A DNA stretch of 64,000 nucleotides from Omphalotus guepiniiformis. Lineage: Eukaryota; Basidiomycota; Agaricomycetes; Agaricales; Omphalotaceae. The notes beneath the pieces were generated by a model, which did no database searches, was not told the origin of the DNA, and was given only the letters and a program-made list of their open reading frames with translations. The stretch is from contig JAQOOI010000016.1 in the NCBI GenBank assembly GCA_028554645.1, positions 992,001 through 1,056,000 on the forward strand, written 5' to 3'. Shown piece after piece: positions 1 to 64,000 of this stretch. Numbering within the stretch: the stretch's first letter is position 1; every line of letters begins with the position of its first letter. The position numbers and the translations under genes were made by a program.

Positions 1-900
1 GTCGAGAGATTTTTATTCACAATGCACGGTGAGTATAAAGACCGCGTCCTAGTTCAATACCCCCTCAAAACATCAGCTAACAGAACCGGCAGTCAAGTTC
101 AACTCCGAGAACCCCACCGAACCTCTCCCTTCACCGGGAAAAAAAACTGAAAGCCAACCTTCTTTACCTGAGGGGGTTAATCATCAGGAGCAGACTAAAG
201 CCATTTAACAGGCTCTCAAGTATACCCAGCAAGCCATAAACAATCAGCTTGGTTTGTATCGCTCTTTTTTGTTTTTTGTTTAGTTCTGGATCGACATCAA
301 CCCACCTGTTGGCAGCGGTTGGTGTGGCGGAGGCGAATAGGCAAGAGGTCAAACGACAGCTGTGGGATGCAGATGAGAGTCTGCAAGACAGCGTGGCAGT
401 CTTGGAGTTAACCCAAGCGATGTTGAACAGTTCCATCGGTGAGCAGAAGGACAGTAGGTTCTTTCTGGGAACTCAGATGACCTCTCGCTAAATGCTTTGC
501 GCGAAACACTATTGCCACCAAGCACACCCCGTGGTCGGAGTTGTACAACTTCCTTATCAGCAACACCAGCTCAGGAACCTTCAACTCCAGCCCTGGTCAC
601 ATCGGATGCTGGTCGCACCAAAACTCCAGCCCCAGGTAAGCCTAAGCCCACGACCCCTCCCCTTCTGCTAAATGGGTAGCGCTCTCGTGGCTTGACTACT
701 CCTGGGACTCCAGGACATACCATAGTTGGCCGCCCCACAGATCCGAACAAAGACATCATGTCCGGAAGCAAATTCCCTCAATACATCGTGTTCGTCGGAT
801 TTAAGAAACAATACGGCCTTTTCAGATGTTGGTACGTAACCTTGAAGTACATTGGTTCTTATATAAGTTCCCATGTTCTCACTGTGTTAAAGGTGGCCAT
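1..900. other. unassigned stretch with degraded coding-like sequence
   Basis: I recognise no family here. On + there is a short coiled-coil-like frame around 300-490 and a Pro/Thr/Ser-rich frame around 500-690 that continues past a stop near 680. Neither has a clear start, splice pattern or domain. They could be remnants of a gag N-terminus or of an accessory gene; I cannot decide. Confidence 0.25.
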
Positions 901-984
901 ATAGAGAAATCCCAGGTGCAATCTCATTGATGGAGGGGTCTGGCAACTATCATGTTAAAGGGTTTCGGGATGTGAGCTGAGCTG

Positions 985-1311
985 AACGATATTATGGGGA
1001 ATGTGTGAATCGGGAAATCTTTGAGATGCTCCAAGAGGATGAGGTGGCCAACAAGCATTTCATAGTCTGCAGAGGTGTTAGTCTGGGCATGTATTCTACT
1101 TGGTAAGGCGGTCATCTTGCTTGCAGTCTACATAGGATCTAATTATAGTTTTGATGGCAGTGGAGAGCTTTTGAAGCATGGCCTCCAGTGGCAAGGTGGA
1201 GAGGTCACCCGGTTCATCAGTGATAAAGCAAAAGCAACAGCACTATTCAACCAGTGGAGAGCTGCTGGAGAAGTTTCTCGCTTTCCCTGTGTTATGCCAG
1301 ACGAACTGTGA
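985..1311 (+). pseudogene. viroplasmin / RNase H1 N-terminal-like gene fragment, two exons
   Basis: Two exons can be joined. Exon 1 (about 985-1102) ends in a motif of the type HFIVCRGVSLGMYST. A GT donor at 1103 and an AG acceptor at 1147-1148 give a 46-nt intron. Exon 2 (1149-1311) continues with a segment ending in FNQWRAAGEV and the stop. The pattern of a VV/IV-x-x-G-x-x-x-G-hydrophobic-Y/F strand followed by a residue cluster resembles the small viroplasmin fold used by RNase H1 N-termini and by many mushroom proteins of unknown role. That assignment is inference from the motif. The 5' end is missing and no start codon can be chosen. A second gene with a better version of the motif lies at 61171-62065 on the other strand. 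Confidence 0.4.
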
Positions 1312-1369
1312 AAGAACAATCTACACTCACTATTCGTACATCATATTATATGTGTCAAAAAAAAGCGAG

Positions 1370-1660
1370 ATAAATGTCAATTTAAACACGGTTTAAATCT
1401 TGCCTTTCGCCTATACAATGCCTGTTTAAAAGTTGGCAATGGAACACTTCCAGATCATATCAGCGGTTTAAATGTTTATTGTCTACTGTTAAACATATAA
1501 AAGAGTGGTGGAAGAGGAATTCAAACCACTGTTTAAACACATTCAAATGCAGTCTCTATTTGAACGCTTGTCAGTGCATATTTAAATGCGAGCTGTTTGA
1601 ACGTTTGTGAGTGCATATTTAAACGAGATCATTGTTTAAACACTGCTCACCCATATGCAT
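1370..1660. repeat. cluster of TTTAAA motifs in AT-rich DNA
   Basis: The core TTTAAA occurs about eight times in under 300 bases, several as GTTTAAAC or GTTTAAAT, and two with the longer shared context GTGCATATTTAAA. No open frame covers it. It could be a decayed short tandem array or a promoter-like AT region. Confidence 0.5.
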
Positions 1661-1689
1661 CTACCTTCATCCGAGTCTGAGCCTGACAG

Positions 1690-2045
1690 TTGCTGACATC
1701 TGCGGAGCATCAACAATATTCCAATCCACATTCATGTTTGGGCAGCGGGACTGAAGGTACTGTACCAAAGACTGACCAGCTGGTGGCCACCCACCTCCTG
1801 CCTCAATGAGTTTTGAGTGAGATTCCTGCGCCATCTAGTAGAATATAGCAGCCTTCTGCCATGCATATGCAGCATAGCCTGGTCTGGTGTTTGACTCGGC
1901 TAACTTTTCCCAGACTTCACACATCTTGCAACAACCTACGTCAAACCTTCGTAGCTCCTCCTCCAGAAGTTCAACCTCTTCAACCCAACCAAGTAAATCA
2001 GCTCTAGTGCGGAACCAAGGAACTTGATCCACTAGTAGTATATTC
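1690..2045 (-). pseudogene. C-terminal tail of a KDZ-type (Kyakuja-Dileera-Zisupton) transposase-like protein
   Basis: Reading on the minus strand, a frame starting near 2045 contains a segment of the form ADLLGWVEEVELLEEELRR, then a Tyr/Ala-rich piece (GYAAYAWQKAAIFY). After a TAG at 1835-1837 the same frame continues for about 45 more codons. The acidic helical segment followed by a YAxYxxxQA helix is what I know from the C-terminal end of mushroom KDZ transposases, which sit beside cysteine-cluster (CxC) domains. Catalytic residues are not present. The TAG sits where CAG (Gln) would fit, so it looks like a C-to-T nonsense change. Assignment rests on memory of the family, not on a search. 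Confidence 0.4.
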
Positions 2046-2570
2046 AGTGAGAGCCTACTGGCACTGATGACTATCGAGACTTACATTCAACATCTGCCCC
2101 TGCTTTGTCCTCTTCATTACTACTCTCATCGAAAAAGGTGTGCTATCACCCTGCTTCTCTTGACCCCTCTCCCAATGCAGCATCTTCAGCACTATTTCCA
2201 ATATACAAGTCCTCCTGAGTTTAATGCAGGAAAGTCGCTTGCTGGTGTACTGTCTGTGACACCGAGATTGATGAGACACTTACAAGCACGCTCATACTTT
2301 GAGACCCAGGCCTCCTTCTTGCTCGCGACCTCTCTGATGTACTTTGTTGATCGCATGTTCCGTGTTACGCCTCTGGAAATTCATCACTTGGTGCGCACAA
2401 GTACCTTGGTATGCTTCAGGTCTTGGATTGCATCGAAAGCCTGGCCCTTTCATAGAGTTGTCTTGACCACAGCAAGCTCTTCTGCACCATGTAGAGCACA
2501 AGAAGTTGAGGTCTGGAAGAAGGACAGCAGATACAAATCTTAGCAGTTCATTTTCCCGTTTTATTCTCAT
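2046..2570. other. unassigned region
   Basis: A 158-codon + frame (2067-2543) and opposing minus frames exist, but none shows a domain, a splice structure or a composition that I can defend as coding. Confidence 0.3.
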
Positions 2571-2574
2571 CACT

Positions 2575-2665
2575 GAACAACCCAAGAATGACAATCTGCC
2601 ACCAGTGATAGAAGGAGAAGAACCAGAGTTTGAAGTAGAAGAAGTAGTAGATTCAGGTGAAATTG
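2575..2665 (+). mobile_element. chromovirus integrase C-terminal scrap
   Basis: About 90 bases match, with few changes, the chromovirus pol segment at 11352-11440 just before its chromodomain (the stretch encoding PPPVIEGEEPEFEVEEVVDSG). It stops abruptly at about 2665 and is followed by gag sequence of the same family in the opposite orientation, so this is a rearranged fragment. Confidence 0.75.
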
Positions 2666-2704
2666 TTGGGTTTGTTGAGGAGTGATTTTTCTTGCGAGGT
2701 GTCG

Positions 2705-3400
2705 GTTACTTCAGACATTCTGATAGGGGTAGAAGGTCAGGTAGAATAGGAAGATGATGTAAGAGATTTGTATGAAGGTGTGACAGGTGATGGGATAGTG
2801 ATTTTTTTGAAGAGACTACTATGGGTTTACCTGTATCCCCAAAGGTCGTTTCTGTGGTGTCTCTCCGATCACCACTTCCTGCCGCCTGTTGCAGACTTTG
2901 TTCCCTTTTTGGTGTAAACGCCGGCCTGTTCTGGTTCTTACACCATTCCTGATGCCTTCTCCATAGCTGATCAATCTTGATCACTATGTCTTTCCACTAA
3001 TTGTACCCTTTGGGTCACTCATCTCTCGTGTATATGGCATCAATAGTCTTTTCATTAATACCCTTCTTGATGAGTTGCACCACATATGGATTATCCTTCT
3101 TATAGTCTGCCTCCATCAACAGTAGTTCCTGGAAATACTCCTCTGCTGTTCCTGCTCCTTGCTTCAACAACTTCACTTTCTCCTGTGTTGTTCTCTGCAG
3201 ACCAGAATCTAGGAACACCTTGTTCAAGACTTGCTTGAAATGCACCCAGTCCTTCTGCCACTTCTCCTTGTCTTGATCAAAATGGGTGTTATAGTAGTTG
3301 TTTACCCATCTGTCCACAAGTTTTCCATTCATGAAAAAAAATTGCAACATCAATCCTTTCATCATCTGTCGTGATACCATTCTTCTTATCACAGATATAG
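2705..3400 (-). pseudogene. chromovirus gag relic (same family as 7195-7809)
   Basis: Two minus-strand frames (3392-3015 and 2984-2706) match the gag of the chromovirus at 7195-7809: the shared landmarks are KVFLDSGLQR, KLLKQGAGTAEEYFQEL, INEKTIDxIYTRDE and RPAFTPKREQS. This copy also keeps more N-terminal capsid sequence than the other one (a WVNNYY..F..DWxxFKQ segment near 3200-3330). The frame is broken at about 2985-3015. The zinc knuckle is lost, because sequence after the match to GKPM diverges. It gives the missing upstream part of the family's capsid domain. Confidence 0.75.
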
Positions 3401-3549
3401 GTGAACAATCTCCGTCAACTGCTAATGTGGCAACTGCTAAGTCCAGATTCTTAGGTAATCATACGTGATGTCAGCAGTAATATGTTATTTCATGATATGA
3501 CATTATTAGGCTTATTGGCTTTTGGGCCGTGTCTGGAACTGATGGTAAA

Positions 3550-3605
3550 CCCGATTTGGCTTAAGCCTTAAACCCGATTTAGTTTAAAGCTTAAGCCAAA
3601 TCGGG
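3550..3605. repeat. 17-bp perfect inverted repeat (hairpin)
   Basis: Arms at 3550-3566 (CCCGATTTGGCTTAAGC) and 3589-3605 are exact reverse complements, separated by 22 bases that repeat part of the arm (AACCCGATTTAG). No gene overlaps. It may be the core of a foldback or MITE-type element whose ends I could not define. Confidence 0.85.
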
Positions 3606-4230
3606 CACATAAACCAAATGTGGAACTATGACACATAGGTATTATGTGAGCCCAGATGCTCCTGCTTTGACTGTAAAAACACAATGTGACCGGAAATTCA
3701 TGTCTACCAGCACTTTGAGAGGGAGGAAAATACCTTTACATTATCCAAGAAGCCAAATATGACTGCTTAATGTTTAGAAGGTTTAATTAAAACACATTGG
3801 ACCAATAGTAGACATACTACTTAATGAGTAGAACACCATGATATGCATGCACCAGAGAATAAATAGCTTCTAGTGTGATACAGTACATCAAACAGAATCA
3901 AACTAGCTTAAGGAAGTCTCAAATGAACATCACAGTTGAAAGTTCCAGTACATTTGTATTTCATACTTACTTCAGACTGCAATTTAGAAAACTTTGGTTA
4001 TAGACTCAGACTCCTGTTGGAATCTCTTTCTACGGCTGGTATACATTACTTCCACCAGATCAACAACCAGTCACATATCCCAGTTTGAGAACACAGTCAA
4101 TCTCCTCAGAAATTTGTGTTTCTTTAAAATGTCCTGAAATACATTCAGAAAAATTCAAATTAGTTCACCAAGGCCACAAGCTGTGTATATAGATATTATT
4201 GAATGCTGCTACATGTAACTTCCATATAAC
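3606..4230. other. no feature recognised
   Basis: AT-rich sequence without a convincing frame, repeat match or RNA signal. Confidence 0.4.
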
Positions 4231-4237
4231 AGTGCAA

Positions 4238-4338
4238 AAAAATGAGATGCACAGAGGAATTGAACCCCTCACCGGTAGGAGGAAAAATTACATAATAAAA
4301 GTAACGCACTAGACACATAGACTAAAGCAGCACATATG
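4238..4338 (-). repeat. tRNA-derived scar with Pol III B box and T-run
   Basis: On the minus strand there is a T-arm-like segment, GAGGGGTTCAATTCCTCTG, which holds a good B box (GGTTCAATTCC). It is followed within about 10 nt by a run of seven T, the usual Pol III stop. The upstream 5' half pairs poorly and the A box is weak, so I do not call a functional tRNA. A decayed tRNA gene or SINE head fits best. Confidence 0.4.
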
Positions 4339-4339
4339 C

Positions 4340-4975
4340 GAGTAGTGTACCAAGACACTATAAAGTAATTTTGAATTCTCCAGACTGGTTCCAGACATCA
4401 CACCAAAGCCTGCTTATTCAAGTATCCTCAGCACTTGTCGGCAAGCAGTACTTTCTGTGACCCTCGAGTATGCTGAGTAGCAAGCCATCCATTTAAAAAT
4501 GTAACAAATATTGAAGGTCAAGAATAGAGTGTCACTATTCTCTTATCAGCCCTGAAGAATGCCCAATTTCATCCCCAAGACCATTGGACTTTCCCGAGAG
4601 GACTGAAACCCACGGTCAACAATATTTATGGTGTGGCATCACCAAGAGCTGGCTAAAGGTTCCAAAATGAAGCAGTGATAGTCTTGAAGGGCCCTGTAAA
4701 CTATCAATTGGATGATCCAAAGCACCAGCAACATCTGAATTAACACCACTAAGTGGAAAAATAACCTTTATCAACTCGGTAGGTAAACCATCAGTGAAAA
4801 TCATAGAAGTTGTGGACGGCAAGTCAACAGGAGGGACCATTGGTGTAACAGCGACACTAGTAGCCCTGGAAGATGGAAGAAACAATAGAAGAGAAGATGA
4901 GGAAGGAGCCTCAACAAGACAAACTATCCCAATACTGAAGCAGGTCATTGGTAAGCAATAGAACATCCGTCAACA
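4340..4975. other. unassigned region
   Basis: A 116-codon minus frame (4616-4966) is open but shows no recognisable domain or splice pattern. No repeat match inside the window was seen. Confidence 0.3.
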
Positions 4976-5277
4976 AATATCCGTGTACGTAGGTTGTAAG
5001 TATCTGTATCAAGTATGTCCATTATTACTTGTTATAGATCTATTTTATGAGGCAAACCTCAAAAATGTGTTTTAATTCCATTATTTTTATTGTGGACAAT
5101 ATTCAGCCCCTTTATTTCATTCTTACGGATTTCCTTGACATTTCTCGGGCATCCGGTTTCCATAGAATTAATCACCTGATAGAAATTATACCCCTCAAAG
5201 TATCGCATTGTTTCGTCAAAGGAACTCCTTCAATTCAGTAGTATTCCAAGAAATTTTACTGATCGAGTTTTTACTTC
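4976..5277 (+). repeat. R1 repeat, segment B
   Basis: About 300 bases match 56983-57277 in the same orientation with scattered substitutions (shared landmarks: GATCTATTTTATGAGGC, CAGCCCCTTTATTTCATT, TTTTACTGATCGAGTTTT). In the intact copy at 56407-57785, segment B is directly joined to segment A. Here it is separated from A, and A is flipped. Confidence 0.85.
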
Positions 5278-5436
5278 ACTATGTGGCGGTTTGTGTTTTG
5301 GCTGACATGAGGATTATTGTTGGCAGCGACTTCAATCATTGGATCCACCCTTAGATTTCAAAGCAGACCTGTTTGTTGATTCTCAAATCAGTCTTGCCTA
5401 TGGTCTAATCCTGGCATTCACCAAATTGTTTAGGTA

Positions 5437-5972
5437 TATATATAAAACAGGACTGTTTAGCTATAATTTCCGTTTTTATTATTTTTGGTCTGGCAGTATG
5501 TATAAAAGGGACAGTAACTTGGAGAGAGAAAATCTAGGAGAGTACCATAGAGTCACAGGGTCACTGGGGATTGTCTTTACTAACGTGAATTGTGCCTGTG
5601 AAGGGAAATCCTACCAAAAACATAAAGTTGCCCTGGTCTGTTTATAGTCTGGTGTTTATTGTGATATTGTATAAAGATCATTGTTGGTTGAATTGAACTG
5701 GTTGTGTTATTGGAATTGGTTGTTTGATCTTGTGGTCAATTGATTGTGATTGTGCAGTGAACACCTGTCTTGTTCAAAACCGTCTTGTGCTACTTTTTTT
5801 GCCATAGTGCATTTTAAAAGCTTAACTATAAAGTTCTTGTGATAAAGATATAAAGTTCTAATAAAGAAGCCATAAGTTTGGTCATGCGGAACCTTCGACA
5901 ATGCCCCCTCAGACTCGCACCTTTCGAGTGACTTGGTTGTTTTGGTTGTTTTTGGGTTTTTGTTCATTAGCC
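5437..5972 (-). repeat. R1 repeat, segment A (inverted relative to the copy at 56443-56985)
   Basis: About 535 bases are the reverse complement of 56443-56985 with few changes. Near 5500 it contains a TATAAAAG box reading rightwards, followed by GA-rich sequence, so A could carry a promoter. Together with 4976-5277 this is a rearranged R1 copy: B is in the same orientation as in the intact copy, A is inverted. Confidence 0.85.
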
Positions 5973-6056
5973 AACCTTCTACAGCTTCACACTGAGTTTG
6001 ACAGTCTGGTTTGACAGTCTAATCAAGCACGTAAGTCTGCCAAGTAGCGTAGTTTC

Positions 6057-6346
6057 TTGATCCACACCGAGCAGCAGCGTCTTCATAATGCTTGCATTGA
6101 CACTTGTAGTGTCCTTTGTTCTCTCTCAAACCTGACGCAGACTTCATCGCAGACAAGACTCAGATGGAATTGTTGGCTGCCACTCTCGGTTGGAAGGTTG
6201 ATGATTTTCATCTTTGCAGCACCATCGACGTTAACAACCAAGGAGAACCGATTGCAGTAGATCAAGTGTACCTTGATAAAGCCAAAGCAACCGCTAATCA
6301 AAGTGCAGGTGTTGGGGATTTTGAGGAGGTAAGTCCAGAAGCTTAG
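6057..6346 (+). pseudogene. fragment related to the antisense accessory gene of the large retroelement
   Basis: A + frame carries DKTQMELLAATLGWKVDDF followed by NNQGEPIAVD. This parallels the segment SDEQLKLLATALGWDINLV..NEAGCFIMVD in the gene at 43686-45868: same spacing of the LLA-x-x-LGW core and of the following D/N-rich strand. Only one exon-sized piece remains, ending at 6346, and it abuts the R1 relic on its left. This suggests that the accessory gene family occurs elsewhere in the genome, either free or in other element copies. Confidence 0.5.
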
Positions 6347-6835
6347 GCACTGGACTTTCTCCCATTATTCATTATTCTGTGTCCCAGTGTCTTCTTTTGA
6401 ATTACTTTCTTTATGCTTATCTCGATGGTCTCGTTTCTTTGTAGGTCATTCTGCATCACATCAAACATTTAGTTTTCACATTGTCATTACCTTATCGTTG
6501 CTTGTACCTAAGTTTAAGTTCTACTCATTGCTTGTAGACACTTAGTGTACAGAAATATCATTGTCATTGTGCTTTCTTTTTTTGAAACTGAGTGAATTTA
6601 AATCTTTATACTCTAAGAAATCAAAGTCACAGCTGACTTTCTGAAGTCCGGCTAAAATTCAAAATCAAAGATTGACACTCAGCACTTAAATTCCATATTA
6701 AGAAATGACCACAACATTCAATATTACTTTTTTTTTAACTTCATTTTTCTTTCTATTCTTTATGTTTCTTTTAATTTGAAGGACAAATATACACCGGATA
6801 ACTAATATATTAATAAAATCTCCAAAAATTGTCAC
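6347..6835. other. AT-rich region, nothing recognised
   Basis: T-rich runs and no supportable frame. Confidence 0.4.
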
Positions 6836-6837
6836 CC

Positions 6838-7175
6838 TCTCCCCTTTTTGGTTGAGAAAACCTTGCTTCCCTTTCATTCAATGTAATTGAACCAAAGTAG
6901 TTAAAGTACTTCTTCTTAGGATCTTCTGGGTCAGTTTGGTATATATAATATCCAACTGCCATCCAAGAGGTGTCCACAGCAAGTGTAATCCCATTTTCTG
7001 ACATATAGTCTATAGGTCTCAAACAAGGTGCAACTCTGATAGCTTCTTTTAGAGCTACTATAGAATCCCATTGTTCAGCCCTCATCCCAAATGGAACATT
7101 TCTGATCAAATATTGCAAAGGTGCAGCAATTTTAGCATAGTCCTTTATAAATTGTCTAAGTTGGCCAGCAGTACC
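6838..7175 (-). pseudogene. gypsy RT/RNase H scrap, same lineage as the 41-61 kb element
   Basis: The minus-strand frame reads GTAGQLRQFIKDYAK, then VAPCLRPIDY, DTSWMAVG and ITLNEREARFSQPKR. The pol of the large element has the same blocks (GTAGQMRMFIKDYAKKAKP, NAPALCPI, DTSWMAVGFQLYQ, ITLNEREARFSQPKR). It covers the RT thumb and the first RNase H strands only. It ends abruptly at 7175, where the chromovirus begins on the other strand. Confidence 0.85.
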
Positions 7176-7194
7176 CTAGAAAGCTCAGCAAGCC

Positions 7195-7809
7195 TTGAAC
7201 AAGGTGTTTCTAGACTCTGGTCTGCAAAGAATGGCACAGGAGGAAGTGGAGCTGTTAAAGCAAGGAGCAGGAACAGCGGAGGAGTATTTCCAGGAGCTGG
7301 AGATACTGTTGACGGAGGCGGATTATAAGAAGGATGATCCACATGTGGTGCGGCTCATTGAGAAGGGCATTAATGAGAAGACTATTGATGTCATATACAC
7401 AAGGGACGAATTACCCAAGGTATACGATGAATGGAAGGACATAGTAATCAAGAGTGATCAGCTATGGAGAAGGCGTCAGGAATGGCGCAAGAACCAGAAC
7501 AGGCCGGCATTTACGCCAAGAAGGGAACAAAGTCCGCAGCAAGCGGCAGGAAGTGGTGATCAGAGAGACGCCACAGGAACGACCTTTGGGAGTACAGGTA
7601 AACCCATGGACATTGACGCGGCCCGAAGGAATGGGCAGTGTTTCAATTGTGGACAGAAGGGGCATTTCTCGCGAGATTGTCCAGCAAAGCGGGGTCAGAG
7701 AGTTAGACAGCTGAACATGCAGGAGGAAGAGAAGAAAGAAGAACAGCCACTGAGCTGGTTCTTGAACTGGTTAAAATCGGATACGGATTTTGTCAGAGCT
7801 CAGAAGTGA
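7195..7809 (+). CDS. gag: chromovirus Gag (C-terminal part: capsid end and zinc knuckle)
   Basis: This frame starts at the truncation point, not at a native start. It holds the end of the capsid domain (ELLKQGAGTAEEYFQEL), a basic Gln-rich linker, and a CX2CX4HX4C zinc knuckle (CFNCGQKGHFSRDC, about residues 148-161) that binds genomic RNA during packaging. The C-terminus is acidic. The stop at 7807-7809 overlaps the next frame (which starts at 7806), the kind of overlap seen in gag-pol junctions. The homologous minus-strand relic at 2705-3400 shows what preceded it. Confidence 0.85.
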   Translation: MNKVFLDSGLQRMAQEEVELLKQGAGTAEEYFQELEILLTEADYKKDDPHVVRLIEKGINEKTIDVIYTRDELPKVYDEWKDIVIKSDQLWRRRQEWRKNQNRPAFTPRREQSPQQAAGSGDQRDATGTTFGSTGKPMDIDAARRNGQCFNCGQKGHFSRDCPAKRGQRVRQLNMQEEEKKEEQPLSWFLNWLKSDTDFVRAQK

Positions 7810-8549
7810 ATACAGGTCCTTCTGAGTTAGAATCGGAACAGTCTAGTGTAGATCACAAGGACAGCAATTTTCACTTTGTATTTAATCATCCTGAGAATAA
7901 ATTTGCATCAGTATCTACAAAGTCTGATTCAAAACCTGTGAGAGAACGTTATCTGCCGAATTCACCAGAATGGATAGCGCAGAGAGTAAGGGAGGATGAG
8001 TCAGAACAAGCAGTGGGAATTCTGAGAGCATGGATGCCAACCTGTCGGGCCAGGGAAGCATCAGAAGAACCAGTTGCCCAGATCCGGTCATTGGACATTA
8101 GCGAAGCCGTCACAGCCGTAAAGTCGCTTAAGAAAAACTTACAGTTTGTAAAAGGTACTAAAGGAAGAGATCTCAAGCTGTCTGTTACAATTGAAGACAT
8201 TGAAAGTGGCAAGCAGATAGAGACATCAGCATTACTTGACAGTGGAGCAACGGGTTCTTGCGTCAATAAAGAATTCGTAGAGCGACATGGCTTAACTGTT
8301 AAGAAATTACCAGTAAAGATGCCGGTATACAATGCTGATGGTACCTTAAACGAGGACGGTTCAATTGAAGGATTCATACAAGTCAGATTGGTAATGGGAG
8401 ATCATGTGGAACGCATTGAACTTGCTGTTACAAATTTAGGCAAAACAGACATATTCCTGGGACTCGATTGGCTAAGATGTCATGACCTCAATATAGATTG
8501 GAACGACTCAACCATAAAGTTTGATCGATGTCCTAAGAAGTGTGGTTAG
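7806..8549 (+). CDS. pro: chromovirus protease (aspartic, retropepsin-like)
   Basis: The active-site motif LLDSGATGSCV lies at about residues 143-153 of 247, followed by the flap and a second strand ending in FLGLDWL, as in gypsy proteases. It would cleave the Gag-Pol polyprotein. It ends at a TAG (8547-8549) after KKCG. The frame stays open on the other side (IPYYLKPE and onward), so in an intact copy this would run straight into RT. TAG is one transition away from CAG. Confidence 0.85.
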   Translation: MNTGPSELESEQSSVDHKDSNFHFVFNHPENKFASVSTKSDSKPVRERYLPNSPEWIAQRVREDESEQAVGILRAWMPTCRAREASEEPVAQIRSLDISEAVTAVKSLKKNLQFVKGTKGRDLKLSVTIEDIESGKQIETSALLDSGATGSCVNKEFVERHGLTVKKLPVKMPVYNADGTLNEDGSIEGFIQVRLVMGDHVERIELAVTNLGKTDIFLGLDWLRCHDLNIDWNDSTIKFDRCPKKCG

Positions 8550-8612
8550 ATACCGTATTACCTAAAACCTGAATGCGACGCTGAAGTCCAGGAACTAGAA
8601 GAAGGGGATCGG

Positions 8613-9527
8613 TTGTTTTACCTAAATTGGGATGGATATCTTTGGAGTATGGACTTTGGAAAAGGCAAAAAGACTGAGTCAAAAGCAGACAAGTACGTCA
8701 ATGAGTACAAGGATGTTTTTGATGAAGCCGATTTCCAAAATTTACCCGAACGAAGACCCTGGGACCATGCAATTGAACTAAAACCAGACTTTACACCAGT
8801 AGATTGCAAGGTCTATCCATTAAATCCTTCGGAACAGAAAGTTTTAGATGAGTTCATCAAGGGAGATCTGAAATCTGGACAAATTAGACCATCAAAATCG
8901 CCGATGGCCTCACCATTCTTCTTTGTCGCAAAGAAAGATGGGAAACTTCGACCTGTTCAGGATTATCGGAAGTTGAATGAAGCAACGATAAAGAACAAAT
9001 ACCCATTGCTGCTCATTCAAGAACTCATTGATAAGCTGAAGGATTTGAAAGTATTTTCAAAAATGGATGTTCGATGGGGATACAATAATATCCGGATCAA
9101 AGAGGGTGATGAGTGGAAGGCGGCATTTAGGACTAGTTGGGGGCTCTTTAAACCAACGGTTATGTTCTTTGGTCTTACAAATTCTCCGGCGACCTTCCAG
9201 GTGTTCATGAATCATATCTTAAGGGATTTGATCAATGAAGGTCATGTCATGGTATACTTAGACGATATTTTGGTTTTCACAAATACAATCGAAGAGCACG
9301 AGTCAATTGTAAAACAGGTGTTAGATATATTACGACAACACAAGTTGTATTCTAGACCTGAAAAGTGCGAATTCAAGACCAGTAATGTCGAGTACCTTGG
9401 AGTATTTGTAGGAAATGAACAAGTGCGGATGGATTCAAAGAAAGTCAAAGCCGTAAAAGAATGGAAAATACCAGGAAACAAGAAGGAAGTACAGTCCTTC
9501 TTGGGTTTCTGTAACTTCTACCGATGA
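8613..9527 (+). CDS. pol: chromovirus reverse transcriptase
   Basis: All landmarks of a gypsy RT are visible: the entry motif KSPMASPFFFVAKKDGKLR, DYRKLNEATIKNKYPLLL, the first catalytic Asp in FSKMDVRWGYN, FGLTNSPATFQ, and the catalytic YLDD at about residue 214-217 (9254-9265). It ends in FLGFCNFYR followed by TGA at 9525-9527. Sister elements have Arg there (CGA), and the frame continues open afterwards. The start shown is simply the first Met of the open stretch; the real N-terminus is upstream and continuous with protease. Confidence 0.9.
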   Translation: MFYLNWDGYLWSMDFGKGKKTESKADKYVNEYKDVFDEADFQNLPERRPWDHAIELKPDFTPVDCKVYPLNPSEQKVLDEFIKGDLKSGQIRPSKSPMASPFFFVAKKDGKLRPVQDYRKLNEATIKNKYPLLLIQELIDKLKDLKVFSKMDVRWGYNNIRIKEGDEWKAAFRTSWGLFKPTVMFFGLTNSPATFQVFMNHILRDLINEGHVMVYLDDILVFTNTIEEHESIVKQVLDILRQHKLYSRPEKCEFKTSNVEYLGVFVGNEQVRMDSKKVKAVKEWKIPGNKKEVQSFLGFCNFYR

Positions 9528-9548
9528 TTTATCTGAGGATTCAGCCAA

Positions 9549-10295
9549 GTGGCTAAACCATTGTCATCACTGACTGGGAATTCAAAGTGGGAATGGACAG
9601 AGCAACAACAGCAGGCATTCAAGGAACTCAAAAGTAGAATTGCCGAAGAAGTTGTTCTAACCATACCCCGTGATCATGGACAATTCAGAGTTGAGGCAGA
9701 TTCATCAGATTATGCGAACGGAGCTGTCTTATTGCAAAAGATAGATGGAAAATGGTGGCCTATTGTGTTCAGATCTAGATCTCTAAATGAAACAAAACGT
9801 AATTATGAGATCTATGATAAGGAAATAATGGCCATTATGGATCCCTTAGCAGATTGGAGACAATATCTGATGGGTGCGGAAGAGTCATTTGAGATCTATA
9901 CAGATCATCAAAATCTTCAGTACTTCAAAAAACCTCAGAAACTGAATCGCCGACAAGCCCGATGGATCACTGAATTATCAGAATATGACTTTACATTGAT
10001 TCATAAACCTGGAAAGTCGATGGGGAAGCCAGATGCATTGTCTAGGATGGCCAATCATGAGACAGGGGAGAATGACAATGAGGATGTGGTACTTTTAAAG
10101 CCGGAACTTTTTTCGATCAACAGATTAGAGATGCCCGAGGACGAGATCTTAGATCTTATAAAGAAGAAGTTGAAAGTACGGGATAATCTAGTGAATAAGG
10201 CTTTAGAAGGAAAAGAGAAGGATTGGGTTGAGTCAGGGGAAGGAATTGTGACGTGGCAGGATAGGATTTACGTGCCTATTGATAATAGGTTATGA
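9549..10295 (+). CDS. pol: chromovirus RNase H and integrase zinc-finger entry
   Basis: The region continues RT in frame. It contains LSSLTGN, the RNase H Asp in EADSSDYANGAVLLQ, KEIMAI (Glu), TDHQNLQYF (Asp) and the exit motif GKPDALSR. This domain removes RNA from RNA-DNA hybrids during reverse transcription. The stop (10293-10295) is TGA in the context RL-stop-GKII, where CGA (Arg) fits. Confidence 0.85.
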   Translation: MAKPLSSLTGNSKWEWTEQQQQAFKELKSRIAEEVVLTIPRDHGQFRVEADSSDYANGAVLLQKIDGKWWPIVFRSRSLNETKRNYEIYDKEIMAIMDPLADWRQYLMGAEESFEIYTDHQNLQYFKKPQKLNRRQARWITELSEYDFTLIHKPGKSMGKPDALSRMANHETGENDNEDVVLLKPELFSINRLEMPEDEILDLIKKKLKVRDNLVNKALEGKEKDWVESGEGIVTWQDRIYVPIDNRL

Positions 10296-10310
10296 GGAAA
10301 GATCATTGGA

Positions 10311-10712
10311 TTGCATCATGATACGGTTCTGACGGGACATCCAGGGCAGTTTAAAACCATGGAATTGGTGACGAGAAACTATTGGTGGCCAGGGATCACT
10401 CAGGATGTACGGAAATACGTTAGAGGATGTGAAAAGTGCCAGGCCACTAAGATTCATCGAACCAAACCAACGGGAACACTAGTCACAAATAATGTTCCAC
10501 AAGGCCCCTGGGAAGTCATAGGAACAGATCTGATCGGAGAACTACCGGAAGCTAGAGGTTTTAATGCCATAAGTGTGACTGTGGACCATTTCACAAAACG
10601 AACATGTCTGGTACCCACACACATGTCGTTAACGTCTGAAGGAATGGCCAGAATCTATAGGGACAAAATCTTTCCTATACACGGATTACCGAGAAAGATT
10701 ATTCATGATTGA
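10311..10712 (+). CDS. pol: chromovirus integrase, HHCC finger and first part of the catalytic core
   Basis: The HHCC zinc finger is seen as LHHDTVLTGHPG with GCEKCQATK. The first catalytic Asp is in VIGTDLIG, and the second in IIHD immediately before the TGA at 10710-10712. The expected motif is HDRGPQY, so Arg CGA has become TGA. The finger and core together insert the cDNA into the genome. Confidence 0.88.
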   Translation: MHHDTVLTGHPGQFKTMELVTRNYWWPGITQDVRKYVRGCEKCQATKIHRTKPTGTLVTNNVPQGPWEVIGTDLIGELPEARGFNAISVTVDHFTKRTCLVPTHMSLTSEGMARIYRDKIFPIHGLPRKIIHD

Positions 10713-10736
10713 GGACCCCAATATCATTCCCGATTT

Positions 10737-11732
10737 ATGAAGGAACTATACCAGTTATTAGGCATTCAGGGAAGTTTCACAACGGTATATCACCCACAGA
10801 CAAATGGACAGACGGAACAGATGAACCAAGAGATTGAACATTATCTCCAGTTATTCATCAATCAACATCAGAACGACTGGCATGAATGGTTACCAACAGC
10901 AGAATTCGTGTTGAATGATAGGATACACTCAGCCACAGGTGTCACTCCGTTCTATGCGGATATGGGACGACATCCATATAAGGGAACAGCTCCAAAAACT
11001 CCATTGGCAAACCCCACAGCACAGGAATTTGCCGATAAGATGATCAAGATCAGGGATGAAGTAGGGGCAGCACTTAAAAAGGCAAAGGAAGATATGACTT
11101 GGTATTACGACAAGAAGAGGAAACCATCAGTTGAATACAAGCCTAACGACAAAGTATGGCTTGAAGCGACAAACCTGACTTCTGATCGGCCAATGAAGAA
11201 GTTGGATGTTAAACGATTTGGTTCTTTTGAAGCCGTAAAGAAAGTTGGAGCGACATCGTATCAACTAAAGATACCAAAGACTTGGAAGAAGATACACCCA
11301 GTCTTTAATGAGGTCCTACTGTCACCTTATCATCCACTTGAATTTCCCGAACAACCCAAGAATGATAATCCGCCACCAGTGATAGAAGGAGAAGAACCAG
11401 AGTTCGAAGTAGAAGAGGTGGTAGATTCAGGGAAATATAGGGGAGGGAGATTCGGTTACAAAGTACAATGGAAGGGATATTCACAGCACGAACAGACATG
11501 GGAACCATTAGCAAACCTTGCAAATGCAAAGGAAGCAATTGAAGAGTTCCATAAAAAACTCCCCAATAAACCACGACCACCTCAGTTAAGAAAAATTGAG
11601 GTCTCAATTTCATTATTTCCAACATCATTGTTGCGACCTATCCCTAAAGCATGTACGGAAGTAGTAGAAACGAAGAAGATGCCGACAGAAGCATTAGCAG
11701 TGAAGTTAGGACAATGGGGACATTGTCTCTAA
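10737..11732 (+). CDS. pol: chromovirus integrase C-terminal core plus chromodomain
   Basis: The frame continues the catalytic core: YHPQTNGQTEQMNQEIE carries the final catalytic Glu. A GPY/F-like segment (KRFGSFEAVKKVGATSYQLKIP) and the HPVFNEVLL motif follow. A chromodomain comes last (about 11425-11560; YKVQWKGYSQHEQTWEP with the aromatic-cage-type Tyr and Trp residues). Chromodomains steer such elements to methylated-histone chromatin. Stop TAA at 11730-11732, next to the polypurine tract. Confidence 0.9.
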   Translation: MKELYQLLGIQGSFTTVYHPQTNGQTEQMNQEIEHYLQLFINQHQNDWHEWLPTAEFVLNDRIHSATGVTPFYADMGRHPYKGTAPKTPLANPTAQEFADKMIKIRDEVGAALKKAKEDMTWYYDKKRKPSVEYKPNDKVWLEATNLTSDRPMKKLDVKRFGSFEAVKKVGATSYQLKIPKTWKKIHPVFNEVLLSPYHPLEFPEQPKNDNPPPVIEGEEPEFEVEEVVDSGKYRGGRFGYKVQWKGYSQHEQTWEPLANLANAKEAIEEFHKKLPNKPRPPQLRKIEVSISLFPTSLLRPIPKACTEVVETKKMPTEALAVKLGQWGHCL

Positions 11733-11740
11733 GGAGGGGG
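11731..11740 (+). other. polypurine tract of the chromovirus
   Basis: AAGGAGGGGG directly precedes TCA and the TG start of the 3' LTR. It primes plus-strand DNA synthesis. Confidence 0.8.
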
Positions 11741-11743
11741 TCA

Positions 11744-12200
11744 TGTTACGAACACTTTCTTTTTTCATCTTATCTCATTGTTTGTACATATAGACACTTT
11801 TATTATCAGTAGATAACATCTTAAATTATAGATCTAGGGTTATATTAAATACACATGTAGGTAGCATGATGATCGAGATCAAGCATGTAGACCTCAAGGC
11901 GATCATGATCGTTAATGAAACACTTGAGGTGATCGAACTCATGGTAGACACACGGTGGATTAGTCAAGGGTTATAGCCCAGGATTTAGGGTTTTATTCAT
12001 GTATATAACAAGTCTGTTTAGGTAGATATTTCTTTAGCTTTGATCTTGTCAATAACTCCTCGAGTTTAGACTTGTACTTAGCATACTCCTTTGTATCACT
12101 TCTCTTCTCAATTCTATTCTCTGTTTTTCTCTTACTCGTGTGAAACTAAGATCTTTGTGTTTGGTTATTTGAGTTTGATAACTCGAGTCGCTGACATATA
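11744..12200 (+). repeat. chromovirus 3' LTR (right end approximate)
   Basis: It starts TGTTACGAACAC after the polypurine tract. A TATATAAC box lies near 12000, with a pyrimidine-rich stretch after it. The right end cannot be fixed without a second copy; a CA near 12195 is my best guess. Confidence 0.6.
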
Positions 12201-13630
12201 CCAGGCAACCCAAGGTACATGTGGTATGACTCCAGTTGACTGACAAGTGAGTTGCACTAAGCTTCGTCAGGGCTTTGTTGTAATGCGGCCCATGGTCCTC
12301 TGAGAGCAACTCCAAATGAAATCAGGTCTTTGATGGCCTAAAATACAGGGGAAGAGGTCAAGACATTGTGTATAAGTCAGAGTGCACTTTAGTGATCTTA
12401 CTTGCTTGATTTGCCTCCTTGGCCCACCAATTTGAACAAGTACAATGAAAATGGCCTTTTTTTGGCTTCCGTGACAACTGCTTGTGCTGTGACATATCAG
12501 TGACCTTTGGTGACAAATCAATACTTGTCATCAGTTTTGTCACAGTTTTACTCAACATCATATAAAATTTGATCTTGCAATGATGTTAGAGTTGGAGACT
12601 CTTCATTGGTCAGAAATAGTGGTGGGGTGAGCCGAGAAGTAAGTTACAACTACTGACATACAAAAGTAATCTAACAGAACTATTTCTTTTACCAACAATA
12701 TAAAGTTACATTTAATCTATTGTCATCAGAGGTTGTACAGACACATCAGGATGCATGTAGAAGCTAGAAAGTGCACCAGCGCAAGCGCACCAGAGCTATA
12801 GTGGTACAAGAGATCAACAACAACACAAGCAAACAAAAGCTCAGCTGCAGGCATTGCCCACCTCCATCTTTAAGGATATAGTGTTTTCAGTTCTTTTTTT
12901 GATGCTTTTCATGTATCAGATTCCACACTAATTTGATGCAGTGTGACCGACACCCTGCTACATTTACAGATAGATATATCGGAATTGGTATATGACTTTC
13001 TGGAACACTCAACTCCCAACCTCACCCAGACATCCAGCACCCAAACAACATCCTCAACAGGGCACTATTATGCCTATGTCATTGTCAACCCACCTTCCTG
13101 CTGAAAAGACTATCCACACTTGTCCCAACAGCTTCCATTATCTCCTTATCTGGCCACATAATTCCCATTGCACATCACTGATTCTGCAGTCTCCTCAGGA
13201 GGCTATTAACTCTGCAGAAGTACATCCACCAAAAGGTCTTAGCTCTCTTGTCAGGTGGTGGCACCACATGCTGCTGTTCACCTGCAGAAGCATCACAGGC
13301 AGTTGTATATTGTTTCCCACAGATGTCAGAGATGTCATAAGTTTTCATAAAAGCATACTTACAGATGGTGAATATTTTGAAGTCTTGCTGACTCAGGAAG
13401 GAGGATGTTCCAGTGTTTAGTGGAAAGAAATAGAACAATTCAGAAGGTTATGGATTATAGTGGGAGAGTTACTAAACTAGGAAGACAAGGCATATAAAAG
13501 CAGCTTTAATGTTGATAGAAGATATATATATATACTCTCCAGTTCATTTCAGAAAAGATCAGAATAAATACAAAGTATAGGCCACTTTGAGTGACTCATT
13601 GCCATTGCTCATGTCAGTAATCTTGATCCA
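12201..13630. other. no feature recognised
   Basis: Several frames of 60-140 codons exist on both strands (for example 12992-13420 +) but none has a domain, a splice pattern or a repeat match in this window. Confidence 0.35.
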
Positions 13631-13633
13631 TGA

Positions 13634-13775
13634 TTGCTAACCCCTCAACCTGACCATAATGACTCTACAGAACAAGACAATACTGGCTCTGAGCAGAACA
13701 ATGAGCCTATCAATGATAATGATAGTTCTGAAGGGGAGGAACAAATTGAACCACCTGACATGTAGAGTAATTGAG
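13634..13775 (+). mobile_element. copia fragment (acidic linker between integrase and RT)
   Basis: About 140 bases match the reverse complement of about 19020-19140, the Asp/Glu/Asn-rich linker of the copia element (landmarks GACAATACTGGC, GAACAAATTGAACCACCTGA). Confidence 0.8.
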
Positions 13776-13889
13776 AATGTGGGTTTGATCCTGATCAATC
13801 AATTCCTCATCCTCATCAGGAAGTTGTGGTATTGTTCTCTCCAGGCTCCTATCTCTCAAATCTGCCTATATTAGAAGGTGGATGGATCA

Positions 13890-14738
13890 ATCAATGACAA
13901 TATGATATATTAGGAGGAGGTACCATTAAAATGGGTGATTCCTTCTTGGGAAATAGGGTTGATGACCCTTGTTGAAATTTGGGTTCTTCAACATAAACCA
14001 GTGACTTGCCATAAACCATGTGAGCAGCTGGCTGTTTTCCTTTTCCTTTATTGTTATTACCCTTCTTAGAATTCTTCCTGTGTGGTTCCTTGCCACGCAA
14101 ACTAGATTGAGGGTGATTGTGATCTACTTGGGTTCTGTTGTGCAGGGAAAGAAGAAATAGAAGTAAACTTGTGTCTGTGCCAATTAGGTTTGGCTCCAAA
14201 GTGGCACATATCAGTTATCTTTGCCAGTGCTACTGTGGGTTGAGATATCCCATTATCATGCTTCTGTACTTCCATTTTGATAATAACTAATGTACAGGTG
14301 TCAGCAATGATATTATTTATACCAATATTTGCTGATTTCCAAGATCTCCAAGATCTTGGAACCGCTGAATAGAACATAAGATCTTGTCTTCAAGACAATC
14401 AAAGAGTGTCATTAATTTATAAAATGAATCTTCACGAATCTGGAAATGAAGTACTGATTGTAACACATTAAAGAGCTGTGCCTCAGAAATGCTATCCCAC
14501 ATTCACATTGCTTTAGCAGTGTCTTTGACATATGTTGGAGTGGAATACACAATTGGATGTATCCAAGCATTTGTTCATCTGCAAGTTTCCATTCCTCATA
14601 TTTGGGTTTCACCTGTTCTTCTGTAACAGCAACTGCTTCCGTAGCCTCCCTTTGTGAAGCTCCAGTGCCCATAGCGGCCTGATCCACTGTAATAGTGGGG
14701 ACTTGAACAGAAGTGGCTCTATTAATGTGACCAACCAT
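13890..14738 (-). pseudogene. gag: copia gag relic of a second family
   Basis: On the minus strand the frame opens MVGHINRATSVQVPT and continues to KYEEWKLADEQMLGYIQLCI, which matches the way Ty1/copia Gag (UBN2-type) starts: a Trp followed by a D-x-x-x-x-G-x-I helix. After a frameshift it resumes with QREDS-like helices (VLHFQIREDSFYKLMTLFDCL) and a basic Lys/Gly/Asn-rich tail. The frame is broken at least three times. Sequence differs clearly from the gag at 20765-21360, so this is a different family. The primer site at 15854-15865 may belong to it. Confidence 0.55.
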
Positions 14739-14831
14739 TTTTGAGTATGCAGATAAAGCATAAGTTTAAGAGTTTGAATCTAGAGAAAGGAAAGTCTGTC
14801 AGTAACCTCACAAAGAGTTTTGGAACATTCC

Positions 14832-15188
14832 TGTTAGAATCTAAGACAAAGCACTACCAGTAATACACTGATCAGACACAATGAATAGAGTTCAATTACA
14901 GTTCACTGAGATCACTAAAGTGTTGTAATAGTAGCTTAATGCACAAGAATTGCTTTCCAAATGTCTTAGATTTCTCCAGACATGTAAGGGTTTAATTATG
15001 TTTGGTCCTGGTGTGTCAGGCCACACATGAGGCGTGAAAATGAGTGTCCAGTGAGAATGAGTGTTCACATTTTTGCGCATGTTCTAAACACTCCAGAATG
15101 ACCCTACATACATGGTATAACTCATTACTATGGTAATATGTACAGTATTTGTATTGTATGTACAAGTGTTGTAGCGCTTCATTCAACA
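14832..15188. repeat. copia solo LTR with 5-bp target duplication ATTCC
   Basis: It begins TGTTAGAATCTAAGACAA and ends TTCATTCAACA, the same termini as the copia LTRs at 16772-17161 and 21620-22013. It is flanked by ATTCC at 14827-14831 and 15189-15193. It is 357 bp, shortened internally. A perfect duplication around a single LTR means a full element inserted here and then collapsed by LTR-LTR recombination. Confidence 0.92.
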
Positions 15189-15234
15189 ATTCCGCAATCT
15201 TATATCAGGTCTTGTGCACTAGAGATGCATCATT

Positions 15235-15476
15235 TGTTGGGAATCAAGAGCTCCATGTAAGCAAGGCTAAATTAATGGCAGCAACTTGCTTATGGTCAAG
15301 TGACCACATAACAAAGTAGGGGCATGTATTGGCATGAGCTGGGATTGAACCAGCAACACCCAGCCAACTGAGCTATCATGCCGTTGGTAGAGTATGGAGG
15401 TTAGTCCATCTTGCTATGAGTGGTGTTTACACTCAATGGTGGGGTTAGCACCAGGTCTTCTATTGCTCATCCAACA
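15235..15476 (-). mobile_element. tRNA-carrying LTR-like repeat, copy 1
   Basis: 242 bp with ends TGTTGG and CCAACA. Flanks share CATT (15231-15234 and 15477-15480). The inside holds a tRNA-like sequence at 15331-15382 (minus strand) with perfect 7-bp acceptor arms (GGCATGA/TCATGCC), D arm and T arm but no anticodon arm. It has the same length and the same internal deletion as copy 2. Confidence 0.8.
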
Positions 15477-15853
15477 CATTTGATTGTCAATGAAGTTCTA
15501 GGCATCAATCTGGGATTTGGTAATGCTTTGACTTTCTTCACTGGTCAGATGAACATATTGCAGATCACTTGGTCTGTCAGTGCCAGGGTCTCATCACCCC
15601 TGCGCACATATGTAGAAATACAATGCTCAGCAAAACCAAGGAAGGACCTCTTCAATCCATCCAATGCTTCGGAGATCTACTTATACAGTTGTGAAAGGGA
15701 CTTATTGTCTGAGCAAGGTTTTATCTATTGCCTGGAAGTCATGTTAAGTGATCTAGATAGTCACTATCTTACCATCATATCCAACATCCTTCCTACAAGC
15801 AACAACAATGTAGATGAATTGTCGTAGTGACAAGACTTGAAGTGAAGGTGCCA
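15477..15853. other. unassigned, possibly leader of an older copia element
   Basis: A 135-codon + frame exists (15420-15827), and the minus strand has broken frames with SEALDGLKRSFLGFAEHCI-like sequence. I cannot assign either. Position between a primer site and the gag relic would fit a retroelement leader or a transduced host exon. Confidence 0.3.
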
Positions 15854-15866
15854 GGGCCCATAACCT
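15854..15866 (-). other. primer-binding site (half tRNA-iMet type) of a second copia family
   Basis: The + strand reads GGGCCCATAACC followed at once by TG. On the minus strand this is LTR end CA + GGTTATGGGCCC, the same as the primer site of the copia element at 21607-21619. The sequence equals the anticodon stem-loop of initiator tRNA-Met. The LTR would extend right from 15866. Confidence 0.6.
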
Positions 15867-16086
15867 GAGAGCACAGAATGTAAGCTCAGGGAGCGTCGGA
15901 GACAACTCACCTGGTTAGCACAGGTCCTTACTGTCAAGGTAGGATAGGGCATAGGGTAGTAGTCTGAAATTGTTCATATCAAGGATGGCACCATAATGGA
16001 GCATATGGCGCCTTGTATATACAATGATTGTATAAGTATACTAGATAACATAAGAGAGTTTATACAGTCTAGACAATATTTTCAAC

Positions 16087-16771
16087 AAAACCAGACTCTT
16101 CTAGCATTGCAACAATCCTTACCTCCATCACTCTGTTTGCTCTTTCATGACAGTGTATTGGCACTTTACTGCACAGCTGTCTAGAAATGCAATAAACTCT
16201 TTTGACATGTACTCTCCATCTTTATCACATCCATTGGTGTTTTCAGCCCAAGCTTTGTACTTCTTGAATACATCAAATGCATCACTCTTCTTCTTCAGAG
16301 GAAGTGCTGCATGAAAGCACCACTTGTCATCAATAAATGTGATCTAGTATCTGTATCCACTAGGAGAATGCACACCAACATCATGGAGATCAGAATGAAT
16401 AAGGCTCAACACAGTATCAGCTCTGGTGTGTGAGGAATGGAATGGATGTGCATGCATCTTGTGTTGGATGAGCAATAGAAGACCTGGTGCTAACCCCACC
16501 ATTGAGTGTTAACACCACTCATAGCGAGATGGACTAACCTCCATACTCTACCAATGGCATGATAGCTCAGTTGGCTGGGTGTTGCTAGTTCAATCCCAGC
16601 TCATGCCAATACATGCCTCTACTTTGTTATGTGGTCACTTGACTGTAAACAAATTGCTGCCATTAATTTGGCCTTGTTTACATGGAGCTCTTGATTCCCA
16701 ACATCTTGCCAGCCACATTAGAGTCTAGTCTCAAGCCCTCTGCCAAATTATCCCTCATCATGATTGTGCCC
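16087..16771 (-). mobile_element. older copia internal fragment (integrase region)
   Basis: 16087-16461 and 16704-16771 match 19600-20131 of the copia element in the same orientation, with substitutions and a roughly 30-bp deletion near 16150. It is interrupted by the tRNA-carrying repeat (16462-16703) and cut on the right by the copia LTR at 16772. It therefore predates both. Confidence 0.88.
16462..16703 (+). mobile_element. tRNA-carrying LTR-like repeat, copy 2, with TSD TCTTG
   Basis: 242 bp, TGTTGGATGAGC at the left and GATTCCCAACA at the right. It is flanked by TCTTG (16457-16461 and 16704-16708). The empty site is known: the undisturbed copia sequence at about 20010-20030 reads GCATCTTGCCAGCC, so the insertion and its 5-bp duplication are certain. 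tRNA-like part at 16556-16607 (+), with perfect acceptor, A box TAGCTCAGTTGG and T arm, anticodon arm deleted. Confidence 0.92.
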
Positions 16772-17161
16772 TGTTAGAATCTAAGACAATGCACTACCAG
16801 TGATACACTGATCAGACACAATGAATAGAGTTCAATTACAGTTCACTGAGATCACTAAAGCGTTGTAATAGTAGCTTAATGCACAAGAATTGCTTTCCAA
16901 GTGTCTTAGATTTCTCCAGACATGTAAGGATTTACATATTGTTTGGTCCTGTTGTGTCAGGCCGCACATGAGGCGTGAAAATGAGGGTCTACATTTTTGC
17001 GCGCGCTCTAAACACTCCAGAATGACCCTACATACATGGTATAACTATCTACAATAGGTATTAAAGTCATTAGTATAGTATTATATGTACTTGAAGGACT
17101 TTCTAATGATATGTACAGTATTTGTATAGTATCTACAAGTGTTCTAGCACTTCATTCAACA
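16772..17161 (-). repeat. copia 3' LTR
   Basis: 390 bp, TGTTAG..TTCAACA. It inserted into the older copia fragment after GTGCCC. It differs from the 5' LTR by a handful of bases and a 4-bp indel. Confidence 0.93.
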
Positions 17162-17174
17162 CAGCCCCCTGATA
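17162..17174 (-). other. copia polypurine tract
   Basis: On the minus strand TATCAGGGGGCTG immediately precedes the LTR start TGTTGAATGAAG. The same junction recurs at 29003-29016 on +. Confidence 0.85.
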
Positions 17175-17286
17175 GAACACTTGTGTAATGGAGGTGCTCT
17201 ATTGATGAAGTGTGTCATCACATATCCCTCAACCTCTTCACTTTCCTCACCTTCTTCACAGCCCCCTGATGATGCACTTCTTCAAC

Positions 17287-17796
17287 CTAGGGGTTCTGTA
17301 TTATGTGCAATCCCATCATCTCCCTCAACTTCTCCACCTTGGGCTTACTGAGAGGCTTGGTGAGCAAATCAGCTGCATTCTCATCAGTAGGCAGATATTC
17401 AGGAGCCATGACCTTGTATTCAACTTGGTCTCTCAGCCAGTAGTAATGCCGGTCAAGATGCTTCATCCTCCCATGATGCTCAGGATTCTTAGCAACCTTG
17501 ATTGTGGATTGATTGTCCATTAGCAACCTGGCTGGCTGAGGTGTCTGGTATCCCAAATCTTGTAACAGGCTGTTCATGGCACAAATCTCCTTGCCAGCAG
17601 CAACACCTGCCACATATTCTGCCTCTGTAGAGGAGAGTGTTACAAAGGGCTGTAGCTTACTGCTCCAGCTAACCACACCTGATCCAAGTTTGACCATATA
17701 CCCACTAGTGGACTTTGAGTTGTCCCTGTTACCGCCAAAGTCTGCATCACAGTATGTAACAAATAGATCTGGCTGGCAGGTCAGGACCATATTCAA
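17287..17796 (-). CDS. pol: copia RNase H
   Basis: Landmarks are YCDADFGGNRDNSKSTSGY, VSWSSKLQPFVTLSSTEAEYVAG and NQSTIKVAKNPEHHGRMKHLD with the HYY/LRDQV exit. These are the standard copia RNase H blocks with the catalytic Asp, Glu and Asp. It is the C-terminal end of the polyprotein. A single frameshift at about 17780 separates it from RT (LEYGPDLPA in one frame, DLFVTYCDAD in the other). Confidence 0.9.
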   Translation of the reverse strand: MNMVLTCQPDLFVTYCDADFGGNRDNSKSTSGYMVKLGSGVVSWSSKLQPFVTLSSTEAEYVAGVAAGKEICAMNSLLQDLGYQTPQPARLLMDNQSTIKVAKNPEHHGRMKHLDRHYYWLRDQVEYKVMAPEYLPTDENAADLLTKPLSKPKVEKLREMMGLHIIQNP

Positions 17797-20230
17797 GCTT
17801 CATGTCCATTGTTCCCTTCAGATATCTGAATGCATGCTTTACTGCAACCCAGTGTGTCATGCCAGGATTTGAATTAAACCGTGCCAAAACACTAGCTGTG
17901 TATGCAATGTCAGGACGACTGGTGGTAGCAAGATACAACAAGGAGCCAACAGCACTAATATATGGAATTTTGGCCATCTCTTCCTTTCCTTCAGCAGTCT
18001 TTGGACACTGTGCAGTTGACAGAGCAGCTCCTGGATCCATGGGTGTACCAACAGGTCTACAGTCAGACATTCCAAACTCATTCAGTTTGTTGACAATATA
18101 TTGTTTCTGACCCATATACAATTTTCTCTCCTTTCTATTTCTTGTGATTTCTATTCCCAGCAAATATGATGTAGGACCCAGGTCACGGAGCTTGAAGTGC
18201 TTTGCTAGCTCTGCCACAAAGTGGTCCAAAGATGCCTCTGACTTGGAAGCAAGAGTGATATCATCCACAAAGACAGGTACAAAAACCTTAATGTCATCTT
18301 TCTGATAGATATATAGGTTTGGATCAGATTGGGTGCAACTAAAGCCCATTGATTGTAACACTCCTGCAAGCTTCTCACCCCAAAGTCTGGGTGACTGCTT
18401 TAACCCATACAGGGACTTGTTCAGCCTGCAGACAAATCTAGGACCACGCTCCTTGAACCCTTCTGGCTGTGTCATGAAGATCTCTGTATCAATGTCACTA
18501 TTGATGAATGCATGAGAGATATCCACAGAGCGCAAATGCAAGTCCTCAATGGCAGCCAGAGCAAGAATAGTGCGGATTGTAGTCTGTCTCATAGTAGATG
18601 AGAATGTCTCTAGATAGTCAAAGCCAGGTCTTTGGCTGAATCCTTTGGCAACAAGTCTAGCCTTGAACCTTTCAATGGATCCATCAGCCTTGTGCTTTAT
18701 CTTGAATACCCATTTAGATCCAATTGCTCTCTTATCTGGTGGAAGTTCCACAACATCCCAAGTGCCATTGGTGAGGTGTGCATTCATTTCCTCCATCATG
18801 GCCTCCTGCCATTGTCTGGCATTAGGTCCTTCCATAGCCTGCTTGAATGTCAATGGCTCTGGACCATTGTCAGTCATGATGTGGGCTTCCTCCAAATTAT
18901 CATCATCATCTGGCACATCTGCATCCTTGTTTCGCTTGGGAGCAGGGAGGTTCACTCTCCACCATTCACCAGGAGCCTGTCTCTTCCGCTCAGACCTACG
19001 GAAAGCAATTGGTCTATTATCTAAAAGGACATCCTCAGGTGGTTCAATCTGTTCCTCCTCTTCAGAACTATCATTGTCATCAGCAGGTTCATTATTCTGC
19101 TCAGGGCCAGTATTGTCTTGTCCTGTAGAGGACTCAGGTTCAGGTAATGCAGGATCATCTGATTCAGAGTCAGAGTCAGAATGAGGATTATCATCAAGAG
19201 GAACACAGGAAGTATTGGGTGGTGTACTAGTTGAAGGTTTGGAAGGTGAAGGTTTGGAAGGTGGTTGTGAAGATCCAACTTTATAAGTGTACCTCTCATC
19301 AAAGTCAGCTCTCTCACTGATCACAACCTTCTTGGTGACAGGATTCCAAAACCTCCATCCCTTCACACCATCTGGATACCCAATGAAGATACACTTTTCC
19401 ATATGAGAACCCAAGTGTTTCCTCTTATCCTTCTGAACATGCACATATGCAACACAACCCCAGACCCTCAGATGATCCACCTTTGGTTTCCTCTTGTACC
19501 ATCCCTCATAGGGAGTGCAGTTTGGTACAGCAGATGTAGGGCAACGATTCCACACATGAACAAGTGCAGCCAGGCACTCTACCCAAAATGACTTTGGTAA
19601 ACCAGACTCTTCTAGCATTGCAACAATCCTTTCCTCTATCACTCTATTTGCTCTTTCAGCAACACCATTCTGTTGAGGCCTATTTCTGACAGTGTATTGA
19701 CGCTCTATTCCACAGTTGTCCAGAAATGCAATAAACTCCTTTGATATGTACTCTCCACCTTTATCACATCTAAAGATTTTGATTTTCTCTCCAGTGGTGT
19801 TCTCAGCCCAAGCTTTGTACTTCTTGAATGCATCAAATGCATCACTCTTCTTCTTCAGAGGAAGTGCTGCACGGAAGCGCCACTTGTCATCAATGAATGT
19901 GATCCAGTATCTGTATCCACTAGGAGAATGCACACCAACATCATGGAGATCAGAATGAATAAGGCCCAACACAGTATCAGCTCTGGTGTGTGAGGAATGG
20001 AATGGATGTGCATGCATCTTGCCAGCCAGACAAGGTTCACAAACAGGATCTGGCTTTGCATTAGAGTCTAGTTTCAAGCCCTCTGCCAAATTATCCCTCA
20101 ACATGCGCAATATATCATCGTGCCCATGATGACAGAAGCGCCTGTGCCACAGCTTCAGATCCAGAGGTAGAGTTGTTGTCAAACAGAGGCTTTCAGACTT
20201 ATCTATAGTATGTCCATTCAAGTATCCCAC
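17747..20230 (-). CDS. pol: copia integrase and reverse transcriptase
   Basis: 827 codons. Integrase: HHCC finger (WHRRFCHHGHDDI and CEPCLAGK), catalytic Asp in LIHSDLHDVG, Asp in RCDKGGEY and Glu in GVAERANR. The GWYKRKP/LRVWGC and CIFIGYPDGVKGWRFW blocks follow. An acidic linker of about 100 residues leads to RT: GSKWVFKIKHKADGSIERFKARLVAKGF, SVDISHAFINSDI, the catalytic FVDDI (about residue 665) and LLGIEI. The start shown is the first Met after a decayed stretch. In an intact copy the frame would come from protease. Confidence 0.92.
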   Translation of the reverse strand: MGYLNGHTIDKSESLCLTTTLPLDLKLWHRRFCHHGHDDILRMLRDNLAEGLKLDSNAKPDPVCEPCLAGKMHAHPFHSSHTRADTVLGLIHSDLHDVGVHSPSGYRYWITFIDDKWRFRAALPLKKKSDAFDAFKKYKAWAENTTGEKIKIFRCDKGGEYISKEFIAFLDNCGIERQYTVRNRPQQNGVAERANRVIEERIVAMLEESGLPKSFWVECLAALVHVWNRCPTSAVPNCTPYEGWYKRKPKVDHLRVWGCVAYVHVQKDKRKHLGSHMEKCIFIGYPDGVKGWRFWNPVTKKVVISERADFDERYTYKVGSSQPPSKPSPSKPSTSTPPNTSCVPLDDNPHSDSDSESDDPALPEPESSTGQDNTGPEQNNEPADDNDSSEEEEQIEPPEDVLLDNRPIAFRRSERKRQAPGEWWRVNLPAPKRNKDADVPDDDDNLEEAHIMTDNGPEPLTFKQAMEGPNARQWQEAMMEEMNAHLTNGTWDVVELPPDKRAIGSKWVFKIKHKADGSIERFKARLVAKGFSQRPGFDYLETFSSTMRQTTIRTILALAAIEDLHLRSVDISHAFINSDIDTEIFMTQPEGFKERGPRFVCRLNKSLYGLKQSPRLWGEKLAGVLQSMGFSCTQSDPNLYIYQKDDIKVFVPVFVDDITLASKSEASLDHFVAELAKHFKLRDLGPTSYLLGIEITRNRKERKLYMGQKQYIVNKLNEFGMSDCRPVGTPMDPGAALSTAQCPKTAEGKEEMAKIPYISAVGSLLYLATTSRPDIAYTASVLARFNSNPGMTHWVAVKHAFRYLKGTMDMKLEYGPDLPARSICYIL

Positions 20231-20352
20231 ATTGTTTGCAGTAACACGCGCAGTAAAAAGAATAGGACCAATTCCATTGTATCAGACCAAATATGAACAT
20301 GAAAGCCTTTATGTAATGTTAATTACAGAACAGAAAGCAGATTATTTTTTAG
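20231..20352 (-). pseudogene. decayed protease-integrase junction of the copia element
   Basis: The minus strand still encodes a recognisable link (LHVP, LKNNLLSVL, KGFHVHI, then a frameshift into NVGYLNGHTI), with TAA stops where Gln would be usual. This explains why the polyprotein is split here. Confidence 0.7.
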
Positions 20353-20997
20353 TTAAGGTACATGCAGTACTCTACTAAATTCAACATCCCTAGATTCTTT
20401 TCCATCAATGATTGGTCTAAACACAACATTTCCTACACCTTCAGAATATATAATTCTATCATCAGCCAATTTAATAGGTACTCTATAGGGGGTATAATTC
20501 CTAATCCAATGGTGATGTGGTGTCATATGAGAAGTGGCCCCCGTGTCTGTATTCCAATCAAGTATGTCAGAAGATGAAGTATCATTAGAAGAGAATGTAC
20601 TTGCACTGCCAGCACTTTCAACAACATCTTCCTCTTTCACTTCAGCCTTATTGGCCTGATATCTCCCATTCCCACTCTTTCCTTCATTCCTTGCTTTCAA
20701 GGTGGGACATTCAGCCTTCCAATGCCCTTCCTTCTTGCAATAATAACAGAACCCCTTCTTCCAATTAGGCTTGATATAGCCTTGTGCTTTGGCAGCAGCA
20801 TTGGCCTTGTTCACCTGCTCTGCCTGTCTCTTCAGACTGAAGAATCTTGTCCTTGTCCAAGAGGTTAGATTCTGGGGGCAATGCACGGACCAAGGCCAAA
20901 GCTTGCAGCTCTGCATCAAGTTTCTCCAAGGTGTATTCCTTGTCTCTGAGATTCCTAATGGTGAAGACTGCATTTTCAATCCTTGTCCCCAGATCAA
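20353..20997 (-). CDS. copia Gag C-terminus (zinc knuckle) and protease
   Basis: It has a CX2CX4HX4C knuckle (CYYCKKEGHWKAEC) and a Ser/Asp-rich spacer. The protease active site is DTGATSHM in the context LDWNTDTGATSHMTPHH, followed by RVPIKLADDRI and VEFSRVLHVP. The N-terminal codons overlap the gag frame at 20765-21103 in another phase, so a frameshift near 20830 splits Gag. Confidence 0.88.
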   Translation of the reverse strand: MIWGQGLKMQSSPLGISETRNTPWRNLMQSCKLWPWSVHCPQNLTSWTRTRFFSLKRQAEQVNKANAAAKAQGYIKPNWKKGFCYYCKKEGHWKAECPTLKARNEGKSGNGRYQANKAEVKEEDVVESAGSASTFSSNDTSSSDILDWNTDTGATSHMTPHHHWIRNYTPYRVPIKLADDRIIYSEGVGNVVFRPIIDGKESRDVEFSRVLHVP

Positions 20998-21360
20998 CTA
21001 AACTCTCATCCTCCTCCTTTGTGATGCTGAACAGAGCATCATAGGCATTGAAGCGTGCACCTGGTGTTCTGGACACATGCACCCTTTCTAGAGCCTGCCA
21101 CATGCCAATAGGATCACCATTAGCAAGATATGACTTGACATGAACCTTCTGATCTTGTTCAAGAGAAAGATGTCACCAGCAGCTTTACTGGCTTTGATCT
21201 CCCAATTGGCCAGAGGTGAGCCTTCAGCAGGCTTTGACTCTGCACAAGAGACCAATCTCCAATAGCCCATACGCATCAACCAAGCCATCATATCTCCACT
21301 CCATTCAGGATAGTTGGAGTTATTGAGAGGTTTAAATTTTGGTGTGTCTGAAGAAGACAT
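20765..21360 (-). CDS. gag: copia Gag N-terminal part (UBN2-type)
   Basis: It starts MSSSDTPKFKPLNNSNYPEWSG at 21360. The F-x-x-L-x-x-x-N-Y-x-x-W opening is diagnostic of copia Gag. LIDL-like helices follow (WQALERVHVSRTPGARFNAYDALFSI, DLGTRIENAV, LRDKEYTLEKL, VRALPPES). The frame breaks near 21100 where YWRL..IFLLNKI passes into the next phase. Start chosen because it is the first ATG after the leader and opens the conserved motif. Confidence 0.88.
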
Positions 21361-21606
21361 AATTGTGAAGGAAGAATGAATGTGTTTGTGTGAATGTGTT
21401 CCAATAACCCAATTGATTGTGTCCAGTCAATTAATGAACTGGTAACAATGAATGACAGTAAATGCCACAAATCCAATAGAGCCAACAATATTTTGTACAG
21501 TCAATAGATTGACTTGTAAGGGGTTTCAATAATTGACAATAAATGTCACAGAGCCAACAATAGCAATTGAGCAAGATCAATCAGTTCTGTTCAAGTTTTA
21601 AAGGCC

Positions 21607-21619
21607 GGGGCCCATAACC
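21607..21619 (-). other. copia primer-binding site, half tRNA-iMet type
   Basis: Directly inside the 5' LTR the minus strand reads GGTTATGGGCCCC. It is complementary to the anticodon stem-loop of initiator tRNA-Met, the same internal-tRNA priming known for Drosophila copia, where a cleaved 5' half tRNA is the primer. Confidence 0.85.
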
Positions 21620-22013
21620 TGTTAGAATCTAAGACAATGCACTACCAGTGATACACTGATCAGACACAATGAATAGAGTTCAATTACAGTTCACTGAGAT
21701 CACTAAAGCATTGTAATTAATAGTAGCTTAATGCACAAGAATTGCTTTCCAAGTGTCTTAGATTTCTCCAGACATGTAAGGATTTACATATTGTTTGGTC
21801 CTGTTGTGTCAGGCCGCGCATGAGGCGTGAAAATGAGGGTCTACATTTTCGCGCGCGCTCTAAACACTCCAGAATGACCCTACATACATGGTATAACTAT
21901 CTACAATAGGTATTAAAGTCATTAGTATAGTATTATATGTACTTGAAGGACTTTCTAATGATATGTACAGTATTTGTATAGTATCTACAAGTGTTCTAGC
22001 ACTTCATTCAACA
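21620..22013 (-). repeat. copia 5' LTR
   Basis: 394 bp, with the same termini as the other LTRs. It contains an extra ATTA relative to the 3' LTR. Confidence 0.93.
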
Positions 22014-22155
22014 GATTTGTATGTTGGTGATACATTTTCTGGTACAAAGGCATTCATTTGTGTGAAAGAAGGCATGGTTGTTGGTCACTGTTGTTTATAT
22101 GAGGGTCAAGCACCTTCTAATAAGATAGCAGAAGTGGTCACCACATGGCAAAGAT
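22014..22155 (+). pseudogene. gypsy RT scrap of the large-element lineage
   Basis: The + frame GDTFSGTKAFICVKEGMVVGH..YEGQAPSNKIAEVVTTW parallels GGTFAGTKAFICVAEGDVVGH..YEGEKPVERLAEVVLTC in the large element (around 50700-50830, minus). It starts exactly at the copia LTR end. Confidence 0.8.
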
Positions 22156-23629
22156 TTGACTCTAAGACAGAAACGAACAATGGTGTTTCCACTTCTTGCA
22201 AACACTGTTATCCTCTCTGCACCATACGCAAGGTTGACTCAGATTGCCAGTTAAGCAACCAGTGCAAATCGGGTTGAGACTGTAACCTTGGAGAGATCAA
22301 TTAACAGAGATGAGATCCAATAATACCCAGAATTTTCAAGTTTTGGCCTCACTTTTGCTACACTTATCTTGATTGACACTTTCACCTCTCTTGTAGTTAC
22401 ATCCCCAATACATGTGAGATCCTGCCACCAACCATACACTGAGTTATCAGAAAACCTTTTCTTCAAAGATCCAGTTTAGAGCTCTAAAGAAGAAGGATCC
22501 TGAATGTAGTTCAATCCTTCTTGAAAATGCTTTTTTATATTCCAAGTAGGATTGATCAAATCAATCATCTTCCAGATTGAAGGAGGAAGAGTTGTTGCAG
22601 GCTAAAAAATCTTTGATTTTTCAACATGCTTAAGGAAGAAGCAACTTCAATAGGACTAGTAGTGGCTACCAAGATTGTGATATCTAAATAGAATACAATG
22701 ATTTGCCAGTCAGCAGTAGGGTTTCAATCTGTGGCTGCATCCCTTCCAAACAGTAACAGGCCTGTTGGTTTGCAAAAGACCAGCCTAATTATCATTGTAA
22801 AGCCAAGAGAAGATAGAAAGGTGGTGCCCCCTCTCTAAATAATTCATAGTGAGCACAACATTTTCCATTTGCAATGACTGGAACATTTAGAAGCTTTCTT
22901 TTTGCACCCATTCAAGTCTTCAAATTCCTTGTTTGAAACAGGTTGTGTTAAGCCAATTAAGGGTTCTATCCAGGGTAGCTTTTATTTTTGATTTCAGTCT
23001 TTCCAGGCCCAGAAAAAATGTCTGAAAAGAGAAAGTGGGACTTGTTGAGTATTCTCTTTATGGCCCCATAGACACAGATTTACAACAGCTCCTCAGATAG
23101 GGCCTGGGCCAATGATATGAGAGGGAAATAGTTTTCAGGCTTTCAGTTTTCAGCATTTCCACATACCTTGCCAAGAAAACTGGGGTTGGGTTTCCCAAGT
23201 CCTCCATTGACTGTCTGGGATGGCTGTGCAGATCATCGGTAACTTGATTGTATCTGTCCTCGGAGGTCGTCACCATTTGGTGCAGGTTAAGTGTGTGATG
23301 AATTACATAACTACATAACTGATTGCTCGCACTTCCTCTATCTTGATAATCCATTCCACAACTTCTATTCTTGACATATGAATGGTGTTGCCAGTCCACA
23401 AAGCCTCCAGCTGTTGACAAGCAACAAACAGCTCATATAGAGCAGCAGATCAAGGACACTGTAATTGGCTGTGCTGATGTCTCCACTATATTATATGGTA
23501 TTAAAGATGGAGGAAATCTGTAACGTACCAGCATGCTTGTCAATACTTTCATTTTGTGCAACATACAACTTCAAACAGAGCCCTGCAAACACTGCTGACT
23601 ATGTCCAAATGGAGTATTTTCCCAAAAAC
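22156..23629. other. unassigned region
   Basis: Frames such as 22251-22466 (-) and 23058-23420 (-) have amino-acid compositions that could be coding, but I recognise no domain and see no consistent splice structure. Confidence 0.3.
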
Positions 23630-23811
23630 TGTTGGATGATTGCAGCAATCTCCATACTCTAACCAACAGCATGATATGTGTGCTGGGTGTCACTGGTTCA
23701 ATCTCAGCTCATGCCAATACATTTTCCCTACTTTGTCATGTGGTCACTTGACTGTAAGCAAGTTGCTGCCATTAATTTGGCCTTGTTTACTGGTACTCCT
23801 GATTCCCAACA
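23630..23811 (+). mobile_element. tRNA-carrying LTR-like repeat, copy 3 (shortened)
   Basis: 182 bp, TGTTGGATGA..GATTCCCAACA. It is flanked by AAAAC (23625-23629) and AAAAT (23812-23816). tRNA-like remnant at about 23668-23715 with T arm intact (CTGGTTCAATCTCAG). It is older and more decayed than copies 1 and 2. Confidence 0.82.
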
Positions 23812-23829
23812 AAAATCCCAATGGCACCA

Positions 23830-24225
23830 TCTTTTGCTGCTCCTATGGAAACAGGTCTTTTTGTTTTTTAACTGTGTTTGTGATTTGGTGCAGGACCTAC
23901 ACTTTGAGTCACTGAAAGGCTCCACAGGTATCTGGCCTTGAATACCAGTGCAAAGCTCCTCAAAACACTGATGGAAGCCTGCTAAGCAAGCCAGATGCAG
24001 GACCTGCATCTTTGATAGGATAGGGGAAATATTGAAGACATTGGTCTGGCCACCATCTTTCCCATTCAGCCATATGGCATCCAAGAATGGATTTGAATCC
24101 ATCGTCAAGAATAAGGTCATCATAGCCCTCTTCATCAGGGAAATAGAGGGCACTGAGGACCACATACAAAGCCTTTTCTGCAGCCTCCAGCTGGAAGTCC
24201 CTACAGATGTGTTTGTAGAGTCTTA
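23830..24225 (-). pseudogene. hypothetical gene fragment
   Basis: On the minus strand a frame ending near 23960 reads FQLEAAEKALYVVLSALYFPDEEGYDD, then HMAEWERWWPDQCLQYFPYP. Its composition is protein-like (spaced aromatic and Trp residues), but I do not recognise the family. It is cut on the right by a copia LTR fragment at 24223, and the tRNA-carrying repeat lies just beyond its left end. Confidence 0.35.
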
Positions 24226-24618
24226 ATGCACAAGAATTGCTTTCCAAGTGTCTTAGATTTCTCCAGACATGTAAGGATTTACATATTGCTTGGTCCTGTT
24301 GTGTCAGGCCGTGCATGAGATGTGAAAATGAGTCTCCACATTTTTGCATGCGCTCTAAACACTCCAGAATGACCCTACATACATGGTATAACTATCTACA
24401 ATAGGTATTAAAGTCTAATATTAGTATAGTATTATATGTACTTGAAGGACTTTCTAATGATATGTACAGTATTTGTATAGTATCTACAAGTCTATTGGAT
24501 TTGTGGCATTACATGGTATAACTATCTACAATAGATATTAAAGTCATTACTATGGTATTATAATGATATGTACAGTATTTGTATAGTATGTACAAGTGTT
24601 CTTGCACTTCATTCAACA
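24223..24618 (-). repeat. copia LTR fragment with internal partial duplication
   Basis: It matches the LTR from TTAATGCACAAG to the end TTCATTCAACA, lacking the first 100 bases or so. A second, partial copy of the ATGGTATAACTATCTACAATAG block follows a short inserted piece near 24490. Confidence 0.85.
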
Positions 24619-25056
24619 TGAGATTGATGTTCTTTCAAGGTGATTCAAAGTCCCTGAACTGTCCAGGCTTAGCAGCAATATGCAACAAGCTCAAAAGATG
24701 GCATAAGTGTGAAAAATATGGAGGGCTCAAGGACTACAGTAAATAGCATAAATTCTGAGGTGACAGTTTGGGTTCCAGTAGAAAGTTTGAATTCTGTGGT
24801 AGATGAAGCAGGCAATGTAGAGTCACTCAAGAGATTCTCTTACAAAGTATAAAGGAGTATTTATGAATAATATTTGTGTGAGTGTTTCCTGCTTTCTACA
24901 TAAGCTGTAGGGCTTTTCTGATGGTAGTCTCTCTTTGATATGATCTATTTAGGACATGACTTAGAGTGTATACTAAAGCTAGAGTGTGTACTAAAGCTAG
25001 AGTGTGTACTAGAGCTGTTGTTACGTTGCCTGAGTCTAAATGCTTGATAACTAGGC
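24619..25056. other. no feature recognised
   Basis: It includes a short tandem motif (about two copies of CTAAAGCTAGAGTGTGTA near 24975-25010) and nothing else I can support. Confidence 0.4.
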
Positions 25057-25331
25057 TGTTGAATGAAGTGCTAGATCAAGTACATATAATACCATAGTGA
25101 TGAGTTATACCATGTATGTAGTAGGGTCATTCTGGAGTGTTTAGAGCATGCGCAAAAATGTGGACACTCATTTTCATGCCTCATGCATGGCCTGACACAA
25201 CAGGACTAAACAATATGTAAATCCTTACATGTTGGGAGAAATCTAAGACACTTGGAAAGCAATTCTTGTGCATTAAGCGACTATTACAATGCTTTAGTGA
25301 TCTCAGTGAACTGTAATTGAACTCTATTGTT
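25057..25331 (+). repeat. copia LTR, left piece of a split copy
   Basis: It starts TGTTGAATGAAG and runs to GAACTCTATT, the LTR in + orientation. The last 50 bases of the LTR are found at 26384-26432, so about 1.05 kb sits inside it. Confidence 0.85.
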
Positions 25332-25370
25332 GATATGCTCAGGTTAGACCAATAACCTTAGTGATGATGG

Positions 25371-26370
25371 AACAGTAGTTGATCCTGAGCAAGTCAGCTG
25401 CATTCTCATCAATAGGCAAATATTCAGGAACCATGACTACAAATTCAACTTGGTCTTGCAGCCAGTAGTAGTTGATTGTGAATTGTCTCTAGATAGTCAA
25501 AACCAGGTCTTTGGCTGAATTCTTTGGCAACAAGTCTAGCCTTGTCAGCCTTGTGCTTTATCTTGAATACCCATTTAGATCCAAGTTCCACAACATCCCA
25601 AGTGCCATTGGTGAGATGTGCATTCATTTCCTCCATTATGGCCTCCTGCCATTGTCTGGCTTTAGGTCCCTCCATAGCCTGCTTGAATGTCAATGGCTCT
25701 GGACCATTGTCGGTCATGATGTGGGCTTCCTCCCATCATCTGGCACATCAAGCCTACTGTTATCTGCAAGCAATCAGTTATGTATCAGAATCACCACACA
25801 GTAAACCTGCACCAAATGGCAACAACCACCTTAGAGGATGGATGATCTAGATGAGTGGGATACTTTCAAGACTCGACAATGAACTCACCCTGGATTGCAG
25901 ATTCACAACCGGCTGCTGAGTTGTTGAGCAGCACCTATTTCTCAGATGAATTTGATGACCTGAACTTTCTGAGCCAGTTAAATGCTATTAAAAATGAGCT
26001 TGACAATAGAATTATGGTGGCCAAGGGAGGTGAGTGATATTATCATCAGCAGGTTCATTATTCTGCTCAGGGCCAGTATTGTCTTGTTCTGTAGAGTCAT
26101 TATGGTCAGGTTGAGGTAATTCAGAATCATCTGACTCAGAAGTCAGAGTCAGAATGAGGATTGTCATCAAGAGGAACATAAGAAGTAGCATTGGGTGATG
26201 TACTAGTTGAAAGGTGGTTGTGAAGGTCCAACTTTATAAGTGTACCTCTCATCAAAGTCAGCTCTCTCACTGATCATAACCTTCTTGGTGACAGGATTCC
26301 AGAACCTCCCCCTAAAGATACACTTCTCCATAAGAGAACCCAAGTGTTTCCTCTTATCATGAACAAGTGC
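25371..26370 (-). mobile_element. internally deleted copia fragment
   Basis: Pieces of the copia polyprotein lie in the right order but with deletions: RNase H (match to about 17366-17455), RT (about 18610-18890), then after about 300 unrelated bases (25745-26040) the acidic linker and integrase end (about 19075-19430). Orientation is minus. It interrupts the + strand LTR at 25057-26432. Confidence 0.82.
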
Positions 26371-27257
26371 AGTGAATGGTAATTGAACTCTATTCTCTGA
26401 TCAGTTAGTACATTGTCTTAGATTCTAACACAAGTACGGCTCCTGGCCCATTGGGGTGGATGACTGTAGCACTGAGAATTGTGAAACAAGATGAATGTGT
26501 CTGTGTGAATGTGTTCCAATATCCCACATGCCACAAGGAACTGTTCTCCTATCTGCACAGTCTGCTTGTTGAAGGGGACATGTCCCCCTGTTTGTTTCAT
26601 CTTAGCTGGTGGGTACATTTCATTTTCTGCACCTTGCACTCCCTCTAATCGCTTTCACCAGGCTGCCTCTTTTTGTGCTGAGACTGCAGTTGTCTATTGT
26701 TGTAGTCAATGAAGCCTCAAAGATTGTGGCACTCAGTATAATAGCTGGGGTAGTGGGCAAGCTCACTACAGATGAAGCTTTTGAGCAGGAGCTCAAGATG
26801 TTGAGGCTAGCCACACCTCAGCTGCTTTCCGGTGTTGTTGAGAACGGTGTAAAATTCCTGTTGATGTCTTATGTTGGAGCACTTCAATTTGGTCAACTGG
26901 GTAGCCCCAACATGTGAGTCTTTCTGTTAGCAGGTCTGAGCTCAAATACTGATACTTATTTAATGTCTGTAGCAAAGAATTGATTCAGCTGATCAAGTGC
27001 ATGCATGCTGCTGGCCTCTCAATGTCACACTTGATTCAAACCTCAATGTGTGCATTATCGACTTTAGCTATGTTAAGATGGTGGAGGGTGAATGTGAACA
27101 GTGCTTGGATAAGCTGGCCCTGGGGCTGTATGCAGAGCTCCAGGAGATCGAGGAAGAGGAATGTTTGAAACAGCTTGACAAAGTCACTGATGCCTTCAAT
27201 CCAAGTGGTAACCAGCAAGGGTCTGGGTTAACACAGAGTGTCTACGGAACTCACTAA
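25855..27257 (+). pseudogene. protein-kinase-like pseudogene interrupted by copia DNA
   Basis: Three coding pieces lie on +. Piece 1 (about 25855-26031) ends LDNRIMVAKGG at a GTGAGT donor. Piece 2 (about 26640-26914) reads AFEQELKMLRL, then VKFLLMSYVGALQFGQLGSPN, and ends at GTGAGT. A 59-nt intron ends in TGTAG at 26973. Piece 3 (26974-27257) has ELIQLIKCMHAAGL in one frame and, after a frameshift, LDSNLNVCIIDFSYVKM in another, then an acidic C-terminus and stop. The FLLMSYVG hinge, the loop with MHAAG, and IIDF (the DFG position) are the order seen in small kinase-like proteins common in mushrooms. Copia DNA lies between pieces 1 and 2. The catalytic-loop His-Asp is lost at the frameshift. 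Confidence 0.55.
26384..26432 (+). repeat. copia LTR, right piece of the split copy
   Basis: The last 50 bases of the LTR (TTAGATTCTAACA end). It repeats GTAATTGAACTCTATT, which also ends the left piece at 25331, so the insertion is bordered by a 16-bp direct repeat. Confidence 0.8.
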
Positions 27258-28328
27258 TTCCCCCCGCAAACCCTTTCATCATCCTGTTGTTTTTTGAACT
27301 TGTCATCTAAAGATTTCCGTGCTTCAATAAGATTATAATTGTACACTTTCACCTTATTTTGTGTGACTCTATGGGCCTTTGAGTGTACCCTCCACATTAC
27401 GGGATTGTGATTCCAATTGAACATGATGTTCTAAGTCTTGCTCAACATCAACATCAATGGAGAGCTGATATACATTGCAGAGCAGCATAGAAACTACTGC
27501 TACACATTGAGAACATGCCCCAATTACATTGACCAACGCTCCCGTTTACAATCTGCCTCCTTCTTAATCTCCTTGGTGCTCCTCTTAGCTCAATGTGCTT
27601 CCTGGGTCTGAAACCCATTGTCTACCATGTACTGTGTGAAGGAGTACCACCGCTCACCCTTTGCAATGTGTGTGTTGGAATGGCAACACACCCATCAGGA
27701 TGGCACAAACAACACTGGGGGAAAACTCAATGACTTTCCTGGCCTCCCAAAGAATGATGTGTTCAGCTGTCTTTGGGTTGTAATTACCTAGCTGAAGCAC
27801 AGGCCAAAAGGAAGGTTTGCATAGTTGGATGTGGGGGATCTCTGTTTGTGGACCAAAGTTGAAGGTGGCAGTGGGAAAGACACTGTTGTCAAAGATTCAA
27901 TTGAGTGTGTCACCATGGTCAAGAAGTTTGGTGAGATAATTATTGTCATAGAGATGTGGTGCCCAGCTTTTGAATACATCTGCAAGTAGTCAAAACAATA
28001 CAATATATGCAATGATTGCACAATGATACGGTAGTGATTCTCTGCCTGATGATTTTAATAATAGCACATTTTACACTGCAGTACTTCATGACAGGGGAGT
28101 AGGTTTCTCTTATAATGACTGAATAAGACTTACCAATGATTGCTTACAGTTGAACAATCTAGCACAACAAACTAAGATGTATTACTACTGTATCACAGTC
28201 ACGCCTTTTTTATGTATAAAACAAATTGTTTTCATTGAGAAATCCTTTCCTTCCACATGTCAATGCAATTGAATAAATTCTGGATTCAGCTGCTTCAGTT
28301 CATATAAATTGGATTTGGACTTTGAGTA
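27258..28328. other. no feature recognised
   Basis: About 1 kb without a supportable gene. A frame near 27800 on + (KRKVCIVGCGGSLFVDQ) is short and ends in stops. Confidence 0.35.
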
Positions 28329-28378
28329 TGTTAGAATCTAAAGCAATGCACTACCAGTGATACACTGATCAGACACAA
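28329..28378 (-). repeat. copia LTR scrap
   Basis: The first 50 bases of the LTR (TGTTAGAATCTAAAGCAATG to CAGACACAA), then unrelated sequence. Confidence 0.8.
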
Positions 28379-28889
28379 CATGATGATCTTGGAAGGAATA
28401 CACTGTCTCTGCTGCTGATTTCTTACCACCACTTTAGTGGTAATTTATACCAAATGACTCATCACCTCCGAAGGCCCACATCACAATCACTAGTATGTTG
28501 TATGGGTAGGAAAAGGAATCAGTCAGGTTCAGGGTTGGTAAGTTGCACACACACAGGTGGCATAAACAGCACCTTGGATGTGTTGTAAGTTGACCTTGTT
28601 GACTTTTTTTGCCATGTATCAAATGTCCAATACCAAGTGCAATGGAATTTAGCCTAACAAGAATATAGTTCTGCAATATCACCTGTACTCTCTCCACCAC
28701 ACATTGAAGGCCTTTTGCAAACACCACATAAGCTCTGAACTCATTAGATAAATCAAAGATAGAAAGAAAAATGTACTTCAGCTGTCAGTCTTCTGAATAC
28801 TCCATCAGAATTCTTTTCATTGGCACCAGCAGAAGCCTGACTGGGTTGGTGTCTTGATCACAGCCCATAGAACACTTGTACATACAATA

Positions 28890-29291
28890 TAGATACTGTA
28901 CACATGATTAGGAAGTTCTGAAGAAGTTGAGGAAAGTGAAGAGGTTGAGGGATATGTGATGGCACACTTCATCAATAGAGCACCTCCATTACACAAGTGT
29001 TCTATCAGGGGGCTGTGTTGCATGAAGTGCTAGAACACTTGTAGATACTATACAAATACTGTACATATCATTAGAAAGTCCCTCAAGTACATATAATACT
29101 ATAGTAATGACTTTAATACCTATTGTAGATAGTTATACCATGTATGTAGGGCCATTCTGGAGTGTTTAGAGTGCGCGCAAAAATGTGGACACTCATTTTC
29201 ATGCCTCATGCATGGCCTGACACAACAGGACCAAACAATATGTAAATCCTTACATGTCTGGAGAAATCTAAGACACTTGGAAAGCAATTCT
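28890..29291 (+). mobile_element. copia 3' end: internal tail, PPT and partial 3' LTR
   Basis: 28890-29015 is the reverse complement of 17162-17280. The polypurine tract (29003-29015) and LTR start TGTTGCATGAAG at 29016 follow, and the LTR breaks off at 29291 after GCAATTCTT. It gives independent confirmation of the PPT/LTR junction. Confidence 0.88.
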
Positions 29292-30029
29292 TCTATTACA
29301 GGGCCCTGAGAAGTTGCAGTAGAAGGGTGAGGAGCAGAGCCTATATTGGCATTGAGACAGTGCATACCAATTCAATCTAACATAAGGTGTGCTCAAAATC
29401 TTGTTTGGGATGTCTCTCATAATCAATACCATCTAGCATGGAATTAGCAGAAGTTTGCTAAAGTATAAAAACCAGAAATGCTTACTGGGTAATCCTCCCT
29501 TAACTGCTGCTGGTAAGAGGAGAGGGCATGACCTGGAGGTCCTTAGAGAAGCAAGTAGGGGGCAATACAAGAGGTGAGACTGATGCTATCTCAGCCCAAC
29601 CTTTACCCTTATCAATAGCAAACAGGTGAGGTAAGCATTGATAGGGTGCTATAGCCATATAAGCATCAATTTCATCTACATCAAGTGTGCAGACTGAACT
29701 GGGGTCTTCATGATGATGTCTGTCATTAACTGTGGCTTTTGCCAATCTCTCTGTCTACCATGTTTGTGCAATGAGAGCTGTCTGGGACGGCAGATACCTA
29801 TTTGGCCACAAATTGGTATCAATACATGGGGCAAGGACAGTTTAACCTGGAACACAATTCTTGTACACTATGCTACTAGTGTATCACAGGTAGGGTTAGG
29901 TTTTAAAATTTTCTGGGAAATACCTATACTTTGCCACACCAAAAACACATTGTATGTGAACACAAATACTATCAATTTTCCCATCTAAATATCAGTTTTA
30001 TTCCAAATAAATTATTTTTCTTTTTTTTA
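29292..30029. other. unassigned, possibly upstream part of the helicase relic or another gene
   Basis: An 81-codon minus frame (29500-29745; VCTLDVDEIDAYMAIAPYQCLP) has a protein-like composition but no recognised family. From about 29890 + strand frames may be early helicase sequence. Confidence 0.3.
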
Positions 30030-31401
30030 CTCTTTCTCAAGCACTTTCTCAAGCTGGAAAGATTGACCCAGGTGTAGTGAGCCCATTACTAGTATATGCA
30101 TATAATTGTAAAAAAGGGACAACTTATCAAGATCAGCCATCTGCATTGGGTAAAGCATTATGGCATCAGATCACAACTGTTGTTATATTGCAAAAATATG
30201 AGACATAAACATCAGAGTGTAGCAGATAATCAATTGCGACGAGCATTGGAAAATATGCGCTATAAGAGCTGCACATCTAAAGATATCAAGTTTCTGAAAT
30301 CTAGAATAGCTACTAATGATAAATACTCACCTAACTTAGCAGACACAAAATTCTGCAATGTATCAATAATATCTGGACTCAATATTTATAAAGATGCCAT
30401 TAATGAAATAGGTTGCAAGCAGTTGGCATCTGATACTGGCCAAATTCTTCATTCTTTTCACTCTGTTGATACTCTAAGTGAAACTGAAAAACTACTGATG
30501 AATTCATTAAGAGCAGATCCACTTTCAAACAGAAACTATTAAAACCTGATCAGTTAACAATAAATTTGAAAAATATATTATGGAATAGACTTCTTGTTGT
30601 GACAAACTTATAACAGGTGAATTAGATATTTGTTTGCATATGCCTGTTATATTTTAGTATAATGTGGCCACAGAACTAAGTATAACCAATGGTCAAGAAG
30701 GTACTGTGGTTGGATGGAAATCACACATAGATCCAGACAACAAACCTGTACTTCAAACATTGTTTATCAAACTTAGCAATCCAGCTACTAATGTAAATAT
30801 TCCAGGTTTGCCTGAAAATGTTGTGTCAATATCAAGATCTAAGAAGCACACCTATTATTATCAGCTGCCTAGTGGTTACTATACTTCCATAAATTGAGAA
30901 CAAGTTGAAGTTTTACCTGCAAGTCAAGGAAAAACAAGACCTATAAACATTGTTGAACTAAGTCAATTGAATTCTTGTCAATCTTATTACACATCACTCT
31001 CAAGAAGTGCATTTGCAGAAAACACAGTTTTAATTGGAAATTTGGATGTCACCAAACTCATAGGAGGTTTAGATGAATTTTTGTGCCAAGAATTTCGCCA
31101 TTTAGAAATATTAGATGTGATAACAAGGTTGAAATTTGAGGAAAGATTGCCTGCATCTATAGTAGGTTCTTATAGAACTTCTTTAATTAAAAGTTGGTAT
31201 CAATATCATCAGTTAAAAAAATCAGAGTGTGTGTCTATAAATCTTCATCCAGCTTTGCACTGGAAGGATAATGAAATTTTACAATATCTTAACAAAGAAA
31301 ACTTAGAAACAAATCATAGAAATAATGTGGAAGGTATTGAGTGGGATAATATAAATTATAGTTGTGCCTATGACTCTTTGCTTACTTGCTTATATATATT
31401 G

Positions 31402-31676
31402 TGTTGGGAATTAAGAGCTCTAGGTAAGCAAGGCCAAATTAATGGCAGCAACTTGCTTACGGTCAAGTGACCACATAACAAAGCAGGGGGAATGTATTGG
31501 CATGAGCTGGGATTGAACCAGCAACATCTAGCACACATAACTGGTGCTCTAACCAACTGAGCTATCACGCTATTGGCAAAGTATGGAGGTTAGTCCATCT
31601 CGCTATGGGTGGTGTTAACACTCTAACACTCAATGTTGGGGTTAGCATCAGGTCTTCTTCTATTGCTCATCCAACA
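31402..31676 (-). mobile_element. tRNA-carrying LTR-like repeat, copy 4, with TSD TATTG
   Basis: 275 bp, TGTTGGGAATTAAG..CTCATCCAACA. It is flanked by TATTG at 31397-31401 and 31677-31681. It interrupts the helicase/peptidase relic within the Cys box exon. This copy keeps the complete tRNA-like part. Confidence 0.93.
31499..31571 (-). tRNA. complete 73-nt tRNA-like cloverleaf inside the LTR-like repeat (anticodon uncertain)
   Basis: On the minus strand the lengths fit a standard tRNA: acceptor 7, D arm GCTC/GAGC, 5-bp anticodon stem (weak, one mismatch), 7-nt loop, 5-nt variable region, T arm GCTGG/CCAGC with loop TTCAATC, acceptor 7. Internal promoters are good: A box TAGCTCAGTTGG, B box GGTTCAATCCC. 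The loop position 33 is A rather than U and the acceptor has a mismatch and a wobble, so it is probably not a working tRNA. In copy 2 the acceptor is perfect but the anticodon arm is deleted. Confidence 0.6.
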
Positions 31677-32454
31677 TATTGTGGTCATCTACTAGGCGTA
31701 ACAGTGATATACCATCACTAAATTGGTGATTAGGCAAGTTTGAAGAACACTGCCAAAATAAAATAAGCCTATCACAACTAAGAAATCAGTTTTAGGGATC
31801 AACTACATGCTCAAAATTCTGCTGCATTTCCAAGGTATGGAGCTTTGGGAACAGATGTAGATGAAGTGTTAACTGTCTTGCAGCAGCATCATTCACCACT
31901 ATATTCAATTGAGAAATTGTGTGAAATATGTAGAAACATATCTTTGCACTCTTATTTTGTTTCTAAATGGTATGCAACTAATCAAACACCTAACACTATT
32001 CAAGCACGGTGGAATTATATAGCACTGCAACAATTGCATGCACAAAGAAATGCAATCTACGTTGATACTTTATCAAATTTCTATTTCCCTAAGTTTCCAT
32101 TTAACACAAAGAAACAATATTGAACTATAAAGAGATATAATTGTCAATATAGCTGAGCATTCATACCACTTCAAATTACGCTGAATTATATATTATGGGG
32201 GTTTTCGCTTCACCTCAAGATCTATAAATGAAAAAGAAATATGGTTTTATGATGGAATTGAGACTAAAGACAATCTCTTACTAGAAAATGAATTGAGTGC
32301 AACACAATTGAAGTCTGATCACCATGCTCATCAAGCTATTATAGTTATATATGCAAGAAATGCAATGCTATAAATTGTCCATTATCACTAATAAAAGCTC
32401 TGCATTGACACCAAGTAAAACATCAAACAGTGAGTCTGGATATGAGGAAAAAAC

Positions 32455-32844
32455 TGTTAGAATCTAAGACAATGCACTACCAGTGATACACTGATCAGAC
32501 ACAATGAATAGAGTTCAATTACAGTTCACTGAGATCACTAAAGCGTTGTAATAGTAGCTTAATGCACAAGAATTGCTTTCCAAGTGTCTTAGATTTCTCC
32601 AGACATGTAAGGATTTACATATTGTTTGGTCCTGTTGTGTCAGGCCGCGCATGAGGCGTGAAAATGAGGGTCCACATTTTCCCGCACGCTCTAAACACTC
32701 CAGAATGACCCTATATACATGGTATAACTATCTACAATAGGTATTAAAGTCATTAGTATAGTATTATATGTACTTGAAGGACTTTCTAATGATATGTACA
32801 GTATTTGTATAGTATCTACAAGTGTTCTAGCACTTCATTCAACA
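32455..32844 (-). repeat. copia solo LTR with TSD AAAAC
   Basis: 390 bp, TGTTAG..TTCAACA. It is flanked by AAAAC at 32450-32454 and 32845-32849. It sits in the 3' part of the helicase/peptidase relic. Confidence 0.95.
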
Positions 32845-33235
32845 AAAACATAATAACGGAAACACTCGCACTAAGACAGCAGCACTATATCCTACAAAAG
32901 AGTGTCATGGTTAGATATTTCACCTTCATTGGTCTGAGTATGTGAAGTTTCATTCCATGTTCTAACAAGCAACATATTGAGGATTGAATCTGATGGCTAC
33001 ACCAAGAACAAAGAGCGAAACTGGCAATCACGCGGGTGCAACAGCTTTAAAACACCTTCATATATAAGGAGCACAATAGCAAGTAGCTGCCATTTGGAGG
33101 ATACCCTCATAGTACTTAAACAATTTTCTCTTGCTAACCATGGTCGCCATGCACTTAAAACATATCACAACATAGGTGAAAAAAAAATTGCAAATTCATA
33201 TTGTTATCACATAAACTGATGCCCAATGTTAGTGG
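32845..33235. other. tail of the helicase/peptidase relic or spacer
   Basis: Sequence after the LTR could continue the relic; no motif is clear. Confidence 0.3.
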
Positions 33236-33239
33236 ACTA

Positions 33240-34455
33240 ATCATCAAGGTAATCATCAAGGTAATCAATAGAGAAACATTCTTCACACACAGGTTCTTCA
33301 TCAATGAGTCCTTTCAGATACTTATTGTATATGGCTGGTAGACACAATGATGTCACAATCATGATGCCAGATTGTAAAAGATCAGGGTTTTCATCTGCTG
33401 GATCAACAAGCTGCAAAGATATCACATGTGTTTGATCTGATGCCCATAACACAAAAATGTTTGCAGCATCGTAAATGTGAATGCAAAAGTGAGAATTGTA
33501 AAAATGACCTCCTTTTTTAAAACCACCTTTTTGGGCAGTGGTCCAGGAGGCGGCATACTTGTTTGTTTGCCGCTCAAAATGGGTGGCTCTGTTCATATGA
33601 AGATCAGTGCGATTTCTCATAGTGACAACTAAAGAAATTGTTACCTGGCATAATTTTTAGCCATAACGCCAGTGGGTGGTGCCATGTGCGCATCTTTAAA
33701 TGTTAACCGCGTGTCACCTATGCATACATTGTACTGCTGGTCTGGTTGACCATTAACTGCTAAACCATGATCCATATGGACATCATCTAGCAGATCACAA
33801 AAGGAATGGAAGTCGGTGATAATGTCAGATGGCATGCTAGATAACATTAGATTCCAGAAAAGTGCAAATGCAGAGGCACTTTCATAGTGAATATCGTGCA
33901 GTTCTGATTCACTAAGTTTCTTCGTGAAGTTCCGCACCCAATCAAAATAGGGTTTAGAGCAAGCTCCAGCACTCCAACCTGCCAAGATTAAGCTCCCAGC
34001 ATCCTCCAACTTCACATAAGATTAGCAATTAGTGAGCTGATAGCATGAGAAAGCAGTGCATCCTAATGCTCTTTTGTGTCGCAACATTTTGCTCAATAAC
34101 TGTATTAAATCCAAGGAAGAATTTCTGGAACTCCGCAAAAGTCTCGAATGACCAGCATCTCTATTTGTCCAGTATTGCCATTCACAAACATGCAGCTTCC
34201 ATAAGGAGCAAGATCATACAGAAGTTCTGATGGGTCTAGTTTGAGCATGGGTTTCCTCTTCAGACAAGTGTTTGGTTGCTTTCCATGTTCTATATAATAT
34301 TGCTAGCAGTCACAAATGTCGTTGCTTTTATAGATCCAATGTCCTAGTGGAGGATAGTCTCCCTTTGCACTTGGAAAGACTTTTTCCACCCTGATGTTGA
34401 CAAAGAGTTTTGCTGCCTGAGACTTCACCACTCCAGGTGATTTGGTGAGTGCCAT
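33240..34455 (-). pseudogene. uncharacterised mushroom protein gene, several stops or frameshifts
   Basis: A start at 34455-34453 opens MALTKSPGVVKSQAAKLFVNIRVEK. The frame continues through GDYPPLGHWIYKSNDICDC, a TAG (CAG likely, before QYYIEHGKQPNT-type sequence), LAPYGSCMFVNGNTGQIEMLVIRDF and GVPEILPWI. A second part (34015-33641) has LILAGWSAGACSKPYFDWVRNF and IGDTRLTFKDAHMAPPTGVMAKNYAR. A third (33620-33237) reads MRNRTDLHMNRATHF..FCIHIYDAANIFVLWASDQ and ends in an acidic YLDDYLDD. Long co-linear frames of consistent style say that this is a real host gene or family member. The function is unknown to me. Breaks near 34100 and 33640 could be an intron and a 2-nt shift. Confidence 0.55.
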
Positions 34456-35950
34456 GCACTTCAGGCAACAACCTGATAATATCTTATTAGGTGTAACCTA
34501 TCCACTGGACAAACACATCTAAGAAGGTTGACTTTCCAGCAGGTTTGGTCTAATTCTGGGTATTTCCTTACTGGAGTATATCTTCCCAGGACTCACCCAG
34601 GACTTATCCAGAATATCACCTGGTGTGTACCTTAGTAGGACTATACCATGCATAAACCAGACTGAGTGTGACGTGACTTGGATGTCTGGGGTCCTTTTCA
34701 TGGGATTTTCCCAGGGAGAGTTCTCTTATAAGAATCTCACCACATTCAACTGCACTTCTACTTCGAGCTGCAGAATGACCATCTCATGATGCCATTATGC
34801 CTCCATCATACTGTTTGTATTTGCCTGTAGTGGCATCTGAGCCACTTTATACACTTTGTCCATGGTATTTCATGCACTTCACTCATACAAAACATTGTCT
34901 GTATATATATGTGATCTTGTATTCATTGATCTGGGTCATTATTGAGAGTGTATTATATGCTATAGCAACACTACTGACTGGACTCTGGCTCTTGATGCAG
35001 GACTTTGGGCTACCAAGAGAGCATGACCAGTCTACATTTGCCAATCATCCATTGAATACCAATGCTGAAACACTCAGCATCCAAATCAACTGATTTGCAC
35101 ACACACACAGACAGCCATGATAGAGCTAGGCTAGCAGACATGGTTTCTCAATGGTACCTGTCTCTGTTGCATAATAGAAGTTGTGTCAGCTGAGATACTT
35201 GATCAACATATTCTCTTCCAAGTCTCAACTCAAAATTTCATATATTACTTATTCCACTATTGCAAATGGTCTTAATGGTCTTGCTCTTACCCATACAGTC
35301 TCATCCATACTATGTCTATGTATGACACACTCATTAATTATCTCAAAGCAATCAAAGCAATATAAGTAAGATAATCAGGAAGCATATAATAAATAATCCC
35401 AATCCTGTTTACAATCCTATTATATATGCTTATTTCACTAATGCATGCTGCTTGTGTTTTTTTGGCCATTTGCTCATTTTCTTATCATGTTTCCACATAC
35501 ATATCTACATTATATATACATTACCCTTGCTTGGTCCTCCAGTGATTTCACTCAGATAGTTCCCAACCAGGTACATACAACAAGTGTCCTGGTAATTGCC
35601 TGTGGGTTAGGAGACTACTCCAAGCACCTGCCTGGAGCATACCCATACATGCTGGAGGCTGCCTGGAACATACCCACAATGTGCTGAGTGCTTTCCCGGG
35701 ATCTCCCAGGCCTTAACCAATTGGCGTGGACAGTCCCAGGTGCGTCTAGATGCCACCACAAATTTACCCAGGTATTTACCAGGGGTTATGGAAAGGGCAG
35801 AGGAAACATCCAGGGCCTACTGGAAACATCCCGAGTTGTCTTGGAAATTTTCTACGTCTTGCCTTAGGATATAAGTGCATTTTAAAGGTATCAATATATT
35901 ATTATAGGTCCTATGTAACATTTGAGCACTTTCTAATCAATCACTCTGAT
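34456..35950. other. no gene recognised; degenerate CCAGG-rich repeats
   Basis: 34500-34730 and 35570-35850 contain many loosely repeated CCCAGG, CCTGG and ACCCAGGTA-type words without regular spacing. No frame has support. Confidence 0.35.
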
Positions 35951-35951
35951 C

Positions 35952-36929
35952 TCAATTAGTACTTTCATCGTGGCTGGCGAGAAGGCCCTGGCGGGAAGGC
36001 CCCAGCTCTGCATTGCAGTTATAAGCCCGAGGTAAGCCTCTCATTGGGTGGCCTGCCACTTCCGAGTCTGCAGGGTCACGTTTGTGCTTCTTTGCAACAT
36101 GCTCAGAGCTTTCATACCCGCCATCACCATAGTCTGCCACATAATAAGTGTCTCTGTATTCCTCCTGCCCTCATAATTGTGATTGACCTGCATAATGGTC
36201 GTGATATTGGTATCCACCATACTCTTCATCATCCTCTGTATACTGGCGGTCTTCATACCGTGCTTGCCCCTCAGGAATATCCCAGCCAGCAACTTCCTCC
36301 CCCACTTGTTCGTTACTCTCCTCAACCACAGATGTCAAGCCTGTATCCCAACTCCCGTTATAATCCCAATTATTGTAGGTGTCAGTACCAAGCTCTGGAT
36401 GTGCTAGAGCTTGGCTGACAGTGTGGGAAGCTAGTGGGAGGGTAGAACAAGACAGTTGACTGCTCATTTGTGCACTGTCATGTGCCAGCATGGTGGGCCC
36501 AGTACGTCCAGTGTGTGCAGTAGGTCCAGCACAAGAAGGTTGTGTTCGCGCACCAGGGCCAGTGTGAGGAGGTGGGGGACGGGGACATGCAGGAGGCAGT
36601 AGGTTTTGAGCAGGTGGAGGGCAGATAGGTGCAACAGCAGGAGCACGAGAAGGGGGAGCAGCACAAGAAGAAGGCGGAGCAAACCTCGTGTGTGCAGAAG
36701 GAGGCCCTGCACAAGCTGCGGGTGGTGCACCAGCACCTGTAGGATGTCCAATGCATGCAGGAGAGGCAGGGGGGTGGAGCTTGCGGGGTAGTGGTGGTGG
36801 AGGGCCGTTGCTTGATGGTGGGGGTCCAGTGTGTGAAGATGAAGGCACAGGGCAGTTCCGAGAATGGAGAGGAACTTTAGATGGCGGGGGTGGACTAGCG
36901 GCCGCCTGAGTAGCACGTTGATGCGCCAA
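35952..36929 (-). pseudogene. proline-rich low-complexity protein gene with one in-frame TGA
   Basis: A frame enters from an AG acceptor near 36943 (GCAG then GTGCCGAAAATT), reads AHQRATQAAAS, and runs into a 130-residue Pro/Ala/Gly-rich region. It continues to an acidic Tyr-rich part (EDRQYTEDDEEYGGYQYHDHYAG) and meets TGA at 36171-36173. The same frame then continues another 73 codons (GQEEYRDTYYVADYGDGGYE..) to its stop at 35952. The TGA replaces a likely CGA (Arg). No domain was recognised; the protein looks disordered. Its first codons lie in the end of an R1 repeat, so the 5' part is chimeric. Confidence 0.5.
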
Positions 36930-37013
36930 TTTTCGGCACCTGCATTAAAAGCCAAGTGATTAATCATTTTAGGCATTTGCAGTAAGGGATATAGAGGGTT
37001 GAAAGGTGCCTGC
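36919..37013 (-). repeat. R1 repeat, right-end fragment
   Basis: Reverse complement of 57690-57785 (landmarks: TGATGCGCC end, TTTTCGGCACCTGCATTAAAAGCC, GATTAATCATTTTAGGCATTTGCAGT). It is cut on the right by the start of an LTR of the large element (TGTAGTAAC at 37014). Confidence 0.88.
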
Positions 37014-37235
37014 TGTAGTAACTATGAAATGAACGAGAGAGATACTCAAATGAGCACAATCCAACTCAAATCAAAAATGATGTAGGGTGAGGTGTGACTG
37101 GCGTTGTCAGAGATTCCACACAGTTAGACACAACAATTGAACTCAAATCTGCAGGGTTACAGATGTCTTTATCTCAATCTGGGTGAAAAATGGCAGAGGG
37201 TATCTCAAAACACAAGATTCAGACAGATAAAAAAA
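37014..37235 (-). repeat. LTR fragment of the large 41-61 kb element family
   Basis: It matches the first 220 bases of the 1848-bp LTR (TGTAGTAACTATGAAATG.. to CAAGATTCAGACAGA), with more differences than the two full LTRs have from each other. It ends where the LTR of gypsy element B begins. Confidence 0.88.
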
Positions 37236-37535
37236 AGTGGAAACCCGCTGGGAAGCGGGAAACACTGACGAGAAGGAGTTTAGACAGAGGAAACTGGCAG
37301 AACATATTGATTGAAGAGAGAGAGAGAGAGAGCCAGTAAGACGAGAAGTGAGAGAGAGAGAGAGCCAGTAAGACGAGAAGTGAGAGAGAGAGAGAAAGAG
37401 AGAGAAAAGAAAGATGCCCTATCTACGTGAAGTTGTGTCTCTATATATACCCGTACATGTTTGTATGTGTATCTATATTGTGAATAGCTCGTGAAAATCA
37501 GATGATGTCAGTAGTAGTAAGGCGGCGGGCTTACA
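37236..37535 (-). repeat. gypsy element B 3' LTR (left end approximate)
   Basis: On the minus strand the LTR starts TGTAAGCCCGCCGCC right after a polypurine tract. It has a TATATA box (37441-37450) and GA/CT-rich sequence downstream. The left end is set by the junction with the foreign LTR fragment. Confidence 0.65.
37311..37405. repeat. tandem repeat with GA microsatellite
   Basis: A unit of about 33 bp, (GA)n + GCCAGTAAGACGAGAAGT, is present twice, then a third GA run. It lies in the transcribed part of the element B LTR. Confidence 0.85.
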
Positions 37536-37556
37536 CCCTCCCCCACCCAAAAAAAT
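37536..37556 (-). other. polypurine tract of gypsy element B
   Basis: The minus strand reads TTTTTTTGGGTGGGGGAGGG immediately before the LTR start TGTAAGCC. Confidence 0.8.
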
Positions 37557-37689
37557 TCCAAAATACCCCACCAACACAACAAATCAACGGAGTGAAGTAT
37601 TGTATAAGTAAACCACGCCCAGTCCCCTTGGGACCACGCGATAAACATTAGAAGACGGAATTATGTCCCTAACCGGTCCTATTGCCAGA

Positions 37690-38550
37690 AACCTTAGCCG
37701 GAGGATGCTGCTGTTCCCATACGTCCAAAGCTGCACAGTCAGCCAGCTCACTGGCAGGTCGCCATTCATCGGCCTCGGATCCTTCGCCCTGCCAACGAAC
37801 TAGATACTGTCTTCCATGTTCCCATTTTCATTCGTCGATGATCTTGTCTATTAACCATTCTTCCATACCTTCGGCCGTCAACACCGGTCCAGGAGAGTTC
37901 AACGTCCAAGACGGAAAGAGGAGATCATCATTGTCATTGAATGGGATTAGCTCTGAAACGTGAAAGGTCGGGAAAATGTTTAAATGTGTAGGGAGATTCA
38001 ATGTGTAAGCTAAAAACTCTGGGTGAGCAGAAGTCACAGTATACGGGCCATCAAATCGAGGAAAAAACTTAGCTGTGCGCCTTTTGCCCTTCCATTTGTA
38101 TTCGTTTTTGCGATGGCGAGTAGACAACATGATCTTATCTCCTACTGTGTACATGTTAACCGCTCCATGCGTCTTGTCATAAGATCTGGCTTGATTAATC
38201 TTGGCCAACAAAAGATTATCCTGGGCCTCAAGGAGGTCGACTTCCAATGCCCGAATGAACTCCTGCGCGTTCCACTCTGGAGAAGCTTCGTTGTTGAACT
38301 CGTTCAGAGGTAGTGGCGGAATCAGTCTGGGGGAGAAACCGGAACAGAGCTGGAACCCAGAAAAACCTGTAGATGAATTTACGGAATTCATGAGCTCGAA
38401 GCGAATACGTGGTAAGGCACGTTTCCATCCTTTCTGGTTGCAAGAGACATGGTACCGTAACATTTGAATCATTGTTTTGTTTGATTGCTCGCTACTGCCG
38501 TCAGTTTGTGGGTGGTAGGACGTCGACATTTTAAGTTTAACACCCGTCAT
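37690..38550 (-). CDS. pol: element B integrase C-terminal core and chromodomain
   Basis: It reads STSYHPQTDGSSEQSNKT (last catalytic Glu), LLEAQDNLLLAKINQARSYDK, GDKIMLSTRH, KFFPRFDGPYTV (GPY module) and HVSELIPF. After TGA at 37828-37830 the frame continues with KWEHGRQYLVRWQGEGSEADEWRP, a chromodomain. The TGA stands in IIDE-stop-KWEH, where CGA (Arg) fits. Confidence 0.88.
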
Positions 38551-38580
38551 TTTATGTAGGGTTTTCCAAAAAGCAGATAA

Positions 38581-39075
38581 CTATAGTGTGTTGCAATCTG
38601 AAATTATATTGACAGGTAAGCCGTTTTCACAGAACCAATACTCAAAAAACAAAGCTGCAGCCTGTTCCGCTGTTGTTGTGGTATGACATGAAATGAAACA
38701 GATGTCGGCTCCTAAACGATCCGTGATGGTTAAAATGCAGTCGAATCCATCATCGGCAGGCAAGGGTCCCACAAAGTCAAGAGCTATGGAACTGAATTGT
38801 TTTTCCAGGACAGGGAGAGGATGTAAGGGGCCATAACATTTTGTGGTTGACGATTTAGTACGTTGACATTCATGACAGGAGGGAATGTACGCTTTTTCCA
38901 AGTCGCGACGCATATGGGGCCAGTAATAGTCAGCACGCAAGCTTGCGTAAGACTTGTTGAAGCCAAAGTGTCCAAGACTATCATGTGCCAGGCGGAACAG
39001 TTTTTCACGCAGGGTACCTACGCGGGGAATGATCAAACGGTTACCAATGAACCAAAGTTTCGAAGACTCATCCAA
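38581..39075 (-). CDS. pol: element B integrase, zinc finger and core
   Basis: The HHCC finger is HDSLGHFGFNKSYASL..YYWPHMRRD..CHECQRTK. The first catalytic Asp is in IALDFVGPLP and the second in NIISDCNTL. The residue after the second Asp is Cys (TGC) where Arg (CGC) is usual, another possible C-to-T change. Ends at TAG. Confidence 0.88.
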   Translation of the reverse strand: MDESSKLWFIGNRLIIPRVGTLREKLFRLAHDSLGHFGFNKSYASLRADYYWPHMRRDLEKAYIPSCHECQRTKSSTTKCYGPLHPLPVLEKQFSSIALDFVGPLPADDGFDCILTITDRLGADICFISCHTTTTAEQAAALFFEYWFCENGLPVNIISDCNTL

Positions 39076-39329
39076 CCGTAATCCTGGTACTGAGGGTGGT
39101 GAGTGGCATAACGAAGTGCACCAGGATCCTCCAAGTAGCCGTCTAGTATTTGCTTCAATATGGAAGCATCTAGCGTCACATTGAGTTGCATTGTCGCTAG
39201 TATTGGGCCAGCGTGTGACCGGATTTCGGGGCCGATACTCAATGATCGTGCAATTAATCTTGGAGATTGCTCGGAGGTGATGAGCAAGATTGAATCCGTT
39301 GAGTCGTCACCGTCATCTTCGCAGAACAA
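39033..39329 (-). CDS. pol: element B linker between RNase H and integrase
   Basis: It encodes the acidic spacer and the helix ILKQILDGYLEDPGALRY, then shifts frame near 39080 into the integrase. It is separated from RNase H by TGA at 39339-39341 in the context DHA-stop-QPYLFCED, where CGA fits. Confidence 0.7.
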   Translation of the reverse strand: MFCEDDGDDSTDSILLITSEQSPRLIARSLSIGPEIRSHAGPILATMQLNVTLDASILKQILDGYLEDPGALRYATHHPQYQDYGWMSLRNFGSLVTV

Positions 39330-39338
39330 GTATGGCTG

Positions 39339-39752
39339 TCAGGCATGGTCCACAGCGTTGGTAGAGTCAGTTGGCAACCGCAACAAAGTGTCCGCTACGG
39401 TGTTTTGCTCGCCCGCAAGGTAAACAATGGAGCATTCAAATTGGGATAAGAATTCCATCCACCGCGCTTGTTGCCGCGACAGATCCCGCTGTGTATGAAA
39501 GTTTTCCAATGTCCGATGATCTGTAAAAACCATGAATGGTACACCTAGGAGGTCGACACACCAACAACGTAGGGCACGGATGATGGCCAGCATTTCCTTT
39601 TCATGTACAGGGTAATTAAGCTCCACACCCTTGAAAGTCATGGAGTCAAAAGCCACTGGACGGGCAGTTTCCCATGTTTCTCCAAATGACAGCACTGCGC
39701 CGGACCGTTGGTCACTCACATCAGTTGTTACAAATATATGGTGTATGTTCAA
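39339..39752 (-). CDS. pol: element B RNase H
   Basis: Motifs are TTDVSDQRSGAVLSFG, NYPVHEKEMLAIIRAL, FTDHRTLENF and LAGEQNTVADTLLRLP. The catalytic Asp, Glu and Asp positions are visible. Confidence 0.88.
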   Translation of the reverse strand: MNIHHIFVTTDVSDQRSGAVLSFGETWETARPVAFDSMTFKGVELNYPVHEKEMLAIIRALRCWCVDLLGVPFMVFTDHRTLENFHTQRDLSRQQARWMEFLSQFECSIVYLAGEQNTVADTLLRLPTDSTNAVDHA

Positions 39753-39801
39753 CTTATTGTGGTCAATGACAGTTAAACACTCACGGCTAGTAACAATTTC
39801 C

Positions 39802-40413
39802 TTAATCTTCGTAAAAGCCAGATTGTACTCCAGGCACCAAGTAGGAAAACATTTCCGCGGCCTTCGTAGTGAGCGGCGTCAAGACTTCCGTATGTTCAGC
39901 AAGGTTTGGCAGGAAGACTGAGATGTAACGGACCAAGCCCAGAAATGCTCTAACATCCTTTGTGCATTTTGGCAGCGGCCAGCTCAAGATTTTGTCTACT
40001 TTTCGAGAATCCGCATCAATACCCTTGCGGGAAATATGATGTCCAAGAAAATCAACCTCGAAGCAGAATAGGGCAGTTTTCTTTGAATTACAATACAACC
40101 TTGTGTTGACGGGTGCCTGTAGGACTTTTTCAACATTCGCATAATGTTCCTCCAAGCTGTTGGACCAGATTATCACATCATCCACATATACATGGCAAAT
40201 TTGACCTATCAATGGACGCAGGGCAGCGGTTACACACCGCTGGTGAATAGACGGAGCGTTCTTCAATCCTTGTGGCATTACCAGCCATCTATACAGACCA
40301 AACGGGGTTGTCACCGCGGTCAGCGGCACAGATTCAGGATCCAGTCTTGTTTGAAAAGAACTATCTGTCATGTCTATTTTTCCCCAAATTCGTCCTTTCG
40401 CGCAGTCAGACAA
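39802..40413 (-). CDS. pol: element B reverse transcriptase, palm
   Basis: WGKIDMTDSSFQTRL (first catalytic Asp), TPFGLYRWLVMPQGLKNAPS, HVYVDDVIIWS (YVDD), FLGHHISRKGI and RAFLGLVRYI. Continuous with the next frame except for a TGA. Confidence 0.9.
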   Translation of the reverse strand: MSDCAKGRIWGKIDMTDSSFQTRLDPESVPLTAVTTPFGLYRWLVMPQGLKNAPSIHQRCVTAALRPLIGQICHVYVDDVIIWSNSLEEHYANVEKVLQAPVNTRLYCNSKKTALFCFEVDFLGHHISRKGIDADSRKVDKILSWPLPKCTKDVRAFLGLVRYISVFLPNLAEHTEVLTPLTTKAAEMFSYLVPGVQSGFYED

Positions 40414-40425
40414 GATGTCATCAAT

Positions 40426-41041
40426 TCACGGTAGCGGGAATTTGTCAGTTACAGTGATATTGTTTAGCCTTTGGAAATCGTTAACCCAATGGGGAAGGGC
40501 CGTCAGATCCGCCTTAGGAATGACAAAAGAAGGAGAAGCGAAAGGGGAGTTCAATGGCCTGATTTTTCCCAAGTCCAAGTGTTTTTGTATTAATAAATGC
40601 CACAATGCTCTGAACTTCTTCAGGCAACGGTATGACCGTGCAGTTATGTTATCATGTGTGTCTTTCAACCAAATAGAGGCGAGAACATTGCTGGGTAATT
40701 CTTTTGTATGGGGGATGGGTTTGAAAATCTGATGATACTTACACTTCAACAATTCCTCCTGTTTCTTTAGATTTTCCAGAGTACCCAGTGACTCAAGTCG
40801 CTCAGTTAGAGAGGCAATGAAGTCAAATTGTGAAGGTGCAGGTGGGTAATTATCCTGTCTCAGGGCACAAATAGCTTTTAGGTCCTGTAAAAGGACTTTT
40901 CGTTTTGTTCGTGTCTGACCACTAATCCTCTTGAAGTCTTTCTGCAAGGTTTCAAAAGACTTTAGTTTGTACAAGGGTGTTTTGACAGGCAATGTAGGGT
41001 TTAATAGATTGTATCCCGATGGTTTATGAACACAGATGCGA
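40426..41041 (-). CDS. pol: element B protease-RT linker and RT fingers
   Basis: The frame enters from the cut at 41041 and holds a basic helical linker, then KIRPLNSPFASPSFVIPKADL and DFQRLNNITVTDKFPLP. Ends in TGA at 40426-40428 directly before IDDIL, where CGA (Arg; the expected LPRIDDIL) fits. The fragment is truncated by an LTR of the large element inside the frame. Confidence 0.85.
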
Positions 41042-42889
41042 TGTAGTGACTATGAAATGGACGAGAGAGATACTCAAATGAGCACAATCCAACCCAAATC
41101 AAAAATGATGTAGGGTGAGGTGTGACTGGCGTTTTCAGAGATTCCGCACAGTTAGATGCAACAATTGAACTTCGAATCTGCAGAGTTACAGATGTCTTTA
41201 TCTCAATCTGGATGAAAAATGGCAGAGGGTATCTCAAAACACAAGATTCAGACAGAAGGTAAGGGTGGTTTTCAGGGTTCAGGAGGGATTCAGGACAATC
41301 AATCTCGATGTTAAACTCGATCCAATGGTCAGACAATGCAGGGAACAGTTTCAGATGCAGCACAGACAGTTTCAGCAGGCAGATATAGCACAGACAGAAC
41401 AGCAGTTTCAGCAAAGATTCAGTATCTCTTTCAATTTATCTGCCACAAGGGACTTTACAGAAGTTTTCACAACTGGATATTTCTCGAACTGAACTCTAAA
41501 GAGCCAGGCTATATTCCGTCTAAGAAGGGTTTCCTGCTTTTGGCTTGTAGCTTTGGGCAGTACTTGCTTAAGAAAATCTAAATAGATACTCTGTAAGCTA
41601 TATATATACTAAATCATAAAATCAAACATATATCTCGAAATTAAAAGAGTAATCTGAACAGTAAATGAGTCAAAAGTAAGTAAGTATCAATTGAGCAGAG
41701 ATTGGATTCTTTTTAGGTAGTTTTCTAGGTAATTTTCCAGTTAGATAGTCAAAAAAGTAGGAACTTTGGATATAGATTGGTATAAAAACAGAAATATATC
41801 GCTTTGTCCGCATTCTAGGTGTGTTAGGGCGTACCCAGGGTATCTAAATAAAGGTCCAGAACATGTAAATAGCAACCAGTATCATGACAGTTGACATTCT
41901 CCTCAGTGCATTGCAAATCTGGTCCCCTATAAGTTTCTCCAAAAGTGGCACATTCTCCTCTACTAGGGCAGCATTAGGGGTTGTGTAGAAGCTCTAGAGC
42001 TTATCTAGACCATGCTTCATCGTTTCTATCAGCCACAGTAAGGTACAGTAGCTGTTTATTTCAAGTTTTACCCCTATACATCTCTTTTTGGTCAGATTTG
42101 TACTCAGGTTATATTTCTTGTTTAGGATAGCTCTCAGCTCCTCCTAGGACAGTATTCTACCCCATAGTTTCGTCTAAGACCTCCAATCAGAGTGCCTTCG
42201 TCTTTCATCAAGTTCAGAGGGTTACTGAATTTCAGAGAGATACTCAGATCCAGAGAGATACTCATTTTCAGTATCTAACTCCTCCCATTATGAGTATTGA
42301 GTATCTAACTCATTTGTGCAGATGTAACTTTGAATCTACTTCCATTATTACACAGATTGGCCTTTCATCTTAGTGACATTATGTTCACATAGTACCCAAT
42401 GTACAAATATTTCTCTGGTAATACAATCCTCAAGATTGCCCATATTCTCAGCTTTCAATCTTGTAGTGCCAACTTAGTTAGCAAGACCAGCTGGAACTTT
42501 TGATCAGTCCAAAGGACTTAGATAGTTGTTCAATTGAAGTGAAAATCCATCAACCCCTTGGATTACAGTCAACAACACTTGGTAGAGTCTCTAGTTATTA
42601 GAGGGTGGGTCTGACCAACTCAATCTGGTATGGAACATTGAAATTCCAACACATCTGGAGAGGCATAACTAGTATCTCTTTGTATAACCCATTGGTCACA
42701 GTTGCTTAGCACAAGATTTAGTACTGTAGCAATCACTACACTTAGGCATTGTGAGTACAAGTATGTTTCATGTCTTAACTAGCAGTCTGGGGTGACTCTA
42801 GTCCTTTATGTTCAGTTTCCAATGCTTGAACATTCCATATTTACTTCAATCTGACAGATTTCAGCACTGAAAGGCTTTTTGACGCAACA
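41042..42889 (-). repeat. large element 3' LTR
   Basis: TGTAGTGACTATG..TTTTTGACGCAACA on +. It sits next to the polypurine tract. No convincing ORF. Confidence 0.95.
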
Positions 42890-42902
42890 TCTCCCCCAAA
42901 GT
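42890..42902 (-). other. large element polypurine tract
   Basis: Minus strand ACTTTGGGGGAGA followed by the LTR start TGTTGCGTC. Confidence 0.85.
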
Positions 42903-43193
42903 AAAATAAGATCGTCCTCGATCGTACCAGATTGGCCAAAATTGAGTTAGATACAATTATTACAAGCAGATTTGTCATAGAAGCACATTTCGTACCGTTC
43001 AATATCACAATATCACGTCTCATGGACTGCCATTAGGCAAAACTTTTCTCGATTGATCGCCAGTCAATACATTTACATCGGCATGTGACGGCAATGTCAG
43101 ACTTCGGCGAAACCCGCAATCTGCTTCTGTCAAAGTTTCGACTTAAACAGACAGTGATTCTCTTTCTCTCTTCACATCTCACTTCGTCCCCCG

Positions 43194-43614
43194 ATGGATG
43201 ATTTTTCAAGGCAATTGGCTTCCTCTATTACTCTCAGTAGGGAGCCTTCCAAGGTACCGGGTAAGTCCTTTTTAATTCCTTTCTCTCACGCGCTGTATTT
43301 CACAGTGTGTCACATATATATTCAAGAACCGTTCTCATTTTGACGGCCTCTTTCTTTTCTTTTCTCTCTCACAGCTTTCAGACATGAACAAAGAGGACTA
43401 CAAATCGCTATCCGCCATCGTTTCAAGACTTGGTGACCTGGACCGACGTTTATGCGACCAATCATTTAAGGAGTTTGGAAAGGGTCTTAGGTTGAAGACC
43501 ATTACCTCCGCCTTCGACGACTTGAATCTTGCCTTGGTAGGCATCAATTTCTTTTCATCTTTGTTATAGCTAACTTCAGTTTTACAGACTCGCGTCGCCT
43601 TAACATTTAATTGA
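43194..43614 (+). CDS. antisense accessory gene 1a (three exons, about 82 aa)
   Basis: Exons 43194-43253, 43375-43536 and 43588-43614 join in phase 0 to one frame: MDDFSRQLASSITL.., then DYKSLSAIVSRLGDLDRRLCDQ.., and a short last exon TRVALTFN with stop. Introns of 121 and 51 nt have GT..AG ends and pyrimidine tracts. It is a small, probably helical protein of no known family. It could also be the 5' end of the next gene if an exon was missed. It lies on the strand opposite to gag-pol, so a genomic transcript would carry it as unspliced antisense. Confidence 0.5.
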
Positions 43615-43685
43615 TGCCAGTGATCACAGACTCATCTCCCCGACTATTTCACCGGTTCTTTTCTTTCTGCCTGTAATCTTGCGCT

Positions 43686-45868
43686 ATGGCTCCATCAAGC
43701 AAAACCAACTTCGTTTATTGTGCCGCCCTGGGGGCTAAACTGTTCTAAGCTCAATTCTTTTTGTCTCAAATACACAGTAGGTATCTTTCAGATCCGTGTC
43801 ATTTCTTTTGCTAACTTTTTACAGCTTCGCAATGTATGGGAACCACTGCCTCCGTTCCCTAAGCTTAAGCAAACTCCACAGCTCGAAGAAGATAACGACG
43901 ACAATGAGATCCTATTACCTCCTCTCACCACACTTGCTTCCTCTGCCAAAGTTGCTCGCGCTGGATTGTCAAAGGTCTCAGCACCTGTCTCAAAACCAAA
44001 ACCTCAGCCAAAGCCAAAGGCCAAGGCCTCCGTAACGCCCTTACCAGGTCGTTCGGTAAGTCTTTTCTTTTGTTTGAAACTTTTCATTTCTCACTTCTAT
44101 CATTTTTAGATGAAACGCAAGATTTCCGACGTTGAAGCAACCGCCGAATCAACTGAGTTGACCAACGACGACAACGATGACACCGGCTTTGAGTCCAAGA
44201 GCTCAGAGCCTCCGGCTAAGAAGTCTCGAGTGTCCGTTGGTAAGAAATCAGCAGCAGCTGCCTCTTCTAAGGTTCGTTTCTCTTTGTAGATTTACTTATT
44301 CTTTTCTCATGTTTTCTTACACAGGGCAAGGGTAAACAGATGGTCAAGCCAAGACCGAAGATTCGAAATATGCGAGTAGAAGAGCCTGTCGATGAACCAG
44401 CGTCTCGAAAGACTCGCTCGAAGGCGACTTCAGTCACGGTGCCAGCATCCAGCGATGAAGAAGAAGAGAAGAAGGAAGAGGAGAAAGCGGTCAAGGCTGA
44501 GGGTGCTAAGGCCCCAGTCAATCTCAATGTTGACTTTGAGGCTCCTCTATGGGCTTCTTGTGCTGACTGTTCAACATCGTCTGTCTCCCTTGCTCCGGGC
44601 ACTCGTTACGAGGTGCCAAATCTTCAAGTTGGTCTCATTATTTCTTTTATTCCGGTCCTTATCATTGACCATGTCTTCCCTTAGTGGTCAGATGGACAAA
44701 CACCGCAGAATCGTGCTAAGGAGGACTTTGAGCAGATACCCGGTAAGTATCTTTCACTTTCATTTTTCTAGCGTTTGTTTAACGGTTCTTTTACAGGCCG
44801 TGTTGTCTTTGGATGGCCTTATGGCCGTCCTGTTACTTTACAGCAACTCGTTTCAGTCAACCGCACATTTGACAGGGTGAGTCTTTCTCAGAATCAGAGT
44901 AGATACTCACTAACATTTCTTTTTGTCGTTACCCAGTTCTTTGGCGACTCCATCTGCGCATCATGCGTACGTAGGTGGTACACACACTGAAGGTAGGGAA
45001 TGTCGCCCTCAACTTAATAGCAAGACCTTCGAGTGGCGCTGCGCTACCTGTGCGAAGGACAACCATACTTGCAGCTGGTCGTACGGTTTGGAAGGCAGCA
45101 ACCAGTTGCGATGCCTTTCGTACACGTTGGCTTGCAGTGGCAGTGCAGGTAAGTATTGCTTTCATTTATTTAGACCTCTTTTATTAAAGATTCTTCGTTT
45201 CTTAGTTGTTTCTCAGGAAGCTGAGCAGTTGCAGATTCTCATCGACACTTACGAGGACATGCAGAACAGCGTCTCCGCGCAGATGCGAGTGATGAAAAGG
45301 GTACACCGAACGATCTTGCAGCGTCAAGATCACCTCAAAGCTTCGTGTCGCGATCCTCGTCTCGTTCTCCATCAAGTTCAGACTGGCGACCCGACATTCG
45401 ACTATTCCGACGAGCAGCTGAAGTTACTGGCTACCGCGCTCGGCTGGGACATCAATCTGGTGTCTCAGGCAAGTTACATCGCTAGGAATGAAGCTGGTTG
45501 TTTCATCATGGTGGATCCAGAAGTTGAACCACAGGCAGGCCCTTCCAATATTCGCTGCACTCCCGTTGCTACAGCCATCGATGAATCGCCTCAGGCGGTC
45601 GGTGCCTCGCAGATAACGGTCGAAGAGGACAAAGACAAGGAAGACGAGCTGGAGGAGGAGACAATGGGCAGGGTCTTAGTGCCAGAAAGCAGTCCACTAG
45701 CTGGGAGGGACGATCCCCTCAGAGTGACTTTCAAGGCTCGGGTGCTCACACAGTTCGTACCCCTCTATTCCTTTACTTTCTCCATCTCTCAGTCCCAATC
45801 TCACAGATCTGTTGTTCTCTTCGCTTGACCATGACTTGCCGTATCTGTTTGCATTTCGTCGCGGGTAG
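43686..45868 (+). CDS. antisense accessory gene 1b (about ten exons, Cys-rich centre)
   Basis: Likely exons: 43686-43712, 43825-44055, 44110-44271, 44325-44627, 44685-44742, 44797-44876, 44937-about 44966, about 45000-45148, 45206-45752 and 45793-45868. Most boundaries keep phase. The protein starts MAPSSKTNF and has a Lys/Pro/Glu-rich, low-complexity first half with nuclear-signal-like KRKISD and PAKKSRV. A Cys cluster follows (CASC, then ECRPQ..WRCATCAKDNHTCSW) that resembles zinc-binding clusters of mushroom proteins. It ends in a helical region (LQILIDTYEDMQNSVSAQM), the LLATALGWDINLV block, and an acidic tail. The frame cannot be joined cleanly between 44966 and 45000 (a frameshift or missed microexon). 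Function unknown; a DNA- or RNA-binding role is only a guess from the Cys cluster. Confidence 0.55.
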
Positions 45869-46447
45869 CCTTGGTGTTCAACACACCAGGTTGCCCAAAT
45901 ATATAAAATTTTTATACATCGCTTTTTGCATAGATACTCCCTGTACTTACTTTATAGTAGTATAGGTTGAAGTATCTTCATAGTAGTACTGAGCTTTTAT
46001 GCTCAAAATATATGTTTCATTTTTCTTGGTATGAATCTGGTGTGAAACATAAGAAATCAGATTGAGAGCCTCCTTCAAATTGAGTATCTAACTCGATTTG
46101 AGAGAGAAACAATTCTTTAAATGACTTAAGCCCACAAATTTCCATAAGTATCATTTCTTTTTGAGGATATATTGAATTTAATAAGTCCTTTCTGTCAAGT
46201 TTGAGAGCTCTCAATTACTCGGCAATGCTATTTGGCTAAGTCCTCTGCGGTCAAAGCTGTCTAGATCTCCAGATTTGAGATATTTGAAATTTCAAAAATT
46301 CAAAATTTTGGCCTTGTAAACTTTGTGTGCTCTCTCCCCCCAAGTAAAATTAAGTTCAACGTTCCCGTTGATCAAACTCCACATCGTGCCTGTTTGAACA
46401 GCATAGGAGTAATGACCAACCTGCAGATTTAGACGGGGTAGAACAGA

Positions 46448-46454
46448 TATAAAG
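46448..46454 (+). promoter_or_regulatory. TATA box upstream of antisense gene 2
   Basis: TATAAAG lies 96 bases before the ATG at 46550 and is followed by a CT-rich stretch. Confidence 0.55.
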
Positions 46455-46549
46455 GTGCAGCGCAGATTCAGAACGACTCAGCACCATCTATCACTTGGTT
46501 CTACATCCCTTCCACTTTTATCATTTCTCTATCTCTATATTTTACAGTT

Positions 46550-47950
46550 ATGGCCCCTAAAGGTCCCAAGACTTGGCCTGAGCGTCCTGAGTGGGTTGCC
46601 ACAACGCAGTGCTATCTTTCTCGTGCTACTGGAGCCATGGAGGCCAAAGATGCAGATACTGAACTGCTTGGGATGCTTATTACAGCCCTTGCTAGCCATC
46701 TTGTAAATGTTCAATCTTTGATTCCAGGTCCAGTATCTAACTTGATTTCTTATTACAGAAGAAGTCTCTGCCTGCATATGCAGTTGCTAAGTCCGAGGAA
46801 GCGTTCACTTTGTTCGACAAAGGTGTCAATTTGGTCGCAGATGCAGTCAAGAAGTTCCCATCTGTAGTTGAACCTGACACTTTCTCCGCCATTAAAGCTT
46901 TCCAGGACAACTTGGCAAAATACAGAGAGACTCTCAGTGGGTCTAAGAAGCGCAAAGTACGTTTTTATTGACCATCCCTCTCATTTTAAGTATCTAACTG
47001 CCTATCTGTGTAGCCAGCTAAAACTCCCGAACTTATTGAGGATGATGATGATGACGATGAAGAGATTGAGGTCATTACTGGTGACGGAGACGTTACTGTA
47101 AGTATCTAACTCCTTGGTCACTGAGCATCTAACTCAAATCTCAACATGGTCTTTCTTTTCTCAGATGGCAGATGGACCTTCTCTTGGGCTCTCTGCGTCA
47201 ATCCACGCTCCCAATAAGGATAATAAGGACTCTAGCAAGGACAAGACAAAAGGTTCTTCCACTACTACCACAGTTCATAAGTCTTCCAAGGAAAGAGTAG
47301 TAAACACTTCTCCAAGGGTAAGCAGATTTATGTTCAGAACTGTTTATTCGTTTTTCTAGACTGATGTACCATGGTAACTTTGCAGGCTACCTCAGTTGGA
47401 CCCAAAGATGTAAGTTTTTAGTTCCATCTGGAGATATTCATGCAGTTTCATGCACTGACTATAAATGTTCATGTAGAATGAACCTATTCCTGAGCCTCAC
47501 AAGGTAATTGTCATGAAGAAGCCTCGTATTGAGAACCCAATCATCAACCTCCGAGAGGAGACAGATCGTGAGTATTCACCCAATCTGCGGCTTTTTTCGA
47601 GTATCTAACTCAATTATCCTGCAGATGAGCGCAAACTCCGGGAGAGTGGCGAAGAGATTGTGACTCGTATCACTGCTCTGTTCCCTTTCATGGATTTGGA
47701 TCACTTCTCTCCTGAGGTTCTTCAATCAATTTCGAACTTTTTGAAGACTGAACTCAGTGTTCATCAACATGCCATCCAGTACCACCATTCTCAGTACAGA
47801 TTCGCCTACAAGGAGTTTTCCCGTCTGGAATTGCTCCGGAGACAGAAGGAGAAGGCTTACAGGGCCAACCAGAGTCCCTTGGAATCTGGTCCAGGTACTG
47901 CTGATGATCCAGCTCCTTTTCATGCATTCCCATCTGCAGACATTCTCTGA
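46550..47950 (+). CDS. antisense accessory gene 2 (seven exons, 342 aa, intact)
   Basis: Exons 46550-46702, 46759-46956, 47014-47097, 47165-47317, 47386-47409, 47477-47567 and 47625-47950 sum to 1029 nt, an uninterrupted frame of 342 codons plus TGA. All six introns are 53-76 nt with GT..AG. Start chosen because ATG 46550 follows the TATA box and opens the frame (MAPKGPKTWPERPEWV). The N-terminal 115 residues are helical (ALASHLKKSLPAYAV, FTLFDKGVNLVADAV, KYRETLSGSKKRK). An acidic stretch (EDDDDDDEEIEV), a Ser/Thr/Lys-rich middle and a C-terminal helical region with Tyr/His/Gln (FPFMDLDHFSPEVLQSISNFL) follow. No known domain. Its stop is 202 bp from the convergent end of pol. Intact coding beside a broken pol suggests that it is either recent or selected. 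Confidence 0.75.
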
Positions 47951-48151
47951 TTTTAATGTTACATCTGGACATCTCAGTGTCATTTATAGGCAGTTTACAC
48001 GGTATTGGTACACCGTATAGGACATCCTCAGACACCCTTTATGTTTATCTTAGTAGTGCATACTACTGTTACCCACTTTTTACTTTCATCTGCAGTTAGG
48101 TCGTCACTTTTCAGTGTCTATCTCGTACTTCGTTCAAATATAGTGTGTTTA

Positions 48152-50521
48152 TCATTTATTTTGTGAAGATTGAGACCTGGTCTGGACTGGAGCATCCCAA
48201 TCTGGTTCTTCTTCATCTGCATCGTTTGCAGATTGTAGTTCTTCATCACTGGACTCATCAAGATCTTCATCTTCAGCAGGAATTCTCAGTTGAGGAATAC
48301 TGTCAAAGATGTAATCTCTCTCAAGTTCAGGGTCTAACTCAATGTTATCATTGACCATTTCTTCCAGTTGTTCACTAGTCAAGTCTATAAGTTCATGAAT
48401 GTTCTCAGGCAGTTCAATTGATTCATATCTAGCTACATGGAGTAGTACTCTGAAGGCAGCAACCTTTTCTCTGAGTACTGTACCATCCATCTGGGCCACA
48501 ATGTAGGATCCCCCTTTGGTTCTCCTTATTACAATCATGGATCCCAGGTATCTAGGATACATCTTTCTGTCCAAGTTCTTCTCAATTTGTGTATTTCTGA
48601 CTTGTATAAGTGTACCAGGTTTGAAGTCAAAATCTCTGATAACATTTCTGTATTCTTCTTCATATTGTCTAAGAGTCTCTTTCTTGGTTGCATCAATTCT
48701 AGATATCATCTCCTGCACATGGGTTCTATGTTTAGCTAGAGCTTGTGCCCTATAGCCAATGAGTTTCTCATATGTCAAGATTCTATCTGGAAGCTTTACT
48801 AGCCATGTAGATTCAACAATATCCAAGGGTAGGATAGGTTCAGCTCCAGTAACAAGAAAGTATGGTGAACATCCAAGTCCTTTTCTAGCTGTAATTCTAT
48901 CTGCCCAGAAGACATGTTTGAGAAACCACCACCATCTCTTCAGATCTCCACCTGTAGCTTTAGCCAAGGCAGTTCTAATGTCAAAGTGGGCTCTCTCAAT
49001 CTTGCCATTTGCTTGGGAATTGTAAGGAGATATGGTAATTCGTTTAATTCCATATTTATCTTCTAGCCATTTAAGCATAGCTCGCATCTGGGGTGCATTA
49101 TCAGTTACTACTTCATCAGGACATCCCCATCTGCATATAATATCATCAAAGAACCATTCTCCCAATGATCTAGCATTGTCAGATCTCAAGGCTCTTCCTT
49201 CAGACCAGGATGAGAGTGCACATCTGCCATGTACAACATCCTTGCAACCATTACTTGGAGGTGATACTTTGAACACATCTACATGAATCTTCTGAAACAG
49301 AGAGGGAGTGTGTGTAAGAGTGGGGGGAATCTTCAACAATTCTAACTTTCGGTTTTGGCAGATTTGGCAGGATTTGACAAACCAATTGACATCTCCATTC
49401 AAATCTGGCCACCAAAAACGCTTCTCTATGAGAGCTTTTGTTGCAAACATTCCTTTATGTCCCAGATGGTCATGAGCAGCATGCATCATGTACATCCTTT
49501 TCTCTTTAGGCACAATCAGTCTATGCTGGCCTCCTGTATCATCATTCCTTCTATAGAGTCTACCATCTCTGTCCACAAAGAACTTTACAGCCCTGGAAAT
49601 GAACTTTTTTCTAGCAGTCTCACCTAGGTGAGCTAGAGGCTGATTGCCCTGCAGGTACCAATCTTTGATTAGGTCTAGTTGTTCATCCAGTTCCTTTGTA
49701 GATGCAGATCTGTGATCCTCTCTATATGGGTGTTCATGTTTCCATTCAGTACCTCCTTCAGGTATAACCAAAGTCTGTGCAAATTGCAACATCGAGTTAG
49801 ATACTGGATGTTGAGTTGCTAACAGCTCTCTAATAGAATTCAAGTGATGTTCTTCTTCAAGAGCTTCTTGCAAATCGTCCTTAAAGTCGTCTATTGACTT
49901 TGCAACTTCCTGCAAGTAACCGCCTCGAGTATCTATTTCATCTTTAAAGGCTTCAAAATCAAAGGGTACCTCAGATTCACCATCTCCCATTCTGAATTTC
50001 ACCGGCAGACCATCATCTTCATCAACAAATGAATCTGGATCTCTAGATGCCACTCTTTCAGTTGGTATGGTTCCTCTAGGTGGTCTAGATAGTCCATCTG
50101 GTCCCTTATGTTCAGTGCCCTTGATGTGTACCAAGGTGAAGTGGAACTTCCTTATTTCTTCAATCCATCTGTTTATAGTTGCATTGGGACCACTACTGGG
50201 TTTGTCAAGCATTCCTTTAATATAGCTTGCATCTATTCCCACAGTAAGATCCCTACATCCATATGTCTGGTAATATGTTTGTTGTAAGGCCAACATCAAG
50301 CCATATAGTTCTCTCTTGGGTTGAGAAAACCTTGCTTCTCTTTCATTTAAAGTAATGGAACCCATCCAATTGTAGAACTTTTTCTTTGAATCTGCAGGGT
50401 CTCTCTGATATAGTTGGAAACCTACTGCCATCCAGGAAGTATCTACTGAGAGGGTGATTCCAGTACTTAAACCATAGTCAATACTCAATAGGACAAAGTG
50501 CCGGAGCATTTCTGATCCCAT
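48152..50521 (-). CDS. pol: large element RNase H and integrase
   Basis: 789 codons. RNase H: SVDTSWMAVGFQLYQ, REARFSQPKRELYGLMLAL, GIDASYIKGML and HKGPDGLSRP. Integrase: zinc finger around HDHLGHKGMF and CQICQNRK; catalytic Asp in KIHVDVFKVSP, Asp in VVTDNAPQ, Glu in GKIERAHFD. A basic C-terminal module and an acidic tail ending TRSQSSQNK follow. There is no chromodomain. The N-terminal codons belong to another phase: a 7-bp near-duplication (ATTGAGT ATTGACT) at about 50477-50490 shifts the frame from RT. Confidence 0.9.
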   Translation of the reverse strand: MGSEMLRHFVLLSIDYGLSTGITLSVDTSWMAVGFQLYQRDPADSKKKFYNWMGSITLNEREARFSQPKRELYGLMLALQQTYYQTYGCRDLTVGIDASYIKGMLDKPSSGPNATINRWIEEIRKFHFTLVHIKGTEHKGPDGLSRPPRGTIPTERVASRDPDSFVDEDDGLPVKFRMGDGESEVPFDFEAFKDEIDTRGGYLQEVAKSIDDFKDDLQEALEEEHHLNSIRELLATQHPVSNSMLQFAQTLVIPEGGTEWKHEHPYREDHRSASTKELDEQLDLIKDWYLQGNQPLAHLGETARKKFISRAVKFFVDRDGRLYRRNDDTGGQHRLIVPKEKRMYMMHAAHDHLGHKGMFATKALIEKRFWWPDLNGDVNWFVKSCQICQNRKLELLKIPPTLTHTPSLFQKIHVDVFKVSPPSNGCKDVVHGRCALSSWSEGRALRSDNARSLGEWFFDDIICRWGCPDEVVTDNAPQMRAMLKWLEDKYGIKRITISPYNSQANGKIERAHFDIRTALAKATGGDLKRWWWFLKHVFWADRITARKGLGCSPYFLVTGAEPILPLDIVESTWLVKLPDRILTYEKLIGYRAQALAKHRTHVQEMISRIDATKKETLRQYEEEYRNVIRDFDFKPGTLIQVRNTQIEKNLDRKMYPRYLGSMIVIRRTKGGSYIVAQMDGTVLREKVAAFRVLLHVARYESIELPENIHELIDLTSEQLEEMVNDNIELDPELERDYIFDSIPQLRIPAEDEDLDESSDEELQSANDADEEEPDWDAPVQTRSQSSQNK

Positions 50522-51230
50522 CTTTAATCATTTCTACAGCTTCCAGTTCTGCAGGACCCATTTGAAAAGGCACATCACCAGTCAAGATTGTCAAAGGTTT
50601 TGCTTTCTTGGCATAATCCTTTATGAACATTCTCATCTGACCAGCAGTGCCCAAAAATAACCGGATATCTTTCTTCTCAGACCATTTTGATGCATCACAA
50701 GTCAGGACAACTTCAGCTAACCTTTCAACTGGTTTTTCTCCTTCATAACTGACATGATGTCCAACAACATCACCTTCAGCTACACAGATGAAAGCTTTGG
50801 TACCCGCAAAGGTACCACCAGCATGTTTCATTCTTTGCACAATTCTGTTCATATTCTGCAGATGCTCCCACACAAATCTTCTGATGCCAGAATTTTCAGG
50901 GATAGTTTCATAACCTCCATCTGCAGTTTCATATCTGCTGACTGGCCCTTTTACTGGTACATCATCAATGTAAGGTTTAGTTACATGTGGAATTTCATCT
51001 CTGAAGATGTATGTAACATCATCATGGTAGATTGGTACAGAATTTGTCCAACCCATAGGTAACTTTACTAATCTATGTGGGCCAAAAGGTGTTTGGAAGG
51101 TTGTAAGATCTCTTGAACTTTCATCAACCAGCCTCTCATCATAACCAACAAAGATATCCAGCAATCCCAAACATGCTCTTCCAGAGAAGCTTCTAGCTAT
51201 ATCTGCAGTTGCAGGAGGAATTCCTGAATG
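50478..51230 (-). CDS. pol: large element reverse transcriptase, palm and thumb
   Basis: LLDIFVGYDER (first catalytic Asp), TTFQTPFGPHRLVKLPMGWTNSV, KPYIDDVPVKGP (YIDD), FAGTKAFICVAEGDVVGHHVSYEG and LGTAGQMRMFIKDYAKKAKPL. It is preceded in frame by HSGIPPATADI and a TAA at 51231-51233, where CAA (Gln) is likely. Confidence 0.9.
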   Translation of the reverse strand, partial: HSGIPPATADIARSFSGRACLGLLDIFVGYDERLVDESSRDLTTFQTPFGPHRLVKLPMGWTNSVPIYHDDVTYIFRDEIPHVTKPYIDDVPVKGPVSRYETADGGYETIPENSGIRRFVWEHLQNMNRIVQRMKHAGGTFAGTKAFICVAEGDVVGHHVSYEGEKPVERLAEVVLTCDASKWSEKKDIRLFLGTAGQMRMFIKDYAKKAKPLTILTGDVPFQMGPAELEAVEMIKDGIRNAPALCPIEY

Positions 51231-52202
51231 TTAAATAGTCACTTTATTGAGTGGTTCTAAACTATGGACCAATCTTAAGCTTTTTTCATCTTTCTTTAAG
51301 ACACAGAACCATCTGGATCTATAGGATGAACTAGAAGGCTCATATACACCAGCATCTATTTTGTCCTTAATCATTTTACAAACTTGATCATAGATCCCTG
51401 GAGGTATAGGAATATTCCTTTCTACCCAAGGGGTGTGTGGTAACACTGGAAACTTCACAGGAGGAAAGAACTCTGTATTAAAAGTTCCCCTTTCAGATGC
51501 TTCCCATGCAAATGCTTTTTCTTGGACCTCCATAAGATGGTGTACTAGCTTCATCTCTTCAGGCCATAAGAAACCCTCATTATGATTCTTGTCTACAATT
51601 TCTTTTCTTTCTTGAGAGTACCTCTCACCAGGAGTGAAATCTGGAGGATAAGTAGGTAACTCAGGCATATCTTTTAACAGATTTCCAATTATTTTTCTTT
51701 CAATCCAGAACTCTGCAGGTAAGGTAGCTTTAACAGGTTTGACCTTAATAGCAACCGGTTTGTACTTTCTAGAAGCCAAAACAGTCACCAATCTGGCCAT
51801 TTTGTTGCCATTCTTATTTCTACTCCATCTGGGCCTTGAAGATTGGACTGGTTTAGGTTCTCTTTTGACCGTTTTCCTCTTATCCATCCTCTTTTCAGTT
51901 CCAGATGCAGGTTCCGAAGTGTGATTAAGTACCGTGCAAGTATCTAAGTCTGAATTCTGAGTATCTACGTGCTCTTTTGAATTCAAATTTAAATTTTCTC
52001 GCCAGGTACAGAACACTTGTTTCCTTTCTGAGTCTACAGACCAATTTAAATATGATCTAACCGAGTCTGCAGCCGCTATATCATTTTCTCTTATGATAGA
52101 CTCAGCTGCAAACACAAATGCCTCAGCCTTTTCAGGTTCTGAAAACAATTCATTGTCTGGTAGCTTATATCCAGTAATTGTGGTATTGCCATCTTCATCC
52201 AT
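51231..52202 (-). CDS. pol: large element protease-RT linker and RT fingers
   Basis: A long charged linker, then TFNTEFFPPVKFPVLPHTPWVERNIPIPPGIYDQV and YRSRWFCVLKKDEKSLRLVHSLEPLNKVTI, which are RT finger motifs of this gypsy lineage. It is joined to protease by a 1-nt frameshift near 52240. Confidence 0.88.
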   Translation of the reverse strand: MDEDGNTTITGYKLPDNELFSEPEKAEAFVFAAESIIRENDIAAADSVRSYLNWSVDSERKQVFCTWRENLNLNSKEHVDTQNSDLDTCTVLNHTSEPASGTEKRMDKRKTVKREPKPVQSSRPRWSRNKNGNKMARLVTVLASRKYKPVAIKVKPVKATLPAEFWIERKIIGNLLKDMPELPTYPPDFTPGERYSQERKEIVDKNHNEGFLWPEEMKLVHHLMEVQEKAFAWEASERGTFNTEFFPPVKFPVLPHTPWVERNIPIPPGIYDQVCKMIKDKIDAGVYEPSSSSYRSRWFCVLKKDEKSLRLVHSLEPLNKVTI

Positions 52203-52237
52203 TTCAATACAAACAGCTACCTCTCCCTGATCTCTTA

Positions 52238-52915
52238 TCAGTTCATTGAGGTCCGATGAAAATTTTGAGAGTCTCTCTCATTTTTCACAGGGACACTCAC
52301 AGATTTCTGTGTTTCAGGGACAAGCTTTGGTTCACCAGGAATAGGTTTAACCTTGATTCCTCTACCTCTATCATATGTTCCCATAGTACACTTCATTCCA
52401 CTGTTTGGATCTGTAATGGTGATCTCTTGTTCTCCAGTTTCAAAGTTTCTGACTACACTGCTTGTCAACACATCAAATGGTCTTCCCCAAAGAACATCAT
52501 AAGGCACTTTATCTATTATGTGGATTTGCATATAGATAGTTATTTCTCCAAAGGTAAATGGCACATTTCTTGCTAGTCCCCTAGTAGCCTGTAATTGACC
52601 ATTTGCACTTTGCATATGGATCACAGTCTCTGGGTTCCATCTTAAACCAAGTCCAATAGCTACTCTTGTATCCATGGACACGATTTGAGAACCACTATCA
52701 ACTACTGTCTCAACTTGTTGATCAGAGTGATTAATCTTTGGGTAGATTGCCTTCAGACTGTCAGTCTGGCTGGCTACTATAATGGTCTTGTTCCTCTCAT
52801 CTGGAGGTACATCTTTCTGATACTGGTCCACGACATCCTTGTGTACCACTGAGCCTTTCTTAAGGTCATCCGTTAATGTGCATGAATTAGACTGAGAGGA
52901 AGTCTCAAGAAACAA
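52238..52915 (-). CDS. pro: large element protease
   Basis: The active-site motif is VVDSGSQIVSMD at about residue 72, with a flap region and VPYDVLWGRPFDVL (ILG-type motif). The upstream end is cut by the inserted LTR at about 52930. The downstream frame shifts after NFHRTSMN. Confidence 0.85.
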   Translation of the reverse strand: MFLETSSQSNSCTLTDDLKKGSVVHKDVVDQYQKDVPPDERNKTIIVASQTDSLKAIYPKINHSDQQVETVVDSGSQIVSMDTRVAIGLGLRWNPETVIHMQSANGQLQATRGLARNVPFTFGEITIYMQIHIIDKVPYDVLWGRPFDVLTSSVVRNFETGEQEITITDPNSGMKCTMGTYDRGRGIKVKPIPGEPKLVPETQKSVSVPVKNERDSQNFHRTSMN

Positions 52916-52929
52916 CCTCTAACTCAATT

Positions 52930-54677
52930 CTAGGGGGGTTTGTGGAGGTGTGGCTGGCGTTGGCAAAGGTTCCGCACAGTTAAACTCGACAATCGAACTC
53001 AATACTGAGCTAGCAAGTGTCTGCAGTCCGCTTCTGAACAGGGTATAAGTGACAGGGCAACTCAAAAACACAGGTTCAAGACAGAGGGCAACTAGTTTCT
53101 CAGGGGTTCAGGGGATGGTTCAGGGCAATATTCAGTGTGGGCAACTCGATCCAATGGTCCAAACAGTGACAGTATCAATCAGAACAGTGGCAGCAACAGT
53201 TTCAGCAGGCAGAACAGCACAGACAGAACAGCAGGGACAGCAACAGTTTCAGTATCTCTCTCAAGGTTTGCCACAAGGGACTTTACAGAAGTTTGCACAA
53301 CTGGTATATTTCTCTATAACTGAACTCCTAAGAGCCAGGCAAATTTCGTCTAGAAGAAGTTCTGCTTTGGTAGTGAGCCTAGGCAGTCCTAACTTAAGGA
53401 AAAATATCTACAAGTAGGTAGTTCTTATATACAGGTCAGAAAATAAATATAGTAAATCTCGAAAATGTAAGGGAATCTGAGCAGAGTAACTAGAATAGAT
53501 AACAGAAAGACTAATTGAGCAGGGATTGGTGTCTTTTTAGGTATTTTTGTAGGTATTTTTCAGTTAGATACTGTCATGTATAGGTATCTTGGGTATAAAA
53601 ATTGTTATAAAAATCGCTTTGTCCATATAGTGGCTTGGCAATCAAGTCCAGGGTATCTAACCAGGGTGTACAGCACGCAATATCAGTCCAGAATGGTGCC
53701 ATATGACAACATCTTTTATGATTTTGAAATTTGCAACTCCTTTGGATTTTCTAACTGGGGGCTGCTGGTGAGGTTCCTAGCAGATCCAGTGGTTATTTCT
53801 TCGTTTCAGAGGTCATCTAGACCCTACTCCGTTGTTACTATCATCCACAAGCTGTACAGTAGCACATGTGTCTATCTGGCCAGATCTTGCATCTGATTTG
53901 TCTCCAGGAGGTACTTCTCCTTTTAGCTGGTTCTAGCAACAAGCTATGGGCAGTATTATGTCCCAATAATCGTTTATTCTTCCCTATTTGGGTGTCTGGG
54001 TTCAGGGTATCACTCAGTTAGATGTTACATTTCAGAGGGATACTCCAGAATCAACATCTAGTTCCATGGTAGGATAGCTTGAGTATCTAACTCCATTCTT
54101 CAGAAATGACTTAGAGGATTTTTCCTCTTTAGCCAACAGACAAAGGTGGTTCACAAGTAGTAACACCATCCTAAGCATAGTACCAAATGTACAACATATT
54201 TCTCTGGTCAGAACAATACAAGATTGTCTGCACTCTCAGTATTCAGTCTTTACAGCCAACCTGAGTTAGCAAGACCAGCTGGAGTTAGGTAGTCCAGTGG
54301 ACTTAGATGTTTCTCAGATTGAATTGTAACTTCCATCATTCCCTTGGATTACAATCAAACAACACTCATGAGAGTCTCTAGTCTTTAGAGGGTGGGTCTG
54401 ACCAACTCAACTTAGCATGGAACATTGGTACTCCAATACAAAGTGAGAGGCAAAACTAGTATCTCTCTCCATGATCCCATTGGTCACAGTTGCTAAGTAC
54501 CATATCATGTACTGTAGCTAACTCTACACTCAGGTTTGAGTAACTGAGTGTGTTCTCATGTTTCAACTAGCAGTCTGGGTGAACTCTAGTCCTCATTGTT
54601 CAGTTTCCAATGTTTGAACAACCCAAATCTTTCTCAATCTGCATGATTTCAAGCCTAGACCGCTTTTAGTTGCGACA
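52930..54677 (-). repeat. nested, diverged LTR related to the large element's own LTR
   Basis: It shares blocks with 41100-42889 along its length (GTGTGGCTGGCGTTGGC, CAGTTTCAGCAGGCAGA, CCACAAGGGACTTTACAGAAG, GCAAGACCAGCTGGA, AGAGGGTGGGTCTGACCAACTC) and ends TAGTTGCGACA. It lacks about 80 bases at the left end and is far more different from the two outer LTRs than they are from each other. It separates the C-terminal Gag-Pol spacer from protease. No clear target duplication. Confidence 0.85.
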
Positions 54678-55443
54678 CCGTGTCTTCATCTAGGACAATA
54701 AACACATCTTCCCTTTCATAGGCCATATCTTCAATAAAGACCATATAATTTGCCTGTACCAGATTGACACCTTCTTCTGGTAGAATACCATCAGGATCAT
54801 CTTCATCCCTTACTTCATGAACAAAAGCCTTTACAGGACGCTTATACACCCTGTTGTTCTTCAATTTTCTCTGCATAATTTTCTGAAGTGCCGGAGATAT
54901 AGCAATGAGGTCCCCACTACTTATATCTATCTCAGATCTAAAGATTTTGTCTGCAATTTCTTCTGCTAGACCTGGTTTGAATAATGAATTTCTAAGCTTG
55001 AAATCAGGCTCAGATTTACATGGAGGCTTTGTATAAACAATAGCATTCCTTATGTCAATATCCATTCCCTCTTTAGCTCCAGATTGAGTCCCTCCAGCCT
55101 CATTTGACTTGTTCTGGCTCCCTACAGGCATTCCTTTTGGTATAGGTGGCCTATCTATTGCCTTTACATGATCAAACGGATGGTTAGATACTCTCCGTGC
55201 AGCATCGTTGTTATTTTCAGAGGGAGATTCACTCTCCTCGGTGTCAGAATCAACGGGTAGTTCAAAACAAACAGGCTCTTTTCTCATAGCAGGGGGTCTG
55301 TATTTCTCCCTTTCAGATGGTTTCAGTGTAGGTAGTAACACTTCAACTCTCTTTTTCTTTACAAGTTTATTTTCCTCATGAGATTGACCTGTTTTGTGAG
55401 AAGGATTCTGGGTGTATACAGCTTCTTTACCAATCTCCCTCAT
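54655..55443 (-). CDS. large element Gag-Pol spacer (frame after gag)
   Basis: 262 codons, highly charged (SDTEESESPSENNNDAARR; EVRDEDDPDGILPEEG), with helices but no recognised domain. It starts in the -1 frame relative to gag, 9 bases after the gag stop. It ends at a stop lying within the inserted LTR, so its native continuation is protease at 52915. It probably is the N-terminal part of Pol in this lineage. Confidence 0.65.
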   Translation of the reverse strand: MREIGKEAVYTQNPSHKTGQSHEENKLVKKKRVEVLLPTLKPSEREKYRPPAMRKEPVCFELPVDSDTEESESPSENNNDAARRVSNHPFDHVKAIDRPPIPKGMPVGSQNKSNEAGGTQSGAKEGMDIDIRNAIVYTKPPCKSEPDFKLRNSLFKPGLAEEIADKIFRSEIDISSGDLIAISPALQKIMQRKLKNNRVYKRPVKAFVHEVRDEDDPDGILPEEGVNLVQANYMVFIEDMAYEREDVFIVLDEDTVSQLKAV

Positions 55444-55451
55444 TGGAAACT

Positions 55452-56402
55452 CTAGTTTTTCGACTCAGAGTTATTTTCTCGTTTCAAGATCTGCTTAGTC
55501 TCAGATTTAGCTGCTGGTGCCAGATTCTGCAAAGTATTGCAAACCTGACTGAATTGAGCAACAAGGCTGTTGATAGCATCTAATGAACTATTTTGAGAGG
55601 GACCTGCTATAGCAGAATCCTCATCTTCAAAAGCATACAAGTTCTGGTCAACATGAGAGGAAGGTTGTTCCCATCCATGTCTTTTGGCAATTTCCTCAAT
55701 CTTCTCTTTCTTAGACCGAGTATCAGATGGATCAGCTCTTGGCCAATATACTCCATCTTTCAGTGCCCATTTACCAGCACTATTTTTGATCATCCACCCC
55801 AACCTGATAAATCTAAGTTGATGTGGACAGTTCATAGATCTATGTCCAGGCTCATCACACATATAGCAATTGGAGTCAGCATGAGTATTATTATTCACAG
55901 ATGACATCTGGGACGATCTTTGTACACTATTGTGTCCATTAGAGTTCATTCCAGGTCCAGATTGGGAATTTGGAGCATTCATGTTCATCCTAACTGAGCT
56001 AGAAGTTGCTTGGGTCATTTTTGCCAAGTTAGCAACTGTCTCAGATAGCTTTGCAAGAGCTGCCAGATTCGTCTCCTGGGCTTGTCTAATCTGGTTAAAC
56101 TGGTTCTGGTGACTATCCACTGTTGCAGACAATTTCATTGCCCACTGATCTGGTTCTGACTTTACAGTAGATGCTACTTGGTAAGGATCATATAACTTCC
56201 TTGTAGCACTCTGCTCAGTTGTTGGGAGTATCCTAGAGTATCCTTCTGCCAGATTTGGACCATTCAAGAATAAACCAAAGTTGTATCCCCCTGCTCTTTT
56301 TACAGATAAGAGTTTTTCAGCCTCAGACATTACATCTTTCAGAGTAAAAGGGTCATCCTCTCTCTGAACTTGTAAGTGGCCATTGATCACTTTGTTTTCT
56401 AG
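55452..56402 (-). CDS. gag: large element Gag, C-terminal part with zinc knuckle
   Basis: VINGHLQVQREDDPFTLKDVMSEAEKLL, a Gln/Asn-rich middle, then CYMCDEPGHRSMNC (CX2CX4HX4C) and WMIKNSAGKWALKDGVYWPRADP. It ends RENNSESKN-TAG at 55452-55454. The frame at its start is open into the R1 insertion. If the insertion and one duplication copy (1383 bp together) are left out, gag becomes one frame of exactly 636 codons plus stop. Confidence 0.85.
   Translation of the reverse strand, partial: LENKVINGHLQVQREDDPFTLKDVMSEAEKLLSVKRAGGYNFGLFLNGPNLAEGYSRILPTTEQSATRKLYDPYQVASTVKSEPDQWAMKLSATVDSHQNQFNQIRQAQETNLAALAKLSETVANLAKMTQATSSSVRMNMNAPNSQSGPGMNSNGHNSVQRSSQMSSVNNNTHADSNCYMCDEPGHRSMNCPHQLRFIRLGWMIKNSAGKWALKDGVYWPRADPSDTRSKKEKIEEIAKRHGWEQPSSHVDQNLYAFEDEDSAIAGPSQNSSLDAINSLVAQFSQVCNTLQNLAPAAKSETKQILKRENNSESKN
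55455..55461 (-). promoter_or_regulatory. candidate -1 ribosomal frameshift site at the gag end
   Basis: On the minus strand GAAAAAC directly precedes the gag TAG. A -1 slip there leads into the next frame (LEFPMREIGKEAV..), and the -1 frame is closed by TGA only a few codons upstream. The heptamer is close to, but not a perfect match to, X-XXY-YYZ. Confidence 0.4.
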
Positions 56403-56406
56403 GCGG

Positions 56407-57785
56407 TGATGAGAATGAAACGGGGAAATGAACTGCTAAAGGGCTAATGAACAAAAACCCCAAAAACAACCAAAACAACCAAGTCACTCGAAAGGTGCGA
56501 GTCTGAGGGGGCATTGTCGAAGGTTCTGCACGACCAAACTTATGGCTTCTTTATTAGAACTTTATATCTTTATCACAAGAACTTTATAGCTGAGCTTTTA
56601 AAATGCACTAAGGCAAAAAGTAGCACAAGACGATTTTGAACAAGACAGGTGTTCACTGCACAATCACAACCAATTGACCACAAGATCAAACAACCAATTC
56701 CAATAACACAACCAGTTCAATTCAACCAACAATGATCTTTATACAATATCGCAATAAACACCGAACTATAAACAGACCAGGGCAACTTTATGTTTTTGGT
56801 AGGATTTCCCTTCACAGGCACGATTCACGTTATAAAGACGATCCCCAGTGACCCTGTGACTCTATGATACTCTCCTGGATTTCTTCTCTCCCAGTTACTG
56901 CCCTTTTATACATACTGCCAGTCCAAAATTAATAAAAACGGAAATTATAGCTAAACTGTTCTGCTTTATATATATACCTATATTCGTGTATGTAGGTTGT
57001 AAATATCTGTGTCAAGCATGTCCATTATTACTTGTATAGATCTATTTTATGAGGCAAAACCTCAAAAATGCGTTTTAATTCCATTATTTTTATTATAGGC
57101 AATATTCAGCCCCTTTATTTCATTTTTACGGATTTCCTTGACATTTCTCGGGCATCCGGGTTCCATAGGATTAATCACCTGATAGAAATTATACCCCTCA
57201 AAGTATCACATTGTTTCGTTAAAGGAACTCCTTCAATTCAGTAGTATTCCGAGAAATTTTACTGATCGAGTTTTTTACACCTCCTAACCGGTTTCTTGTC
57301 AAGCAATTTTCACCGGACAATTAATTGAAGCAAATTTCCTCGATCAACTTTTGTTCCTGGCGATTAATTAAGGAGTAAATACCCCAAAACTACTCTAGAT
57401 CCATTATTTCGACTCTATTTCGCGTTCCATCCATTTTTAGTTTCCGCCGGGTTTTTATTCTTTATTGACCGGAGGAAGATGTTCCCCTAATAATTATATG
57501 ATGCAATTGACGTTGTGATGTCAGAGTTCTCGTTACGAGATTGGGTGAGTCTGATTCAACAGTGGATGGCTATTGAACAATTCTCTACATCACAACTGTA
57601 CTGACTAGCCTAGAACCTTGATACACATGTTGTACCGTAGGTAATAGAACATGCTTTATTACTCAAATCACAACACATTTTGATTGACAAGGCGGGCACC
57701 TTTCAACCCTCTAATACCTCACTGCAAATGCCTAAAATGATTAATCACCTGGCTTTTAATGCAGGTGCCGAAAATCGGCGCATCA
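56407..57785. mobile_element. R1 element, 1.38 kb, inserted in gag with TSD GCGG(T)
   Basis: Ends TGATGAG and CGCATCA are near-perfect inverted repeats (TGATG..CATCA). GCGG, or GCGGT if the element is one base shorter, flanks both sides (56403-56406 and 57786-57789). The interior has no ORF. Segments A (56443-56985), B (56983-57277) and the right end (57690-57785) recur elsewhere in the window, broken. TG..CA ends, size, a TATA box in A and the small duplication suit a solo LTR of another retroelement; a non-autonomous DNA element is the alternative. Confidence 0.88.
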
Positions 57786-58745
57786 GCGGTCCAGAAGTTT
57801 CCTTCTGAAGGGTTCATCCAGTGCACTCAAGAAACCAGCTACAGCTTCTGAGTTTGATACTACAGGTGTAGTACCAGAAGATAGTTTCTCATACTCAATC
57901 TCATACTCTCTTTTAAATGCCATCAGTTTCTGAATAGCACCAAGCACTATGAGTTTATATGCATCTATGATAGCATACAATCTTTGTCTAGATCCCAGTC
58001 CTCTATCTGCAGATTCAGGGAAATTTTTCATTAATGCCTCTTTGAAAGCATCCCAATCCAAATCTTTAACAGCTTGAAGCCGTTGAAACTCTTCACGAGT
58101 ATGGAACTCCATATATCTGAGAGCCAACATTACTTTAGCCGCATCTGTTTTAGTTCCGGTTGACACAAAGATGCCTTCCAGCTCTGCCAACCATGCAACT
58201 AGTTCAGATGGATGTTTCTTATCAAAGATGGGAGCCTGCTTAGAGACTTTAGGTAGTTTCTCATTCTGCAACTCTTTAGCTGCAGGAACAGGAATCTGCA
58301 TTCCTGTTGCATTTCCAAAAATGAAGATCTCTTCCATCTCAACAGGTCCTTGGATAGGTTCTTGTTGTTGGGGAGCTTCATTCCCAGTAGCATTGTCATG
58401 AGTAGACATATTGTTTCTCGGGTTCCTTATTATTTTAACAGGAATTCTTTTATGTGTCAAGGCAAAATATTGAGGACTGTTGACAAAGTTCCTCTTATTT
58501 TTCTTGTATCTAGCTGAGAGTTCAGATAAATCTGGAGGTGTATTCCGTTCAGGAATCGTACTTAGGGATGAAAGAGACGAAAGTGGACTTGAATCTGGTT
58601 CAGGTACGACTTCTTTCTCTTTTCCTTTGAAACTTTTCCTTCTGGATGACTGGTTCAGTGACAATTCTTCTGTTCCAGCTCTCTCAGAATTCTTAGTTTT
58701 TCTAGGACGGGTGTTTCTCTGTGAGCTGCTAATTTTGACAAGCAA
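57783..58745 (-). CDS. gag: large element Gag, N-terminal and capsid part
   Basis: It starts MLVKISSSQRNTRPRK at 58745, the first ATG after the primer site. A basic/Ser-rich N-terminus is followed by the capsid domain (APIFDKKHPSELVAWLAELEGIF, ALRYMEFHTREEFQRL, DWDAFKEALMKNFPE, FLSALDEPFRRKLLDR). The fold pattern is that of the retrotransposon Gag capsid family. The stop TGA (57783-57785) is created by the inserted R1 end. Confidence 0.88.
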   Translation of the reverse strand: MLVKISSSQRNTRPRKTKNSERAGTEELSLNQSSRRKSFKGKEKEVVPEPDSSPLSSLSSLSTIPERNTPPDLSELSARYKKNKRNFVNSPQYFALTHKRIPVKIIRNPRNNMSTHDNATGNEAPQQQEPIQGPVEMEEIFIFGNATGMQIPVPAAKELQNEKLPKVSKQAPIFDKKHPSELVAWLAELEGIFVSTGTKTDAAKVMLALRYMEFHTREEFQRLQAVKDLDWDAFKEALMKNFPESADRGLGSRQRLYAIIDAYKLIVLGAIQKLMAFKREYEIEYEKLSSGTTPVVSNSEAVAGFLSALDEPFRRKLLDR

Positions 58746-58899
58746 ACTCTAAGTTATAAAACTTATAGATGGTTCCACAACTTCAAGGAAATTGTTGCTA
58801 AGTGAGGAACAGGGCAAAGTTCAACACAGAAAAAGTCCAGATTTATTTCCAGACACGTGTAAATACACAGATAGTTCAATTATCAAGTCTAAAGCCACC

Positions 58900-58916
58900 C
58901 CTCGCGGTGGGCTCCA
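58900..58916 (-). other. large element primer-binding site
   Basis: Two bases after the 5' LTR end (CA + TC) the minus strand reads TGGAGCCCACCGCGAGG. It is complementary to a tRNA 3' end terminating GGGCTCCA. I could not name the tRNA. Confidence 0.65.
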
Positions 58917-58918
58917 GA

Positions 58919-60766
58919 TGTAGTGACTATGAAATGGACGAGAGAGATACTCAAATGAGCACAATCCAACCCAAATCAAAAATAATGTAGGGTGAGGTGT
59001 GACTGGCGTTGTCAGAGATTCCGCACAGTTAGACGCAACAATTGAACTTCGAATCTGCAGAGTTACAGATGTCTTTATCTCAATCTGGGTGAAAAATGGC
59101 AGAGGGTATCTCAAAACACAAGACTTAGACAGAAGGTAAGGGTGGTTTTTAGGGTTCAGGAGGGATTCAGGACAATCAATCTCGATGTTAAACTCGATCC
59201 AATGGTCAGACAATGCAGGGAACAGTTTCAGATGCAGCACAGACAGTTTCAGCAGGCAGATATAGCACAGACAGAACAGCAGTTTCAGCAAAGATTCAGT
59301 ATCTCTTTCAATTTATCTGCCACAAGGGACTTTACAGAAGTTTTCACAACTGGATATTTCTCGAACTGAACTCTAAAGAGCCAGGCTATATTCCGTCTAA
59401 GAAGGGTTTCCTGCTTTTGGCTTGTAGCTTTGGGCAGTACTTGCTTAAGAAAATCTAAATAGATACTCTGTAAGCTATATATATACTAAATCATAAAATC
59501 AAACATATATCTCGAAATTAAAAGAGTAATCTGAACAGTAAATGAGTCAAAAGTAAGTAAGTATCAATTGAGCAGAGATTGGATTCTTTTTAGGTAGTTT
59601 TCTAGGTAATTTTCCAGTTAGATAGTCAAAAAAGTAGGAACTTTGGATATAGATTGGTATAAAAACAGAAATATATCGCTTTGTCCGCATTCTAGGTGTG
59701 TTAGGGCGTACCCAGGGTATCTAAATAAAGGTCCAGAACATGTAAATAGCAACCAGTATCATGACAGTTGACATTCTCCTCAGTGCATTGCAAATCTGGT
59801 CCCCTATAAGTTTCTCCAAAAGTGGCACATTCTCCTCTACTAGGGCAGCATTAGGGGTTGTGTAGAAGCTCTAGAGCTTATCTAGACCATGCTTCATCGT
59901 TTCTATCAGCCACAGTAAGGTACAGTAGCTGTTTATTTCAAGTTTTACCCCTATACATCTCTTTTTGGTCAGATTTGTACTCAGGTTATATTTCTTGTTT
60001 AGGATAGCTCTCAGCTCCTCCTAGGACAGTATTCTACCCCATAGTTTCGTCTAAGACCTCCAATCAGAGTGCCTTCGTCTTTCATCAAGTTCAGAGGGTT
60101 ACTGAATTTCAGAGAGATACTCAGATCCAGAGAGATACTCATTTTCAGTATCTAACTCCTCCCATTATGAGTATTGAGTATCTAACTCATTTGTGCAGAT
60201 GTAACTTTGAATCTACTTCCATTATTACACAGATTGGCCTTTCATCTTAGTGACATTATGTTCACATAGTACCCAATGTACAAATATTTCTCTGGTAATA
60301 CAATCCTCAAGATTGCCCATATTCTCAGCTTTCAATCTTGTAGTGCCAACTTAGTTAGCAAGACCAGCTGGAACTTTTGATCAGTCCAAAGGACTTAGAT
60401 AGTTGTTCAATTGAAGTGAAAATCCATCAACCCCTTGGATTACAGTCAACAACACTTGGTAGAGTCTCTAGTTATTAGAGGGTGGGTCTGACCAACTCAA
60501 TCTGGTATGGAACATTGGAATTCCAACACATCTAGAGAGGCATAACTAGTATCTCTTTGTATAACCCATTGGTCACAGTTGCTTAGCACAAGATTTAGTA
60601 CTGTAGCAATCACTACACTTAGGCATTGTGAGTACAAGTATGTTTCATGTCTTAACTAGCAGTCTGGGGTGACTCTAGTCCTTTATGTTCAGTTTCCAAT
60701 GCTTGAACATTCCATATTTACTTCAATCTGATAGATTTCAGCACTGAAAGGCTTTTTGACACAACA
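58919..60766 (-). repeat. large element 5' LTR
   Basis: 1848 bp, same length as the left LTR. About seven of roughly eleven differences lie in the first 240 bases on +; the rest are spread near the other end. Confidence 0.95.
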
Positions 60767-61029
60767 GCGTCCAGAACCCAATATGCAAAGTATGTATTAG
60801 GTGGGGTTTTTGTTCGTTTATGATAAGGCTGAATTTGCCTTACAGACGACGTGATACTACTGAAGTGTCTCAGCCACGCGGAGAGAGATTACTTGCCTTG
60901 CACTGTGATGCTCAAGCGACATACTGCTCCAGAAATTGTCAAGTATTGGCAGAGAAGGAGTGGGAGAGGCATCGCCGTAAATCTGCTGGTACACCAATTC
61001 CAGAAACTCAAACTGTGAATAACACTTAG
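60767..61029 (+). pseudogene. MYND-type zinc-finger gene, truncated by the large element
   Basis: A short exon tail precedes a GT at about 60791. The intron ends TTACAG near 60843, and the last exon reads CDAQATYCSRNCQVLAEKEWERHRRK to a stop at 61029. CxxxxxxYCSxxCQ..EW..H is the second half of a MYND finger, a protein-interaction zinc module common in fungi. The first Cys pair and everything upstream are lost beyond the LTR. Confidence 0.6.
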
Positions 61030-61170
61030 CTGAAAAAAGTAATCCTTGTTCTGATTGATTTGCTGTTGGTTTCATGTAGCTCATGGTGAGTTGTACTAGG
61101 GTAGAAAATTGCAATTGTGCACCATGCGGCTATATTTTGAATCTAGGCTGAGTACAAATTTGTTTCGGGG

Positions 61171-62065
61171 CTACGTACAAAGAAAATAAACCAGAGTATT
61201 GGAAATTTCTAAATAGCAAGATTCACAAGGTGATATGCTACGTCTGAGCTGGCGCCCTGTAATTTCTGCTCTCATTTGAGGAACTCCACGCTGGTTGATA
61301 ATCGCAACTGCCCTAGCATTATAGCTGGCGGTGTAGGCGTCCAAAGTGGTGTGGTATGTGCAATAGCCCTTTTGCTGTGCTAATTGATACCCTTGTGTAA
61401 TGGGCGAGACAGCCAGCCTTGAATATTGTGTTATGTACATGAAAATGAAAGAGGGGTAAAGATGGCATTACCAGTCTGCGAAGACGCCAACATTGGCTCC
61501 TTTTGTGACAGTGTACCACTTGCGTGGATTTGTACGTCCTGAAAGGGTCTGTGTGTCAGGAATTTGATGGGGGGCGAGTATGGTATGCACAAATTCATCA
61601 GCGTAAAATTGTTCTAAATCTTGCCTAAAGGCTGGCTATGCATGGAATCAGCCCGCAGGAAAGGTTGCTGAATATACGTAAAACTTACAGAATTCACAGT
61701 TTGATTGTACAATGGAGGTGGCAGTGTTGGAGGCACAGTGGGACCCGTTTGACCAGTTTGCAAAGCTGCTGGATGACCCTGCTCCGCCTCAGGTTGGGCA
61801 ACTGCCAGGAGGGTCCTAGGTAGTGATTGTTGGTGTGACATTTCTTCTATGTGTGTGTTTGACAATTGGTCCGCAGGTTCTACCGGGGATCTAGATGAAG
61901 ATTTGGTGATGACTCCGCCATCGTCCTCACAGTCGACTGCGGAATGTTGAGATATATTTGACTGTTGGTCTGCACCTTCTAGAGATGACCTAGACGGTGA
62001 ATTGGTTGTCTCTCGGTTGTCCTCTTTATCCTCAGAATCTGAGATGATTATCGGCCCTTGAGGTA
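61171..62065 (-). CDS. protein with viroplasmin / RNase H1 N-terminal-type domain (3' part of gene)
   Basis: Three exons join in phase: about 62065-61678, 61624-61472 and 61417-61171, with introns of 53 and 54 nt. Exon A is Ser/Pro/Gln-rich with an internal repeat (SPSRSSLEGADQQSN / SSSRSPVEPADQLSN). Exon B ends in KWYTVTKGANVGVFADW, a textbook viroplasmin strand-turn motif. Exon C completes the fold (GYQLAQQKGYCTYHTTLDAYTASYNARAVAII) and ends after a Cys-containing tail. In RNase H1 this small fold binds RNA-DNA hybrids; in mushrooms it is found in many proteins of unknown role. A first exon upstream of 62065 is likely but not identified. Confidence 0.65.
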
Positions 62066-62447
62066 CTCAGAAGTCTGAGATTGCAAAATCAAAATTGGTC
62101 AGAAATGAGAACATGAAACATACGGTTATTCGGAGATCGAAGTTGGGCACTGATTGCGCCACTTGTGCATGCTATAGAAGCCATACCAGAAATCAGCTTA
62201 GTACAGGCAACAAAGGACTGATAGAAGGAGAGGTTGTACCACGAGAAAAGACCGGCATGTTCAGAAATAAGGCGTTGAGGACTGAGGACTGGACTTTAGG
62301 ATGCAAGTTGTGGTTTATTGATGACCCTATCTTAAATCAGCTTCGCCAAGCGGCATGCTAGGGAGGCGGCACGTTAAGGGTTGGTTGGTGTCTAGGCAAA
62401 AAGATCGGAAATAAGGGTAATTGCCTTGTGAAGGGTAGTTGCCCTAA
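62066..62447. other. spacer; nothing recognised
   Basis: An open + frame (62095-62361) has no recognisable domain. Upstream exons of the minus-strand gene may lie here. Confidence 0.35.
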
Positions 62448-63025
62448 TGTCATGGCAGAGCTCCTCCTAATGATCGAGCATTCCCCAATTGTTCATGCTA
62501 TCAGATATTTTATTTTACCACAATAGAATGAACTCTATATTCTCACCTGCATTCACCATCTGGGTGGAAGAGTCTGGGAAGAACATAGTGAAAACGAGAT
62601 CAGAGGTGAGCAAGAGCGCCCTGTACATGATTTTGCAACTGAGAAATACTGTTATGGCTATGCACCGGAACTTCGGGTCAGACCTCCGGTTTCTAGAATT
62701 TCCTTGATTCCTACTTCCTGACATCTATTCAATCTTTCCATATGGTTCGCTTTACAAATTCACGCTTTCCTATTCGTTCTTATTATTCTTTTCTACTCCG
62801 GACATCTGAACATCTCCGACGTTCCATGTCCTTATTGTTCTTTAGTTTCATTCTTTCTCACACTATTGTTTTATTACTCCGAGTATCTCCAGTAGAATAC
62901 TCATATAAATACTTCACGTTTGTACTGTATATACTTTAGTTTTAAAATCAATTTAGTCTCTGGACTACTATCTTGGACTTCTCGTCTAAACTCTTATATC
63001 TCTCCTCGGACTTCCAATCTGGGTG
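62448..63025 (+). repeat. 5' LTR of gypsy element C (right end approximate)
   Basis: It starts TGTCATGGCAGAG at 62448. A TATAAAT box lies at 62904-62910, and a C/T-rich leader leads to gag at 63227. The right end is probably near TTCCAATCTGGGTGCA (63011-63028), but without the second LTR it cannot be fixed. Confidence 0.5.
62904..62910 (+). promoter_or_regulatory. TATA box in the element C LTR
   Basis: TATAAAT within TCATATAAATAC, about 320 bases before the gag ATG. Confidence 0.5.
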
Positions 63026-63035
63026 CAGCACGGGG

Positions 63036-63058
63036 GGCAGTATCGAAATAATACTGCC
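63036..63058 (+). repeat. 8-bp hairpin in the element C leader
   Basis: GGCAGTAT and ATACTGCC flank a 7-base loop directly downstream of the LTR. The position suits an RNA structure in the untranslated leader. Confidence 0.7.
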
Positions 63059-63226
63059 TACTGGGTGAAGTCTTGTTGCCGGAGCAATTCAGAGCTCGGG
63101 CTTATCTTGTCTTATCCTATTGCACTTCTTTTCTCAGACCTCCTCGAAGGTCCTCGTTCTCTTACCGTCTCTAGTCCGCACGGGCTTAACAGTATTTTAA
63201 AACTCCTCTCTGTGCTGCTATTGATC

Positions 63227-64000
63227 ATGTCACAAAATCCTACAAACCCCTTACTTGAGGCTTCACAGTCTCACGCACCATTTTACCAAGGTCGCGATCC
63301 CAATGCTCTTTGTGAACGGCGGAGATCCGGTCTGTACTCAGTTCGCGCAAGCGAATTCGTCTCACCAAGCCGAGGCTCACGCCTTTCTCAACAACCTCCG
63401 GTCCTATCAACATTATTTTCACCAGGTCATTTGCCTGGTTTTCGAAATCCTCCGGTAACTCCGACTCGTCGAACTTTCACAATGCCGGGAGTTTTACCGA
63501 TACATGAAGACGTGTCCAACACTGCTCCTGAAGAGCAGAATGATAAAGACGATGACATTATCGCAGCGGCAATGGAAGGAGAGGCTGGGGATCAGCCGGA
63601 AGGAATAGGAGGTAATGGTGGGGATCCTGGAGAAGGTGATGAAGGTAATGGTGGTGGACCAGGCCGTGGAGGTCCGGGTGGACCTGGCGGACCTGGAGAA
63701 CCAGGTGAAAATGGCGGTGGTGGACCGGGTGGACCTTCTGGGGGTACCGGTGGCACCGGCAATGAAGATTTTAGGCGGATGATGCAGGAGTTTCTTACCG
63801 CTAGCATGGCTGGTTTTACTAACATGGCTAGGGCATTCAATACACAAGCATCCGCGGCTCTGGAGAGCAAATCGCGCTTGAAGGAGCCAGACGTTTTTGA
63901 CGGCTCGGATTCGCGGAAGCTCCGAAACTTCATCATTTCCTTGGCCCTTCACCACTCAGATCGGCCTCAATATTTTTCTTCCGACGATCAAAAGATCACT
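63227..64000 (+). CDS. gag: gypsy element C Gag, open at the window edge
   Basis: From ATG 63227 the frame stays open for 258 codons to the end of the window. The N-terminus is Ser/Pro/Arg-rich (MSQNPTNPLLEASQSH), followed by an acidic segment and a collagen-like Gly-rich stretch (GRGGPGGPGGPGEPGENGGG). MQEFLTASMAGF and the capsid start KEPDVFDGSDSRKLRNFIISLAL come next. The latter is the DGxDxxKLxxFL motif of gypsy capsids. Start chosen as the first ATG after the LTR/leader. Codon use is richer in CG than in the older relics, which fits a young element. Confidence 0.85.
   Translation, partial: MSQNPTNPLLEASQSHAPFYQGRDPNALCERRRSGLYSVRASEFVSPSRGSRLSQQPPVLSTLFSPGHLPGFRNPPVTPTRRTFTMPGVLPIHEDVSNTAPEEQNDKDDDIIAAAMEGEAGDQPEGIGGNGGDPGEGDEGNGGGPGRGGPGGPGGPGEPGENGGGGPGGPSGGTGGTGNEDFRRMMQEFLTASMAGFTNMARAFNTQASAALESKSRLKEPDVFDGSDSRKLRNFIISLALHHSDRPQYFSSDDQKIT

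Follow-up and report, generated by a model that had tools for sequence, protein, structure and literature searches.

An LTR element with predicted spliced genes on its opposite strand

We analyzed a 64-kb stretch of the Omphalotus guepiniiformis genome (hereafter, the window) and found on its minus strand, at 41042-60766, a Ty3/gypsy LTR element of 19.7 kb (Table 1). The features of an LTR retrotransposon that the original prediction had claimed are in place: a pair of LTRs with TG...CA ends, 99.4% identical to each other (11 mismatches over 1850 aligned bases), the polypurine tract (PPT) proper at 42890-42900, next to the 3' LTR, and a PBS-like site, a single match within the window (up to three mismatches), the PBS-like inner flank being identical in four other full-length copies. 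Self-priming from the LTR without a tRNA primer was considered and rejected, since the complement of the PBS has no second match in the window at up to three mismatches.

The domain order is that of Ty3/gypsy elements, namely gag, protease, reverse transcriptase (RT), RNase H and integrase, with the RT recognized by motif and gag by sub-threshold matches; for families 3 and 4, described below, the order was judged from the end of pol only. A Pfam search of the RT part (50481-51230) gave no match, and its LPMGW and YIDD sequences are what we take to be RT motifs. Integrase motifs are also present on the minus strand, besides the Pfam matches. The chromodomain that marks chromoviruses was not found at the integrase end (48152-50524; Pfam, E up to 1). 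The predicted LTR-bounded structure thus stands, but its 19.7 kb is not all element: two later insertions, both within gag-pol and interrupting it, make up about 3.1 kb of the span. One of them is a solo LTR of family 2, of which 52923-54654 matches other places in the genome at 95-99%. The LTR-to-LTR pitch is 17.88 kb in the window copy, and four further copies of full length have a pitch of 14.67-14.71 kb.

Between pol and the 3' LTR, gene models confirm the predicted place and plus-strand orientation of the intron-bearing genes. However, the sequence gives two putative spliced genes and not the three predicted, that is, gene A with about ten exons and, separate from it, gene B with seven. 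Of 30 copies, 25 have a continuous gene A frame over exons 3 to 10; in the window copy it is broken in exon 9, and the 3' end is unlike that of the other copies. Gene B (342 aa) is intact in the window copy and its frame is open in 27 of 30 copies.

Table 1. Features of the element, by position in the window
Feature	Position	Strand	Remarks
3' LTR	41042..42889	-	1848 bp, TG...CA ends; pairwise alignment, exact ends and flanks
GAGTATCTAACTC pair in LTR	42269..42311	+	13 bp, one with 1 mismatch; the other LTR has the pair at 60146-60188
Terminal PPT module	42890..42923	-	PPT GGGGGAGA (genomic RNA sense), T-rich box, upstream small hairpin
Gene A exon 1	43194..43260	+	3' limit uncertain and unlike that of three other copies
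Gene A exon 2	43382..43536	+	5' limit uncertain
Gene A exon 3	43630..43776	+
Gene A exon 4	43825..44055	+
Gene A exon 5	44110..44271	+
Gene A exon 6	44325..44627	+
Gene A exon 7	44685..44742	+
Gene A exon 8	44797..44876	+
Gene A exon 9	44937..45148	+	Cys-rich; frame broken in window copy
Gene A exon 10	45206..45828	+	other copies stop earlier, after ...DPLSE
Internal second PPT module	46332..46371	-	between genes A and B
TATAAA, candidate for own promoter	46448..46453	+	about 97 bp upstream of gene B start codon; by eye
Gene B exon 1	46550..46702	+
Gene B exon 2	46759..46956	+
Gene B exon 3	47014..47097	+
Gene B exon 4	47165..47317	+
Gene B exon 5	47386..47409	+
Gene B exon 6	47477..47567	+
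Gene B exon 7	47625..47950	+	stop codon included
Five GAGTATCTAACTC copies in gene B introns	46731..47611	+	0-2 mismatches; starts 46731, 46988, 47100, 47123, 47599
RNase H and integrase part of pol	48152..50527	-	RT_RNaseH 2.2e-7, Integrase_H2C2 1.8e-18, both above cut-off
RT part of pol	50481..51230	-	LPMGW, YIDD
Aspartyl protease part of pol	52238..52918	-	gag-asp_proteas E 1.2e-6, Asp_protease_2 E 2.5e-6, both above cut-off
Nested solo LTR, family 2	52923..54677	-	interrupts pol; outer limits approximate
gag, zinc-knuckle part	55455..56435	-	CCHC around 55868 (motif position); zf-CCHC E 0.012, below curated cut-off
Second nested insertion	56440..57790	.	approximate limits; parts of it match 4977-5972 and 36916-37013 of the window
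gag, capsid-like part	57783..58748	-	open frame; Ty3_capsid E 0.065, weak, below cut-off
PBS-like site TGGAGCCCACCGCGAG...	58899..58916	-	two bases inside 5' LTR
5' LTR	58919..60766	-	LTR alignment, ends and flanks

The predicted structure of gene A exons 9-10 has a mean pLDDT of 42, and that of gene B exon 7 has a mean pLDDT of 75, with one short and one very long helix and no PDB match at E 0.001. In a large protein collection, no homolog was found for gene A exons 3-10 (7988 scored), for the whole of gene B (2383 candidates, none at E 1) or for its exon 7 alone (one candidate, none confirmed); these negative results say little, because fungal proteins may be sparsely represented there. Pfam matches for both genes were sub-threshold only and were rejected. 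A scan of IMG/VR with the RNase H-integrase part of pol gave 34 pattern matches, none of which was confirmed. By eye, the predicted A and B proteins have acidic and basic low-complexity stretches.

The same block beside pol in four families

The original prediction regarded the genes as cargo, and it has survived both of the possibilities that speak against it, namely that other copies lack the block or that a chromosomal gene cluster was trapped between two unrelated LTR copies, as the block is shared among real insertions. Listed copies of the pol end number 140, of which 123 are in families 1-4 and 17 in a fifth family. In 116 of the 123, the strand opposite to pol has a gene B homolog on the 3' side of pol (within 1.5 kb in 43 of 45, 17 of 17, 34 of 36 and 22 of 25 listed copies of families 1, 2, 3 and 4, respectively), and seven have no counterpart beside pol; of the 126 matches to gene B, none has a listed pol on its own strand within 3 kb. 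The block occupies the same place, the gap between pol and gene B being 923-955 bp in 38 of the best-scoring 40 pol copies, and gene A adjoins gene B in 36 of 44, 10 of 17, 34 of 35 and 21 of 28 cases in families 1 to 4. The fifth family (pol 53-54%) has a gene B homolog in none of its 17 listed copies, and thus the block is either dispensable for some relatives or too diverged there to be detected.

The flanks and target duplications of the copies also differ, as predicted for cargo: in the full-length copies C22 (LTR pair 100% identical, duplication TCGG), C14 (no mismatches and two gap positions, CCGA) and C46+ (98.9%, CCGG), near-identical LTRs are bordered by exact 4-bp duplications. Overall, the LTR pairs of four other full-length copies are 98.9-100% identical, with exact duplications in three of the four; among all five full-length copies, C46- and the one in the window have an imperfect duplication, and two of three solo LTRs have an exact 4-bp duplication. 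The window copy by itself could suggest a chromosomal cluster caught between unrelated LTRs, since its duplication is imperfect (GCGA/GCGT), the gypsy-like sequence to its left is almost unique, with a single further match (68% over 166 bases), and its right flank is a piece of a MYND-like gene. However, its LTRs are closer to each other than to the eight LTRs of the four other copies (96.7-97.2%), and gene B keeps its place in 38 of the 40 best-scoring pol copies and is a neighbor of pol in four families. The trapped cluster is refuted by block-bearing copies that have identical LTRs and target duplications, and we regard it as extremely improbable.

Codon selection and conservation of introns

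In family 1, the protein reading of genes A and B is selected about as tightly as the end of pol. The dN/dS ratio is 0.075 for gene B (30 copies) and 0.06-0.15 over the parts of gene A analyzed (exons 3-8 and 10); the pol end has a ratio of 0.073 (29 copies), the last value leaving out one copy, L010, which is badly aligned there (0.278 with it); because the copies are related, the pairwise values are not independent. Segregating sites of gene B at codon positions 1, 2 and 3 number 24, 17 and 78, and each of the five other frames has stops in all 30 copies, one antisense frame that shares third positions with gene B also having a low dN/dS (0.129). The other frames serve as a control against chance, and the count of gene B homologs across families is another. 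These figures bear on the possibility that the antisense transcript itself matters, for example as double-stranded RNA tempering the element, with the reading frames incidental. Non-coding antisense transcripts are reported for some retroelements (in passages of PMC7264820), but changes in gene B fall at third positions, most copies keep it open, and introns and third positions have similar rates of change (0.039 and 0.044). This codon-level constraint refutes the strong form of the RNA explanation, which is very unlikely, and an added role of the RNA is possible.

The original prediction that antisense orientation preserves the introns is borne out, in that no loss was seen in either gene (180 introns examined in B and 210 in A), and GT-AG is retained in 178 and 209 of them, respectively. 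The introns may survive the RNA stage because the packaged RNA is the opposite strand: those of A and B would not be introns there and would pass reverse transcription unchanged. In one copy each of families 2 and 3, the six gene B introns have the same order and phases, a conservation that extends to a family only 37% identical. Multi-intron structure is typical of host genes, and A and B might accordingly have been captured from the host not long ago, either to its benefit or as mere hitch-hikers. Nevertheless, the same intron phases at 37% identity imply a long stay, gene B homologs in the genome form four high-copy groups, and the 116 listed pol copies adjoin one of them; recent capture is quite unlikely. 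We consider it rather likely that this is a long-lived Ty3/gypsy group that owns two antisense accessory genes between pol and the 3' LTR, probably trans-acting nuclear regulators. As seen in this one genome, the two-gene block has kept its place next to pol through the divergence of the group into four or more families. Codon selection in one family, gene B intron phases in three and the place beside pol in four are direct evidence that the two genes belong to the element and are not debris, and they provide a natural demonstration of how intron-rich genes can live in an element copied through RNA.

Possible roles of the two genes and related systems

The selected protein reading suggests that the element has its own system of control; the original prediction had named silencing, packaging or host chromatin as things on which the cargo could act. 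From the basic stretches, the Cys-rich part of A, the roles proposed for antisense genes in other retroelements and a 13-bp motif described below, A and B are probably nuclear regulators, which would act on the expression or chromatin of the element itself, with the LTRs as likely targets. Where genes A and B lie, other elements have env, so the proteins might instead be structural or envelope-like parts of the particle. However, their antisense orientation and the acidic and basic low-complexity stretches noted by eye do not favor such a role, and no envelope-like Pfam match was found in either gene; we judge it unlikely.

The 13-bp motif GAGTATCTAACTC, an imperfect inverted repeat, occurs 26 times in the window against 1.7 expected, and its exact form 327 times in the genome against none for the reversed word. 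Besides the pair in each LTR, copies lie in gene B introns 1, 2, 3 (two copies) and 6, and in family 2 the motif is likewise found in introns 1, 2, 3 and 6. By eye, it was not seen in the introns of gene B in family 3, and of 100 motif places listed, 18 are not near a known copy; these two observations make the link between motif and proteins weak.

Antisense genes of retroviruses offer a likeness in layout. HTLV-type retroviruses have HBZ, a spliced antisense gene near the 3' LTR whose product is a nuclear regulator. The genes found here are also antisense, spliced and near the 3' LTR, but they are two many-intron genes between pol and the LTR. The antisense promoter of HTLV is located in the 3' LTR (according to a passage of PMC7264820). 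Closer counterparts are the aORF-3R genes of plant Ty3/gypsy elements, such as Grande gene23, RIRE2, Retand TRP28 and PvRetro13; in the passages of two reviews that treat them (PMC7264820, PMC11963269), their proteins have no described function and are thought to be nuclear or DNA-binding, an own promoter is reported for Grande, and antisense accessory genes of LTR elements in general are described as ORFs without known function. The block shares their position in a long region between pol and 3' LTR, their orientation antisense to gag-pol, their presence in most copies of a family (the 116 of 123 listed) and, in family 1, a dN/dS near that of the pol end. Unlike plant aORF-3R as described, it has two genes, with six and about nine introns, and gene B phases are conserved across families; the word "intron" is absent from the main text of both reviews. 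TRP28 (PF04195), which characterizes Retand, had no Pfam match in the pieces of genes A and B searched. Among fungi, the gypsy element Boty/BcGypsy1 of Botrytis cinerea likewise has an added antisense gene, brtn (passages of PMC7264820, PMC8365987 and PMC4227169, citing Zhao 2011). The pol of Boty is said to have a chromodomain, and the duplications at one of its solo LTRs are of 5 bp (passage of PMC4227169); by this description it differs from our element, in which no chromodomain was found and the duplications are of 4 bp. Spliced antisense genes in fungal LTR elements were not described in the parts of the literature searched, which was mainly open-access and does not prove their absence. 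Antisense accessory ORFs are already known from plants and Boty, and the element described here differs in keeping two multi-intron genes across four families.

A short form of family 2 bears on how the proteins might act. Gene A is absent from it (five copies), as are gene B exons 1-2 in the single copy read, yet its LTR pairs score equal, and thus the genes are not needed in cis. Since this young-looking form has multiplied despite lacking gene A and the beginning of gene B, action in trans is probable, and the A and B proteins would act on elements that do not carry them. The short form is therefore a natural contrast between cis and trans action. We also considered that the short elements end at the internal PPT; this was rejected, because the copy read retains both PPT modules. 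A joint reading of these observations, which we offer tentatively and hold to be doubtful as a whole, is that A and B form a nuclear two-protein system owned by the element, with GAGTATCTAACTC, which occurs in the LTRs and is hidden as an array within the introns of gene B, as its candidate site, which would set the balance of expression and silencing in trans. Antisense placement would preserve this intron-rich regulatory locus through the RNA stage, the second hairpin-PPT module between the genes would start plus-strand synthesis, and short elements would live off the proteins of full ones.

Ty1 and lentiviruses have, at a distance from the 3' LTR, an additional polypurine tract that is internal or central. 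The element resembles them in its second PPT, a candidate by sequence, but here the whole module of hairpin, T-rich box and PPT is repeated between A and B. The 17-base pattern of the module occurs twice in the window against 0.05 expected. Both sequence and pairing of the internal module are conserved, the pair count using the three rows of the terminal module at the two inner pairs only; MAFFT had placed the terminal and internal hairpins out of register. The internal module is present in all 29 other family-1 loci examined (20 exact and 9 variant), and also in one long and one short family-2 copy.

Antisense genes A and B and their movement with the element

Two antisense, intron-rich genes under selection belong, almost certainly, to this group of Ty3/gypsy retroelements; they lie between pol and the 3' LTR, and their transcription and splicing are predicted. 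The main texts of two papers on plant elements with antisense open reading frames (PMC7264820, PMC11963269) do not contain the word intron, and the former calls for a search for antisense and spliced transcripts. One cited fungal case of an antisense gene is brtn of Boty (PMC7264820, PMC8365987, PMC4227169), and the part of PMC12477816 on accessory genes concerns DNA transposons.

The window spans C16:992001-1056000, in a genome whose short introns and mixture of gypsy and copia elements point to a fungal host, probably a basidiomycete. The window copy lies on the minus strand, and its LTRs, read on the + strand, start with TGTAGT and end with CAACA. The protease, RNase H and integrase zinc domains passed the Pfam cut-offs, reverse transcriptase was identified by its LPMGW and YIDD motifs only, and gag by sub-threshold Pfam matches. 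Without the two insertions that interrupt it, gag-pol occupies about 7.5 kb within an interior of about 13 kb. The original prediction had three spliced genes on the antisense strand; the strand and the intron-bearing structure were borne out, and the number of genes, as read from the sequence, is two. Gene B has six introns, all GT-AG and 56-68 bases long. The frame of gene A is broken in exon 9 of the window copy, its 3' end there is unlike that of other copies, and where exon 1 joins exon 2 is uncertain, three other copies differing at this point. In intact copies, exon 9 contains a Cys-rich stretch recognized by eye (C-x2-C-x10-C-x12-C-x2-C-x6-C). Intron 9, 57 bases long in most copies, was free of stop codons in all six copies checked, so that its retention could give a longer protein, and two predicted isoforms are possible.

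Features of the window and of four other full-length family-1 copies (C22, C14, C46+ and C46-)
Feature	Window position	Details
LTR pair	41042-42889 and 58919-60766	11 mismatches in 1850 bases between the pair
Gene A	43194-45828	+ strand; about ten exons
Gene A intron 9	45149-45205	
Gene B	46550-47950	+ strand; seven exons; 342 aa
Solo LTR of family 2	52923-54677	interrupts gag-pol
Another inserted piece	~56440-57790	interrupts gag-pol
Repeat nest	14831-32844	dense; direct and inverted repeats resembling one another, of at most 390 bases
Copia-like ORFs (by eye)	17287-20997	inside repeat nest
tRNA-Thr prediction	31497-31572	inside repeat nest
LTR-like piece	37014-37227	
Left flank	37828-41049	gypsy-like pol, minus strand, Tf2-type SH3 domain; right end nearly unique in genome
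Right flank	60844-61029	MYND-finger-like gene piece, below Pfam cut-off
C22		LTR pair 100%; target duplication TCGG
C14		LTR pair 0 mismatches, 2 gap positions; target duplication CCGA
C46+		LTR pair 98.9%; target duplication CCGG
C46-		LTR pair 99.1%; flanks GCGG/CCGT

The genome (42.5 Mb, 80 contigs) was searched with the LTR and with pieces of both genes as queries; of 228 candidates for the LTR, 64 for gene B and 47 for gene A, the best 40 each were scored, and the counts are thus lower bounds. As had been predicted for carried genes, the block recurs at the same place in several copies with different flanks and target duplications: gene B lies at 923-955 bp, in the same relative orientation, in 38 of the 40 best-scoring pol copies, and gene A is within 2.5 kb of gene B in 36/44 gene B copies. 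For three of the other eight, the distance to gene A, on that same side, is 16-17 kb, which would fit an intervening element. Both ends were checked in the four other full-length copies. Exons 3-10 of gene A are open in C22, C14 (with one donor altered) and C46+, and C46- has a broken gene A and an open gene B; gene B of C22 has an open frame but an altered intron 1 acceptor. Near-identical LTR pairs, target duplications and open frames in the block occur together, and so the antisense block moved by retrotransposition recently.

Constraint and intron retention in family 1

Among thirty distinct family-1 copies, the gene B frame is intact in 27, and pairwise divergence, which like the other pairwise figures of this section is summed over related and hence not independent copies, is 0.007, 0.005 and 0.044 at codon positions 1, 2 and 3 and 0.039 in the introns. 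The dN/dS of gene B is 0.075. Each of the other five frames has stops in all 30 rows; one antisense frame, which has its third positions in common with the gene B frame, gave 0.129, and the rest gave 1.8-3.4. Exons 3-10 of gene A are intact in 25/30 copies, and its dN/dS, with exons 1, 2 and 9 excluded, is 0.11 for exons 3-6, 0.06 for exons 7-8 and 0.13 for exon 10 (0.15 without two frame-shifted rows). For the pol end the value is 0.073 in 29 rows, or 0.278 when the badly aligned row L010 is included. Thus, judged by these ratios, constraint on the antisense genes in family 1 is about as tight as on the pol end. No intron has been lost from gene B (0/180) or gene A (0/210), and GT-AG is kept in 178/180 and 209/210, respectively. 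Silent-site divergence between copies is 0.14-0.24 in gene A (window 43630-45720), much above the 0.064 of gene B and the 0.056 of the pol end, a hint that sub-families have exchanged blocks of gene A.

Related families and a short form

Family 2 was identified from the nested LTR of the window, and its paired LTRs enclose a homolog of gene B. When exon 7 of this homolog was used as query and all 126 candidates were scored, the matches fell into four groups: 17 at 96-100% identity, those of family 1 with two fragments at 69-81%, 35 at 33-36% and 28 at 28-37%. One match of the last group (E 0.15, in a 904-aa frame) is probably due to chance. In a pol-end search (140 of 198 candidates scored), with families binned by our own cut-offs of pol identity and four rows placed by hand, gene B was antisense to pol and lay no more than 1.5 kb away on its 3' side in 43/45, 17/17, 34/36 and 22/25 listed pol copies of families 1-4; no same-strand gene B match was present within 3 kb of any listed pol copy. 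A fifth pol family (53-54%; C74:738203-738826 and 16 more) has no detectable gene B at its listed copies (0/17).

Gene A homologs, with about 57-69% identity in family 2 and 25-33% in families 3 and 4, lie upstream of gene B on the same strand in 10/17, 34/35 and 21/28 cases in families 2, 3 and 4. Identity of gene B to the window copy is 245/338 for one family-2 copy and 117/320 for one family-3 copy; these three share the six introns with their order and phases (0,0,0,0,0,1). Introns 1, 2 and 6 occupy identical alignment positions in all three genes, and introns 3-5 of the family-3 gene fall in poorly aligning stretches.

The family-2 LTR pitch is about 11.59 kb in five copies and 14.65 kb in five others, and both LTRs of each short pair score equally against the query. 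One short copy, read from the LTR into gene B, keeps both PPT modules (described below) and shows no gene A; its gene B resumes at a 29-base match in intron 2, exons 1-2 being gone. Gene A matches were found in none of the five short copies, and are absent from two other family-2 copies. Since the short copies multiplied without a full gene set of their own, the gene products may act in trans, or may not be needed at all. We tentatively consider nuclear action, regulation of the LTR and action in trans as functions that the products could have.

Repeated motifs and insertion sites

The 13-mer GAGTATCTAACTC has 26 matches in the window with up to two mismatches, against 1.7 expected, and the genome has 327 exact occurrences (reversed word, 0); 82 of 100 listed places have a family-1 or family-2 match no more than 12 kb away, and 18 do not. 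At up to two mismatches, it occurs in gene B intron 1 in 26/30 copies, in introns 2 and 6 in 30/30 and twice in intron 3 in 30/30, and in introns 4 or 5 in 0/30. Family-2 gene B has it in introns 1, 2, 3 and 6, and by eye it was not seen in family-3 gene B. Column variation is 0.021 within the motif, 0.044 in other intron columns and 0.030 at splice sites. The motif overlaps CTAAC, which we take to be a likely branch site, in gene B introns, and part of its conservation could be because of this overlap.

The PPT module, consisting of a small hairpin, a T-rich box and GGGGGAGA (in the sense of the genomic RNA), has one copy beside the 3' LTR and a second between the two antisense genes. The internal module is present in 29/29 other family-1 loci examined and in two family-2 copies, one long and one short. 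In a pair count of the hairpin 41/42 cells pair, and two pairs, both of them in the short form, have changes in each partner; 10/500 shuffles did as well. A control slid by +3 scored slightly higher in covariation, with only 44% of its cells paired. Taken alone, these figures are little evidence.

By eye, three outer LTR ends, in L004 and L005, lack an adjoining NCGN site, and 15 of the 18 distinct ends (loci L001-L008 and L069-L076, and the window) have one (CCGG, TCGG, CCGA, CCGC, GCGA and others). Sites of 4 bp that contain CpG seem to be preferred for insertion.
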